A DNA stretch of 64,000 bases, from NCBI RefSeq assembly GCF_021134715.1, contig NC_060025.1, positions 8,618,001 to 8,682,000 on the forward strand. Reading direction: 5' to 3'. Source of the DNA: Daphnia pulex (Eukaryota > Arthropoda > Branchiopoda > Diplostraca > Daphniidae). The translations under genes and the position numbers were made by a program. Below are positions 1 to 64,000 of the stretch, piece after piece (the stretch's first letter is position 1; each line of letters opens with the position of its first letter). The notes beneath the pieces were generated by a model. That model was given only the letters and a program-made list of their open reading frames with translations, ran no database searches and had not been told where the DNA came from.

Positions 1-478
1 CTATTCAGCAGCTCTTATTTCGCGGGAAAACTTTAAACGTAATAAAAAGTACTTTTTTTCTTTAATTGAATTAAAGTGTTTTACTAATAAAAATCAGCCA
101 TTTCTAAAAATAACAATAGGTCATGAGTGAGAGGGCTGATTTATTATCATTTGTCATTTCAAAAAGGACTCTTGGAAACTTCAATAACTTTTTAATGAAA
201 AATTCTGATTGCCATTCCAACACCATTTATTGCCCAAAATTTAACAGCCACAGTATTAGAATACAGGAAAAGGAAATAAGTTTCGGAATACGTTTGCAAA
301 AAAAAAACTAAAATCGAATTTGAAATAATAAAAACAGTTTCAGTATAACAAAATTGAATGTAAATAATTAACAACCAAAAACGAGAGGAAAATTTTTCAA
401 AGACATAAGGCAAGAGTCAACAGAATTCGTTGATCACGAAATATCAAACCGGAATCCTGTATACTATACCGAACGGAA
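1..478. other. Intergenic, 3' side of gene A
   Basis: AT-rich sequence with no supported gene. It is the 3' flank of minus-strand gene A and contains TTTATT (226-231), which reads AATAAA on the minus strand and could be its polyadenylation signal. An E2F-like palindrome TTTCGCGGGAAA lies at 18-29; whether it serves a gene to the left cannot be told from this window. Confidence 0.4.
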
Positions 479-1272
479 TTATTTACCGGCGACTTTAGCA
501 GCAACTGGACGTTTGACGACTGCGGTTCTGCGACCCTGTGGCTTATTGCCATTTTTCCTTAGTTCAGCTGTCGCAGTCAAAGCGCTCTCGGGACAATATT
601 CATAGTTGAAACCTGCCGGAGTGCAACCCAATACAGTCATGACGTTATAACCGGAAGAGATGGTAGCGATTTCCGTAAAGGTGGCCGTCAGCGTAGTCGT
701 TTCTTGGAGTGTCATTCCCAAACAAGACAGGAATTCGCTAATGTTGACGGTCGACATTCCGCAATCGCCGACCGAGATGACGTTGTTGTTTCTGCCTCTA
801 GTGGTCGACAGTGTCCGGAAGAGGTTGACGTAATTCGTGTACGAATCGTCGAACGAACTGGCAACCTGCTGCTGGTAATTGTTGAAATTTGAATTGAAGT
901 TTAAGGCACGTGGAGCCTTTGTAGCTTCAACTCTACGAGAATTAAAACAAACAAAATGTCATCAGATTTTTGGAAATCAAAGAATTGTATAAGTGTTAAT
1001 TACTTCAGGACTTCCGATGGTTGAATGTCCATTTCGTCCGCTACAATTTGGGGTTGCTCCACCATTCCGCGCTTCCTACGACATTGGGAAACTTCGCCGG
1101 ACGTGATGTAGCAATTGGTGCCCTTGATCAGCGTCGATGTGGCCACTTCGAAAGTGAATTCGGTGACGGGCGAAAGGAGCGGCGTGCCGTGAAGGATCAG
1201 ACTTGCCCGGCCAACAGAAGAAGACTGGAAAGCAACAAAGCAAATAGCTACCAAAAATTTAGACGACAGCAT
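479..1272 (-). CDS. Gene A: secreted RRKRG-family protein, basic tail
   Basis: Two exons, 1272-1004 and 932-479, joined in phase 2 with a GT-AG intron of 71 bp, give 240 aa. I chose the Met at 1272 because it begins a signal peptide (LVAICFVAF core), although the open frame runs further upstream. C54 and C64 (C-x9-C) are followed by RRKRG at 65-69, a furin-type site. Exon 2 carries CGMSTVNISEFLSCLG, ETTTLTATFTE and CTPAGFNYEYCP, the family domain. After the last Cys the tail is odd for the family: about 35 residues rich in Lys and Arg, ending in AAKVAGK, where paralogues have acidic or Ser/Thr-rich ends. The function is unknown; an extracellular, proteolytically processed protein is inferred. 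It is the outermost minus-strand member of the cluster. Confidence 0.85.
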
Positions 1273-1350
1273 TTTTTTTGTCTTGGACGAGCTGATGACG
1301 ATAGGAGAGACTGGCAATGAGTGTGTCTTCCTTCTGATCGTCGCACCTGC

Positions 1351-1357
1351 TTTTATA
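1351..1357 (-). promoter_or_regulatory. TATA box of gene A
   Basis: TATAAAA on the minus strand, 79 bp upstream of the gene A start codon. This is the same TATA-to-ATG spacing range as in paralogues B-F. Confidence 0.55.
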
Positions 1358-2294
1358 CCGCCAAACGTCTCGAGTGACATTGGCCTTTTTCGTGTCGATT
1401 CCAGTGGCTGTCGGCTTTCAGGTTATGTGTGTTGCTAACTTGTTTATCGTGTACAAATGTTAGGGTGGGGTTTTTTAGAGTCGACAACTTTTGAGCATCA
1501 TTACAAAAGAACCAGATTACTCAAATTTCCAATTCAAATTAAATTGGCGCGCGTTGCCACTGTTTTATATGACAAGGTGCCCGTCTCGCGAACGACGACC
1601 TTTGGAGCCACCTGGCCAGCACAGTTCGTTCACTTTGATTGAAATTTTTGTTTTGCATGTTTCCATTATTGCCAAATCAATAACCTCCCGGATTCTGTCG
1701 ATGAATACTCAAACCGAAATATCTAATCAACTTTACAGAAATTCAAGGTCTTGCGCTTATCCAATTGTCGCATTTTATATTTTTTTATTCGTATAGGTAC
1801 TTCAAATTTTCCCCGTCATCATAAAACCAGTTTGTTCTGCCATTATTATCGGCTTATATTATATCTGCTCTCTGGTTTCATGTTTTTATTTTTATATGGT
1901 TCATCATCTGTCAAAGTAATCCGAAAGTAATTTATATTCTCCGGTATGTTTTATTATTATTTTTATGGTTCATCAATAAATATTGTTGCATAATCCAAAA
2001 AGATATTGTTTGCAAAAAAAAAGGTTTATTGAAATGAAAAACCAGATTTATTAAAATAGCAAAAACACGGAACACTTGCAGATTTAAAAAGTCGAATTTT
2101 GAAATTTAAATATTGCTGAAGTGAATCAATATTAAACTGATTAAATAAAGGTCTATACTAAATAAAGTTTAGAAGAAGAATTAAAATAAAACAAATTGTT
2201 CCATGTTTTGTTTGTTGCAGCTTCCGAAGGATCCATGGCGACCGCGGCGGACCACGATCAGGATCGAAGCTTTTGCTCACAATGGCGACAGGAT
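1358..2294. other. Intergenic between genes A and B
   Basis: Mostly AT-rich with no supported gene. The part just after the gene B stop (2215-2294) is unusually GC-rich for the neighbourhood and may be 3' UTR of gene B. Short open frames at 1457-1796 lack coding character. Confidence 0.4.
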
Positions 2295-3506
2295 TCAAGG
2301 TGCGACAATTTCGTCCGTAGACGATTCGATTTCAGGGATGTCCGTAGCTAATTCTTCCGTGTCAACAGTAACAGTCGTGGGTGATTCGAGTACAGTAGAA
2401 GTAGGAGCAACAGTCGTAACAGTCGTCTGTACAATTGTTAAAACAGTATTGGTGATGGTTGACTGTTCGATGACAACAGAAGGTAGAATGGAAGTCTGAA
2501 CTGTTTCTTCCTCAGTACCAGAAGGAAGAATGGAAGTCTGAACTGTTTCTTCCTCAGTACCAGAAGGAAGAATGGAAGTCGGAACTGTTTCTTCATCAGT
2601 ACCAGAAGGAAGAATGGAAGTCTGAATTGTTTCTTCCTCAGTACCAGAAGGAAGAATTTCAGTCTCAGTTACTGCTTGAGACGGTTCTTGAATATCGGTG
2701 ATGATAACTGTTTGGTCGGTTACAATATAAGAAGACGACGTGCCATCCGGAAAAGTCGTAATATAAGTCGTCGTGTGGGTAAGTGTTTCTTCCTCTAGTA
2801 TAATACTTGGTTTAGATGGCTGGGATGACTGTTCATTCAGATTGGCTGGGCAGTAAAGGTAAGGGAATCCGGCCGGAGTGCAGCCCATCACAGTCATGAC
2901 AGTGTAACCGCTGGAGGAGTAATGGGTTTCGGTAAAAGTGGCCGTCAGGGTGGTTGTCTCCTGGACAGTCATTCCCAAACAGGAGAGGAAGTCGACCAGG
3001 TTAACGGTCGACATGCCGCAATTGCCGACCGTGATGACGTTGCTTCGGCGTCTATTCGCCAACTGTTTGAAAATGTTCTGCGATTGGAAATAGGAATCGT
3101 CCATCGAACTGAAGAGGTTGTGAGCGGCTAAAATTTCTTTCTGCGTAAGGTCTCGCGGAATAGTAGTAGTTTCAATCCTAACATTTTCTCAAATTAGTAT
3201 AATCAGCATTGAACTCAAATATAATAAGAACAAATGATGTAACTCTTACCCAACGACGGTCGACGGCACGATTTTCCCTTTGCCGTTGTACTGGATGGGC
3301 CTCTCTACCATTCCGCGCTTGCGTCGACATTGGGTCACTTCGCCTTCCGTGATGTAACAGGTGGTGGGTTTGATCTTAGTCAATTGCTCGATGGCCAGGG
3401 CGTACGACGTCACTCCGGATAATAGCGGCTGGCCGTGAAGACTGAGGCTGGCCAAAGCCGGCGACATCAGGCCAATCAAAGCCAAAAGAATCGACAATTG
3501 AGACAT
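2295..3506 (-). CDS. Gene B: secreted RRKRG-family protein with repeat tail
   Basis: Exons 3506-3250 and 3177-2295 join in phase 2 (intron 72 bp) and give 379 aa. The signal peptide is residues 1-20 (MSQLSILLALIGLMSPALAS). C50 and C60 precede RRKRG at 61-65. Exon 2 has FSSMDDSY, CGMSTVNLVDFLSCLG, ETTTLTATFTET and CTPAGFPYLYCP, then a tail of about 190 residues rich in Thr, Ser, Glu and Val. The tail contains about four copies of a 14-residue unit (ILPSGTEEETVQTS) and ends EIVAP, an ending close to gene D's EQIAP. Such Ser/Thr tails are typical of O-glycosylated, mucin-like stalks; that role is inference. Function unknown. Confidence 0.88.
2481..2660 (-). repeat. Coding minisatellite in gene B (42-bp unit)
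   Basis: About four tandem copies of a 42-bp unit encoding ILPSGTEEETVQTS with few substitutions. The unit length is a multiple of three, so copy-number change keeps the frame. The near identity points to recent expansion. Confidence 0.85.
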
Positions 3507-3571
3507 GTTTTAAAATACGAGAGTGGGGGATAAAAATGAGCCGATACAATTGAATCTGAAGGTGGACACAA

Positions 3572-3605
3572 TGCTCTTGTCGTCAGTTTTTTTCGGTCTT
3601 ATATA
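3572..3605 (-). promoter_or_regulatory. Core promoter of gene B
   Basis: TATATAAG begins at 3605 (minus strand). A CATTGTG motif, also found in gene C, places the likely transcription start near 3572, 33 bp downstream, leaving a 5' UTR of about 65 nt. Confidence 0.55.
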
Positions 3606-4971
3606 CGCGCAGTGAAATCCGGTTGATTTGAATAGTACTCGTCATTTATGGTCAGTATTGTGGCAGCTACCCAAATTGAATTTTTCCAGTTTTGTATAGG
3701 AAGAGACGAACGAGCTACTGAAGCGGAAAAATTAGCAATTTCGTCAAGAGGGTAGCTATAATAATAAATGAAGAAAAACAGGTCTAGTTGCTGAGAAATC
3801 CGTTCTGAAAGATTGTCGCTGGCAAGAGAAGTCATCAGAGAGAAAAAAAAAACTGGTTTTTATATTCCCCGTTGTTGCCTTATTCCACTTGTACGCGCAA
3901 ACAAAATGCAAATCAATTTGGTCGGTTGTTTTGTTCAACCACAATCAAGTAAAATAATAACTGCATTTCACCACCCTCCCCCCCCCTGAAAAAGGGTTTA
4001 GATAACAGAAAATGTACAAAACAAACACATTTCTCTGTGCAGGGTTCAATAAGAAAACGCCCTTCAGTTTTTTTTTTTTATCATATACCGACACGCGGAA
4101 AATTGGGAGAGCATAATGGGGTTGATGCCCTGATGGTTGCGCTTGATCTTCACCAGCTATATATGCGATCTGCTCATGCAATCTGTGAATTAATTATATG
4201 GACAGAGTACATTGAAAGCAACTGGAATAACTCAGCGAGTCAAACAATGGAATTGAATAAATAACGAGTCTAATGAGTAAACAAGGTGAATGCACGACAG
4301 ATGAAATGGCATGTCGATCAAGAGGAGGGTAACGTACTTGACGAGTTTCTTTTTAACCAATGCGGATAATTTTGTTTTTCTTTTGTTGGATTGATGACCA
4401 TAGTCGTCGAAATTATTTTCGACCGACCTCCACAAACGTAAAACGAAAGTCAAACGACTTTTGTCAGATGTATACGCGCTGCTATTTCTTAATGTTTACA
4501 TCTTTTGCTTCTTGCACAGTTCGATATCCTGAAGGTCATCATCAGCAAGCAAATAATCTCATCCAACTCGTTTACGTGTTAAATGTGTGCTGCTATTTAT
4601 TTTTCACTACTTGATTCAAATGGGAAATGCCAGAACGGCAACAGAAGAATAATTTAAAAACATTTAAACAAATTAACATTTAAATATAGCCATAAATTAT
4701 TCAGCAGAAGAAGATATTAAAAAAAAACTGGAAAAGTATAGAAATAACTTTGTGAGTTTAAAAACTACACTAATAACAATAATAGTGGTAGGGGAAAACG
4801 GAAGTTAGTATTAAAATGTTTCATGTCCAGGATCTTTCTGGTGTCGACCAGCGAGAGAAGGAAGTTTTTCTCTTATAAAAGAAGAATTCAAAGTGCAAAA
4901 GGGAAGAGCACAGGAGGTAAATTAGGGCCGGGTACAGAAGTAAGAGTAGGACAGGTAGTAAGAACGCTTTA
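3606..4971. other. Intergenic between genes B and C
   Basis: No supported gene. Most of it (about 4030-4900) is a block duplicated at 7388-8205; short open frames on both strands are shadows of that repeat. A run of C lies near 3976-3986. Confidence 0.5.
4030..4900. repeat. Duplicated non-coding block, copy 1
   Basis: From about AATAAGAAAACGCC to GATCTTTC the sequence repeats at 7388-8205 with small indels and high identity. Copy 1 sits between genes B and C; copy 2 sits in the gap between the two halves of the gene cluster and is cut off by the DNA element at 8209. It suggests segmental duplication of the gene spacers along with the genes. Confidence 0.8.
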
Positions 4972-5686
4972 TTAAGGGCAGAATTGGTAAGGGAATCCAG
5001 CCGGAGTGCAATTCTTCACAGTCATTCTGTTATAACCGGAAAAATAGGTCTGGGTTTTCGTAAAAGTGGCCGTCAGAGTGGTCGTTTCCTGGACAGTCAA
5101 TCCCAGGCAGGAGAGGAACTGGCTAAAGTTGACCGTCGACATGCCGCAGTTGCCGACCGAGATGACGTTGTTCTTCTTGTCTTTAGACGAAAGTTGATGG
5201 AAAAGATTGTGATATTTCTGGAAGGAGTCGTCCATCGATCCGACGATCGGGTTGGCGTTGAAAAAGTCCAACGAACCAATATCTCGCTGATGAAAGATTG
5301 GGAGCATCGGGACCGGAGTAGATTCAATCCTAATACAACCAGCAATAAATCATTTATTCAATTAACAGCAGTTTCATCCAGTTATGATATATAATATAGA
5401 TTTGAGTTTTGCACAGTTCGTTTTCTTACCCGATAACCGCCGATGGTGAAATTGGCCAATTTCTGTTCAAAAGGATCGGCTTCTCTTCAATGCCGCGCTT
5501 ACGACGACATTGAGAGACTTGGCCTTCCGTGGTGTAGCAGGACATCTTCTTGGTGGTGTTCGTCGTCACGACGGTAAACGTGTAAGACGTCACCGCTGAA
5601 AAGAGCGGCTGACCGTGGGGATTGAAGCTGGCCAAAGCGGCAGACATGGACCCAATCAAAACCAAAAGAATCAACATTTGAGACAT
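4972..5686 (-). CDS. Gene C: secreted RRKRG-family protein, minimal tail
   Basis: Exons 5686-5430 and 5329-4972 join in phase 2 (intron 99 bp) and give 204 aa, the shortest member. The start is the Met of MSQMLILLVLIGS, which makes a signal peptide ending at ALAS (20). C50 and C60 precede RRKRG at 61-65. Exon 2 shows VGSMDDSF, CGMSTVNFSQFLSCLG, ETTTLTATFTKT and NCTPAGFPYQFCP, with the stop directly after CP. There is therefore no tail, which defines the core domain of the family. The stop overlaps a polyadenylation-type hexamer (TAATAAA), but a later signal may be the one used. Exon 1 is closest by eye to that of gene F on the other arm. Confidence 0.87.
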
Positions 5687-5764
5687 GGTAAAATTAGACA
5701 AAATGAGCTGTAGAGCGAACAAGAGGATCGACCGAGTCGGTTAGAGTCTGTCGGATGGACACAA

Positions 5765-5796
5765 TGTCAGGTGTTGATCACTCGCTCCTTTATATA
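5765..5796 (-). promoter_or_regulatory. Core promoter of gene C
   Basis: TATATAAAG begins at 5796 (minus strand). CATTGTG places the likely start at 5765, exactly 31 bp downstream, giving a 5' UTR of about 79 nt. Confidence 0.6.
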
Positions 5797-6659
5797 CCGG
5801 ACGATTTTGCGTTGGATTGTTGGCACGTCCATTCCGGTTATATTTTCATGAAAATTGTCAACTTCGGCATCAAATTCGGATTGAAAGAAGAAAAGGAATT
5901 TCATGTCTCGCCCGTTTGAATTGTTCTTATCATTTTCCTTAGAAAATCCTTTTGATGTGTTCCTATCGGACAAATCTTTCTCTCAATACCCGATATTCAC
6001 GCCCAATGGTAAATCAGGTTGGGAATTTAGCAAACCTTCTATAAATCAATTGTCATTTGTCATTTTTATCGCGCGGACGTCACCAGCAGCTCGCCAGCAG
6101 CGCATCAGACAATCAGCAAACGATATACTTATCAAATAACTCACCGAAATTCACCAAAGAACTATATAAGAAAATAGAGTGCAGGGTATAGTGCTTGTTT
6201 GTTTTCTGAATAAATCTTGCTGGATAAATTCGTCAAAGTGACAGCTAACAACACATCTGCCTCTCCATGTCCAGGGTGTGGTTCGTGCTTATCGCCGAAG
6301 CTTGAATATTTAATTCGGCTGCTGATGGTCTCACTCATCAACTAGAAAGACTCAACTTGGATGATTTACTGATGAATAATGCCATGTGAGGACAAAATGG
6401 TTGACCATATTTTGCCTTGGATGCGCTTCTAAAGATTACAGCTAGACGTACATGAGACAGTATTATTTGTATTCACAAACGGAGGGAGCCTCAATAAGGT
6501 GATACAGGCTTTATTTGGAAAAGACATTCTACTATAAAAAGGATTCCACTTATTTCAAAGGATCTTCTCCTTTTGTTACCAGGCAGCCATTTTTCCAGTA
6601 TACTTTTATATAACGTAAATTGGCATCTTCCGCATAAGTATAGAAATGAGTTAGTTCAT

Positions 6660-7270
6660 CATTACATGTCTTGAAACTATAACTCAAGAATTAAAAGAAC
6701 CGCAAATTTTACATATGTCCAATAAGCGAAATGAAATTGAAGATGTGAATCGCGCATTTTCTTGTTTATTACAGCACGTCAAGCGGTCTAGGCCACCTTT
6801 ATATGCAGTTGGCATTTGAAAATATCTCAGTTTTTCATCAGCTGTTGAATAACTCCGATTGAAAGTAGTCAAACTGATTGATATCTGCATGATGTCTGGC
6901 AAATACTAACATGAAGGGACGCATAGCGGAATAATGTCGCGAGATTGACGTTCTGTGGAGATCGTGATCGTATATATTAATATTCGCTTAGTTTTTGTAG
7001 TTGAAAAAAAAACACGGCAATGAAAAAAGCTTGAACGAATGATGGTTTACAGAACGCACTTGTTCTGTATGGTAATAAAAAGGTCAGATGATGATATGGC
7101 AAACTAGGCAAAGGAATAATATGGAAGTGAAAATGTTGCTATTATAATTATTTATATATAGCTATACTGTTGTGCTGTAGATTGGAAGGTTATATAATAT
7201 ATATACTGTTGATTGGATTGTTAATTGACTTCTTCCCCGCTCCTATCAGCAACAAATACACTTAGGCTGT
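6660..7270. repeat. Duplicated non-coding block, copy 1 (partner 9515-10260)
   Basis: Shared landmarks in order are ATGTCTTGAAACTATA, TTGCGCATTTTCT-like sequence, AACATGAAGG, GATTGACGTTCTG, TTTGCTTAGTTTTT-like sequence and AACGGCAA/ACGGCAATGAAAAA. Identity is patchy with several indels, so this duplication is older than that of 4030-4900. Confidence 0.7.
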
Positions 7271-7387
7271 TCATTGGCTGGATGGAGGTAAACAATTCTG
7301 GAATTTCTGATGAGAATTACAATTTCATTTATTGTTTCATTTGTTGCGGGGGTCATTAAATGCACATTTTTATACACATCATCTCTG

Positions 7388-8205
7388 AAGCACTTAATAA
7401 GAAAACGTCCTTCAGTTTCTAATTGAACTACCGTAGGCCGAAGAAAAATGGGAAAGCAAAATGGGTTAATTGTTGCCCTGATGGTTGCGCTTGATCTTCA
7501 CCAGCTATATGCGATCTGCTCATGCAATCTGTGAATAATTATGGACAGAGTACATTGAAAGCAACTGGAATAACTCAGCGAGTCAAACAATGGAATTGAA
7601 TAAATAACGAGTCTAATGAGTAAACAGGTGAATGCACGACAGATGCCATGGCATGTCGATCAAGAGGAGGGTAACGTACTTGACGAGTTTCTTTTTAACT
7701 AATGCGGATAATTTTGTTTTTCTTTTGTTGGATTGATGACCATAGTTGTCGAAATTATTTTCGTCCGACCTCCACAAACGTAAAACGAAAGTCAAACAAC
7801 TTTTGCCATCAGATGTATACGCGCTGCTTATATGTCTTAATAATTCACTTTGGCTTGTTGCGCAATTCGCGCCCCTGTTGCTGACTACCAAGTAGCAAAT
7901 AATATAATCCAACTCGTGTGTGTTAAATGTATGCTGCTATTTATTTTTCACTACTTGATTCAAATGGGAAATGCCAGAACGGCAACAGAAGAATAATTTA
8001 AAAACATTTAAACAAATTAACATTTAAATATAGCCATAAATTATTCAGCAGAAGAATAGAAGGGAAAAAAAACGGGAAAAGTATAGAAATAACTTTGTGA
8101 GTTTAAAAACTACACTAATAACAATAATAGTGGTATGAGGAAAACGGAAGAGTATTAAGATTAAAATGTTTCATGTCCGGGATCTTTCAGGTGTCGACCA
8201 ACAAG
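7388..8205. repeat. Duplicated non-coding block, copy 2 (partner 4030-4900)
   Basis: This is the copy of 4030-4900, collinear until the DNA element begins at 8209. The copy includes a GTGTCGACCA landmark just before the element. Confidence 0.8.
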
Positions 8206-8554
8206 AGCACACAGCAGCGGTAACATACTTAATTTCCAGTATGTTAGTAGGTTAAAAGTACTGAATTTGTCAAGTAGGGCTTTTTTCATACTTAATTTGG
8301 AAAATTTCCTACTTGAAATATTTTTTAACGTACTTACAACTCATTTTCATACTTGCAAGCACTATCTTTTTTAAATATCAAGTAGTTTAGGGAGTTGTAA
8401 GTATGTTCAACTATTTGTAAGTATTGTAAATTTGTAAGTATATTGGACGAACATACTTATACCTATTTTTCATACTTATTTTCGTCGTATACATACTTAA
8501 ACAGCTAATAACATACTTGTACTTTGTACTTGTACTTTTGCTCACTTTTGAAAT

Positions 8555-9087
8555 TTGATTGAGCTTAGCCTATATATATCGACTACTGGATTCAACTTGT
8601 TAGTCGACGAGGCTAGTGATCCCACGTCCATTGAAGATGTTGTTATTGCTAGTAGTAACACAACTGATGGCGTCAGGGCTGGTCTTGAACAATCATCAGC
8701 TGAAGATAGGCATGATTTTGATCACGAACAACAACCCCAACATTTTGGCCAGCAAAATTTGGTTCCTGCTGCTCATCGTGAAATTGAATCCCTCCTTTTC
8801 ACTCATGGTGCTGCGTTTAGTGAATTTGAATGGGAGGCTGGCTTGCTACTTATGTTGCGACAAAGATATTTCCTGACCTACGAGGCCCTGCTCTTTGTTT
8901 CTCAGTCCATCCATGAGCATTATTCAAGAAATATGGCCATCGTTCAGGTAGAACTCTAGAATACATGTAAACTACTTGTTTAAGGAATATAACTCCTTTT
9001 TTTCATTAATTGTAGGAAAAATTTGCTGCCCTATTTATATCTACTGAAGGAACTGGTAGTACCGAGTTTAAAGCAGCCTGTGCTTAA
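8555..9087 (+). CDS. Transposon-derived two-exon frame, function unknown
   Basis: An open frame from 8555 to 8947 ends ...MAIVQ at a GT donor. A TTGTAG acceptor at 9015 leads in phase into EKFAALFISTEGTG and a stop at 9087, for 154 aa. The section FEWEAGLLLMLRQRYFLTYE has a helical look like linker regions of transposon proteins I have seen, but no catalytic core is present, so it cannot be an intact transposase. The true start may be an AG acceptor near 8603 (before VDEASDPTS) instead of the Met at 8555. It probably is a truncated remnant of a longer transposon gene. Confidence 0.4.
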
Positions 9088-9251
9088 AGCTTTCCTGTAA
9101 ATCATTTTTGTGAAAAAAATGAATAAGGGCACATGCTCGCCGCTTTAGGAGAGAAAATTGAATATAATGTTTGGACATAAAAATCTCTAAGTCCTAAACC
9201 CCCCCCCCCGTTGATTTATAACGGTTATTTAATTAGTTAAATCATATCAAT

Positions 9252-9323
9252 AGGCCTAATGGCACAGCGGATCAGCATCTGACTGTGATGCGAGACACCC
9301 GTGTTCGATTCCTACAGATGGCT
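9252..9323 (+). tRNA. Degenerate tRNA-like sequence inside the DNA element
   Basis: A good A box (TGGCACAGCGG, 9260-9270) and B box (GTTCGATTCC, 9303-9312) are correctly spaced. The anticodon stem GCATC/GATGC pairs perfectly around a 7-nt loop TGACTGT. However, the T stem and acceptor stem do not pair and loop position 33 is G where U is expected. It is most like an arginine-type tRNA in its 5' half. This is probably a tRNA pseudogene or a SINE head carried by the element, not a working tRNA. Confidence 0.4.
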
Positions 9324-9514
9324 TTTCTTTTATTCAAGTAAGTATGTTGGAGGCACATACTTACATGCTTACTCGTTACTTACAAAATGTAAGTATGAAA
9401 AAACTATTTAAGTATGTTAAGCTCGTAAGTAGTTTCGTCTTGTAAGTAATCCTGGCCCACTAAAGTATGTTAAGGTAAGTATTCTACCGCTGCTGTGTAT
9501 GGAGTTGAGTTATA

Positions 9515-10260
9515 ATTATGTCTTGAAACTATAGCTATAAGCCAAAAGAATTATAAAAAAAACACATGTTGAACTTGAAAATAAGATGATTGAAGTGATT
9601 GTGTTTTTCCGATCGAGCAAAAGGACAACGTCCGCAGGTCATGCTGTTCCGTGTCCCCTCTGTCACGATTGCACAGGTTTGACATATCTCCAAACCAAAT
9701 CAAATTTGAATTGCGCATTTTCTCGCATCACAGCATGTGGACGACAACCCTTTATTCTGTACGTTTGAAAATCTATAATGTTTTTTTTTTTTTTATCATC
9801 TCATTGGCTGTGTATTCTGATGATTGGCGTTTGTGGTTAAACCAAAGTCAAACTGGCTGATATTGATATCTGACTGACAAAAACATGAAGGCATATACGC
9901 ATAACGGAATAAATGCGCTTAAGTCGTGCGGGATTGACGTTCTGAATAGAGATTGTTATCGTATAATATTTGCTTAGTTTTTTGCTACAAGCAGTCAAGC
10001 AAAAAAACGGCAACGAAAAAGGTTTGAATAAATGGAACAGTTGACGTCCTTGTTTTTGTAAGGAATGGAAGGTCAGCAGCAGATTGCAGATGGTGGCAAA
10101 AAAAAGCTTTGACGTATAAGGAATTGAAAATGGTCTTAATTATATTCCTACGTTGCCAACCGGAATGATAATGCTGTTGTTATTCCCTTATCTTTCCATT
10201 ATCAACAACAAACAAACCCTGTGAGTTCGTTGACTGGATGGGGGTAAAACAATATAATTT
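9515..10260. repeat. Duplicated non-coding block, copy 2 (partner 6660-7270)
   Basis: Collinear with 6660-7270 over landmarks ATGTCTTGAAACTATA, GCGCATTTTCT, AACATGAAGG, GGATTGACGTTCTG and a final CAACAAACAAA stretch. It starts 17 bp after the right end of the DNA element. Confidence 0.7.
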
Positions 10261-11418
10261 CTGAGAGTTTGAATTTAACTTGTTTCCCTTTTTTATTCGC
10301 GGGGATTATTTGCACATTATTCCGAAACACAATATAAGAGAATATAGAATTCGGAATAAATTAAGAAAAAAAGGAGACGTGACGGGTGTAAAAAAAAGAA
10401 AAAAAGCCGTAGAACAACTGCCAAATTTGGCATTGGTGAACTGAAATTCCACATTCAAAAGATGTTCTCAACTTTGGCACCTTGCCTTGTGTACATAGCC
10501 TATACAAGCGCAGCGCAGAATAATAATTTTTTGGAAAAAGAAAAAAAAATAGAAAATGACTTTGAAGATGAGATTTAATCAAACCAGACAAATTTTTTTG
10601 GAAGACTGATGGCGTATCACAAAAGTGCACGCGTATGCACAGCATGAATTCCAAATCAATAAAACGAGTTGATTTTTCTTCTCTGCTGGCAGATGTTGTT
10701 TTCGCGCAGAGATTAATGGATACGGTCCATCCTCGTATGCAAAACAAAAAGTTGGAACGAGAAACTACAAAGTGGCAAGAAAAGGTCACCTTTTTAAAAT
10801 ATTATTGAAGGAATAATAATAAAAAAGGAATTACATAAGGCATGTTGGCATTTCCTGCTGTGTCGACTCCACACTTGAGCCACGATATAATTTGGTGAGT
10901 TTATAAGCTTATTTCATCATGTAAGAGCTAATTTTTCGGCTGATCAGCAGCCGCTTATTAATAACCAAAGATTCTAATGATAATATGTCGTCTTAAAAGA
11001 AAATTGACGCAAGGGTTTTTTGTCCATTCACGTTTTTAAATCCAAAGGGTGTGATGAGGTTTGACCGAAAGACTCTCGGTTATTGAACCAGCAACTCGCT
11101 TTGACTTGGGCGTTGTCCATTTTAAAATAAACAAGCACGCGGCAAACATTCCGTTGCTATATAAATGTAACGGTGTCTCTTCATACCAGCACGTATACTT
11201 GTTGACACGTCTATAACCTTGGCGAACTTTGCATGTGTGGGCGTTTGTTGTTGTCGGACATCATGTATACCTGATGTGTCCAATTGCAATAGCAAAAGTC
11301 AACGTCCTGATGCATTATTCAGAGGATAAATAAATGATTATAGCTCTTGAATTCAATTGAATTCTCGATTTATATTGATAATAGATGAATAAATTCAGCC
11401 ATTCGAAAACTGCTGCTG

Positions 11419-11490
11419 GCCGTGTTGGCGATTACAATGTAACGAGCACTTAGGTGATGGGTATACGCAGTGATTCCGGAGAAGCGATCG
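11419..11490 (-). pseudogene. Possible exon-1 relic of the RRKRG family
   Basis: On the minus strand this reads ...RFSGITAYTHH..., which resembles the family exon-1 motif PLFSGVTSYT (six identical and two conservative residues in ten). No signal peptide, C-x9-C pair or RRKRG is nearby. It lies between the two arms of the cluster, where a lost copy would be expected. The match is short and could be chance. Confidence 0.25.
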
Positions 11491-11895
11491 TTCAGAAAGA
11501 TAAAGTGTAAAAAGATATCCGTCAAAGTGACAGAGACAAATGTGTTCACAGCGGTCGATGAGTCCGCAAACTTTAAAAGTTAGTTAGAATCGCGTTCTCA
11601 GAGTTCTATCCACATCATAGTCAAATTTTTTTGAAACTATAAGAAAACCGGATGACTTGCGGTTACGATCTGAAGGGTACTATAATTTTGTGCGTGCGGA
11701 CAATCTTATATGTGCGTGAAAACAGAGAGAATATAATGCAACCGGTTTGTTTTTCAGCCATGAATTTTAAGAAATAAAAGCAGAAAGGGCCGACTTAGCT
11801 TCCTACCAGCTTTCGCCTGGCTGCTATATACTATAGGCTATTATATAGGACAGCAGGAAAACCGTTGGTTTCGAAACATTCTTGATTCCCTCGTA

Positions 11896-11927
11896 TATAT
11901 AAAGAACCTGAGAACTGCGAGTGAAGA
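11896..11927 (+). promoter_or_regulatory. Core promoter of gene D
   Basis: TATATAAAG (11896-11904) with GAAGATGT centred 31 bp downstream as the likely start region, giving a 5' UTR of about 86 nt. The same GAAGATGT motif appears upstream of genes F and G. Confidence 0.55.
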
Positions 11928-12012
11928 TGTCTTTTGTCACTCAGACTCTATAGCTGATCTATAGCTGAACTGTCTGTATTTAATTCCCTCGTCAGTTAAA
12001 TTTATTTTCACC

Positions 12013-13004
12013 ATGTCGAAAATTTCGATTCTTTTGATTTTGATCGGTTCAATGTCTTCCGCTTTGGCGAGCTTCAATCCCCACGGCCAGCCGCTATTTT
12101 CCACGGTGACATCTTACACTTTGGAAATAGCGAAGGTTACGGTCAACAAGTCGACACCCTGTTACATCACGGAAGGCCAAGTGACCCAATGTCGACGGAA
12201 GCGCGGGATGGAAGAGAGGCCATTGATTCTCCAATTCGACAATGATTACGACGCCATCGCTCCATCCGCTGTTGTGAAGTGAATAGCTACTCTTTGATTT
12301 ATTATTTTTATTATTTGACATCTGTTTTTCTAACTATAGAATTAACAGTTATTATTTTAAACTATTGCAGGATTGAATCCACAGCTGTTCCTCGTTCCAT
12401 GAGTCCAATGGACATTTACAGAGGAAACAAGTTAATGGCCAACAAGGTCTACAGTTCGTTCGATGATTCTTTCTACAACACCCAAAATAATATCCGGCAA
12501 CTGGCGATCAGGGGCCGGAACAACGTCATCTCAGTCGGCAACTGCGGAATGTCGACCGTCAACTTTAGCGAATTCCTGTCTTGTTTGGGAATGACTGTCC
12601 AGGAAACGACCACACTGACGGCCACTTTTACCGAAACTTCAATCCGGTCCACTGGTTACCATACCTGGACTGTGATGGGCTGCACTCCGGCCGGATTCCC
12701 TTATCAATACTGCCCTAGCGACTCTACTCCTGAGGTGACCGGTCTAATCCAATCATCCACGATCGATTCTATCGACACCGGATCAACTGCGACCGATCCT
12801 AACGCCACCGGATCAACTAATACGGCCGATTCTATCGACACCGGATCAACTACGGCCGATTCTTCCGAAGCTGGATCAACTACGACAGATTCTTCCGACG
12901 CTGGATCAACTACAATCGATTCTACCGACATTGAAACAACTACCGATTTTGTTTCGACTGATACCAGTAGCCCCACTACTACGACCGAGCAAATTGCACC
13001 TTGA
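12013..13004 (+). CDS. Gene D: secreted RRKRG-family protein with Ser/Thr tail
   Basis: Exons 12013-12278 and 12371-13004 join in phase 2 (intron 92 bp) and give 299 aa. The signal peptide is MSKISILLILIGSMSSALAS. C50 and C60 precede RRKRG at 61-65, followed by MEERP. Exon 2 has YSSFDDSF, GRNNVISVGNCGMSTVNF, ETTTLTATFTET and CTPAGFPYQYCP. The tail of about 95 residues is built from imperfect 10-11-residue units (such as DSIDTGSTTA) rich in Ser, Thr, Asp and Gly, then ends EQIAP as gene B ends EIVAP. It is the first plus-strand gene, divergent from gene C across the 6-kb gap. Function unknown; secretion and processing are inferred. Confidence 0.88.
12761..12945 (+). repeat. Coding repeats in gene D tail (about 30-33 bp units)
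   Basis: Six to seven imperfect units built around GGATCAACTA and GATTCT(A/T)(C), encoding (I/S)D(T/A)GSTT(A/T)DS. They are more diverged than the gene B repeats and unrelated to them in sequence, so the tails arose separately. Confidence 0.75.
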
Positions 13005-15465
13005 ATCCTTGTTATAAGAAGACAAATTCCTGCTGTCAAAAATCAAACGATCATTTGATGCGAGGCATTTTTATTTACCTTTGCAGTTTTCGAATATAAT
13101 AATAGAGTAAGTTGGCCGTAATTTAATATTTAAAATCCATTGGCAAATCAGAATCATGTCTAAATGAATATTCCCCATCAAATGATTCACCAATTGTCCA
13201 CACTATTCCATGAGCCTCTATTTAATCTTAAATTTGTTTTAATTTAATCCCAAAAAATATTCAATTTAAAAAAAAACAGAAATAAAAAATCTTTTCCAGC
13301 ATTCAATATATGTCTATTATTTAATTCAAATACTGAAAGCGCAAAGTTTAAACCCTATCTTTATAGGTATATAATTTTTTCAGCCAAAGGTAAGTTGGTA
13401 AAATAATATGGCGAAATTTAATAGAAATTTATGTAAGCGACCGAGCTGAATTATATTCAGTTGAGGTGGTTTTAAACAAGTTTTAAATCTGAATAACATT
13501 TGCATGAAACAAGTTCACAATATTTATCTCCCAATTATCAGCGCACACTCCGCATCCCCCCTTTGTGCGAGACTTCTGGTTTTTACGTGGATTTCTTTTT
13601 CCTTGGTTTGCTTTGACGTCAACCGAGTAGAATTGTGACAGCGTGATAAAATGTGCCCCCGTATTATATTTTTTAAAGAGGGAAAACTGTACCACCACAC
13701 AAGCGTTTATCTGGTTCCTGTTTTTTTTTAATTTTAATCAAAAGAATTGCTGGCCAATGATAAAATTTGTGCGGGTTTCGATCTGACCCGAGTTCCAGCA
13801 GATTTGTTTAAGGCGTTATAATCTGTGTAGGAGGTCATACAAAGTCTTTCTGCCGGTAAACCCAACATATCAGTATAAGGACGACTTCCCAAAGAAATAA
13901 AAAAATTACCAGAGCGGAGTTCACCGCATTTTCATATGCCAAATAACAATTCAGTTCTTGCGAATAGCGTGGCATCATGATGTCCAAAAGACGACAACTA
14001 TATATACCGTTCTTCTATATATCCAGTCCGAATTAGGTTTACTTTTTCAGATTTGAGGTCACTGATGCACGAGCAGATTGGTGTTAGTTTTTTATTTGTT
14101 TTTTTGTTTTCTTTTCCATCATTTTGTGATCATGAAATGTGACATCAGTAAGCAAATAACGGTCCCTTCCAAAAGATTTTGAGGATTTTGATCGCGATCG
14201 AACATATTATTTTTACTTTCCTTAAATCAAAGCAATTTCTTAGAACTTCTGACCTTTAGTGAGACCAACACAGCAGCATCATTTTGCTACATTGTTATCA
14301 AATTATTTCGTCCCAAAACTGATTAAAGTGTTAGTGTCTGGAATAATTAGATTGGAGCCGTTCAAGGATACTCTGTTGGCGCTATAAAATGCTGATGAAA
14401 ACAGTTGAAAGAATGTGTTGAAATTAGAGCTTTTGTACACCTTGTTGGGAACCAATTTTTGGGTTACAGGGAAAACTATTTCACACGTCGGTAAATTAAT
14501 TACGAAATTGGATCAGTCAGTGACACAGACTGTCCGTCTGGAATTTCCGGCCGGCGCACCGACATCTGTTGTCAACGAACCAAGCCACAGCTCAATTAAT
14601 GCCGACCTTCAATCAAAGTTTGCGTATGATGGAGGTCAATCAAAAGTGTTTGTCCCATATTTTAATCATTAGTTATTTTAATATAATTTCAATTTTAGTT
14701 ATTTACAATTTTTAAAATTTATTTAACAGCATTAATTGTAATTAAATCTTGATTCAAATTAAATTTCCGATCGCACGACCAGCAACGACAATAGTAGCTA
14801 TTCCAGTTGTCATCGAGTTTCTTATATGTATATTTCAATTTGTATTTTGTATAGCATAATAGCAACCAAATAAGGCAGATGTCAAAATATACACCAAAAT
14901 AAGTATTGGCGATGGGTTATTTACCTCCTGCCGACTCGATAAACCATGTATAAGTGTATTATAATTACAAATAATCGACTATACGATTGAGGAAAAAAAA
15001 TGGGAGAAATTGAAATGCCAAAAAAAGTGACGCCAAACAAATGACCGCGACCGTCGCCATCGAATGACAAAGACAAATTCCACTTAAGGTGAAACAACGA
15101 GAAGAAAATATACATTGGTTAATCCGACACACAAGACATTTTTGCCGGTTGCTCGTCGAGTTCGCGTCGCCTCTCGCGCGGGTTCTGGCGCCAACAACTG
15201 GAATTGACGATGGTTGATTCGATTTCCAAATGAAGGTAATGAAACCGGTTTACGCTTTGGGCCACTTTGCTGTGTGTTTTCCCATATATATACGTAGATT
15301 GAGTGACAACAAAAAAGTAGGCAAAACCACACGCAAAGGGTCACTATTCTCATCGGCCTTTTCGGGAAATATAAGAAAAGGCCGGCGCCAGAATGTTTGT
15401 CCATCGGCGGAATATAACATATGTGAACATAATAGGCAGCGCCGGGTGCATATGATTCCGTTGAA
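13005..15465. other. Intergenic between genes D and E
   Basis: No supported gene. AATAAA at 13281-13286 could end gene D. The 85-codon open frame at 14415-14672 lacks a recognisable domain, a promoter or splice sites. A CpG-rich stretch near 15120-15220 is unexplained. Confidence 0.4.
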
Positions 15466-15473
15466 TATAAAAG
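15466..15473 (+). promoter_or_regulatory. TATA box of gene E
   Basis: TATAAAAG, 108 bp upstream of the ATG. A TAGTTGTGTGTC stretch about 28 bp downstream resembles the CATTGTGTCC start region of genes B and C. Confidence 0.5.
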
Positions 15474-15573
15474 AACCAGAAATCCGATTGAATAGTTGTG
15501 TGTCTCAGTGTCTCTCGTTCATTCAACACCCTCCAATATCTTCCTGATATTTTACATAATATTATAATCTACC

Positions 15574-16327
15574 ATGATGTCCAAAATTGCAATTCTTTTG
15601 GTTTTGATGGGTTCGACGTCTTCCGCTTTTGCCCGCATCAATCTCCACGATGGGCCGCTCTTCTCCGGTGCGACGTCCTTCACCTTGGAGCTGGAGACCC
15701 GGACTTTGACCAAGCCAACGCCCTGTTTCGTCACTTCCGGCGACGTCTCCCAGTGCAGACGCAAGCGCGGAATCGAAGAGAATCCCAAAATCGTGAGCCA
15801 TCATTCGGATTTGGCGCCATCAGCTGTTGTCGGGTGAAATTTTATTTAAATTTTGTCATTGTTCAAATTATAATTGAATTGATTGAGGCAGGATTGAGGC
15901 TACTCCGGTCCCTCGTGTTTCTCGTATGGGTTTGGGATCGTCTCATCGATACAATTCCAATCTAAGAGTTTTCAGCTCGTTTGATGACGCATCATACTCT
16001 GGCAACAATTACCGACAACCGGTGGTGACTAGAGGCCGGAATAACGTCATCTCGGTCGGCGATTGCGGTATGTCGACCGTCAATTTTAGCGAGTTTCTCT
16101 CCTGTCTGGGCTTGGATGTCCAGCAAACGACCACACTGACGGCCACTTTTACCGAAACTTCGATCCTGTCCACCGGCTATACCACCATGACCGTGTTGGG
16201 CTGCACTCCGGCCGGATTCCCTTATCCATCTTGCTCTGAGGAAGAGGTGTCAAATGAAGGAGGAGAGGAATTGAATGACTCGACTACCGAGTTTAATTCT
16301 GTTAGTGAAGATAGTACTCCTGTTTAG
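15574..16327 (+). CDS. Gene E: secreted RRKRG-family protein, acidic tail
   Basis: Exons 15574-15833 and 15892-16327 join in phase 2 (intron 58 bp) and give 231 aa. Two Met codons stand in tandem (15574 and 15577); the second aligns with the paralogues. The signal peptide ends at SSAFA. C-x9-C precedes RRKRG at 62-66 counted from the first Met. Exon 2 has FSSFDDAS, VGDCGMSTVNFSEFLSCLG, TTTLTATFTET and CTPAGFPYPSC. The usual Pro after the last Cys is absent (CSEE). The tail of about 35 residues is acidic and Ser/Thr-rich (EEEVSNEGGEELNDS). AATAAA lies at 16596-16601. Function unknown. Confidence 0.87.
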
Positions 16328-18332
16328 ACCTCTTTTATAATTATTCTCAGATATTGAGAAGAAACCCTTTAAGCCATAACGCGATATCATATTGCTGCTT
16401 TGACAGCATAGATAGTCTTAAACAAGATATGCACTGGTTCGTGTTTTCCAGTTACACAATTAAATTATTTAATTTTTAATTACTAAGTCTAAGTCGTGCT
16501 GAAAAGTTTCATTAGTAACGTACTGACTTTTCACGAGTAATGTTCTGTTCCTATATAATACGTTCCTATATTTAATTTGTATATTCAGCACGAGCAATAA
16601 AAAAGTTTCTTTCGTGAATGCAAAGTCAATTGCGTGATATCATGACTTCGTATTTATTATAATTTCACTAATCATATTTTTAAAAATTATGGTTGAATAA
16701 CACAGCACTTGTCGTTCGTCGAGTACCTAATAGGGGGTGATGGGTGTGAAATAACTAAAAGCAAAAGCACATATAGCTTTCCTCAACACGAGATATAATG
16801 AAAAGGGAAGCGTTGAAAATATTATACACGAGACTTCCGCTTCATAATGAATGCTGAATTTACATAAATTCTTATCACCTAAACCAGTTCCATTTACCAA
16901 GGTCGATTCAGCGCATCAGGCGCAAAGAATTTTTTTATTTGTTTTTGAAAATTCGCGGAGTTTTGCATAGTTCTAAGAGCATTTCTAGATCCAATCACAC
17001 ACACAGCATGATGTATAAAAAAAGCGTAAAATAAGAATGCAAATATTATGCAGCATTATTCCCATATATATATATAATACGTGAGTGAATCAAATAAATG
17101 ATGTGCGTTCCAATTTAAAGGCGGGTTGATATCGTCTTTTGACAGTGTCCACATTATTTGCATAACACGGAACCGTGTTGTCCGCGATTGCTGTCGATAA
17201 TTTGCAATCCAGAATTTATATATTCAACCGCGCGTTTGTTCGATTATTATATATACAAACTTTATACGGGACTTGTTTTTTTTTTCTTTTTAATTTTTTA
17301 ATCAATTTCGGTTTTTGATGCGTTCCCAATGTTGTATACTATTAAGTTCTTATTCAGCGAGATTGCGCACGAGTGATAATTTTTATCCTTATTCTCTTAT
17401 AACATCGTCATGCCATCTACTTTTGAAAATGGCAAAACAGGATTTTCATCTGATTATTATTTAGTCGTGTGCTGTTCTTGACGGAAAAGCTTATCACTGT
17501 AGACGGGAGGTCACCGAGATTGGGTGGTTCTTTTTTTTTTCAGCTCAATGACAACAGCAGAGATGCGGCATTTGCGCTTCCCTTCCTATAGATAAGAGTT
17601 TGTGGACGACACACTTGTCTATATATTTGTTTTTGAATCGAAATAAAACTGGAAATTCAGCTGCGCCTTTATTGGCCTTACAAGATGGCGAATAGTACGC
17701 ATGAATAATACATGATAAATTTTGCTCTTATATTTTTTGTTGGTCAGTTTACATGCACACAATTCTGAAGAAGATCGATATTCAAATTTGCATAGTAAAA
17801 GATCTTCACGAGAAGTTTATTTTTCACGAGAAGATATCGCAACACACAATCTCTTCCATGTTTCTATACATGGTCCTAAACCCATCAGAATGTGCTGTAG
17901 ATCATATCTGTCAAGATCTCCCTCACACCACCCGCAAACAATTGAATTGACAAAATTATTCGCCACATGTTTATATAGAGGATAGGCTATAGGACATTGA
18001 ACCATCTAGACAGCACATGGGATTCCAAACGTCTTTCCCAGTCTATATATTATATGTATACAGGTGATAAGATCACTAAACAACACGAAAAATAGGACCG
18101 TGATCATTTCTTATTTCTCCCCGTTGGACAGGTTTCTTTTTTTGCCATCGCCCATTTTGCTGTTTTGGTCTTTTTTCTGGTTTGTGCTAGTGACGTTGAA
18201 CCCGCACAACTAAGGACAGTTGTCGCTTGTTCTTATAGTCGATGTTTTTTTTGTATCAAACATTTCCAATCCAATAGACACATCTGCACGTCATAAGGTC
18301 ACGATCGCCTTCACGTCCATTCTGAAATTCGG
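16328..18332. other. Intergenic between genes E and F
   Basis: Gene E's likely 3' UTR to about 16610, then 1.7 kb of AT-rich sequence. Several TATA-like strings (17060-17075, 17215-17260) have no gene beside them. Open frames at 17722-18005 overlap on both strands and lack coding features. Confidence 0.4.
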
Positions 18333-18364
18333 TATAAAAAGGCGAGAAGATGTCGTTGAAGAAA
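18333..18364 (+). promoter_or_regulatory. Core promoter of gene F
   Basis: TATAAAAA starts at 18333. ATTGTC at 18364 lies 31 bp downstream and resembles the start motif of genes B and C, giving a 5' UTR of about 77 nt. GAAGATGT, seen at gene D's start, lies between them. Confidence 0.5.
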
Positions 18365-18440
18365 TTGTCTTGCTTCAACTGTTGTTGAATTCACCACACA
18401 GTCGCAGCTCTTTGCAACAACCCATTTTATCTAAACTACC

Positions 18441-19177
18441 ATGTCTCATCAATGGTTGGCACTTTTGGTCTTGGTCGGACTGGCTTCTTCGGCTTTGGCC
18501 AGCTTCAATCCTCACGGCCAGCCGCTCCTTTCAGCGGTGACATCTTACACTTTTACCGTCATGACGACGAGCGCCAACAAGACGATGTACTGCTACACCA
18601 CGGAAGGCCAAGTCTCTCAATGTCGTCGTAAGCGCGGAATTGAAGAGAGCCCACTGATTCTTGCAGCTCATCCAGTTTCTGAGGATGAACCCATCAACCC
18701 ATCGAATGTTTTGGGGTAAAATTATTTGTCAACATTTTTATTTCAATCCTAATAGACTCGTTGATTTTTGGTTTGACTAATTGAATTAATTTGAACAGAG
18801 TTGAAGCTACGACTGCTCCAAGAGCAGAACGGGCCCTGAGTGCGTTGGACTATTACAACGCCGACAGGATCTTCAGTTCGTTTGACGACTCCTACTTGAA
18901 CAAACAAAACCTTTTCCGACAACTGTCCAACAGAGGAAGGAACAACGTCATCTCGGTCGGCAACTGCGGCATGTCGACGGTCAACTTTAGCCAGTTCCTT
19001 TCCTGCCTGGGATTGACTGTCCAGGAAACGACCACTCTGACGGCCACCTTCACCGACACCATCTTCACCGGAACCAAATATAATACAATGACCGTCAAGA
19101 ACTGCACACCGGCCGGATTTCCTTATGCGTTCTGTGACAAAATTATTAAAAATACTGCTGTGGCTGCTGAAGTTTAA
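18441..19177 (+). CDS. Gene F: secreted RRKRG-family protein
   Basis: Exons 18441-18715 and 18799-19177 join in phase 2 (intron 83 bp) and give 217 aa. The signal peptide is MSHQWLALLVLVGLASSALA. C51 and C61 precede RRKRG at 62-66. Exon 2 has FSSFDDSY, GRNNVISVGNCGMSTVNF, ETTTLTATFTDT and NCTPAGFPYAFC, followed by a short tail (DKIIKNTAVAAEV). The exon-1 segment HGQPLL(or F)SAVTSYTFTV with TTEGQVSQC and the exon-2 KNCTPAGFPY are closest to gene C, suggesting that C and F are a pair from the duplication that made the two arms. Function unknown. Confidence 0.87.
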
Positions 19178-20758
19178 ATCTGAAACATTTCCCATTTCAA
19201 CACTGATCTGGAAATGCTGACTCCCTTGAAACGATTTCCGATGAATCCCCCCACAAATTCGGCACATTGTTGCTGAATTCAAAATGTTATTCTTCACTTA
19301 AACTTTAAAATTATTTCAAAATTTTCTGGTGTATTTAAAAAAGTGCAATTTATTTATATTGCTGATTGAATTTGATCCAAGTCGTTTTTGAAAGGCATGC
19401 ACTTTATTATGTATTCGGCCTAAATTAATAAAATATTTCTTTGCAGACAAATTACGCCTTATATTTATTACTAAAATAAAACTAGATTGTTTATTGTGAG
19501 GGACGGGGTTTGGAGTTTGAAGGTAATTCAATTTGGGTATATTTATTTCTGGGCAGTTTAATTTTGTATTTTTTAAACTAATAATTCCCGATATTTCGTT
19601 CAGACAAGGAATTATAGGCGCAATGAAACTCAAATAACTATAGGAAATGTCATCACCACTATAAAATGACAATTGGGTCATACCTCATAACAAACTGTGA
19701 CAGTTGAAACGAAGCCTGAATAATTTCTAGACAGGTTTCCACACTCTAGCGCTGAGGTGTGACGCGGAATCGCGCGGAATAATTTAAAAAAAGGTGTGAC
19801 GATTGGCCAATTATTTCGCTTATTCTAGAAAACGGGTTTTCTGTAAAAGGGCAAACAGGAAATGTACGGAATTCTCTCAGCATCGTTCTAAATTACGCCG
19901 TTTGATTATAATTTTACGAAATGAGAATTCCAGTTTTTGGGAAAAATTCGGCTTTGAAAAACAGCCAAATTTGGAAGGAAACAACAAATGCGGACTTGTG
20001 CATCATCAACAGGTCATTGTTTCCCTGCCCACCTCAAGGCCGGTTTTCCATCATATCCCAACAACGAAAACGTAATCGCGTAATCGATTCCCCCCTAATA
20101 TCAAACATATTGATGAAAGATTTGCATCTCAATCTAATGCGTTCGCAGTTTCCCGTTTCAATTCCAACAACAGAATTTCCAGTTTCATTCATTTGACGAT
20201 GTTCATATTCCAGCAGCGTTGAACATTTTCCATAAAAATCTGGAGGCTGACAAATGTGGCCGTCGTCACGGGTTGGAGATGCTGCTGCATTCCGGAAAGT
20301 TTCTCTATTATGAATATTGCCAATAAGAGAGTAATAACGTCACGAGAATAGATTCCTTGGCACCTTGTTATGTACCTTTCGAGTCTCCAGCATTAACTGT
20401 TGTACGTTTATTGGAGAGTTATTCCGGGATATAACAAATATTGCTGCTGTTGCAAACTTTTCTTTTACATTCTAAGACCCGGAACTTTGTGACATCCAGA
20501 TGGATTGGACAAATAATCCAAAACATGTAGCGCATCTAACTCCCGCGACTGTTTGATTTGTCTTTTGTTTTGTAATAACCCGGCGACCGGCGTTTGTTTC
20601 AGCGCTTTATTGAATTCATTTTTCTTCTTTGCAACTCCATGGGTAAAACTCCGCTGCTGACAGCGTACAACTCGCCTCATTTGCATCAAGGAAACAACAG
20701 AGGGCATTTTATCGCATTTTCTAACCTTGCTGGACGTTGTATACGGGACTCGCACACA
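19178..20758. other. Intergenic between genes F and G
   Basis: No supported gene. AATAAA at 19427-19432 could end gene F. The open frames at 19316-19681, 19803-20196 and 20465-20755 have no domain, partner exon or promoter I can see. Confidence 0.4.
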
Positions 20759-20835
20759 TAATAAAAAGAGCTACGACAGTCCGATGGAAGATGTTGTCTC
20801 TCACCGACTGCCTAACCGATCCGGTCCTATATAAG
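20759..20835 (+). promoter_or_regulatory. Two alternative core promoters of gene G
   Basis: A strong TATATAAG (20828-20835) lies only 24 bp before the first ATG (20852), so a start 31 bp downstream would fall inside the frame and favour the second Met (20876). A weaker TAATAAAAAG at 20759 has GAAGATGTTGTC 32 bp downstream (A at 20791), matching gene D's start motif and giving a family-like 61-nt 5' UTR. Which one is used decides the protein start. Confidence 0.45.
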
Positions 20836-20851
20836 CTCGACTGAACAAAAA

Positions 20852-21621
20852 ATGCAAACCCGTTTGATTTGCCAAATGTTGCTGGTGGTAGGACTATTCT
20901 TGGTAGGCTCTTGTAGCTGTTCGCAGGTACTCGACGGGCCTCTCTTCAGCGGAGTGACATCGTTCACCGTCACGGCCGAAACGTCGACCGTGACCAAAGC
21001 GACGCCCTGCTTCATCACGTTCACTTCCGTTTCCCAGTGCCGGAGGAAACGCGGAATCGAAGAGCGGCCGCTGATTATTCAAGAAGACAACTGGGAAATT
21101 ACTCCATCGGCTGTTATTGGGTATATAACTAGAGTTCAAAATCCAAGTTTTGATCGATGTTAAATTGAATTACGTTCTGCAGAGTCAAACCCACCGATGC
21201 CCCGATCCTTTCAAGATCAAGATTCCAGGCGGATAAGATTGTCAGCTCGTTTGACGACTCGTATTCCAGCACGCTGGATGTTTTCAGACAATTGGAGGCT
21301 AGAGGCAGAAACAAAATCATCACGGTTGGCAATTGCGGAATGTCGACGGTTAACTTTAGCGAATTCCTCTCTTGTTTGGGGATGACAGTCCAGGAAACGA
21401 CCACCCTGACGGCCACCTTCACCGAAACCACGACCTTATCGATTGGCTATAATCGAATGACTGTGATGGGCTGCACTCCGGCCGGATTCCCTTACATTTA
21501 TTGCCCGATTGAAGAAGTGGTTATTTGGGATGGAACGAATTTAACAACAACTGAAGGCCCACTCCCGAATTATCCGCAATATTTCTTCTCGAAAAACATG
21601 CAAGAAGTCGGGGACCTGTGA
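20852..21621 (+). CDS. Gene G: secreted RRKRG-family protein
   Basis: Exons 20852-21120 and 21183-21621 join in phase 2 (intron 62 bp) and give 235 aa from the first Met, or 227 aa from the Met at 20876, which also starts a good signal peptide (MLLVVGLFLVGSCSCS). C53 and C63 precede RRKRG at 64-68. Exon 2 has VSSFDDSY, VGNCGMSTVNFSEFLSCLG, ETTTLTATFTET and CTPAGFPYIYCP. The tail of about 37 residues is neither repetitive nor strongly charged and has one NLT sequon. LDGPLFSG in exon 1 is close to gene E's HDGPLFSG. AATAAA lies at 21807-21812. Function unknown. Confidence 0.85.
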
Positions 21622-22295
21622 ACTTATTCTTGTATGCCATTTTAATTATTTAATTTCTCTCCTGAACTTAAATCCCCCCATTGGAAATTCCGGCCGGAGT
21701 AGAATTTATATTTTAACTTATTTTGTTTTTATTAGTTATCTTTACATTTTATTCTCCAAAACATTTTCATTACAAGCAATAACCAGCGCATAGTTATAAG
21801 TTCTGAAATAAATGATTTTCCGCTTCTATTCGTGGCTTTTTTAATATTTCTTATAAGATTACAAGTCCCCGATATCTGACAGCTGTACCAATATGCGGCC
21901 AACGTATAGCCAAATCAACAAACGTTCAAGATTGTATACGTCAGCTATGGCTACGGATTTTATTTATGGCTCAAATACTGACACGGTTAACTATCGCACT
22001 GAAAGTCACAGGCTGGTATTAAATAGCTTATATCGCATTTGTTAGGTTTATTCGGTCAAAGAGTGCATCTGCCGCAGACAGAGTGCCATAGATTGCATCA
22101 TATCATAACTGGGTATATCCGATATAGTCGTATCAATTGTTTTCACCACTCATATGTGTTTGCTCACTTGATAACTCGTCGTACGCATTTTAACCAGCTG
22201 ATCCATAATGGCCAAGGATCACAATGTCCATTTCAGACGCAGGTCGAAGTGGAAGCGGTTGACACCAATTAAACTCGACAATTATTATTATTAAA
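21622..22295. other. Intergenic between gene G and the nuclease gene
   Basis: Contains gene G's 3' UTR (to about 21830) and the nuclease promoter region; no clear TATA box was recognised. A 20-bp piece at about 21685-21704 is an inverted match to the family's ACTCCGGCCGGAAT motif, possibly a fragment. Confidence 0.4.
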
Positions 22296-23656
22296 ATGGC
22301 GATCACTAAAAAGCTGTTGACAGTTATTCTGCTAGCCTGGTTGGTCGCCGATCCGGTGTCTGCTGGTAAGTTAATTAAATAAGATAATTCGCCAGCCATT
22401 TTTTTTTACTATTTGTCATTTTTCACTGTGGAAAACAGTTTGCACATTTAATTTGGATACGTCGTCCCCGACTTACCCACCTCATTTCGTGGATTCGTCC
22501 AACAACATCATCCAGCCAACTCTCCAAAATGGGGTCTTACTCTTAAATAACATTAAAATTAAATCTCTTTTGATCAAACTGATTCCAATTCATATTTTAC
22601 TATCAGGTCCGCACAATCACGCTAGCTGCGAGTCAGACAATCACGGTGGCTTGCGAAGGTACCAACAACTTCCTGATGGCCACCAACGCCCAATTCAATT
22701 CGGGCAAATGCGCCACTGCTGGCACGAACCTCCAGATCGGCACGCAAAATTTGGGCTACAGTTCATTAGGATGCAACGCCGTCGTCAAGGAGACCATCAA
22801 AGAGACGGGCACCTGCTCGACCATCGGCACCAAGATCGAAATCGGTTGGCAAGTCAACAGCGCCTACATCAATCAGCTGACCGTCTGCCACGTCCAGTCC
22901 AACGACAACACCCTCTACGCTGTTCACACCATTTACGGCGCTAACGCCGCCGCCGACGACAAGGACAACGCCCGTCCCTCATTCCGCAAAGGCAATTATT
23001 TCGTCGGCGTCGATGTCGAAACGGCCTACAGCCAAGATGGCCAGTTGGTCACCGTGTCCGATATCGTCGGTTCCAGCAATCTAGGAGCTCAGTACATTGA
23101 CACTACCAAGAGTTACTATTTCGCCCGCGGTCATTTGGCGCCGGATGGTGATTTTATCGACGCCGGAAGTCAGGACGCCACTTACTATTACATCAACGCT
23201 GCCCCGCAATGGCAATCGTTCAACAATGGCAACTGGAAAGCGCTGGAAGCCGGAACTAGGGACTTGGCTATTAGCCGGGTCATCGATGTGGTGGTTTACA
23301 CCGGCACCTTCGAAACCCTGACGCTGGCCGACGTTAAAGGTGTCCAAAAGCCAATCTATTTGGCTACAGATGGTAACAACAACAACGTCCTTCCGGCTCC
23401 TAAATATTACTGGAAGGTGGTCCACGATCCGGCCAGCAACAAAGCCACGGCTTTCATCGGCATCAACAATCCGCATTTGACGTCGGTCACAGGAGCCGAC
23501 GTTTTCTGCACGGACGTCTGCAGTCAGGTGGGATGGATGAGCTGGTCCAACCGATTCGACATCCCCAAGGGTTACATGTTCTGCTGCACGGCGGCCGGCT
23601 TGCACAACGTCGTTGCTCACGCACCAAACTTGGGAAGCATCGGCTTGCTAGTCTAA
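22296..23656 (+). CDS. Secreted DNA/RNA non-specific endonuclease
   Basis: Three exons (22296-22365, 22439-22533, 22607-23656) join in phase and give 404 aa. The signal peptide is MAITKKLLTVILLAWLVADP, cut near VSA. The C-terminal two thirds is the Endonuclease_NS (beta-beta-alpha metal) fold: YYFARGHLAPDGDF holds the RGH motif with the catalytic His, and INAAPQWQSFNNGNW holds the Mg-binding Asn. The family hydrolyses single- and double-stranded DNA and RNA outside the cell; crustacean members include digestive and duplex-specific nucleases. The many Cys residues suit an extracellular enzyme. AATAAA is at 23789-23794. The exon 2-3 join (22533/22607) uses a GTCTTA donor, which is weak, so that join is less sure. 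It is a lone gene inside the RRKRG cluster. Confidence 0.93.
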
Positions 23657-26135
23657 GCACGTTGCCGGAATTTACATCATTCCAGCAGTACCCAGACACC
23701 CGCAGTTTCAGTTCAAAGCATCAGTGCATTTCTGTTATCTTGTTATACCGCCATCCTTTACGTATACACGAGAGTATTAGTCTATTAGAATAAAAAGCAA
23801 CACGTATATTCATGTCATTCTCATAGTTGTCTCCTTTTGTTATCACTCGGCACCGGTATTTTATAATCTTGATCGATTAATCTCAATAACTCTCGAGTTA
23901 CCGATAAGAGAGTTTGAATTGTGACGAAACCTTGCTTACTTGCAGAAGTAGAACTACTGCGTTTTATTTATCAAACATCCACAATAATTTAATTGGTTTT
24001 GGTCAAATATTTAATATGTTTTTGCCGGATACTCAAATCGTTGTTAATCAGCAAGCTCCCTTCTTAGACAATGCCTCAACTTTTTAAAATAAAAAAATAA
24101 TAAAATCCAATTAACACTTTAGAAACATTTGCAAACAGTTAAAAAATATTTTTGACAAAATGTAATTATATGGATTTGAATAATATGAATATTAAGTTGA
24201 TTAACAAATAAAAAATTGGCAGCATCGCTACTCATCACAGAAGTTCGTCTGCTGACTGCAGCTCTCCGTTTCCCGCCAGGATTCACGCCGGTCGTACCTT
24301 ATCGTCGTCGTCGTACGTGTCGTGTAGGCTAGAAAGCATGATTCGGTTCGGTTATGCTTTTTTTCATCGTTATAAACTTAAAAAGTAAAAAGTTTCATGA
24401 GTTGTAGTTGAAACCAAGAGATGTTACAGTGTAGTGAGCATTTGCCAGAAATTTCAGTATGTAAAGTTCTCTTTTGTTTCGTGATCGAGTCAGTGTTATC
24501 CACGAGTGTCCCATCCAACCTACACGTGGTTGAAGCAAAGCAGTTAAATCATGGACAAGTTCGAAAATAGCCCAGGATTCTCCTGTACTGCATCTTTACA
24601 GGAAGCAAGGCATAGGGGTTTTTGCCTGTTTTAGATTTTCAATCTTTCCACGCTGAAACAGAGACTCTTCAGGTTAATTTTTCCTTTATGCATCTTGGTG
24701 TGTCCCATGATACCACTATGCTCCACCATTACATAGCTGGATGGTGCCAGCGAACAATAGTTTAAAGTCTAGGCTTCTCCATTATGCAGCAGCTGAAGTC
24801 GTTTCTGCTTAATAATCCAGAGATGACGAGTATCTGATGAAGTGAACAACCAAGCAAGGTGTGTTATCTACACCTACCCTAACCTCACTACTAAAATTTG
24901 GCAATACCAGCAAAATTTTCCATGTCTATAGATTATCCTAAATTTGAAATGGAGTAACATGCACAGTAAAACTAGGACATCAACAATGAAAAGGAATGTT
25001 CACAATTTTTACACCTGGTAATGAATCTATCTGCACCATCATAACAAAACATTCACCAGCATTCAGTTTAACAGAGGTAAATACTAAATAGCTGTATTTT
25101 ACAATTTTAAAAATATGTGAAACACATTTTTTAATATTTTTGTTCATTGTCATTATTGGAACAGTGGACTTTTTAGTACTCGCCGTCAGCGGCACCTAGA
25201 TTTGGAAGATGTTCTCCACGTAAACGACCAGGCCACCTGGACGGCCAGTCGCCGCTAAAGATCTTGCATGCAGGTATGGAACTTTAATCCGTCCTGTTGT
25301 CCTGTCCAATGATGCACCATGCCACATGATCCTTTAGCTAAAAATACCACAATATTGATGCCACTTATTAAAGATTATGCCAAAAGGAATGGAGAAGCAT
25401 ATACTCAACTCCAGTAAGTCAACAGTGAAAAGGATCGTTCCAGATATTTACACCCCTGATATCTCTACGTCAACAAAACGAAACGTTCAACAGAATTTCA
25501 CTTCTACTGGGGTAAATATCTATATTTCCTTAGAATTCTCATTAAAAGTAAAACACATTTTATCCTTTTTCGTCGTCTTTTTAGGAACAGTGTTGTGGTG
25601 ATTTTATTACAGCGGCACCTGGATTTGAAGAAAGTTCTCCATACGGACGACCGTTCGACCGGGAAGTCATCGTCGAAAATTTTGCACCAAGGTATGAACT
25701 TTCATTTCAATCGAATCGTATCATCCGTGTTTTCAAATGAGCAAAGAGTGTGTGGTATCGACATGGTATCGATATGTTACATCCAAAACGAGATTCCTAT
25801 TTAAGACCGCAATTTACTAGACAACGATTATGATAAGGCCCATTTTTGCATTATTATCCTCAAACGGCAACGTAGTAACGTAAAACATTCACGCTTTATT
25901 ATGTAATATTTCCCAAAATTGCTATTTCTTATTACTTTCAATTAATATGTATGTTCGCTTCACATCTTTATACCAAAGATCCCTATTTATGATTTACCGT
26001 AGTCCGAAGTGTTAGAGTTAGGACCTTCGCATTTTATCGCAGCATACAAAAAAGTTATTTGGAGTCGAAATTGTGTGCCAAACATCTATACATTCTTTAT
26101 TGCGTTATCTGTACTCTGTAGTCATAATTTAAACT
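23657..26135. other. Intergenic, with exon-like tandem duplication
   Basis: The nuclease 3' UTR ends near 23800. The CpG- and GTCGTC-rich stretch at 24235-24340, including CCCGCC, looks like a promoter or first exon but no clear coding frame follows; an ATG at 24551 opens only about 27 codons. Tandem exon-like copies occupy 24975-25690. The rest shows nothing recognisable. Confidence 0.4.
24975..25690 (+). repeat. Tandem duplication with exon-like copies (about 400 bp)
   Basis: Copy 1 (about 24980-25285) and copy 2 (about 25390-25695) share AACAATGAAAAGGA/AACAGTGAAAAGGA, TTTTTACACC-type, AGAGGTAAATA/GGGGTAAATA, GGAACAGTG, AGCGGCACCT(A/G)GATTTG and GAAAGTTCTCC-type landmarks. Each ends just before GGTATG(G)AACTTT, a splice-donor-like site. 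In copy 2 the frame APGFEESSPYGRPFDREV is open up to the donor. These could be paralogous internal exons of a gene now lost, or gene fragments. Confidence 0.55.
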
Positions 26136-26824
26136 TTAAAGGTGAAAAGCTCCAACAACGCATCCGCACGATCCGGGCAACTTGAATTTTTCAATGGCGA
26201 AGGGGAAAGTGTAGTCTTTTGGGTTGTAGACCAAGAAGCGATGGAAAATATTTTTCTGGACGCATTTGGACTCGTAGCAGGACGGGACCAAGGGGCAGGT
26301 GGTTCCCACGACCACGTCGCATTCTTCAATTCGAGCAGTTTGCGTGTACTTGATGCCGTAAGACTCGACGCCGTTGACGATGGTGCGCCACTTGCCGTCG
26401 ACGTTGATGGCCCGGAAAGGACGGACGTAATCGGTGGAACTCGGGCAAAGGTAAACCTCGTCGTTCAACTTGTCCAATTCGTCGACTGAATTTTCAGTGT
26501 TGGCCAGTTTGTCCTTGTAGAAAGCCACGACGGCCTGGTAGTGTTGGTCCAGGGCTTTTTGCACTTCATGTTGGGGATATTCAGAGTCTTCCAGGCACCA
26601 GGACTTGGTCGTGTTTTTGGCGCAGTGCGGAATCTCGACGTATTCGTACTTGGGCTGGGCACCGTAAGAAGGAGGGACTTTGTAACTGCTGGGCTCCGGA
26701 TCGGAGAAAACTCCAATCACCATCAACGATGCGAAAATCTATAGTTGGTAAGTGGAACATTTAAATGAATGTCAACGTTATTGTCAAATGTTATGGTGTT
26801 ACTTACCACTGATTTTAAAGACAT
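26136..26824 (-). CDS. Spatzle-like cystine-knot ligand, copy 1
   Basis: Exon 1 (26824-26807) encodes only MSLKSV; exon 2 (26738-26136) completes the signal peptide (IFASLMVIGVFS) and the protein, 206 aa in all, with a 68-bp intron. After a pro-region with two Cys comes the Spatzle/NGF-like knot domain: CPSSTDYVRPFRAINVDGKW, ARIEEC, TTCPLVPSCYESKCVQKNIF and LPGSCGCVV. Spatzle proteins are secreted, cut by a serine protease and bind Toll receptors in immunity and development; that role is inferred by family. It is shorter than Drosophila Spatzle. It stands head to head with copy 2, start codons 601 bp apart. Confidence 0.93.
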
Positions 26825-26910
26825 TATCGTGCTAGTACAAATGGAGAGATATTCTATCTTACTGGGGTTCTGATCAGGAATGTTTTGTGTTTTGAACGCT
26901 CCATCCGTAC

Positions 26911-26918
26911 TTTATATA
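26911..26918 (-). promoter_or_regulatory. TATA box of Spatzle-like copy 1
   Basis: TATATAAA on the minus strand, 87 bp upstream of the start codon. No exact TCAGT initiator at the expected distance was found. Confidence 0.6.
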
Positions 26919-27313
26919 GGGCCCCCTACCTTTCGTATGCTACAACTTGCAATTGACGAAATGACTTTCTCTTCCAATCGACTGAATAGTTCCATCAAGC
27001 GAGATGTTGAGGTGTGGCGAATTTTGAAAACTAACACACAATTTCAAACATTTCATTGAAGAGCGCTGGGTTGTTACAAAGTAACAGAGAGATGAAGTAA
27101 GAATGTGACGCAATTGATTTTCCACTAAATTTTATTCACAGCTTCCTCTACCACCACAATAACCACAACGAAAGTGAGAGTCAGTTATCCTCATTGAAAT
27201 CGTCAGTCATCAGTAACTGAAACTTGGGAGTCTGTTATGCAATATGTAAAACCTCAAAGTTAGATGTCTTACTCCAAAGTCCTAGGTTATTGATCACTGA
27301 AACGAAGTTTGGG

Positions 27314-27350
27314 TATAAAACCCTTTCCCTCTTTCCCATTTGCATCAGTT
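27314..27350 (+). promoter_or_regulatory. TATA and initiator of Spatzle-like copy 2
   Basis: TATAAAA (27314-27320) and TCAGTT (27345-27350) form a textbook arthropod core promoter; the initiator A at 27347 lies 33 bp after the first T of the TATA box. The 5' UTR would be 79 nt. The shared 600-bp spacer with copy 1 may hold common upstream elements. Confidence 0.75.
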
Positions 27351-27425
27351 GAGAACTGAAAAGCATCAACACAGTTTGGTAACTTGTACATTTTCTGAAT
27401 TAGAACCAGCACTCAGCTATTTGAA

Positions 27426-28335
27426 ATGAAAATTGTATTGGTAAGTTTAATAAATATTCATTTTGAGAAGAGAAATTAAAGTAGAAAACAAATTATTTCT
27501 TGTATAATATGACAATTTTAATCTTATTAATTCACGTAATTTTTTTCATTAAATCTGTAGATCTGTCTGGCTTCCGTTTTGATGGGAGTTCTTGCCGAGC
27601 CGGAAGCGGAAGCTGCTTTTGATCCTACCAATTATCCAAAGACATCTTACCCAGCGGCTTACAGCCAAAAGTACAAAGGCGGAAATGATTATTGCCATCC
27701 ACGAAAGGCACCAACCTGCTCGAAAAACGGAACCCTCACATTCTGTGTCAAAGACCCCGAATATCCGGAAAAGGAAGTTAAGGTAGGCAGCACATTTTCT
27801 AAATAAAAAAAAAGTAGATCTTATGAAATTCAACTTATCGCCGTTACGTTTTTTTTAGTACGCCATCGACTACGACCCTTTGGTGTTGAAGAAATACGCC
27901 GATGTTGCCGATCAGTCGGCCGATAATTTGGTCGATGGACTGACCTCCTTGTCGGAGAAACATTTCGACTATTCCGAATACCACGGCAAGACCTTTGACA
28001 AGGGCAACTGGGTTGGTGGTGAAGGATACATCTGTCCTAGCGATGTCGTTTATGCTCGCCCACTCCGGGCAGTGAATGTCGATGGAGAATGGCGGGTCAT
28101 CGTCCAGGACATCGCCTGGCCCGGATACACCCAAACCCATCGCGTCGAAAAATGTTTGTTCCCCGGTGCAGCTTGCCGTACCCTGGCCCCTTGTTTTGGC
28201 AGCAAATGTCTGCAAAAATATGTTTACCAGCGGATGCTTTCCTTCGATCCTTGCGATCCCCAGAAGGGAATCTTCATCGACATCTACAAGTTGCCATCGG
28301 CCTGCTCTTGCCACATTCCCCAACACGATTTATAA
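27426..28335 (+). CDS. Spatzle-like cystine-knot ligand, copy 2
   Basis: Three exons (27426-27440, 27561-27782, 27859-28335) join in phase 0 and give 237 aa. The signal peptide begins MKIVLICLASVLMGVLAEPE. The pro-region has CHPRKAPTCSKNGTLTFC, matching copy 1's CAKNTTKSWCLED region. The knot domain reads CPSDVVYARPLRAVNVDGEW, VEKC, AACRTLAPCFGSKCLQKYVY and LPSACSCHIP. An extra Cys in SFDPC is not in copy 1 and could form an additional bridge. Copy 2 has an intron inside the pro-region that copy 1 lacks. AATAAA lies at 28458-28463. It is probably a Toll-type ligand. Confidence 0.94.
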
Positions 28336-29083
28336 TTGAATTAAGACCTTATATAGAAATGTGCGATCACGTCAAAGTTATGCGATAGACATATTATTAG
28401 GTAAAGTATATTAATGCATATGTGCAATCACGATATAGTATTTCGTAAGATGTTCATAATAAAAACGAACTTTCAAATTGCCTGCTACTATTTCTTGTTT
28501 TTTTTTTTCAAAAAGAACAATTAACGGTATAGATAATTGGCTGAGAAAATCCCGCAAGTGGTAAGAACAAAACACGCAAGTGACATTTCCTTTACAAATT
28601 TATACCGAGGGTAAACTTTAAACGCCAAAACTAACACACAGACTTGTTTTACCAGATTTTTGGGAACCCCGGAGAAACTATGTGGAGTTATTTCCATCAG
28701 ATTGCAGTTTCGTGATACATATTTCTCGAAAATCTAGTTCATCTTACCCTTCATCTGATGGAATGGAGTTGGCGCATAACACATCTTCTATCTTGATGTT
28801 GAAAAATATCGGAATATTCGGTTTGTTTCGTGGCTTCTATCTTTCCTGACCGCAGGTGGCGTGTACGTGGACAAATGATCTGGGTAAGTCAACGTAACCA
28901 ATTTATCTTTCAGAGGTTATAAGAAAACTATTTCCTTTCTTTTGGTTTCTTTTTAAAAGCACTTGTCATAGAGCATATTTTACCAGGTTTTTCTTACATG
29001 GCGAAAAGTTGGCAGCCAACCAACTTCCTCTACTATAAGCACGCCGACACGACACGCATCCTTTGTAAAGGAGGTTCCAACGC
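28336..29083. other. Intergenic between Spatzle-like copy 2 and gene H
   Basis: 3' UTR to about 28480, then no supported gene. The minus-strand frame at 28966-29187 overlaps the gene H promoter and is rejected. Confidence 0.45.
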
Positions 29084-29091
29084 AATAAAAG
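29084..29091 (+). promoter_or_regulatory. Weak TATA-like box of gene H
   Basis: AATAAAAG about 110 bp upstream of the ATG, flanked by GC-rich sequence as at the other members. No clear initiator match was found. Confidence 0.35.
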
Positions 29092-29193
29092 ACCCGACGA
29101 CATCCCATAAGGTTTTTGTGCTTCGCCGACTCTTGTCTCATCCGCTTTTGCTCTATCCTTAAACAGAACTTGCATTTTATATCCCATGTTAAT

Positions 29194-30792
29194 ATGCTAT
29201 CAACTCTAATCGTCTACTTTATTGGCTTTCAGTCTGTTATCGGGGCTCAGATTCATTTTGGTGGCCAACCATTGTTTAGCGGAGTAACGTTGCTCACCTT
29301 TGAAGTTTCCACATCCTTCAGATTCCAGCCCACAGTCTGCTTCATCTCGTCCGGCAAAGTCTCTCAATGTCGGCGAAAGCGTGGAATTGAAGAGAAACCA
29401 CACATGGTTCAATTTGGCGACCGAAATTCAATTATTCCATCTGCGGTTATCGGGTAAATAATAAAATTACTTTTAACTTTCTCTTATTCGACTAAGATAC
29501 AATTGTGATTACGTGATTGATGCAGGATTGAAGCTACTCTTGCGCCGAATGATTTCAATCACAATGGCGATTCGATCATCAGTTCGTTGGACGATCGATA
29601 TTCCGACTTGCAGAACATTTTTAGACGGTGGGAGGTTAGCGGACGGAGTAAGAGCATCACAGTCGGCGATTGCGGGCAAACAACAGTCAACTTTAGCCAG
29701 TTCCTCTCTTGTTTGGGGTTTAATCTTCAGGAAACAACAACCCTTACAGCTACCTTTACGGAAACCACGACCGTATCTACCGGTTACACCACAATTGGTG
29801 TAGTTTGGGGTTGTACTCCGGCAGGTTTCTCTTACGTTTTTTGTAGCGAAGAAGTTGATTCTTTGACTAATCTTAATTATCTTAACAATAACGAGGGTTT
29901 CACCTTTCCTTTTATTTCCATGGGGATAGATGAATTTACTACAAATGTAATGAACGTTGATGGTAGTATTTCTACCGAATCTCCTACGAGCCAGTCTTCA
30001 ACTTATCCAACAGTCTCTCAAGTGGTCGATAATGTGATCGATATGCCCACTACTTCCTCTGCGGACCCTGACAAAGTTCCACTTCTCATTAGTTCTATTT
30101 CTTCTACAGTTTCCGGCCAGTCGTCAGTTATAACTTTCCTTCCGGTTCCTGAAACCACTGCATTCTTTAACTCTACTCTAGAACACAGCACTGAAAATAG
30201 TCCTTCTACTTTTCCCGCTATTTATCCAACTCACTTTCAAACGATTAATGATTCAACTACTCATGTATCTTCCACTACGGATTCCGCCGAGATCCCAATT
30301 CACACTTTAATTGAGGTGTCTAACGAGTATCCACCAACTTACACTCCGACAGTCCATGAAACAGTCGATTACGGCAACATTACTGCGATTGAAAATAGTA
30401 CTGAAAATAATTATTCCACTGATTCTACTGTGGACACTGCCGAGATCCCTATTCATACTACAATCTCTACTATTACGGCGTTTGATGGGATCATATCCAA
30501 TTACCCTTCGGTCCCTGTAACGGAAAATTATAGCATTAATAACTTAAATGCTTCTACAACTTACGAATCCCCAATTTATCCTTTTACGACGGTCTCTGAC
30601 CAGATTCCAATTTCGTCAACTTACTCGACGGTCTCATCTGAAACGATCGATTATGGGACTTTTATTACCGTTAATACAGTGTCTGACGTAGCAGCAGCTT
30701 CTCCTGTAACCCTTGGCGATTCCACGATTTACCTACCAGCAGTGTCTGAAACGGTCGTGAATAATGACACGACCGAAGAAGGACTAACCTAA
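29194..30792 (+). CDS. Gene H: longest RRKRG-family protein, mucin-like tail
   Basis: Exons 29194-29453 and 29526-30792 join in phase 2 (intron 72 bp) and give 508 aa. The start at MLSTLIVYFIGFQSVIGAQ makes a signal peptide; the frame is open upstream but aligns to no paralogue. C49 and C59 precede RRKRG at 60-64. Exon 2 is the most diverged: SSLDDRYS, VGDCGQTTVNFSQFLSCLG (GQTT where others have GMST), ETTTLTATFTET and CTPAGFSYVFC. The tail of about 300 residues is rich in Ser, Thr, Pro and Ile, with many N-x-S/T sequons and loose repeats such as ETVDYG, AEIPIHT and STVS. This looks like a heavily glycosylated stalk. No anchor or membrane segment is seen. AATAAA is at 30968-30973. It is separated from gene G by the nuclease and Spatzle genes. 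Confidence 0.87.
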
Positions 30793-33700
30793 CTATGCCG
30801 AGAATTTTCTCCAGGCTATAGAACGGGAAAGCTTACTACCAGTATTCCACGCCCTTTACTGATTCACTGTCTCTGGAAGAAATTCAAATTCAGTCTTTTG
30901 CAAATGCTAATTTCCTAATTTCCTTGATATCAAAATCGACCTTAAGACAAGACTTAAACAACTGTTTAATAAACTTCCCGTGTGAATTTTACCTCTAGTG
31001 AAATATTCAATTATGAATCATTGTTTTATTTGTATTCGGGTATTCAAAATAAATGTACTTGTAGTTTTTTTTTTTTAATTTGATTGCGTACGCGCATTAC
31101 TTCCCCGTTAACACCAAGTTTGGAATTGAAAAGACCAGAACTAAATTTTTCCTGTTTGTTCTCGATACTGAAAGTGAAATTTTTTTTTTATTACAGAAAT
31201 TTTAAATTCGGTCGTTTCCAAATGCCAAATTTCCAAGGAATAGAAATAAAGTAATTTAATTAGGAAGTTATTTTTATTATTTTTATCATTTTGCGGTAAT
31301 AACTACTTAACTAGATAAAAAAGGAATGAATTCAATTCCATATTTAGCAAAATTATTTTTTAGACATTTTATTTGGCAGCATCAAACTTAATACATTGGC
31401 AATTCGGCATCACTGCTTTCCAGACCATATCCATATTTCCTTTCCATTCCAGGCTTCCGTTTTCTCGTGTCCAGCCGTTAGTGGTTAGTCCCGTTCCCGT
31501 AGTCCAACTCTGCGACTCAGTGTCGTTTTGATTACTTCACCTCGGTCTCTCTCTGTTAGAAATTTAGTTATTAGGATTAGTAACTTAGCGTGGTGTTTAA
31601 TTAATTGAAATGATTGTAATAATCCGTTCAGCGTCCACTTAAAGCTCTTTGTTTCTCGATTGTCGAATCGCAATACCCTGTGTTATCCAACGCTCCCCTT
31701 TCACACCTTGACACCTAACACGTGCTTCAATTGAAGCAGTTAAGTGGAAGTGTATGCTAAAGCATTCCAGATAACATCAGTCGAAGAGAAAAGTGGTATA
31801 GATGAATTTGCTGCAATGGATTTAAATCTCTACATGCTGAAGTGGACTTGGTAATACAAGAAAATATTTCTGTTTTATGACTGTCTGACTAATTTTGCAC
31901 CTCAACAAATCTAGTTTGACAGTATTGCATTTGTCTATGCTTACTAGGGATTCCCAATGAAGAACAAGAACCTGATGGGATTAAATGAAGCATTTTGTAT
32001 CAGTCCCATCCCGATTTCATGAAGCTTCAACTTTTGCCCTTAATAGCAGGAATCTGGTTTCTGGATCTGTCGTTCACATGTAACAGGTATAATCAAATCA
32101 ATCTTTTTGATCGGGGGCCAATAGGGACAACCTTTTTGAAGAGCTGCCTATAATTCGAAAAGTGAGTATGATTTTGTAAACTAGATGTCGCTATCGTCTG
32201 GCAGTTTCAAACTTAGCGACTAGGTGGCGTGGCGTGTCATACGATTTGTTGTCATGAAACGTTTGGTTGTTCTAATTCTATTTATTGGGGATTCAATTAA
32301 CTGGCGCAACTTATTAAATTTTTACGCTACTTATTTACAGTAAGCTACATTGTTGACTTTATGGCTGAGGTAATGATCAGTTTATCATTTTAACTTATAT
32401 TAGGTGAACATGAACAGTTAAAGGAAAAGTACCATCAACCCTTTTTGTTTTCTAAAAGATTCACTCAAAAGATGCAGGAAAGCACCACACCACATTAATT
32501 TTGAAATATTAATGTCTTCTTTTTTTAATTTATTAAAACAGGTGGATCTGATCATCTCTCATGGTTAACAGCTGCCTGATCAAGCCTTTCTAATAATCTT
32601 ACAGTCATTATACAGGCTAAGAAGACCAGTATTATTATTCTGTTTTCGTTGAAATGTAAGAATTGTGTCTGTAGAGTCATAATTTAATAATTTATGTTCT
32701 GTTAACAGATGAATTTTTAGTAGAGGAAGTAAGCAATCGATAGTCATCCTCATCACATCATTTGTGATGTGTCTTGTCTTCTGGATGGACTAGGAAATCT
32801 GAGTGGTGTTATCATTTGTAACTTCAATTGTCATGTCACTCAACCAAAAATTGTGTCAATAACTCTTTATTATTGATTTGGCCATTTAGGAAATGATGAC
32901 CTGCGGTTATGTTCTATGCGGTTCCTCTTGGTCTTATGGTATTATCTATAAGAATTTACAATTTGGCCTTATTGGTTTTTGTTTTGCTTAATTTTGCTGT
33001 TTGTTTCAAAGATCAACTAATTAAAATGTACAACGGATCGAGGTTAGGAAGAGATTAGTCAGAACCGTAATCCTTCAAAAGGGGCGGCGGTTTGGCTGTA
33101 CAAATGTTATCTGTTGATGCAATGAAAGAATAAGTAAGTAGCTCTAATTCATGGGTCATTTTGCAGTCAGGTCATCTTGCAGTCAGGTTATAAATTATAT
33201 TCAAACGTATAATTCAAATTTATGGGTGATTCACAACTTATTGACAATACCTTACATTGTTGGGTTGGATAATGTTCTATCTATTATTTTAACTTGGGGG
33301 AGGGCAGAAAAGCTCCCGCGTTGTTCTGAACGTCTCACACTCACTCAAATTATGCTGTTAACAATGGTCTCTAGCTATTACTTTAGTGCTGAAATTGGTA
33401 GTGACATATTTGTGTATATAGTTTCAACACGATTATCTGTTTGTAGCTGCAGTTCGTTGATCACTTAACATGTTTTTCTACAGCCATTAAATCTAGCCTA
33501 AGCAGACCAGCATTATTTATATTCCAGAGAGTGATCACAATGTGCAGTAGTTCTGCAGCCTGTTTCCAGTTCAGGCTGTTGCATGCCGTCGGTGGATCTG
33601 GTGTTATCCTGGATTGTGTTGATCTGGTTGCGGCCAAATGGTGAATATGTCATCAAATCAAGTTCAGTTGTTGCACGGAGTTTGTGGTACCGGTGTTATC

Positions 33701-34297
33701 CTGGAGTATGTTTTGACAAACTTTGTTTTGCATGTTTGTGAATGGAGTTTTCTCCTCGTCATTTAACTTTTTTTTTTACTGTCGTCTGTTTTGTGTGTAA
33801 TAAAAGATAATTTGTGTTTTGACGAGGATAGGAGGGGACGAGGGGTTCTTGTCGAACGGAAAATTGAAGGTTTAAGATTTTAGGAAAATTGCCCACCTGA
33901 TTTGTGCAAGTGGACAGTAAAACACGAAGTTTATTACACTTGTGATTCAATTCCAGCTAAAACCGCCTTGTTCAAATTGTAATTATCACTTTAACAGCAT
34001 GTTGCTGTCGTGTGATACATTCAGGAAGAATTCTTATAATTTGGTAATTGGTTCGGTAATTTGTTTGCAAACGTTAGTTTTTATTTAGTTAGTGACAGTT
34101 AATTGTTAAGTTAATTTTTGTAAATTCATTGCTGGTGGAAAGTTACTTTTCAGAATCTAGAATTTGAAAAGCAATTTTCGTGACGTTATTGATTTGCTTT
34201 TGTTCACACCTAATGATTAAAAATTTCTACTAGTTCTATTTCTAAGTTCTAATTTCAAAATCCACACTATCTAACGCTATCTAATTGCTGCGTGATG
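30793..34297. other. Gene-poor region with diverged repeats
   Basis: Gene H's 3' UTR, then AT-rich sequence without a supported gene. Stretches resemble each other and other places: 31680-31745 resembles 24485-24550 (GTGTTATCCA then ACGTG then GAAGCAGTTAA); about 32600-32640 resembles 33480-33520 (CAG.CATTA, then CTAAG, then AGACCAG.ATTATT); 32755-32900 resembles 38800-38960 (GGTGTTATCA, TGTAACTTCA, TTGTCATG, GCCATTTAG). These look like old duplications of one non-coding or decayed gene unit. Confidence 0.4.
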
Positions 34298-34379
34298 TAT
34301 CGCATACTGCGGTCGCAGTATTCACTTCCCGGGAAGTGAATTTTTTACATGCCGACTAGCAAAGCATGTAATGGCGATA
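34298..34379. other. Cloverleaf-like cluster of perfect palindromes
   Basis: Three hairpins follow one another: TACTGCG/CGCAGTA (34305-34320), the perfect 20-bp palindrome TTCACTTCCCGGGAAGTGAA (34321-34340) and TACATGC/GCATGTA (34346-34370). They are enclosed by an outer TATCGC (34298-34303) and GCGATA (34374-34379) pair, so one strand could fold as a four-way junction. No gene or repeat family explains it. Confidence 0.6.
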
Positions 34380-36124
34380 GTATACGAACTGTTTAAATTT
34401 AAAGATTTTAAAATTTTCTCTGCATCACTTCTAAAGAGGTAAACAATATTAAATTTTGAATAAGCGGTGTAACTGACTTCCACAGGTTTTTGTGTTAGTA
34501 GGTATCCTTATTATGATCATAACTACACTGATTGGAAAAAAACTTTAAATAATAGAAAATTCATGAAATAAATATTTTTTTTTCTAAAATTAGAACTTTA
34601 ATATATATCAAAATTCTTTCTTGTTGTATACCTGCAAAATATAATTTTAAATATTTATTTTTCAAATAGGTTAATTATCCAGCGGCAATCTTGAAATTCT
34701 GCAGTGCTTTCTATAGTGATTATGGTTTGTTGCAGACTGGCTGAAATGCTGAATGCTGTGGTGAAGTCCAGCTGTTCCATGCTGTCTGTGGTGCTGGTGT
34801 TGTCATGGAATACTTCTTGTGTGTGTAACTGTTTGAGTCTCTGAAATTGAAGAATAAACAATGTATATAGTGCTATTTATAGATTGGCACAGCTAGTTTT
34901 TTGAACAAGCAGAATCAGATTGCCTCAATCCTGCCTCAATCATATATTGCAGTGCACAGCAGAGATTTTAGTGACAGAAGGAAGAGATTTGACATGGCAC
35001 ACAAATTAACAAACCACACATGGAATTTTGACACCAAGGACAGCAGCAGCAACTGCTTCAAGCATACCTTTCACCAACTCCTCATTAGGCAGCATCTCAA
35101 CATCAATGGCCATCGAGACCTACAGGGAAATAGAAAGATTTATCACAAGTAAGGCAAAGTGCAGGATGACAGATATAAAGTTAAAAAGTAAATAGACGTG
35201 ATACGTAAAGGTAGCAGTAATGATATTTCGTCAACAATCTGGAATCACCACCATGCCATAGACAGACTAGGCACATAAACGAATGTCAAGCTGCCTTCTC
35301 CTAATTGTTGACCTTGGGGATTTCGTCTGTTGTGATATGTGTGCTGCAGTGGTGGCTCTTTTATGAAGACGAGGGGAGAATATTACGTGAGTATCAAAGT
35401 TATTTTCTATGTTTTGTTAGTTCTTTCAATGAGTGTAAACTGCCAACGAGCTAGAGCGGACATTGTTTTCATGTTACTGTTAAACGTTTCTATTTTCTTA
35501 AGCTAGACGGCATAGCCTTTGATCATTTTCGGCTCAGTTTAATTACGAATACTTTGTACATTTCGCTGCTCTACAAGGAAACTTTGGGTGATAACTGTCA
35601 GTTTCTGTTTCAGCAACAAAGCTCACTTGTTAGATTTTTAATAATGAGTTGTTTTTTCTACTTCCGGTTTTCTCATTTCTGCCAGTAGTTCAGTAAATAT
35701 TCGTTTTACGCTCAAAAGAACCACATATTCGTGATCCTCATCAAATTTGTGGTAAAGTTCATGTTTGTTTTTGTACGTACGCGTACTTCCGGTTTTGAGA
35801 ATTTTCCTGAACTATAGTTCAGGAAAATTCTCGATTTTGACCAAATTTTGGATTTCCTTTAAATTACACTATATCGACCCCAAATTTCATGGAGATCACG
35901 AATATTTGGTTTATTTGGTCGACAGCTCAATGGTTAAGGCGCTATCGCTACTTCCGGTATACTTCCGGAAAATTTGCATAAAACTAAAAAGTGAACTTTG
36001 TTCTGGGTAAATTTCTAAGGACTTCCAGCTAGGTTTAAGCAAATAAAAGTGCACCGTTTAAGTTATATAAGTATCTAAAGAACTGAATTGCTTTTGAGTC
36101 ATCCGAGTTTCGAAAGTGTCAAAT
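34380..36124. other. Gene-poor region before the transposon
   Basis: No supported gene. Region 34690-34850 resembles 33540-33720 (CTGTT.CATGC.GTC and GGT(G)CTGGTGTT), another diverged repeat. A foldback element lies at 35719-35911. Repeated ACTTCCGG strings occur at about 35658, 35785, 35950 and 35962. Confidence 0.4.
35719..35911. repeat. Foldback element around a 36-bp perfect palindrome
   Basis: The left arm (35719-35752: ACATATTCGTGATC, AAATTTGTGG) and right arm (35878-35911: CCCCAAATTT, GATCACGAATAT) are imperfect inverted repeats. Between them lies a perfect palindrome, 35797-35832, with half-site GAGAATTTTCCTGAACTA. Flanking ACTTCCGG copies may be part of the element. It looks like a small foldback-type or MITE-like sequence. 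Confidence 0.65.
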
Positions 36125-36131
36125 AGATGGC

Positions 36132-37978
36132 AGGGTGTCCCTAAACTATGGACTTGGACAGTCCATTTTGGACTACTAAACTATGGACTTCGATCGAAAA
36201 CTATGGACTTCACCAGATGGCGCTGCCTGTCCGAAACTATGGACTTAGGGACCTAAAATATGGACTTTAACCTGCAGAAACTATGGACTCCATCAGATGG
36301 CGTTATATCCGAAACACTGGACTTGGCGTCTAAAGTATGGACTTTAAATGTATAAACTTGGCTTAGATCCGAATATTTTCGCTTAAGTTTTAAACGGTTA
36401 AATGAATATATCTTTTAATTAAATTTAAGCAAACCACAAATTCATTCCGAATGGTGTATTGCGAATATTAATACACGATTTACAAGGTACATTTTGAACA
36501 TTTCAAAAAAGGTTTTATTATTCTTGATTTGACATTTGAGAAAAGAAATAAAACAAAGTCATTTAACGTTTAAATGCAAGATGAGCAATACCAGAGCACT
36601 TTTTTGCACTTGATGGCAGATTCGGGTATGTTCTCGCATTCCGGATGGAAATATTCTTTGCAAATGTTGCACTGTACCATAACGTGAAATTTTTTAGGAA
36701 GGAGTTTATGAAATCAAAAGTCGGGCATCCGACACACACAGAAGAGGGGAATGGAAATTTGTTTCTTTGGTCTCCAATTTGAACGCGTTCGGAGTCCTTC
36801 GGTTGGAAAAGGAATGATTGCGCCGTCGGAAATGCATTTCATTAGATGGGAGCGCATTTGTGACCCATCAAACCTCAATTCAGATGGATTAAATGAAAAT
36901 GCCAAGGCTGTCGCAAATGCGATGGCATATAATCCGCAACTTCCGCTTTCTTTTTGGCTTTCGCATTACCCATTATACCCATTATGTTTATCCCTTTATT
37001 TTTTTAAGATATGGTAGTGGTTTTGTTAATAATGGAGCTATTGATCTTTTAGGTACACAGTATGAACACATTTCTCAAAAGAGGGAATTAATTTTAAATG
37101 TGCTGCAGAACCGCTTATGTCTCAAAAGACTGTTCTTGCCGGTTCTTGCCCTATACGTTGTTTTATATAAAAGCAAAAGTCAATTTAAAAAAAAATGAGA
37201 CCTTAAGTATGAATCGAAGATATAAAAAGCATAGCTCATCATCTGATAGAAAGCTTAAACCTATTAATTAAGCAAAAAAGATATGTAGCTCATGCTTCTC
37301 TTGCAGTTGGTGCTTTACTTGGACAACCCGAATTTTCAATTTTATCTTTAGAACTGGGTAAACTTAGTGAGAGTAATGTGGATATAGGAGGAAGGAATAT
37401 TAGTTAAATTCGCAAATAGAAGCTTAAAAATATATAAGAGATTTTGCCTTTAATTAACACGGAAAAACATCTTGTATTTAAACCGTTTTATAGATCGGAT
37501 AAAGCAAGACAGCGAATTAATAAAAAATAATACTTTAGAAGAAATTAACAAAAAAATAGAATATTTTACAAAAATATATCCTACCGCCGACGGAATTCTA
37601 CCAAGCAGTGTTCTGGCATTTGATACTATTATTATAATAAAAAACTATGAACCAAACAAATTTTGGCTTTAAAAAAGTAAGTGTCCCGCCAGCTCTAGAA
37701 AGCTCGTGGCTTCTTGCAGTTTATTGAACGGACGTTAAATATATAAAACAAAAAAATGATAGAACGATTCGTAGTTTATGTTTTATGTTGAATTTGGATA
37801 AAGTCCATACTTTTCAGGAAAAGTCCATATTTTAGTATGGCCATTGGTGGAGCGTTCAGGTTCTAAAATATGGACTTTGACAGGCAGCGCCATCTGGCGA
37901 AGTCCATAGTTTTCGATCGAAGTCCATAGTTTAGTAGTCCAAAATGGACTGTCCAAGTCCATAGTTTAGGGACACCCT
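36132..37978. mobile_element. Young non-autonomous DNA transposon, 100-bp TIRs
   Basis: Ends at 36132-36231 and 37879-37978 are inverted repeats of 100 bp differing at one base, starting AGGGTGTCCCTAAACTATGG. AGATGGC (36125-36131 and 37979-37985) is an exact 7-bp target-site duplication (8 bp if one end base is counted differently). The TIRs and subterminal parts contain many ACTATGGACTT or A(A)TATGGACTTT units. The 1,847-bp interior holds a minus-strand PHD-like zinc-finger fragment and a decayed AT-rich plus-strand frame (37472-37672). The duplication size and the Ulp1-associated C-terminus fit hAT-like or Zisupton/KDZ-like cut-and-paste elements; the family is not certain. Near-identical TIRs imply recent movement. 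Confidence 0.9.
36570..36905 (-). pseudogene. C-terminal fragment of a transposon protease/PHD protein
   Basis: The minus strand reads LRFDGSQMRSHLMKCI, then PLFCVCRMPDF and, in the same frame after one stop, MVQCNICKEYFHPEC and LWYCSSCI. The C-x-C, C-x2-C, H-x3-C and C-x2-C spacing is a PHD-type zinc finger. In my recollection FDxSxMRSHLxxC followed by a CVCR-type finger is the C-terminus of Ulp1-like cysteine proteases carried by animal DNA transposons. The protease core itself is absent. It is cargo left in this non-autonomous copy. Confidence 0.6.
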
Positions 37979-37985
37979 AGATGGC

Positions 37986-39896
37986 ATTTGTCCTCTTTGC
38001 CATGTCGGATTCATGGCGGATTGCTTTTTTGTTGTCAAAAGTTTTCCTATTTTCCCCTGAAAATTACCGATGAATTCCTTAAGTAAATTCAAGTTTATTT
38101 CTGTGCAACTTGTTTTTGGTGATATTTATTCCATATGTGTTCATATTCATCGGAATTATCAGGAGTTTTTATTGATCTCTGTAGGTCACTACCCCAGCGT
38201 GGACACCTTGTTTTTTCCGAACAAATTTTCACAACTACCGCATCGATAGACAAGTGCTGTTCTTTATTCAGAAATATGAAAATTTTATTTGATGTCATAA
38301 GTTGCATTTTCTGCCATAGGGAAAGCTAAGGAAAACATAATCTAGACCATGGGTAATCTTCACGTCTATTGCAGCACAATTGCAGCAACTAGGAGAAGTC
38401 ACGTGAAAAGATGCAGGGCTCATATCAACCTATGTTGTAGGTATTTTCTGAACGTTTTTCAAGTAGTAGGTTGCAGTTTTCTGTGTTCGCAGTTAACTTT
38501 AGCTTACTGCAATAATGTTGAAATATTTATTGACATATTTCCTTTAGATTCAACATGTTCAACTGTTTGATGCCAAAGTGAGGTCAATGCCAAAGGACAG
38601 TTAGAACTAACTCAAACACAGATGACTGCTGTTGCTGCCTTAGCCACAGGCAGGAAAGTTACTTTCTTTCTTCAGAGAATTGTAAGTTTGATTTTTGTTA
38701 TAACCCCTGTAGTTTCTGTCCATTCATAGTTTTGTATGTTGACTAGTTAACGAAAGTCTATTAACTGAATCATTTGTATGTTCTGTCATAGGGAAAGCTG
38801 CTGGCATCCTTACTTGACTCATTTCATGTTCTGGATAGCTTAGGAACCTGATTGCTGGTGTTATCAATGTAACTTCATTTGTCATGGCAGTGTATGTAAA
38901 TTTTGTAATTAATTTTTGTTTCTCATTGATGTAGCCATTTAGATAATGACCAAGAAGATCCGGCTTACAGACTGAACATCAGACGGGTGTCAGCATCTCT
39001 TCGACGTGGCGGTTACATTCAACATGTACGTTCTACGTGGATCATCTTTTGTTATTGGTATGAATTTTTTGCTAATTAACTCATTTGCTGCCACGCCTTT
39101 TTATCCCCATGTTAGCTTCTTCTTAGCACCAGCCCAAATTTTGCCGAAAGGCCCTGGCAGTGCACCATAGGGACTCCCCCCCCCCCCTTGTCGATGCGGT
39201 GGTGGATTCTAGAGGCGTGCATTCCATGTTCTCCTGTCACCGTGTCAGCCCGGACTTGTCAAGAGATGGCAAGTTCCACCTTGGTCATGGATCCTTAAGA
39301 CATGGCGCGTAGGGAGTAGAAAACAACCTACGGGTTGCATGGCGTGGCAGCCAATGGGTTAATTATGTGTGTGTGTATGTTATGTGTATATGTGTGTATG
39401 TTATGTGTAAAAAAACAGTGGCGGAATTGTGGGTGGAGGTGGGACAAATAAAACACAATGCACAATTCATTACTCTATTTTTTGTTTCATTTTACTATTT
39501 TATCAGAGATGAAAATTTGATGGATGAATACAAAACAGTAGTCAGCAAACTGTGCAGCTATTATAACAGATGTTTCTTCTTCTATACTCTATACAAACGA
39601 TAATTTTGTTCAAGCAGCACAGCAGTTTATTCTTGGTCGTTGTTATCGCCTAGGCTATCCGACGCTCCTGGCTGCTGAGAGCTAGGACCCACGCTACTTA
39701 GCTGTAAATTAACCAATTGAGAAAAATACTCTCTCCACAGAAACCTGTCAAATGAATTGTCAGGTCAGAAACTGCTGTACCAATGGAGCGATTAACGTTT
39801 CGTTCGATTACCTTATTCGCTATTCCTCCGCCGGAGTAAATAATAGGATTCGACGATTCTGACAACTGTCAACAACGACGAACTGCCGTTACGGCG
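37986..39896. other. Gene-poor region with exon-like pieces
   Basis: A possible exon at about 38577-38679 reads VNAKGQLELTQTQMTAVAAL and ATGRKVTFFLQRI up to a GTAAG donor; its LTQTQxxAV...ATGRxVxF pattern recalls helicase-type ATP-binding regions but lacks the P-loop. Another at about 38943-39029 reads DPAYRLNIRRVSASLRRGG. The 38800-38960 section repeats 32755-32900. A GT-rich microsatellite lies at 39365-39412 and a C run at about 39175-39187. Confidence 0.35.
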
Positions 39897-41060
39897 AACT
39901 CAGCCGACACATCCGAGAGATTGGATCAATATAAAAATAAAAATTAGAATTAACGATAAAAAGAACAATGTTAAATAGAGACGAATGTTACCGGTGTCTG
40001 CATCAGAACTGTCTTCATCTTTTATAAGGCGAAACGGGCGATAACGTGGCGGAATTCCAATGTTTTGACTACTATCCATTCGACTGGACGGTTGACAACG
40101 ATCCAAGTTTCAACCCGTGGGTAATTCTTTCAAATAAAAAAAGCACAGAAAATATTTAATTCAAAGTGCAATCTCAAGCAACTTCTGGCAACAGCAATAA
40201 TGTCGCCACGTTTTTCAACCCCAATACAATCTTCATTCTCCATTTTCCTGGAAAATTGATAACATAATTAATTAAATGAATAATACGGAATTAAGAGAAA
40301 CTGTTACCTAATGATGGATGTCAGTAAGAAGAAGAACCGTGATTATTCCCAGTCCATTCGACTCTTGAGTGGCGATCAAGTTCTGATTTCGTGACAAGAT
40401 CTTGTCGTCGTACAACAATATCCATGATTCTAAGATTTTCAATTTCATCTGGACTGCAGGTTTTGTTTATAATTCTCACACAGCAGCAGTAGGAAGCAGA
40501 AGAGAGCATCACAGGAACCTTATCCCAACGAATCCCGACGAATGTTACCAGTTTCTGTACCAGAACTGTATTCATCTTTTAGAAGGCGAAACAGCGATAA
40601 CGTGGTTGAATTCCAATGTTTTGCCTGGACGGTTGACATCGATCCAAGTTTCAACTCGAGGGTAATCTGTTTCAAATAAAAAAAGCAAGGAAAATATTTC
40701 ATTCAAAATGCAGTATCAAGCCACATTTGGAACAGCGTTTTAAAATCCAATACAATCTCTATTCTCCCTCGTCATGAAAAATTGATAAATTAATTAATCA
40801 AATGAATAATACGGAATTAAGAGAAACATACCTAATGGATTGGTGTCAGTTAGAAGAAGATCCGTGATTGTGCTAGGTCCATTCGACTAGCGAGTGGCGA
40901 TTAAGTTCTGATTTTCGTGACTAGGTCTTATTGTAATATAGATGATTCTAAGATTTTAATTTGATGTGGGTCAGCAAAAATTTTGCATGTCTTGTTTATA
41001 ATTCTCACACAGCAAGTGTAGGAAGCAGAGGACAGCATCACAAGAACCTGTCCAACACAA
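39897..41060 (-). repeat. Tandem duplication of an exon-like unit (about 550 bp)
   Basis: Unit 1 (about 39985-40510) and unit 2 (about 40541-41050) are collinear: AATGTTACC, AAGGCGAAAC, GATCCAAGTTTCAAC, TAATACGGAATTAAGAGAAAC, GTCCATTCGACT and TTGTTTATAATTCTCACACAGCA. On the minus strand both carry a coding-looking piece, FRLIKDEDSSDADTG and FRLLKDEYSSGTETG, ending at the same G/GTAAC donor (39991 and 40547). This suggests a duplicated exon of an unrecognised minus-strand gene. Indels elsewhere show that selection is weak. Confidence 0.6.
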
Positions 41061-42642
41061 GCATGTGATATCCACATATGCGTGGATTCACAGGTTTCAG
41101 CAGTCATTTTGACGTCAAAACATCCCATCTAGAAGAAAAAAAGATATATAGTGTGAGCTGAAATCAAATGGAAATGTCGAAAAGGTCCCAATCAAGGCAT
41201 CATGTTAAAAATCAATGTTGACTACCTACATATTAAAACAAAAATTCACATTCACATTCAAAACTAGTGTAGAGATAGGGAAATATAAGAAAATATGTAA
41301 AACCATACTTCGAACAAGAATTTTGAGAAAATGACGAAAAAGATAAGTATTGTGTTGGCAGTAGGCAACTAGGCATGGCCACGCTGATTTACGAATTAGG
41401 ATATTGAAACTTGAAAGTTTAAACAAAAACTGAACTTGTACAGAAATTTGAAAAATCCGATATGCTGCATATTTCAATTAAAAATGTAGTATGAAAGATA
41501 CTGAAAAATAAAGAACGAATTCAAACGACCAATCCATTTTTCAACGTCACGTTCACCGAGTCAAGACCACGAGACGAATGAGACGACAGAAATAGAAGAT
41601 AAAACGAGATTCCAAAAGGCAGTACGAAAATTCTCTACTAGGTGGCTGACTGCCTAGAAAAGTAAAGAATTGGCGGCTTTTTCAAATCAAAATGAATGAA
41701 AATGATAATCAAATTTGTACATTTCAACGAATGGGTTTTCCCTGTGATAAATGGATGTGGAAAAACATTTTTACCGTGTGTTGTGTCCACCAATTTCAGC
41801 AAACTAAAAAAAAATCAAAATAAATGGGAAATAACCCGAAATAACACACCAAAAATATGATTTGATTTGAATACTTATCAATGTTGAATATCACCGCCAC
41901 TTTGATGTCGTCGGCCAGTCTCCGTCGCCTTTTTTTGTTCCTCTGTAGACCTACTGACCATTACTGAATTACTCAATCAAGAACCAAGAGTTAACCACAC
42001 AATTTTAATTGGGTGTGATTAACTGATTACATATGATAACGTCAATAAGGTATTCTAGGATATTCAGAAGATAGAATAAGTCAAGTGATGAGGATATGAG
42101 TATGATTGACGAAAACCTATGATGTTGCCAGAACTTACAAAATATATAACACTAAATAAGACTTTACATAATCTGAAAAAGACAGATATTTGCTCGTTTT
42201 CCTGTCGGTGAAATGGTTTAGGAAACCATGTTCAAGGCGGCAGTTGTTGATCACGATCTAACAGAAAACAGATAATCATATTACTACACAGATGAATGTG
42301 ACAAGCTAAAGCTAACTATATATTTCAGAAGAAAAACTATTGGTGGAAATCTATGTTCAGACTTTATTAGTGGGTAATGACTGACTGACATGACAAGAAT
42401 GAAGGACAGTGTGACATTTTACGAAGCTTCACGACTAATTATAAGTGAGGGAAATTTAAGGGAACAAAATAAGACAAAATAGTAGTTGCTATTGATACCG
42501 TTAAAAAATTATTCTCAATCAAGAATAAATCTTTTCTCAGATTCTGATCGATTCCGACATTCATCACCAACACAAATATATCTCCGGAATCTCCTTCGCG
42601 TTCTCGACGTATAAGTCGTCTTCAACACCAAGATAAATTTTA
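41061..42642. other. Intergenic, 3' side of the LRR gene
   Basis: AT-rich with no supported gene. Minus-strand frames at 40928-41128 and 41226-41477 have no domain, and the first overlaps the repeat above. Confidence 0.4.
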
Positions 42643-44398
42643 CTAATGATAAACGATCAATAATTGCCAATTGTTTTTTTTAGCTTGCCTTTCCCAACAC
42701 TCTGCATTACTCTTCGATATTTGACGACACAAATATAACACGATCTTTATAAGAGGGTTTTGAGCATTCATGAAAACATCAATTCCTTTCTCGGTCACGG
42801 TCTGGCAACTAACAATGCGTAACTCTTCAAGGTTGGAAAATGTTTGAATTCTAGCGACTTTTTGGAGGATGTCGTCGTCGAACGTAGAACATCTTACAAT
42901 CGTTATTTTCACTAATAAAGGCGAAGACAACAGCAAGATTAAATGTTCGCGCGGTATACCACTACCTAAAAGTCTCAACCTTTCCAGTTGCTTTAATACT
43001 TCAGGTTCAGTCCGTTCAGTCTTAACCCATTCTTTAACAAGTTTGGCGGTGAAATAGCTCAAATTATCGATAAGGTCAAGGGAGTGAAGGTTTGGGCAAA
43101 GCTGTGTGATTACCAGAATATTGACATCACTCAACCTGGATAGGGAAAGTGCCTTCAGTGATGAATTTCCAAAGGCTTTTAAAATTGGAGTCACACCGCC
43201 ACCAAACGTGACGTTACCATTAGAAGGGTATTCTCCACCACTCATTTTAAAATTACGGAGATTTTTAAGAGACAACAAATCAAGCAAATCACTGTCTGTC
43301 AGTCCTTCGTAGCCATCGATTTCGATTTCCACCCGGATCACAGACGGGCACAGCGACACAACAAATCCCAGAGATTTAGGGATGTAGGAAGCGTAAGGAT
43401 CGATTTCTAAACATATCAGAGAATATTTTGGAATCTCTAACTTTTGGTTCAAGAAAACCTCTTTGTGAATCTCCGTCAAGTTTTGAACAGTAGCCATATC
43501 CCAGACTTGAAGACTATGAAAGTTTTCTAAGATCAATTGCATTCCTACGTGGGTAATTGATGTAAAGATCGAACCCAACTTAAGAAGAGATTTGGGCAGC
43601 CCCAGTCCATCACCTCCACTTCCTAGATTACGCGTTGCACCGTCACACAATCCTTTAACTCCAATATCTGTGATATTCTGGCATGTATTAAAATCCAGTA
43701 CTCTACGAAAGAAACCAGAATTGTTTTTAACAAATTTGGCATCAAACAAACATTTTGTTTACCTCAAATCTTTGCAATAAGTTCCTATTACTTCCAAGCT
43801 GCTGTCATCTGCATCTGAACATGAAATGTCCAGTACTTGTAATTTTGAAAGCTTAGGAATGAAAGAAGTAAAGAATTCATCATTATTAGTAACTGCCCAC
43901 ATAGCTAGATGTTTCAAGTTCTGAAATAGAAAGAATGTCATGTATCGATATTAAAGGAAGTGTAGAAGTAAAATTTCTTACCACACATCTCATTGAATTA
44001 TCAAGCTCAATGGATTGATCATCTTCACTTTTTAAATCACTGAGATTCAAGGTCTCTAAATGTGGAACAGCCAGTATACCGAGAAATTGTTTCAAACCTC
44101 CTTTGTTTCTAAGAGAACTGATGATTTCCTCCAATAACTTGTTAGCTGTTACAAAATAAGACAATTTTAAAATACTTTTGGATAGGTAATTGATAGTTGT
44201 CAACTTACGCAACTGATCAAAAGGACTGTTGATAGATTGACTGCTGTTAGCAAAATCACTGGTTGGTTCCTTACACAACAGAGCCATGTTGTTTACAACA
44301 AAATCAAGGCATGTTTGGGATAGCGATTTCACTCCTATCAATTGTGGCATAGTGGAGTTTAATGAGCTGTTTATAAGACTCTCTCTATTTAGTTTCAT
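42643..44398 (-). CDS. Leucine-rich-repeat protein (AMN1/F-box-LRR-like)
   Basis: Four exons (44398-44209, 44145-43982, 43920-43763, 43702-42643) join in phase and give 523 aa. The first intron is 63 bp, a multiple of three with no stop; I excise it because it has GTAAGT and CAG ends and the join gives QLPNKLLEEII, a typical start of LRR or F-box-type proteins. From about residue 80 on there are irregular leucine repeats: LETLNLSDL, LKHLAMWAV, LQVLDISCSD, LDFNTCQNITDIGVKGLC, LKALSLSRL, LHSLDLIDN, LEELRIVSCQTVTEKGI. The cysteine-type LRR phrase (C..ITDxGV) resembles ubiquitin-ligase adaptors. No signal peptide or membrane segment is seen, so it is probably cytosolic; the partner is unknown. 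Confidence 0.82.
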
Positions 44399-45230
44399 TT
44401 AACATGATTAAAACCAGTTTTCAACATAAACATGCCTTTAATGAAATTGCTACCTTCACTGTTCGTATTGAGATAAAAAGTCAACTTGGACGTCGGACGA
44501 ACTAAAACACTTCACACTAATGTCCTACAGTCTTAGTGAGCTGCTGACGAGAGATATCAAGATTTAGATATTTGGTGACTGAAGCGTGGCTTATTAACTA
44601 CTTTCCTTCCCAAAATCTCGCAATGCTTTGCTTTCGTAATTCAGAATGGGAGTGTCAGAGCGAGTGTAGCTGACGCATACGAGATGGCGACGATGGCGTT
44701 GCCAGTTAAAAAATTTATGTTGACCGGCATGACCGCAGGCAATCAGACAGAGTTTCAGATAAATCAGAGTGATCGGAGCCACAAAACTCAGTCAAGAGCT
44801 ATAGAATAATTAAAATTTAAATAAAAAACTAATAAAAAATTTCTTTCTATTACTCTGTTATTGCCATTTGAAAATCTCACTTCCGTGTTCCGTCAGAGAG
44901 TCTGCTTCCGTGACAAACCCAACGCAATTCCTTCGGAAATTGTTATCCGTGTTTACTTTTCCTTGGGTATGCGAACCAGCGAACATTAGCAAAGATTTAG
45001 TTTAGCTTGTTTTAATTCCGACTCCTTTAATCAGCCGATTTACTATAGATCAAATTTATTTAAAAGTTTGATTGTCTCTTAAGAAAATGTATTGGTGCAA
45101 TGGTAACAAAAAGCAACACATTTAATGCTGCTCAACTGCTAATGTAATGAGGAAAGACAAGATGAAGTTTATATACACGCGAAGCTCAATTAGACTGTAA
45201 CTGATTTGGTATGTAGGTGAAGAAAACATC
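44399..45230. other. Intergenic between LRR and cuticle genes
   Basis: 5' flank of the LRR gene and 3' flank of the cuticle gene. I see no TATA box or other gene; the minus-strand frame at 44594-44782 is not supported. Confidence 0.45.
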
Positions 45231-46417
45231 TCAAGGCGAAGATTTGACGCGGTTACGCACCTCTTCGACAAGAGCTAAATGTTCTCGACGAGCTTGAGCA
45301 ACTTCAGGAGTGTCCTGGACGGCTGCCGGAGCAGCATGCGCTGTATGCTGGAATTGGACAGGTGCCTCTGGCAATGCATTTGAGATAACTCTAAAGCCAC
45401 CAGCTCCGGCTGTGTAATAGACTACGATTTGTTGGCCGTCGGGATTGATGTAGGCATAGTGGCCCATCTGATTTCCGGCTGCATCACGGAAATTCGAAGC
45501 GGACTGGTCGGCAGTGACGTGACCAAATGCGGCTTGGCCCAGCTCGTCCTGTGAATGGAATTTGCTGATGATGGGTGATGGGACTGGCGCAACCTGGACA
45601 ACAGCTGGAGCAGCAACCGGAAGGGCGTGGACCTCGGCATGGACAGCGGGAGCAACTGGAACAGCGTGAACAGTTGGGAAAGTAGGGAAAGCGTGAGCAG
45701 TTGGTTGGACGACAGGAACAATAGGTTCAACAGGAGCAACATGAACAACTGGAACGGCCGCTTTTTGGTAGCTGTAATAAGTCGGCTGGACATAATGATG
45801 AGCAACTGGTTTGGGTGCTGAATAATAACGGCTAGGGCTACGACGATGACGGCTGCCACCGGCTGCAGCAACAGCGGCCGCATTGCGGGCCTTGGCTTCC
45901 GCCACAGCAGCGAAATGCGCCCGTTTGGCTTCCTCGACTTCGGGAGTGTCGGAAACTTGGACGGGAGCGACGAGTGGAGAAGAATGGACCGACATCGGAG
46001 CTTGGGGCAAATTGTTGGATAGAACGCGGAATCCCCTCGAATCGGCCACATAGCTGACGCGGACTTCTTTGCCTTCCGCGTCGATGTAGGCCCAGCTTCC
46101 GACTTGATTACCCCAGGCGTCACGGAAGTTGGAAGCCGCCTGTCCGGGATAAGCGTAGCCGTAAGAAGCTTGGCCGAGCTCATCTTGGGCGTGGTACTGG
46201 GACATGGAGTACAAGGAGGGCGCCCAGGTGGCCACGGGTACCGGAGCAAAGTTCGCCGATCCAGCACTGACGAACGGATGGAAAGCCGTCAGCTGACAGT
46301 GGCAGACTGAAGCGGCCATAACAAATAATGACAACGCAATCTGTTGAATAAAAAAATGAAGCCGTTACTGAAATGAATTGAAAACTTTAAAGAAGTAAAC
46401 TTACAATTGATTGCATG
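45231..46417 (-). CDS. Cuticle protein with two chitin-binding (RR-type) domains
   Basis: Exon 1 (46417-46406) encodes MQSI; exon 2 (46340-45231) completes the signal peptide (IALSLFVMAASVCHC) and the rest, 373 aa; the intron is 65 bp. Two chitin_bind_4-like domains read YHAQDELGQASYGYAYPGQA...SYVADSRGFRVLSNNLP (about 47-110) and FHSQDELGQAAFGHVTADQS...YYTAGAGGFRVISNALP (about 263-325). Each is followed by the same module, DTPEV..A+R.H.A.V.EA or similar. The linker is rich in Ala, Pro, Val, His and Tyr with AP(V/A)-type repeats and an RHRRS basic patch. Such proteins bind chitin fibres in the arthropod exoskeleton. Two RR units in one protein suggest cross-linking. Confidence 0.92.
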
Positions 46418-46465
46418 TTGATTCGCTTGTAAGTTGCTGGAAAGCGCTGGGAAGGGTAAGGTTTG

Positions 46466-46501
46466 AACTGATTGTACTTCGTTCACGGCGTCCTATTTAT
46501 A
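46466..46501 (-). promoter_or_regulatory. TATA and initiator of the cuticle gene
   Basis: TATAAATA starts at 46501 and TCAGTT at 46471 (A at 46469, 32 bp downstream), both on the minus strand. This is a canonical arthropod core promoter with a 5' UTR of about 52 nt. Confidence 0.8.
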
Positions 46502-49500
46502 CCCGCCGCACAACACTAGCCGAGAGAACAAAAAGATAACCATCGGGAGGACAAGGTCAGGTTCGTAGTTTTCGTTGGGAAAAATCGGAACCGATTTATT
46601 CCGGGATGGGCGTGGATGAGGTCCATTGTTCCTTCCGCCTTTCTAAAAATTTCCAAGAAATAAGGAGACGTCGTTAAAATGTTTGTTCCAAACTGACCTT
46701 GCACCCGCAGTTGGGTGTGTACAACAATGTTGTCCTTTGTAGGCTGTTACACATGGAAGTAACTACTGACAATTTCTCGCATGACTGTCTGCACCGTGAT
46801 GTTGCTGATCGTGCGAACATTTCAGCGACCACACCCCTTTTTTCTTCGTCCATGAGAGCCATCACCTTCACAATATCAGCAGCTCTGCTAATAACTGCTG
46901 AACGAAAACGAACGCTGACCTACTTATAATTTTGTAAAGTGTTTTGGGAACGATTTGAAATCGGTTAGATTTTTGGACCGAAACGGCCTTGAAGATTGCT
47001 GGGTTTATTGTCGGGCTGGTATTTCCAAGTTGTGCTGTGTTTTAGGGTTCATAAACAATGAGACTATTGTCAAACGTAACGAATGTTGTGAAAAGCATTG
47101 TTTTTTTTTTTACCTCCGTTTTCAAAAGGCTGCCTCTACATCCGTGTGAAGCAATTCAGCATTTAGTCTCCTTTATTATCATTTTTCCTTCCGCATCTCT
47201 TGTGAAAATGTATGGGTTATCTAAAGAATTAAAGTTTTAAATTAATCGGAGAAAAATATTTTGCTAACTAATAACGTCATCTATTCATTGACTAACAGTT
47301 TAAAATGATAAGATCACACGCATGAATAGCCTTGCCACTCTTTTGTTACCCAAGATCAATAAAATGAAAAACCAAAACACGCAAGATAGAATCACAAATC
47401 ACTGCCTTGTCAACTGCCTCAACTTGTAGTTGGCAATTCGATTGTAAAAATGAGTTCTCGAACTAAAAAACGTCAGAAAGTTTTGTTTTCACAAATAGTA
47501 TTAAGTGAGACTTTGGTCATTTTAGTCGACTTCGGTGACTTTACGGAAACTAAATAATTGGGGATTGAACTTGGATGAGGTCTTTGATTATAAATCATTT
47601 GCATTTCCCTAGAAAACCAAGCTACAATTCAACATTTTCAGGAAATTTTCCCTCATAAACTACAGAACTAGCTCATAATATATGCTCGCATCTGTTGTTG
47701 GTCAAATGGCCATGGGCCTGCAGATATTCTCATCATAAATATTAAATCAGCACAAATAAAACATGGTTAATGCTGCATGCTACTGCGCAGCAATATTGTT
47801 TGATATCATTCCGCTTTTTCTCATCGCTAACATTCTAACAACGGATTGTCTATAACTACTACGTTTTAATAATTAACATAGTCAGCATCGCGATTCAAAT
47901 GCAGCTGTCTCGGAATCCATGCAAATGGTCTAACTGTACAAACTTGCTCAAGATACCTTTGAATCAAGGAGCATCTCAGCTAGGGGATATTAAACAATAA
48001 ATTTGTCCTAGGTAGAGTACTAGAGTACAAGGAATCTTTGAAGCTAGGAGCACACCAGCTGGCGGAGTTTAAATACAAATTTGACCTCAGTTGCCATGAC
48101 GAGAGTTTACAAACAAGTCAAGCTAAAGCGTAGAATATGGAGTTAATACCTCTGGTTAATACCCCCAAAAATTAAAATTTACGACAGATAAAAATAGTTA
48201 AATTTGATTCACATTTGTCTGTGTGGTTTTTTCGTCGAACGTCTCAAAAGTTGGAGTAATATTCCTAAAGGTATGAAAATCTTTTTGCGATTCACAACAA
48301 AAACAAGAAAGAACTGATAAGAGCCACTCTGAGTCTTCTACTAGTTATTTCATTCGAGAACGAAACCAGATTCACTGGCAAATTGAAAGTTATAAAATTT
48401 CATCCTAAAATGGACTTTTCCGGACGGCATTGCCCTGGCAAGAAGAGCTAGCAAAAAATTTGCTGATCGGTATCAGAAGGGTAATATTTCAAAGAAACTA
48501 GGCAAAGTGATAGAGAGAGGACGTGTCACGAAGAAAGCCAAATTAAAAAGGTCAGCACTAGTGGATGAAGCACTCACTTTTGAATGATCCGTGATAGTTG
48601 TTGGGTCGTAATCGGAGTGGGAAGGTGGTAAAACGTCACGCAAAAGATATGGTTTGTCATGCTGTAACAAACTGAAATCAGATAGCAATATTACAGAATA
48701 TGTGTTAAAATTTGCACATTAAAAAAATATTTTCTTACTTCATCTGAAACAGAGTGATGCATATGTTGTTGATTAAGACAGTTTGCAGCCAATACATCCT
48801 CTTATACATTTGTTCGCAGGAGTCCCAGCACTCAGTCCTTACACCTCATCATTGATGACGTAACATTCTTAGTTATCCCATAACTTTCAAAAACATAACA
48901 AAGAAAACTTGTTATTGGAAATCACAATGCCTTATCAATGACTACTGAATCAACTTCTACCTTCCACATTTCAACATGACGTTACAACTTTTAACACAGA
49001 AAAAGTTGACAAAAAATCGGGGGAGTATAGCATGTTATAGCCAGCAGAAGGTTTTTTAAATGGCAACTTACTAACTGAAAAAGTAGAAATTGGGTAGGAT
49101 AAGTAAGCACGTTAAACGAATAACCGCCCACACTCCTTTGTTTTTGCAACACGATTCACTTGATCACGAAGTCACTAACGCAGTGAAATATGGATTGCAC
49201 GTAACTATTAGTCATTTAGAGTAATGGTAACAATACATACCTAGGGATTTGATTTGTATGGAGAGGAGCACGGCATGGGTTAAGCATGGACATGGAGATG
49301 CCGGACATGGTTCCCAGTTCCCACGTTCTTTTCCAAGTTCCATGAAAATTGAATGAAAAGCTAATACAGCAGACGATTTTAGACAGTCAGGCTATTGCAC
49401 CGCCAGCCCACCAGGAGCTCGTTTTCTGTGATTACTTGAATCTAATTACCATTAGATTTTCCCAATCGACGTGTATTGAAAATTTTCTAAGCAATGAAAA

Positions 49501-49893
49501 AAAGAATATTTTGTTTGAACTACATGGGTGTTGAAAACCAAAACTAATATTCTGTTCAAATTGGTCTATTCCTATTGATACGGGTGACTAAGAGATGGCG
49601 CTTCACAGGATTGGACCAAATGGATCAAAACAAACGAGCTCCATCACACAAACTTGTATTTTGAGATAGAATATGCTAATTTTATTGGTTACACAATCGA
49701 GGATAACAATACATTTTCGTTGCTGCATTCTGACTATAATCTACCACATATGTAATTAAATTAATTACCAAGTAAGTTCTAAAACATTTAGTTAATCGTA
49801 TAATTTCTAGTTTCTTTTTTTTTCTTCAACTACTAAACTCTACCTTACAACCACTACTAAGTCACCGATATTCTTCTTATTCGTTATGAGATC
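46502..49893. other. Intergenic between cuticle and receptor genes
   Basis: Mostly AT-rich. Overlapping frames on both strands at 46516-46929 lack domains. A minus-strand exon candidate lies at about 48576-48675 (LLQHDKPYLLRDVLPPSHSD), bounded by a TTTCAG acceptor and a GTGAGT donor, but no partner exons are clear. Nothing else is recognised. Confidence 0.4.
48576..48675 (-). other. Candidate isolated exon
   Basis: The minus strand reads LLQHDKPYLLRDVLPPSHSD then YDPTTITDHSK, ending at GTGAGT and preceded by TGATTTCAG. A second upstream piece ends HHSVSDE at GTAAG (about 48738). The amino-acid composition is protein-like, but I cannot join the pieces in one confident frame and recognise no family. 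Confidence 0.25.
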
Positions 49894-52200
49894 TTAGATC
49901 TCGACTATAGCGAGTTTCTTTTGCATCGCCAGCAGTTTCCAGTAGATAAGTTCCAACATGAAAACCAAAATTGCTAATCCGATCCCGATCCCCAGAATTA
50001 GAAAGGCGCTAGTCAAATCAGTTAACTTGATAGCAACTGGGCGAGAGACTCCACGTTTGCTGTCGACGAAACAAGCATCTGCCTTTGGTAAGGTAGGAAG
50101 ATTATTCACCCAAAATTTAACAAGGCCACTCTCCCACAAGTCCATCAGTCTGTAAATGTAGTAATTTGTAGTATTGGTTAAAAAAAAGTTCACAAATTGA
50201 TCTGTTTAGGAATTGCCTACCCTCTTCTTATGGTTTTGGTGTACCAAGTTCCCTTTTTATGGAGCAATGAGTAAAATCCAGTCAAAATAGGCAGTGGCTT
50301 CGAAACTTTGAAACGACACGTCCCTTCTTTTTTATAATGAGAACTCACAAACGCAATGGTAAAGGTGTTCATCTAATTCAAAAATAGATTCAAACTGTTA
50401 GTAAGAGTATTAAGACTAAGTCGGACTAAGTAAGCCCTAACAGTAGAAAACTTTAATTACATATGCGTAAGCAAATTGACCAGTTTCCAATTTTGCATTT
50501 AATTTAAACGGATCGACAAATATGCGATCAGGATGAAGTCGCACTTGATCTCCAAGAACCTTATAAATGCCGGATGTTGCTTCCTGATTTTTTTATATAG
50601 TAAAGTTTTAAAAGTAAATTAAATTAAATATTACATAGATTGAATGAATTTTGTGCTTTTACGAGAATTTGTGCTCCAATCGGTGTGTCACTCCTGACAA
50701 CTATTCCAATTTCTGTACTGGCTGCTAATTCTTCTAATGATTCAATAGACGGTTTCAGTTTGGGCGTTGTTAGTGATGAAGTGACAATTCCAGTGTAAGA
50801 ATTGACCAATACCATGGCGCACAAAACCCAGAAACCAGCTAGGATTCGAAATGAGTGGCGACTGAAAGCTTCTCTCCCTCCTATTGTTGCTCAAATAAAT
50901 GATTCGATTATTTAGTGTTCGAAAAAAAAATAAATTGGCAGAAATTTACCTTGATTCGTAAGTGTATTTATTACGTAAATCACGTGGTTACTGGTGGAAA
51001 TAAAGTTCCTTTTTGGTACTGAATTTTCTTTTACGTCACCATCCTGTGGATTATGTTTTGTGTCCGCAGACGTATCGATAAAATTATTTAAATCGTGTCG
51101 AAAATAGATCCAATCAAAAATCTTCATGGCGCCAACAATAACCAAAACGCTGACGAAAATCGACAGCCAAACCTGAAATTATTGGATTGTGAATCTGTCA
51201 ATGAACAATTAGCAAAATTACGCTATTTGATAAAATTCACCCAGGGTTGGAATGGGCGAATAAAAGCGAATAATCTGCTTTCCTCTCCGGGTCTGGGCAA
51301 AACAAGACGAAATCCTTCAGCCCATATAAAAGACGTAAAATCGAATCTTTCTACCCGATCCATGGATAGGAAGAAAGAGGGCACTATTCCATTGATATCC
51401 TAATAATTTTAAATGGCCATTGATTTATTTGTTTATAACCAATTAACCATTGTTTCTTTTTAAATATAAAGCTGATTAGGCCTACAATGTAACCCTCGAT
51501 GTAACCTCTGAATTCTGATTAATTTATGGAGCACAATCTCATCTAAATTACTTGATCGTTTTGAAGTTGGTAAAACGCAGCCGCATGAGTACCTAATTTA
51601 TTGGCTAGAGTTTGATTAATGGGAATGACGGACAACCTGTAAAATGTATAACCATTATGCAATACGTTTAGTTTTTTTCTGGAATTCGACCAAACCAAAG
51701 AGTTAGACTTACTTAAATTTAAATTTTTCTGCTAACCACTTGATTATCTGAAGTGATGATCCAGAATAAGTGAACGTGCCATTAGGTCCTCGAGTCATTA
51801 TTTCAAAAGGAGGATTCTTGAGGAAACAAACGTACAATTTGTGAATTTGGTATTTAAAATTTCGATAAATAGCATAATCGGTAATAACAAGGCTATGCTG
51901 AATTTTCGTTTATTATTAGAAACAATTGTTTTTTAAAGAAATTAAGTATCTGCCCATATGTATAGGCTATAGGCTATTACTTACGTGGAAACCAACGTAA
52001 TTTAAATGAAGTCCGGCCAAATCAGTTTCCGATGTGGAATCAGCGCTCGTTAACAAAAAAGAGGTCGCTAATAATGTCATGGTCATAAATAGCTTTAGAT
52101 TTGTAAGAAACAACCCAAAAACGCTTTTGCTGAAAACCAAAGTCAGCATTTCGAGTTTCGCATCAAGGGCGACAAATGAGATAGTGAAGTTGGGAAACAT
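49894..52200 (-). CDS. Ionotropic receptor (IR-type ligand-gated channel)
   Basis: Nine exons (52200-51985, 51816-51713, 51636-51552, 51399-51241, 51172-50950, 50880-50663, 50583-50461, 50372-50221, 50149-49894) join in phase and give 511 aa. There is no amino-terminal domain, as in divergent IRs. The ligand core S1 includes FTYSGSSLQIIKWLAEKF and DRVERFDFTSFIWAEGFRLV, then PRPGEESRLFAFIRPFQP. TM1 is VWLSIFVSVLVIVGAMKIFDW, TM3 is FWVLCAMVLVNSYTGIVTSS with the SYTG...LTTPK signature, S2 includes EATSGIYKVLGDQVRLHPDR, and TM4 is AFLILGIGIGLAILVFMLEL. IRs are chemosensory cation channels in arthropod sensory neurons. The start is uncertain: the Met at 52200 or the later MTMTLLATSFLLTSA, which is a better signal peptide. 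Confidence 0.9.
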
Positions 52201-53290
52201 CTGTATTTATTGGTTTACTTTTCATCTTGCTGTATAGCACAACTTTATGAATAATTTTTTTTTCATCGATTTATTACCGTAAACCGCGTAAACCGTGAAA
52301 CAAGAGGCAGCTGATGCGTTCCTTGGAAATGCATTGCATTTCAATATTTGATTTAAAAAAAATAATTGGTTTGAAGTCAAGAAACATGTTTGTTTTCCAG
52401 GCTGGGTCTATAGCATGTTACACGCGATGCCCACCGGCTACCGTTATTTAACTATAAATATTCCATCATTGTGTATGTCTGTTTGTTTTTTTGTATTACG
52501 AGCTGCTTTATTCGAGATTCGATTCGAGAATGAGAGAAGACGCTAATTAAATTTTAGTGCAAAAAATTTTCTCTTTGTTGATGATCTCATAGAGCTTGTT
52601 ATCCATTTCAAGTTTAATTCCATTATTGCTCAAAGAAATTAGAGTTTGATAACTTTGTTCGTGGAAAATGTGTTGTCCTTTGTCACCTAGCAACCAAAAG
52701 AACAGTTGCTGTAATATTCCCTCGTGTTCCACTGGTGCGGACTGCTTTAAAATAATTTATTCAAATGTTTTTTGAATTTCCGTGAATTTCAAATCCATGA
52801 GGAATAATAATACTGGCTTTAGGGTTTATAAGGTCAGCAAGGTTAGTAAGAAACAACCCAAAAACGCTTTTGCTGAAGACCAAAGTCAATTTCGAGTTTC
52901 GCATCAAGGGCGACAAATGAGATAGTGAAGTTGGGAAACATCTGTATTTATTGGTTTACTTTTCATCTTGCTGTATAGCACAACTTTATGAATAATTTTT
53001 TTCATCGATTTATTACCGTAAACCGCGTAAACCGTGCAACAAGAGCCAGCTGATGCGTTCCTTGAAAATGCATTGAATTTCAATATTGATTACAAAAAAA
53101 ATAATTGCATGGTTTGAAGACAAGAAACATGTCTGTTTTCCAGGCTGGGTCTATAGCAGGTTACACGCGATGCCCACCGGCTACCGATATTTAACTATAA
53201 ATATTCCATCATTGTGTATGTCTGTTTGTTTTTATTACGAGCTGCTTTATTCGAGATTCGATTCGAGAATGAGAGAAGACGCTAATTAAA
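52102..53290. repeat. Tandem duplication of the receptor 5' end
   Basis: 52102-52551 (receptor exon 1 start and upstream) and 52845-53290 are near-identical, from AAGAAACAACCCAAAAACGC to GAGAGAAGACGCTAATTAAA. The second copy carries a truncated exon-1 remnant with a small deletion in the coding part and cannot encode the receptor start. Identity is high, so it is a recent event. The spacer holds the candidate exon 52547-52724. Confidence 0.85.
52547..52724 (-). other. Candidate terminal exon, unknown protein
   Basis: After a CGCACCAG acceptor-like site the minus strand reads EHEGILQQLFFWLLGDKG and then IFHEQSYQTLISLSNNGIKL up to a stop, with protein-like composition. No partner exon or family is recognised. 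It lies between the two copies of the receptor 5' duplication, so it may be the last exon of a displaced gene. Confidence 0.25.
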
Positions 53291-53709
53291 GTCAGTCGCT
53301 CGCAAGACGCAACTGAATTGAGAATTTCAAGTATTCAAAAGTTTCATTGCGTCACGATCTCCGTCATTTCCCCCTAAATTCACAGCCATCAATTAGACAA
53401 CATTTTGATGCCCTATAGCTATTTTGTTCTCTGATTTCTTTGCGTGTGCCAAAATCTAAATTTTCCAATCAATGAACTGGATTGATCGCAACGTCGTACA
53501 CGGTTTGACATAATTGTATCTCACGTTGAAGAAGTGCTAATCAAATTTCTAATTGTATTTAATGTAGCAGAATCGCCAACGTATGGTAGAAATAGATTCC
53601 ATATATTTATTTGCAACACTTCATTCCACATCAGGGCGGTTGCCGGACCTCGGAGGGTGGGGCAGTGGAGCTGATAACTCTTCCTAATTTTTGAAAAGTT
53701 TTCTCCAAT

Positions 53710-53795
53710 GGATCCTTCACCAGTTGAGGATGTGGCGCTCGCAAAGTTTCATGCATAGATAATAGAGCAAGCGCCACCGGAGGTTCCGCCGGAGT
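53710..53795 (-). repeat. Hairpin core, copy 1
   Basis: On the minus strand it contains CCGGCGGAACCTCCGG, then GTGGCGCTTGC paired with GCGAGCGCCAC, then ATCCTC...GAAGGAT. The central loop is longer here (86-bp core against 79-80 in the others), a difference that shifts reading frame but leaves the stem intact. Confidence 0.7.
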
Positions 53796-55564
53796 AAACG
53801 TTTCGACAATCAAGGTAAAAAATTATTCGTTAAAAGAATTCATGGTCAAGGAAATAGTCTTTATGGAAATACCATAAAGATACCAATATGGAAATACCAT
53901 ACCCTGTGGTAGTTTAAGTCAGAAGTCTTCCTTTTCCTAATCCTTCGTAGTTAACGCAGCCCCACAGTCCATTTTTTTAAATTTTGAATTCGAAAGTTTC
54001 ATTTTGTGGACCAAGCGCCACGATGTCCGTCGTTTCCTGCTCATCACAGCTAATCTATTTTCCGTTATTTTGATCCGTTGAATTGTTGTTTAGTATCGAA
54101 TTCGACTGATGAATTTCACTCGCTTCGTCTGTGGGGTAGCCACGATTTGAATCTTCACGTCCTCGAGCCTTTTTGTTTGACTTTGATTGCGTTGCCGTTT
54201 GTAAGAATAGAATGTTTCAAGTGTCAACCAATGATAACTTGATTGATCAAAAAAATCCCTTAGAAAGTTAGAAATCAAAACAATTCGAGACTCTAAAAAT
54301 ATGAAAGACGACTACCAGATGGCTCTCAAAAAATGTGAAAAAACTACGACGCACCAAACAGAAGTCGCAGCAACTCCCCACAAACGTTCGGGGCACCACC
54401 GCAGGACATTTTGTTTGATGAGTAGTTCATCCGGTTCATTCGTGTTTCGAAAAATGAAATCATGTGCCTAAAACGTTTAACATTATCTTTCTTTTGAAAG
54501 AAAGAAAAGATTCGAATTTCATCTACGTGTTGTGTTTTTTTGCAATTCATTGTGATAGATATCCAGTTAATGATGAAGTATTGACCGGAAATCGATTAAG
54601 CAGCTGAAATGGTCTACATCAGGGGAAAGAATCTGTTGCAATGTGTTGCAGCCATGACAGAGGCTTAAACCATTAGTGCTTCAACCTTTTCACGGCCGAA
54701 TACAACCTCAAAAGGTATTACATACAAGTTCTTGATTTTCCATATCAAATACCTACTAAACTTAATGTCAAATTTATTTTAACCAGATGAGTCCATGCCA
54801 TGTGAACGACAGAACTCTTTCAACCAAAGCTTTACTAGTTCACACCTTCAGATGCTGATGAACATCCCAAGGCGGAAACACCACTATGTAAGTCACAAGT
54901 CTTTACACGATTTCATTGTGCAAGGATGAGAAACATAATTAGTATAAATGAGATGACTTCGAGGTAGGCAAGCATAGCCTTACGACAATTCCTCTTCCCA
55001 GCCAGGGTGTTAGTTTGTTATTAAGCCTTAGAAAAAATTTATTCAAATTTCAACAGTCACATTTTCGATCCTGAGACTTAGGCTATGTTTGATCTTAAAT
55101 TATTTTATAACTGTCTCAGTATGTAAACTGAACTTCCGTCAACAACCAATGGCGAACGATTTCATTTACCATTGAATTCCTCGACATTTTTTGTCTTTTT
55201 CTATCACGGCCTTGGCCTTGTTTATTTCTGCCGAACATCACTTCTTTACCAACATTTTTTGAAAACGATAAATAGCAATTCTGCTCTCGTGCTCACTTGC
55301 CAAAGAAGAACGAATGTTTTCCGAAATACCCAAGTTACTTGACAGTTCAAAAGAAAACTTTCGAGAATTCTCAAATTTCCTATGCGCGACAGACAACAGA
55401 GCGTATGTACGTGGATGATGACGATGGGCTTATTACTGAATGGCTTTTAAATGCCAACCAACTTTTTATGGGTTGTGCTGTCAAAAACCTTTTTTTTTTT
55501 TGCTTTCAATTTGTTGTGTTGTTCCTTCTTTGATGTGTGAAGTTTTCGGGATGTCAGATCAGTG

Positions 55565-55646
55565 GAATGGTTCGCTCTGAGCGCCCGTGTTGAACATGTC
55601 CATGTAAAGAACCTTGAATTATTCAGAATAGCGTCAAGTTGTAGCT
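55565..55646. repeat. 82-bp segment identical between block copies (copy 1)
   Basis: From GAATGGTTCGCTCTGAGCG to AGCGTCAAGTTGTAGCT the sequence is identical to 60776-60857, while surrounding block sequence differs every 5-10 bases. It is followed by a small hairpin, TATACC-ACTA-GGTATA. It could be a small RNA gene, a constrained regulatory element or a gene-conversion patch. Confidence 0.7.
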
Positions 55647-56782
55647 ATACCACTAGGTATAGTCTATGGCTCAACCCTATTCGTTTTGTTTTTCTTTTTA
55701 ATCTGTGATTTTTGCGTAGTTAAGCTTGTAACTGGACTCAGAAAGCATTCTTTTCGCACCAACGCGCCATTAAAATATAAATGCTTGAAATTTTTCAAAC
55801 GAGCATTACGGAAAATTTTACGTCGCACCAGCTCGTGTCAATTTGAATGGCACAAGTCAACTATTTCCCATCTTGCCTTTGATTTTGTTTGTACCATTTT
55901 CGTCATTTGATTTGCAAGAGCGGCGTTTGTTATTATTTTGCTAGAGATCAGGACAGATCAGGACCTTCTTCGACTGCCATAGTTGACATCTCAAGTAATT
56001 GGATATTTTATCGGCTTCATATTATCATCATAAAATGTAGTCTTTAAAATTTATCTTATGAACTTGAATTCTCAAGACCCTATGGATAATCGAATATGGT
56101 TAATTCTTGACAAGCTTATAAAGATAATTTGACTTTAAATCTTTTTTACCGCTGTACACGTGGACGGAAGAGTCGGTTATTTTTCAACTCTCAAAATTTT
56201 ACCATTGTATATAAAGAAACAAATTTCAACTTGCCGCGTTTCGTCGCTTTTTCCTTGTGATTGCTCATTTGTCATAAGCGCCAGAATTTGAATAGAAAAC
56301 GCAATTTTGTGAGTCGGACTCGCGTTTACAATGAAACTTTCTCTTAGTTTGCCTTTTCGTATGGCTGTCGTTCATTAGCCCCAGGTCGTGCGGTGGACAC
56401 TGAGCTAAAGCGCCCATTGAATTGCTTGTGAATACGGATGGACTTGCTTATGACCTTGCCATTACAAAATGTTCTCCCTTGAAATTGTGTTTTGTTGCAT
56501 CATCGATGTCAGATCGATTGATGTCCTTGCGTGGAATATTTTTTGGTGCATTTTTTCGAACAATGAACTTTATTAATGACAAGGTCTTGCGTTATTTGAC
56601 CCAATGTTATCTTACTTATAACATACGCTGCTGAGTTTTTAATTGCAGTAAATGTAGTAAATGCGCCAACGTTAGATGAACTAAACAAACAGTTATTTCA
56701 AGTCGACATCACAGAATTATCATGCACTCAGTGTGCACATCTCGAGACCACGAGACTAAATTTTGTAAAGTCCCTCTCCATG

Positions 56783-56862
56783 GGATCCTTCACCAGTTGA
56801 GGATGTGGCGCTCGCAACGGTTCATCACCAAGGCGAGCGCAACCGGAGGTTCCGCCGGAGTG
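56783..56862 (-). repeat. Hairpin core, copy 2
   Basis: Same three-stem arrangement; the main stem has one mismatch (GTTGCGCTCGC against GCGAGCGCCAC). CGCCAACGTTAG lies about 110 bp away on the plus-strand 5' side, as in the other copies. Confidence 0.7.
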
Positions 56863-56992
56863 GACTAATTAGCTAAAGAAATGGAAAAACATTCGATTCT
56901 ATTATTACAAATGATTTTGCACCGGAACCATCTTCGATGAAGTCAATTGCTCATATTTTCTGTCAACTCGGTATATATAAGTCGAAACGTTA

Positions 56993-57016
56993 GGCGGGAA
57001 ATATAAATCAATTGCA
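56993..57016. promoter_or_regulatory. E2F-like site, copy 1
   Basis: GGCGGGAAATATAAATC with CGAAACGTTA before it. GGCGGGAAA is the reverse of the E2F consensus TTTCCCGCC. The same phrase is conserved at 62215 and 63392. Function unproven. Confidence 0.35.
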
Positions 57017-58089
57017 GACAAAGGCGCGTATAGTTCAGTAAAAAAAATCTCAAATCTACAAATGTTTGCAATCGAACCACGAAACTTCAAATATTGTTTC
57101 TCACTTGGCTGTCGTCACAATTTTGCTATCATTCACTTATTTAAAAAAAAATGAATTGAAAGCAGGGTCGTGTGAAATGGAACAGTAGTTGAATGTATGA
57201 AAATCGAGTTGAGAATGATCTTTCTTGGGCGCGGAAGACAATAAAATGTAGAGAGGAACACTGAGCTTGGATGGCGTAATTTTAAAATGCCCATGTGTTC
57301 CTGATTGCATGAGCACCTTTAATGATTAAAACTTTTTTTTTTATGAGCAATTTGATAGATTTTACGCTGCAGCAGCTCTTGTGAAATTTAATCGTTTCGG
57401 TTAATCACATGCAACCGTTCTGTTGATTCAAATTGCGCAACTTTCACCCTAGGTTTAGTACGAGCGATATTTAATAATTATATTCAATTCTTTTCCCATT
57501 ATTTTGTTATTGCCGAAAGCCCCAGCCACCCTAGCTGAAAGCCTGGCGAAAATAATTTTTGTAATTAATGCGGTCTCACCATATAGCAAGAGTCGAAAAC
57601 ACCGGATTGAGAATTTCAAATACTTGGCATAAGCGCCAGTATTTGAATAGAAAACCAATTTTGGAGTAGGACTCGCGTTGACAATAAATTTTCCTTTAGT
57701 TGCCTTTTTGCCTTTTCGTTTGGCGGCTGTCGTTCATTAGCCCCAGTCTGCGGATGGACACTGAGCTAAAGCGCCTATTGAATTGCTTGTGAATACGGAT
57801 GAACTTGCTTTGGACCTTGCCATCAAAACATGTTCTCCTTTGACATTGTGTTTTGTTGCATCATCGTTGTCAGATCGCAACATCGTACACGATTTGACAT
57901 AATTGTACCTCATGTCGGAGAAGCGCTATTTTAAAATTTCGAATTGTAGATAACTTAGCAGATTCGCCAACGTAAGGTAGACATTGATTCCTCATATTAA
58001 TTCGCCACATTTCTAAAATATTAGGATCAGGAACCTGGAAGTCAGCAGGAATCAATTTTTGCCAAGTCTCTTCCGAGGTCTCTTCCAAT

Positions 58090-58169
58090 GGATCCTTCAC
58101 CAGTTGAGGATGTGGCGCTCGCAACATTTCATCATTAAGGCAAGCGTCACCGGAGGTTCCGCCGGAGTG
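58090..58169 (-). repeat. Hairpin core, copy 3
   Basis: Same arrangement; the main stem is GTGACGCTTGC against GCGAGCGCCAC (one mismatch, one G-U type pair). Its 26-nt apical segment equals copies 2, 5 and 6 in length but not in sequence. Confidence 0.7.
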
Positions 58170-58769
58170 GACACAATTGACAAAAAAGGTAACAAATCAT
58201 TTGATTTGAATTGCACAAAAGCGTTCTCGTGGAAATTATCCGCCCACTCCGTACCTGGCGTTAGAAGCGTCCTAAAGAAGCAAATCAAAACAGATTGTCG
58301 TCCAATTGCTTTCAATACCCCCAATCCCGTTTATTTCCGTCAATCTCATTTTATTAATTATTTTTCTAAATACTGAATTAAAACGTTCCATTTTTGGGAC
58401 AAAGCGTCGCGATGTCCGTCGAATCCTTCTGATCAAGTCTCTCAGTTTGCGTGTCGGTAGCGATGATTTCAATCTTCATGTCCTCGAGCAATGTTTTTTT
58501 TTTAACTTTTATTGCGTTGCGTGTGTAAAAATCGAACGTTTCAACCAACGACCTCGATTGGTTACAAGGTCGTATGTGATTTGACATAATTAGACCTAAA
58601 ATCGAAGAAGCGCCACTAGAGTTTCTAATTGTAATTAGTGTAGCAGATACACCATCATCGTTAGGTGAATTTCAAATGGTTATATTCATTCGCGCCACAT
58701 TTTAATTTGAATTCTAGTGTTGGCCACCGCTTCGGTGTGTCTGTTCTAATTTTTTAAAGTCCTCTCAAT

Positions 58770-58849
58770 GGATTCTTCGCCAGTTGAAGATATGTTGCTC
58801 ACAACGGTTCCTCATCAAGGCGAGCGCCTACGTAAGGATCCGACGGAGT
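58770..58849 (-). repeat. Hairpin core, copy 4 (most diverged)
   Basis: Recognisable by order and spacing, but the main stem is largely lost (GTAGGCGCTCGC against GTGAGCAACAT) and the first stem is altered. It is probably a decayed copy. Confidence 0.6.
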
Positions 58850-59257
58850 GGGCTATTTCTATTTGATAAGCGAAGTAAAAAGATGGATTCTTAATTGACC
58901 ATTCGCACCGCAATCGTTATTGGCGGAATTAATATATCTTCTCCGCCGCCCACTCGGTAGGGGTGAATTGAACCATGGTTTCACTTTTAATTCGTTGCGT
59001 TTGCGCAAAATCGATTTTTCATTCAATGAACTTGGTCGATCACAAGTTCTTCGATGATTTTACCCAATAATTCCTGAAATTTAGGCAGCGCGACCTAAGA
59101 TTCTATTTGTAAAAAGTTTGTCAGAGACGCCAACGTGAGTTGAACACCAAATGGATATATTAATTCAACTTTCTGACAATGTTGATTAGCTCTAATTCTG
59201 GACCTGTGGGGCGGGCGCCGTGTGGTTCCATGTCAATTTTTGAAAGTCTCTCCCATG

Positions 59258-59336
59258 TGATCCTTCACCAGTTGAGGATGTGGCGCTCGCGATGACTGAT
59301 CACCAAGGTGAGCGCCACCGGAGGAATCCGCAGGAG
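59258..59336 (-). repeat. Hairpin core, copy 5
   Basis: Main stem GTGGCGCTCAC against GCGAGCGCCAC, nearly complete. The loop sequence CTTGGTGATCAGTCAT matches copy 6. Confidence 0.7.
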
Positions 59337-60775
59337 TAGACTACTAATCTAACCAAGTTAATTATCATTCGATTGTTACCATATATCATTCACGGGAAGT
59401 GATTACGGCGATAAATAGAATCTCCGTCTTAAATTTAACCTGAGTTTATCATTATTATTTTTGGTTTATGTGAACTTTCTTAGCCTAGTTTTCTAGTTGT
59501 ATTCGAAAGTCAATAACGTAATTTTTTTTTTCTTCAGGGGAGAAGAGGAGGTAGGGTTGCCCGGGGTTGCCACGGATCACTTTTTTTCAGATTGGGCAGA
59601 CGATCAGTCCCATTAGTGTGAAAGATGACCCCTAGATGGCTATTTAGAAAATGTGAAAAAGAAAAAGCTACGACGCACCAAACAGAAAATGCAGCCAGCA
59701 ACTCCCTCAAACGTTTTCGGAGCACCGCAATACATTTTGTTTGATGGCTAGTTCAGTCGTGTTTTGAAGTATGAAACCATTTGATGTGCATAACATTTTT
59801 AACAATATCTTTCTTTTGGACAAAAGAAAAGATTCACATTATATCATTTATGTGTTGTTTTTTGTGATTCATTGTGATAGATATCCAGTTAGCAGTTATT
59901 GACGAAGTATTGACCTGAAATCGATTAAGTTGCTGAAATGGTCTACACAGGGGAAAGAGTCTCTGGCAAGGTGTTGCAGCCAGAGGCCTAAACTATTAGT
60001 GCTTCAACCTTTTCAAGGCCCAATACAACCTCAAAGGGTAATGCATATAAGTTGTTGATTTCCCATATTAAATACCTACTAATCTAAATGTCAAATTTAT
60101 TTTAACCAGATTGCATGCCATTTGAACCGGATTTGAACACTTTCAGCCAAAGCTTTACTGGTTCACACCTGCTGATGAACAACCCAAGCTGGAAACATCA
60201 CCATGTAAGTCACAAGTCTTTACATTATTTCATTGTGTAAGGATGAGAAACATTATTATGAGATGACTTCGAGCTAGGGAACCTTAGCTTTACGACAACT
60301 CCTCTTCCATGTCAGGGTGTTAGTTTTAGACTGAGACTTGAGACATGAGATTTAAATTTAAATTTCATTTTCTTGAATTGCTTGACATTTTTTTGTCATT
60401 TTCTATCACGACCTTGGCCTTGTTTATTTCTACCCAATCACTCCTATGCCATCATTTTTCGGAAACGATGAATTGCCATTCTGCTATCACTGCTCACTTG
60501 TCAAAGAAGAATGAGTGTTTTGCGAAATGCCCAAGTTACTTTAAAACGGTTTCTAAAGAAAATTTTCCTTTCGAGAATTCTTAAATTTTCTATGCGCGAC
60601 AGACAACAGAAACGTACGCGGATGGTGTTGACGGACTTATTACTGAATGGCTTGTGAATGCCAACCGACTTTTTATGGGCAGTGCTTTTTTAGGCTGTGC
60701 GTCAAAAACCTTTTTTTTTCCTTTCAGTTTGTTGTTTAGTTCCTTCTTTAATGTCTAGAGTTTTCGGGATGTCAA

Positions 60776-60857
60776 TGAATGGTTCGCTCTGAGCGCCCGT
60801 GTTGAACATGTCCATGTAAAGAACCTTGAATTATTCAGAATAGCGTCAAGTTGTAGC
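60776..60857. repeat. 82-bp segment identical between block copies (copy 2)
   Basis: Identical to 55565-55646. The hairpin after it is TGTACC-ACTA-GGTATA, where the single change from copy 1 turns an A-U pair into a G-U pair. Confidence 0.7.
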
Positions 60858-62000
60858 TGTACCACTAGGTATAGTCTATAGCTCTACCCTATTCATTGTA
60901 TTTTTATATCTTTTTAAAATCGGTGATTATTGCGTAATTAACCTGTTAACTGCTTGGATTGAGAACATTCTTTTTTACACCAACGCTTCCATTAAATCAT
61001 GAATACTTGCAATTTTTCAAACGAGCATTACGGCAGATTTTTCGTCGCACCTGCTCGTGTCAATTTGAATGGCCCACTCGAATCATTTCCAATCGCTTGT
61101 TTGATTCTATGTATACCAGTTTCGTCACTGGTATAGTAAGAGCAACATTTGTTATTAGTTTGTTAGGGACTGCAATCAGTTATGGCCACACGATTGCGCA
61201 AAGCATTTGTCTTGATCTGTAGATGAGATAGGCTGGTTGCTCTTGCCACCCAAAATGAGATTTTGCTAGAACGGATCCCATTATGGTAGTCAAGATTAGA
61301 AATTTTATCGTAGACCTTGTAAAATATCAAAGATAATTTGACTTTATACTATAAAATTACGCTGTACACGTCGACGGAAGAGTCGGTTATTTATCGACTT
61401 ACAAATTCGTCCTATTGAAACGAAGAAAAAAAATTTCAACTTGTTATTCGTCGTCGCCGTTTCCTCGTGATTGTTCATTTTGCATAAGCGCCAGGATTTG
61501 AATGGGAAACCAATTTTAGACTCGCGTTTATAATACATTTTCTTTTAGTTGCCTTTTCGTTTGGCGGCTGTCGTTCATTAGCCCCAGGTTGTGCGGATGG
61601 TATTGAATACTGAGCTCAGGCCTATTGAACTATACTTGTGAATACGGATGGACTTCCTTTGGACCGTGCCATAAAAAAATTGTCTCCTTTGACATTTTTT
61701 TTTGTTGCATCATCGATGTCAGTTTGATGGATTTCTTCTCGTTTTCGCGCCATTTTTGTCTTTCATGGGATTGCGTGAACTGATCACATCTTTTGAAACA
61801 ATGAACTTTATTGATGACAAGGTTGTGCGTGATTTAACCCAATTATGTCTGACTTATAACAAACGCTATTTGAGCATCAATTGCAGTAAATGAAGTAAAT
61901 GCGCCAACGTTAGGTGAACTAAAAAAACGTTTATATTAAGTTACGGCACCAATTGGTTACTTATGCGTGGGATGTTAATTTTTGCAATGTCTCTCTCCAT

Positions 62001-62080
62001 GGGATCCTTCACCAGTTGAGGATGTGGCGCTCGCAATGACTGATCACCAAGGCAAGCGCCATCGGAGGTTCCGCCGGAGT
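62001..62080 (-). repeat. Hairpin core, copy 6
   Basis: Main stem ATGGCGCTTGC against GCGAGCGCCAC, retained with a G-U type pair. Preceded by GCGCCAACGTTAGGTGAAC about 100 bp before, as in copy 2. Confidence 0.7.
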
Positions 62081-62214
62081 GGACTTTTTATGTAAACCAA
62101 AATCAAAACTTTCGTTTCGTTCAGTCCATTTCATCCACACCGGAATCGATTTCGGCGTGTAATTAATTTGCTTATTTTATCTGTTAACTCGGTAGCCTGT
62201 TGGTCGAAACGTTA

Positions 62215-62238
62215 GGCGGGAAATATTAATCAGTTGCT
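62215..62238. promoter_or_regulatory. E2F-like site, copy 2
   Basis: TTAGGCGGGAAATATTAATC, matching 56991-57010 with one or two changes. Confidence 0.35.
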
Positions 62239-63369
62239 GGCAAAGGGGAAGGGGAACATAATTCAATCAATTTTAAATATCTAATCAGAAAATGTTTGAA
62301 ATCGGACCATGAAATTTGCTTATCATTGCCTTATTTAAAAAAAAAAGTAATTATATCGTATGAAATGAAAAAGTAGTTGAATTTACAAAAATCGAGTTGA
62401 AAATGGTTTTTTCTTGGGAACGGAAGGCAGTAGAATGTCGAGGAACACTAGGCTTGGGATGACGTAGTTTAAAAGTATGTACAATTATACTTACAGTTTA
62501 ATTGCACAACTTTCATCATCGGTTTAATTCGAACGGTATTTATTATAATTCTGGTAGCGATACCAGTTCAGTATGAATCACAGTACATTCGGATGTTTGG
62601 TACCGAATTGCGTTCTTATAACTCTTGTATTTAAGAGAGTATGAATAGCAATTAGGTGCTAAGAAATCTGGCGAATGTTAGTGAAGGCTTAAAATTGAGA
62701 AACAATTGAGGTATTAAGAACATATCATCAACGCTACTTTGGATGACGTTAAAGTCAGGTGTATTCGAACTGTAAAGTTCTTTCGATGAAAAGGACGTTA
62801 CAAAAATTTAACTGGTTGCACCTCACCGCCCATGCATTGCAAATGTTCATTTTACGGAATCTCTCATACTGGAATTAATCATGATTTTTGGAGCACTAGC
62901 GATTCTTAATTCTTTTCTATTAATTTTTCTTTATTGCCGAAAGCCACCATGCCCCCAGGTTAAGCAATGTAAATAATGTGGTCTTCGACATCTAGCGAGA
63001 GTCGAACACAACTGAAATTACGAATATTCAAAAGTTTCAGTTGCGTCACGATTTCCGTAATTTTACGTCAATCACATCCATCAATTTGATCCATTTTCAA
63101 TCAGTTTCATTGCGATTTAGAGCTCTGTCGTCGTTTGGCCAGTCGATAGCAATATAAAAAATAGGTTGCATTTGGATTTTGGTATTTCTTATCCGAATAC
63201 AAGTGAAGTATAAATCATTAAAAATGAAAAAGGAATTTAGAACATTTCATTTACGCTACTTTGGTCGACGAAAAAGTCGGGTGTATTCTAACTGCGCAGT
63301 TCAGTCGACGGAAACGATCACGAAATATTTTAACTGGTAGCACTGTTCATCTTGCGGGAGCGCCAGTAC

Positions 63370-63960
63370 CTGATCACAAGTCGAAACGCTTGGCGGGAAA
63401 TATAAATCAATTGCTGACTACGGCGGGCACAGTTCAGTCAATTTAAAATCTCAAATCTGCAAATGTTTGCGATCGGATCACGAAACTTAAATTATTGTTT
63501 CTCACTTGGTTGTCGTTACAATTTTGTTATGATTGACTGATTGCCTTATTTTAAAAAAAGGAATTGAAACAAGTATCGTTTGAAATGAAACAGTAGTTGA
63601 ATTTACAAAAATCGAGTTGAGAATGGTTTTTTCTTGGGCGCGGAAGGCAGTTGAATGTCGAGGAACACCACTGGGCTTGGGATGATGTAGTTTTTAAAAA
63701 ATTTCTATGTGTTCGATTGCATGAACACTTAATAATAAAAACGTCTAATTTTTGTAATGAACATTGTGATAGATTCAACGCTACACAACCTTTTGTGGAT
63801 TTTAATCGTTTTGAATAATAATGTACAATTATGTATACAGTTTACTTGAACGACTTTCATCATCGGTTGAGTTCGTACGGCATTTATTATAATTCTGGTA
63901 GCGATTCCAGTCATTGTATGTGTTAAGGTACATTCGGAATCTACCGGAATTGAATGCTTT
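63370..63960. repeat. Third copy of the block end
   Basis: Matches 57000-57480 and 62213-62610: GGCGGGAAATATAAATC, AAATGTTTGCGATCGGA-like, TTTTTTCTTGGGCGCGGAAG, GTCGAGGAACAC and TTTATTATAATTCTGGTAGC. It shows that the array continues to the window edge. Confidence 0.75.
63392..63414. promoter_or_regulatory. E2F-like site, copy 3
   Basis: TGGCGGGAAATATAAATC, matching the copies at 56993 and 62215. Confidence 0.35.
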
Positions 63961-64000
63961 CTTGCTTTTCCTGGATTCATAGATAATTCAGGTAGCAACA

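What the first reader, a model, noticed from the sequence alone, without database searches (positions are those of the whole stretch)
479..30792. Eight-gene cluster of secreted, furin-site-bearing six-cysteine proteins with no domain I recognise
All eight copies keep an invariant pattern: signal peptide, C-x9-C directly before RRKRG, a phase-2 intron at the same place, then C-x12-C and C-x9-C around FLSCLG and CTPAGF. RRKR-G fits the furin consensus, so cutting would give two chains, one with two Cys and one with four, possibly joined by disulphides. The strict core with free tails resembles defence, mucus or reproductive protein families, but the role is not known to me.
Basis: partly seen in the sequence, partly recalled or inferred. 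Interest (0 to 1): 0.72.

Follow-up and report, generated by a model that had tools for sequence, protein, structure and literature searches.

The report
Water-flea two-chain secreted protein family
Eight neighbouring genes, very probably from the water flea Daphnia pulex, make secreted proteins that look built to be cut in two; they are one branch of a large gene family of unknown role for which no known domain was found here.

Summary
All eight two-exon genes are there, intact and spliced alike: signal peptide, C-x9-C directly before RRKR-G, phase-2 intron, C-x12-C, C-x9-C, free tails. No Pfam family passes its cut-off and no solved structure is close.

The same 133-Mb genome holds 12 close members, four outside the window. 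They are a six-cysteine branch of a superfamily of about 93 loci on six contigs, 78 with E<=0.01 to some query. One reversed query found nothing where its forward form found 40.

Shared plan: signal peptide, T/S-rich strand, C-loop-C, basic site, acidic linker, phase-2 intron, second T/S-rich strand, C-loop-C near the stop (median 2 residues in 34 distinct relatives). After cutting, both chains would end in a small cysteine loop. The window's tails and extra cysteine pair lie outside that plan.

Best guess: a two-chain extracellular building block (cuticle, eggshell or mucus). Plan fairly sure; role not shown. AlphaFold2 failed. Expression and presence in other animals could not be tested.

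The parts
1004..1272 (-). c1 exon 1: signal peptide, chain A, C-x9-C, RRKR (1069-1080), linker
479..932 (-). c1 exon 2: chain B core with C-x12-C and C-x9-C, 37-residue tail, stop
3250..3506 (-). c2 exon 1, RRKR at 3315-3326
2295..3177 (-). c2 exon 2, chain B core and 184-residue repetitive T/S/E-rich tail
5430..5686 (-). c3 exon 1, RRKR at 5495-5506
4972..5329 (-). c3 exon 2; stops one residue after the last Cys, the plan seen in the wider superfamily
12013..12278 (+). c4 exon 1, RRKR at 12193-12204
12371..13004 (+). c4 exon 2, chain B core and 96-residue T/S-rich repetitive tail
15574..15833 (+). c5 exon 1, RRKR at 15757-15768
15892..16327 (+). c5 exon 2, chain B core and 30-residue tail
18441..18715 (+). 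c6 exon 1, RRKR at 18624-18635
18799..19177 (+). c6 exon 2, chain B core and 13-residue tail
20852..21120 (+). c7 exon 1, RRKR at 21041-21052; a TATA box only 24 bases before this ATG suggests the next in-frame Met may be the true start
21183..21621 (+). c7 exon 2, chain B core and 38-residue tail
29194..29453 (+). c8 exon 1, RRKR at 29371-29382; lies in a stretch duplicated on contig C11
29526..30792 (+). c8 exon 2, chain B core and 315-residue S/T-rich tail; duplicated on C11

Best explanation
The genes encode secreted precursors. A furin-type protease would cut after RRKR in the secretory pathway (inferred from the consensus). This leaves chain A (about 45 residues: a T/S-rich, probably beta, strand and a C-x9-C loop) and chain B (linker, in this branch an extra C-x12-C loop, a second T/S-rich strand, a second C-x9-C loop). 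Once the basic residues are trimmed, chain A ends at its loop; chain B ends at its loop in c3 and within 5 residues of it in 29 of 34 distinct distant relatives. The Cys probably pair within each loop (inferred). The two modules usually occur together across the superfamily, so the chains probably stay and act together rather than as separate peptides (inferred). Most likely role (inferred, about 0.35 on its own): a building block of an extracellular material such as cuticle, eggshell or mucus, in which the cut switches on assembly and the varied tails give each copy its own surface or glycan coat. Seven of the eight window genes have a tail of 13-315 residues; four of these tails are T/S-rich.
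For: Anatomy in 8 of 8 copies. 12 close members. Superfamily of about 93 loci, 78 with E<=0.01 to at least one query. Reversed-query control, one query: 0 hits against 40 forward. Profile comparison of the window branch with the C7-type group: probability 96% for exon 1 and 97% for exon 2; exon 1 with the C1 and C10-type groups 90% and 83%; these score 31-54 against at most 18 in 30 column shuffles each. In all 16 of 39 loci for which an automatic splice model was found the intron is phase 2; 23 of 39 gave no model. Exon-2 hits with an exon-1 hit in place upstream: 14 of 16, 17 of 23, 19 of 23. Last Cys a median of 2 residues from the stop in 34 distinct relatives, from 35 of 37 loci that gave a row. 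Median dN/dS lowest in the chain-B core, highest in the signal peptide. For a matrix role, weakly: two Spaetzle genes inside the cluster belong to a family expanded in the same chromosome region; one paper says Spaetzle-like proteins are among the top five categories of D. magna cuticle-associated proteins (passage of PMC13322756, citing work I did not read); a Chitin_bind_4 cuticle gene lies about 14 kb downstream.
Against: No expression, proteomic or localisation data were available. Both structure predictions failed (mean pLDDT 37 and 34), so the beta strands are inferred from sequence alone. Exon 2 of the window branch does not match exon 2 of the C1 or C10-type groups with confidence (5.7%; 12%), and it matched exon 1 of the C10-type group rather better (26%). 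The two modules of the window branch are not detectably alike (0.08%). For c8 and its recent C11 copy the chain-B core has only amino-acid changes (dN 0.021, dS 0), so constraint on that pair may be relaxed. A tree of the 12 core proteins does not firmly group the window copies (66/63 support). Spaetzle genes are so many on C9 that their being next door may be chance. The family has no chitin-binding domain.
Confidence: 0.45

Rival explanations
1. Host-defence proteins: furin releases one or both chains as effectors or pathogen-binding peptides, and the tandem copies with variable tails reflect an arms race.
For: Large tandem families of short secreted disulphide-looped proteins are typical of defence (general knowledge); variable tails; two Toll-ligand-like Spaetzle genes inside the cluster; the recent c8 and C11 pair has only amino-acid changes in the chain-B core (dN 0.021, dS 0).
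Against: Loops such as CTPAGFPYQYC are hydrophobic and not cationic (read). The chain-B core is the most constrained part on the median (dN/dS 0.22), and no regional median exceeds 1. No Pfam family passes its cut-off.
Confidence: 0.2
2. A signalling ligand of insulin, relaxin or Spaetzle type: two disulphide-linked chains freed by furin bind a receptor.
For: Signal peptide, furin site and one chain with two Cys plus one with four resemble the insulin plan at first sight (plan recalled).
Against: No insulin or Spaetzle match at E<=1 in any of the eight, while the two neighbours hit Spaetzle at 1.4e-24 and 1e-27. The insulin A-chain spacing CC-x3-C-x8-C (recalled) is absent. In 32 of 34 distinct distant relatives the end of chain B holds only two Cys. 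About 93 loci is large for a ligand family.
Confidence: 0.12
3. Reproductive proteins (seminal fluid, eggshell surface or resting-egg case) that diverge by tandem duplication.
For: Tandem copies with fast-changing tails and signal peptides; the superfamily has clusters on several contigs.
Against: No stage or sex expression available; regional dN/dS medians of 0.22-0.52 show constraint. Overlaps with the matrix explanation if it is an eggshell.
Confidence: 0.15
4. Peptide precursors in which chains A and B act separately as two cyclic-tailed peptides.
For: Both chains would end at or near a small C-loop-C after processing in c3 and in most of the 34 distinct relatives measured. Five of 35 relatives have a second R-x-K/R-R site shortly before module B (L049, L071, L076, L079, L084).
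Against: Exon 2 has its exon 1 upstream in 14 of 16, 17 of 23 and 19 of 23 hits, which separate peptides would not need. The window branch shows no full R-x-K/R-R site before module B (read).
Confidence: 0.08

Closest known systems
Distant superfamily members on contigs C1, C7, C8, C9, C10 and C11 of the same genome (unnamed)
   Same: Signal peptide where exon 1 was complete, T/S-rich strand, C-loop-C, RRRR/RRKR or a weaker basic site, acidic stretch, often a PS-x-V-like end of exon 1, phase-2 intron, second T/S-rich strand, final C-loop-C; profile match of 83-96% for exon 1 with three groups and 97% for exon 2 with the C7-type group
   Different: In 32 of 34 distinct relatives the end of chain B shows two Cys only, without the GNCG...FLSC pair, and tails are short; loop lengths vary
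New_glue (Pfam PF21827)
   Same: Short secreted T-rich proteins; two superfamily members outside the window give sub-threshold matches (20.6 and 10.5 bits, cut-off 31)
   Different: No match at E<=1 for any of the eight window proteins; the matches cover the signal peptide and T-run and are best read as composition
Insulin/relaxin family
   Same: Secreted precursor cut into two chains with two and four Cys (plan recalled)
   Different: Cys spacing differs, no Pfam match, relatives mostly 2+2 Cys
Spaetzle (PF16077), neighbours in the window
   Same: Secreted, disulphide-rich, tandem-expanded in the same region
   Different: No sequence match in any of the eight at E<=1

Membership tests
Superfamily of furin-site, two-module secreted proteins found here | C-loop-C directly or within a few residues before a basic furin-like site | tested here: met
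   8 of 8 window copies; visible in relatives
Superfamily of furin-site, two-module secreted proteins found here | Phase-2 intron at the end of exon 1 | tested here: met
   8 of 8 window copies; 16 of 16 relatives with a splice model, 23 of 39 loci without one
Superfamily of furin-site, two-module secreted proteins found here | Second C-loop-C near the stop codon | tested here: inconclusive
   Loop present in 8 of 8; near the stop only in c3 (1 residue) and, loosely, c6 (13); six have tails of 30-315 residues
Superfamily of furin-site, two-module secreted proteins found here | Profile similarity of exon 1 and exon 2 to other groups | tested here: inconclusive
   Exon 1: 96, 90, 83%; exon 2: 97% with the C7-type group but 5.7% with C1 and 12% with C10-type. 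The C8-type group was not compared.
Insulin/relaxin | A-chain CC-x3-C-x8-C and Pfam match | tested here: not met
   Spacing absent in all eight (motif recalled); no match at E<=1 in any of the eight
Spaetzle | Pfam PF16077 match | tested here: not met
   No match in any of the eight
Arthropod cuticle protein (Chitin_bind_4) | Chitin-binding domain PF00379 | tested here: not met
   No match in any of the eight; a true one lies at 45231-46364
Furin substrate | R-x-K/R-R consensus in a secreted protein | tested here: met
   RRKR-G in 8 of 8
Furin substrate | Cleavage in vivo | not testable with these tools
   Needs proteomics

The most novel reading that the evidence does not exclude
One of the large protein families of the water flea is an undescribed kind of extracellular assembly unit: a furin-split pair of T/S-rich beta strands, each closed by a C-terminal disulphide loop, that polymerises or docks through those loops only after cutting. 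The window branch added a third loop and, in most copies, tails.
Probability: 0.2. Interest if true: 0.75.

Novelty: new variant of a known kind. Interest (0 to 1): 0.5.

Why it matters
About 93 loci of one architecture in a 133-Mb genome, with no Pfam family over its cut-off in the eight window genes or in the five relatives scanned, would be a sizeable part of the unexplained secreted proteome of Daphnia. The plan makes sharp predictions (cut at RRKR, two chains kept together, loops at both C-termini) that one proteomic run on cuticle, eggshell or haemolymph could test. The branch in the window also shows how such a unit may gain a new cysteine pair and long tails after tandem duplication.

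Tried and rejected
Structure prediction. I folded c2 read through its 72-base in-frame intron (A4), and exon 2 of c7 with seven paralogues (A5). Mean pLDDT was 37.4 and 33.8. No fold search was run, since models of that quality give meaningless matches.

Internal duplication. I suspected that modules A and B are copies of one another. Profile comparison gave 0.08% for the window branch, 6.6% for the C7-type group, 4.4% (12% with the corrected row) for the C10-type group, and 87.6% only for the C1 group, over a 19-column T-rich stretch. I do not claim it.

Relatives elsewhere. None in viral contigs, in bacterial and archaeal genomes or in phages. This is expected for an animal gene and says nothing about other animals. 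No animal genome other than the window's own was available, so I cannot say whether the superfamily is limited to Daphnia.

PDB profile searches gave autotaxin and a few other hits, none below E 0.2, taken as chance. Pfam matches below their cut-offs: Diphtheria_R in c3 and c6 (E 0.05, 0.096), Clp1 in the c2 tail (E 0.0028), ATP-synt in the c8 tail (E 0.077), and New_glue in two relatives. All are taken as chance or composition.

Upstream motifs. No 8-mer is shared by more than 3 of 8 upstream regions of 250 bases.

Linkage to Spaetzle genes. Spaetzle gives 59 matches, 46 of them on C9, so the two inside the cluster are weak evidence.

Papers. Ten searches, whose listings were capped at 8-20 rows, showed no paper that by title or abstract start describes this family. 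Of the papers I read passages of PMC12102780, PMC13322756, PMC12926508 and PMC3584848 and one section of PMC13322756. Absence from the literature is not shown. PMC13322756 mentions one transcript of an unnamed Daphnia-specific family without known homology; I could not tell whether it is this family.

Rows dropped before the count of 93: C4:2380292 and C7:816258, C10:16310714, C3:868067, C7:2496600, C7:2676096 and C1:7285074, and all, which came later. Hits of chained queries were pooled, so some loci are linked to the window branch only through others, and a few have a stop inside the match.

Limits of my scripts. One search took the candidate with the shortest tail where a locus had more than one (8 of 35), which favours short tails. 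Two of the 16 splice models (L067, L084) have doubtful acceptors, and two close members known to splice (L016, L020) got no model there, so the search is strict. An earlier count gave 18 splice models; the correct count is 16 of 39. On re-checking typed letters I found one row (an exon 2 of the C10-type group) typed with an internal stretch left out; the comparison was repeated with the true row (19% became 12%). One protein had one residue mistyped; its exon-1 part was scanned again with the true letters and gave no match.
Full report
Setting. The window is bases 8,618,001-8,682,000 of contig C9 of a 133,188,837-base genome in 13 contigs. A paper gives 133.2 Mb for D. pulex and cites the KAP4 assembly (two passages of PMC12926508). 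With the gene content this makes Daphnia pulex very likely; it was not proven.

The observation. All eight genes look real by the sequence tests available. I built two-exon models with GT..AG introns of 58-100 bases, all phase 2 and all after a PS-x-V motif. The cores of the eight proteins (204-508 residues in full) align throughout. C-x9-C-RRKRG, C-x12-C and C-x9-C are invariant, as are FLSCLG and CTPAGF. Each has six Cys after residue 24. Over 28 pairs, counting those that could be estimated, median dN/dS is 0.22 for the chain-B core, 0.34 for chain A, 0.40 for the linker and 0.52 for the signal peptide. Six of eight have TATAWA 85-119 bases before the ATG, c7 has one at 24, and c8 has none within 250. 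No Pfam family passes its cut-off in any of the eight (four scanned whole, four exon by exon), and profile searches of the PDB gave nothing below E 0.2.

More copies. Searching the same genome with exon 1 or exon 2 of the family finds 12 close genes: the eight, two at C9:8.368-8.370 Mb, one at C9:7.816 Mb and one at C11:6.150 Mb. I modelled the four outside copies; GT..AG sites lie at the same point and the frames are open to a stop. The C11 copy is a recent duplicate of c8: 94% identical over at least 2.8 kb, spanning both exons and flanks. In that pair the chain-B core has amino-acid changes only (dN 0.021, dS 0). One outside copy (x3) lacks the first Cys of the C-x12-C pair but has a Cys a few residues upstream. 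I read this as a sign that these two Cys bond to each other. A tree of the 12 cores supports c8 with its C11 copy, the two copies at C9:8.37 Mb, and c3 with c6, but does not firmly group the window copies as a whole (66/63).

A superfamily. The same searches gave weak hits on other contigs (E 1e-4 to 0.7). On inspection these have the same layout. Further queries from those relatives bring the total to 93 loci on six contigs, 78 of them with E<=0.01 to at least one query. The rows left out are listed under Tried and rejected. Because the sequences are rich in threonine I ran controls. The reversed form of the query that gave 40 hits gave none; this was done for one query. Profile comparison of the window branch gave 96%, 90% and 83% for exon 1 against the C7-type, C1 and C10-type groups, and 97% for exon 2 against the C7-type group. 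Exon 2 against C1 (5.7%) and C10-type (12%) was not significant, and exon 2 matched exon 1 of the C10-type group somewhat better (26%). Column-shuffled profiles never scored above 18 in 30 tries each, against 31-54 for the four significant comparisons. The groups were picked by hand from the relatives seen, and the C8-type group was not compared. An automatic splice search that did not favour any phase found a model for 16 of 39 loci, and all 16 were phase 2; paralogues are not independent, two acceptors look doubtful, and 23 loci gave no model. Exon-2 hits lie 150-900 bases downstream of an exon-1 hit on the same strand in 14 of 16, 17 of 23 and 19 of 23 cases.

The common plan. Signal peptide; T/S-rich strand; Cys, a loop of variable length, Cys; a basic site (RRRR, RRKR or a weaker variant); acidic stretch; often a PS-x-V-like end of exon 1; phase-2 intron; a variable linker; a second T/S-rich strand; Cys, loop, Cys; stop. 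In 34 distinct relatives outside the window branch the last Cys lies a median of 2 residues before the stop, with a range of 0-16 and 29 of 34 within 5; 2 of 37 loci gave no row, and the script preferred short tails where a locus had two candidates (8 of 35). In 32 of these 34 the last stretch holds exactly two Cys. If furin cuts and the basic residues are trimmed, both chains end at or near a C-loop-C. In the window only c3 keeps that end closely; c6 has 13 further residues and the other six have tails of 30-315 residues, four of them 30-48% T+S. The extra C-x12-C pair marks the 12-gene branch. Seven of eight window copies carry an N-x-S/T sequon inside it.

How it may work. Shown: the anatomy, the constraint and the family. 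Inferred: furin cutting (from the consensus and its persistence), local disulphides (from parity, from the relatives with two Cys per module and from x3), chains acting together (from the pairing of the two exons), and beta strands (from T-x-T-x-T composition; AlphaFold2 gave pLDDT 37 and 34 and cannot support it). The most likely role is an extracellular building block. The support is indirect: family size and tandem layout, T/S-rich tails, Spaetzle genes inside the cluster whose relatives are reported among the cuticle-associated proteins of D. magna (passage of PMC13322756, citing work not read), and a cuticle gene about 14 kb away. Defence and reproductive roles remain open.

The furin reading and the lack of a known domain hold. 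Disulphide-joined chains are possible but less likely than local loops. The strict core with free tails is right for this branch, but the tails are outside the superfamily's plan.

Novelty. I found no named family it belongs to with the tools at hand. Large unnamed secreted families in arthropods are themselves nothing new (general knowledge), so I rate it a new variant of a known kind, with a moderate chance that the two-chain, terminal-loop plan is something not yet described. UniProt, nr and other animal genomes were not searchable here, and ten paper searches seen as capped listings (under Tried and rejected) are too thin to claim that it is unpublished.

Noticed in passing
window 22583-23656 +: DNA/RNA non-specific endonuclease (Pfam Endonuclease_NS, E 8.5e-39) lies between c7 and c8.
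   Followed up: no
window 26136-26738 - and 27561-28335 +: Divergent pair of Spaetzle-domain genes. The genome has 59 Spaetzle matches, 46 on C9 and mostly between 8.0 and 9.35 Mb, many in similar opposed pairs, with the rest on C1, C5, C7, C10 and C12.
   Followed up: partly
window 28552-31303 and G000 C11 near 6150000 (L019): At least 2.8 kb containing c8 is duplicated on another contig at 94% identity. The C11 copy has changes inside the TTTLTATFT stretch that is invariant in the eight.
   Followed up: partly
window 5430-5686 and 18441-18715 (c3 and c6), with their second exons: Patches of 85-98% identity in both core exons, with about 40-55% in the introns and outer flanks; strong constraint or gene conversion between the inverted halves of the cluster.
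   Followed up: partly
window 45231-46364 -: Cuticle protein with two Chitin_bind_4 stretches (E 4.7e-22).
   Followed up: no
window 42643-44398 -: Two long open frames (371 and 170 residues) resembling a leucine-rich-repeat protein by eye; no Pfam match at E<=0.01.
   Followed up: no
L033 (C11, reverse strand, 193-786): Open frame made of YTTKAPEYYTT-type repeats beside the C11 copy.
   Followed up: no
L049, L071, L076, L079, L084: A second R-x-K/R-R site shortly before the second module (R-E-K-R in four of the five), so these relatives may be cut twice.
   Followed up: partly
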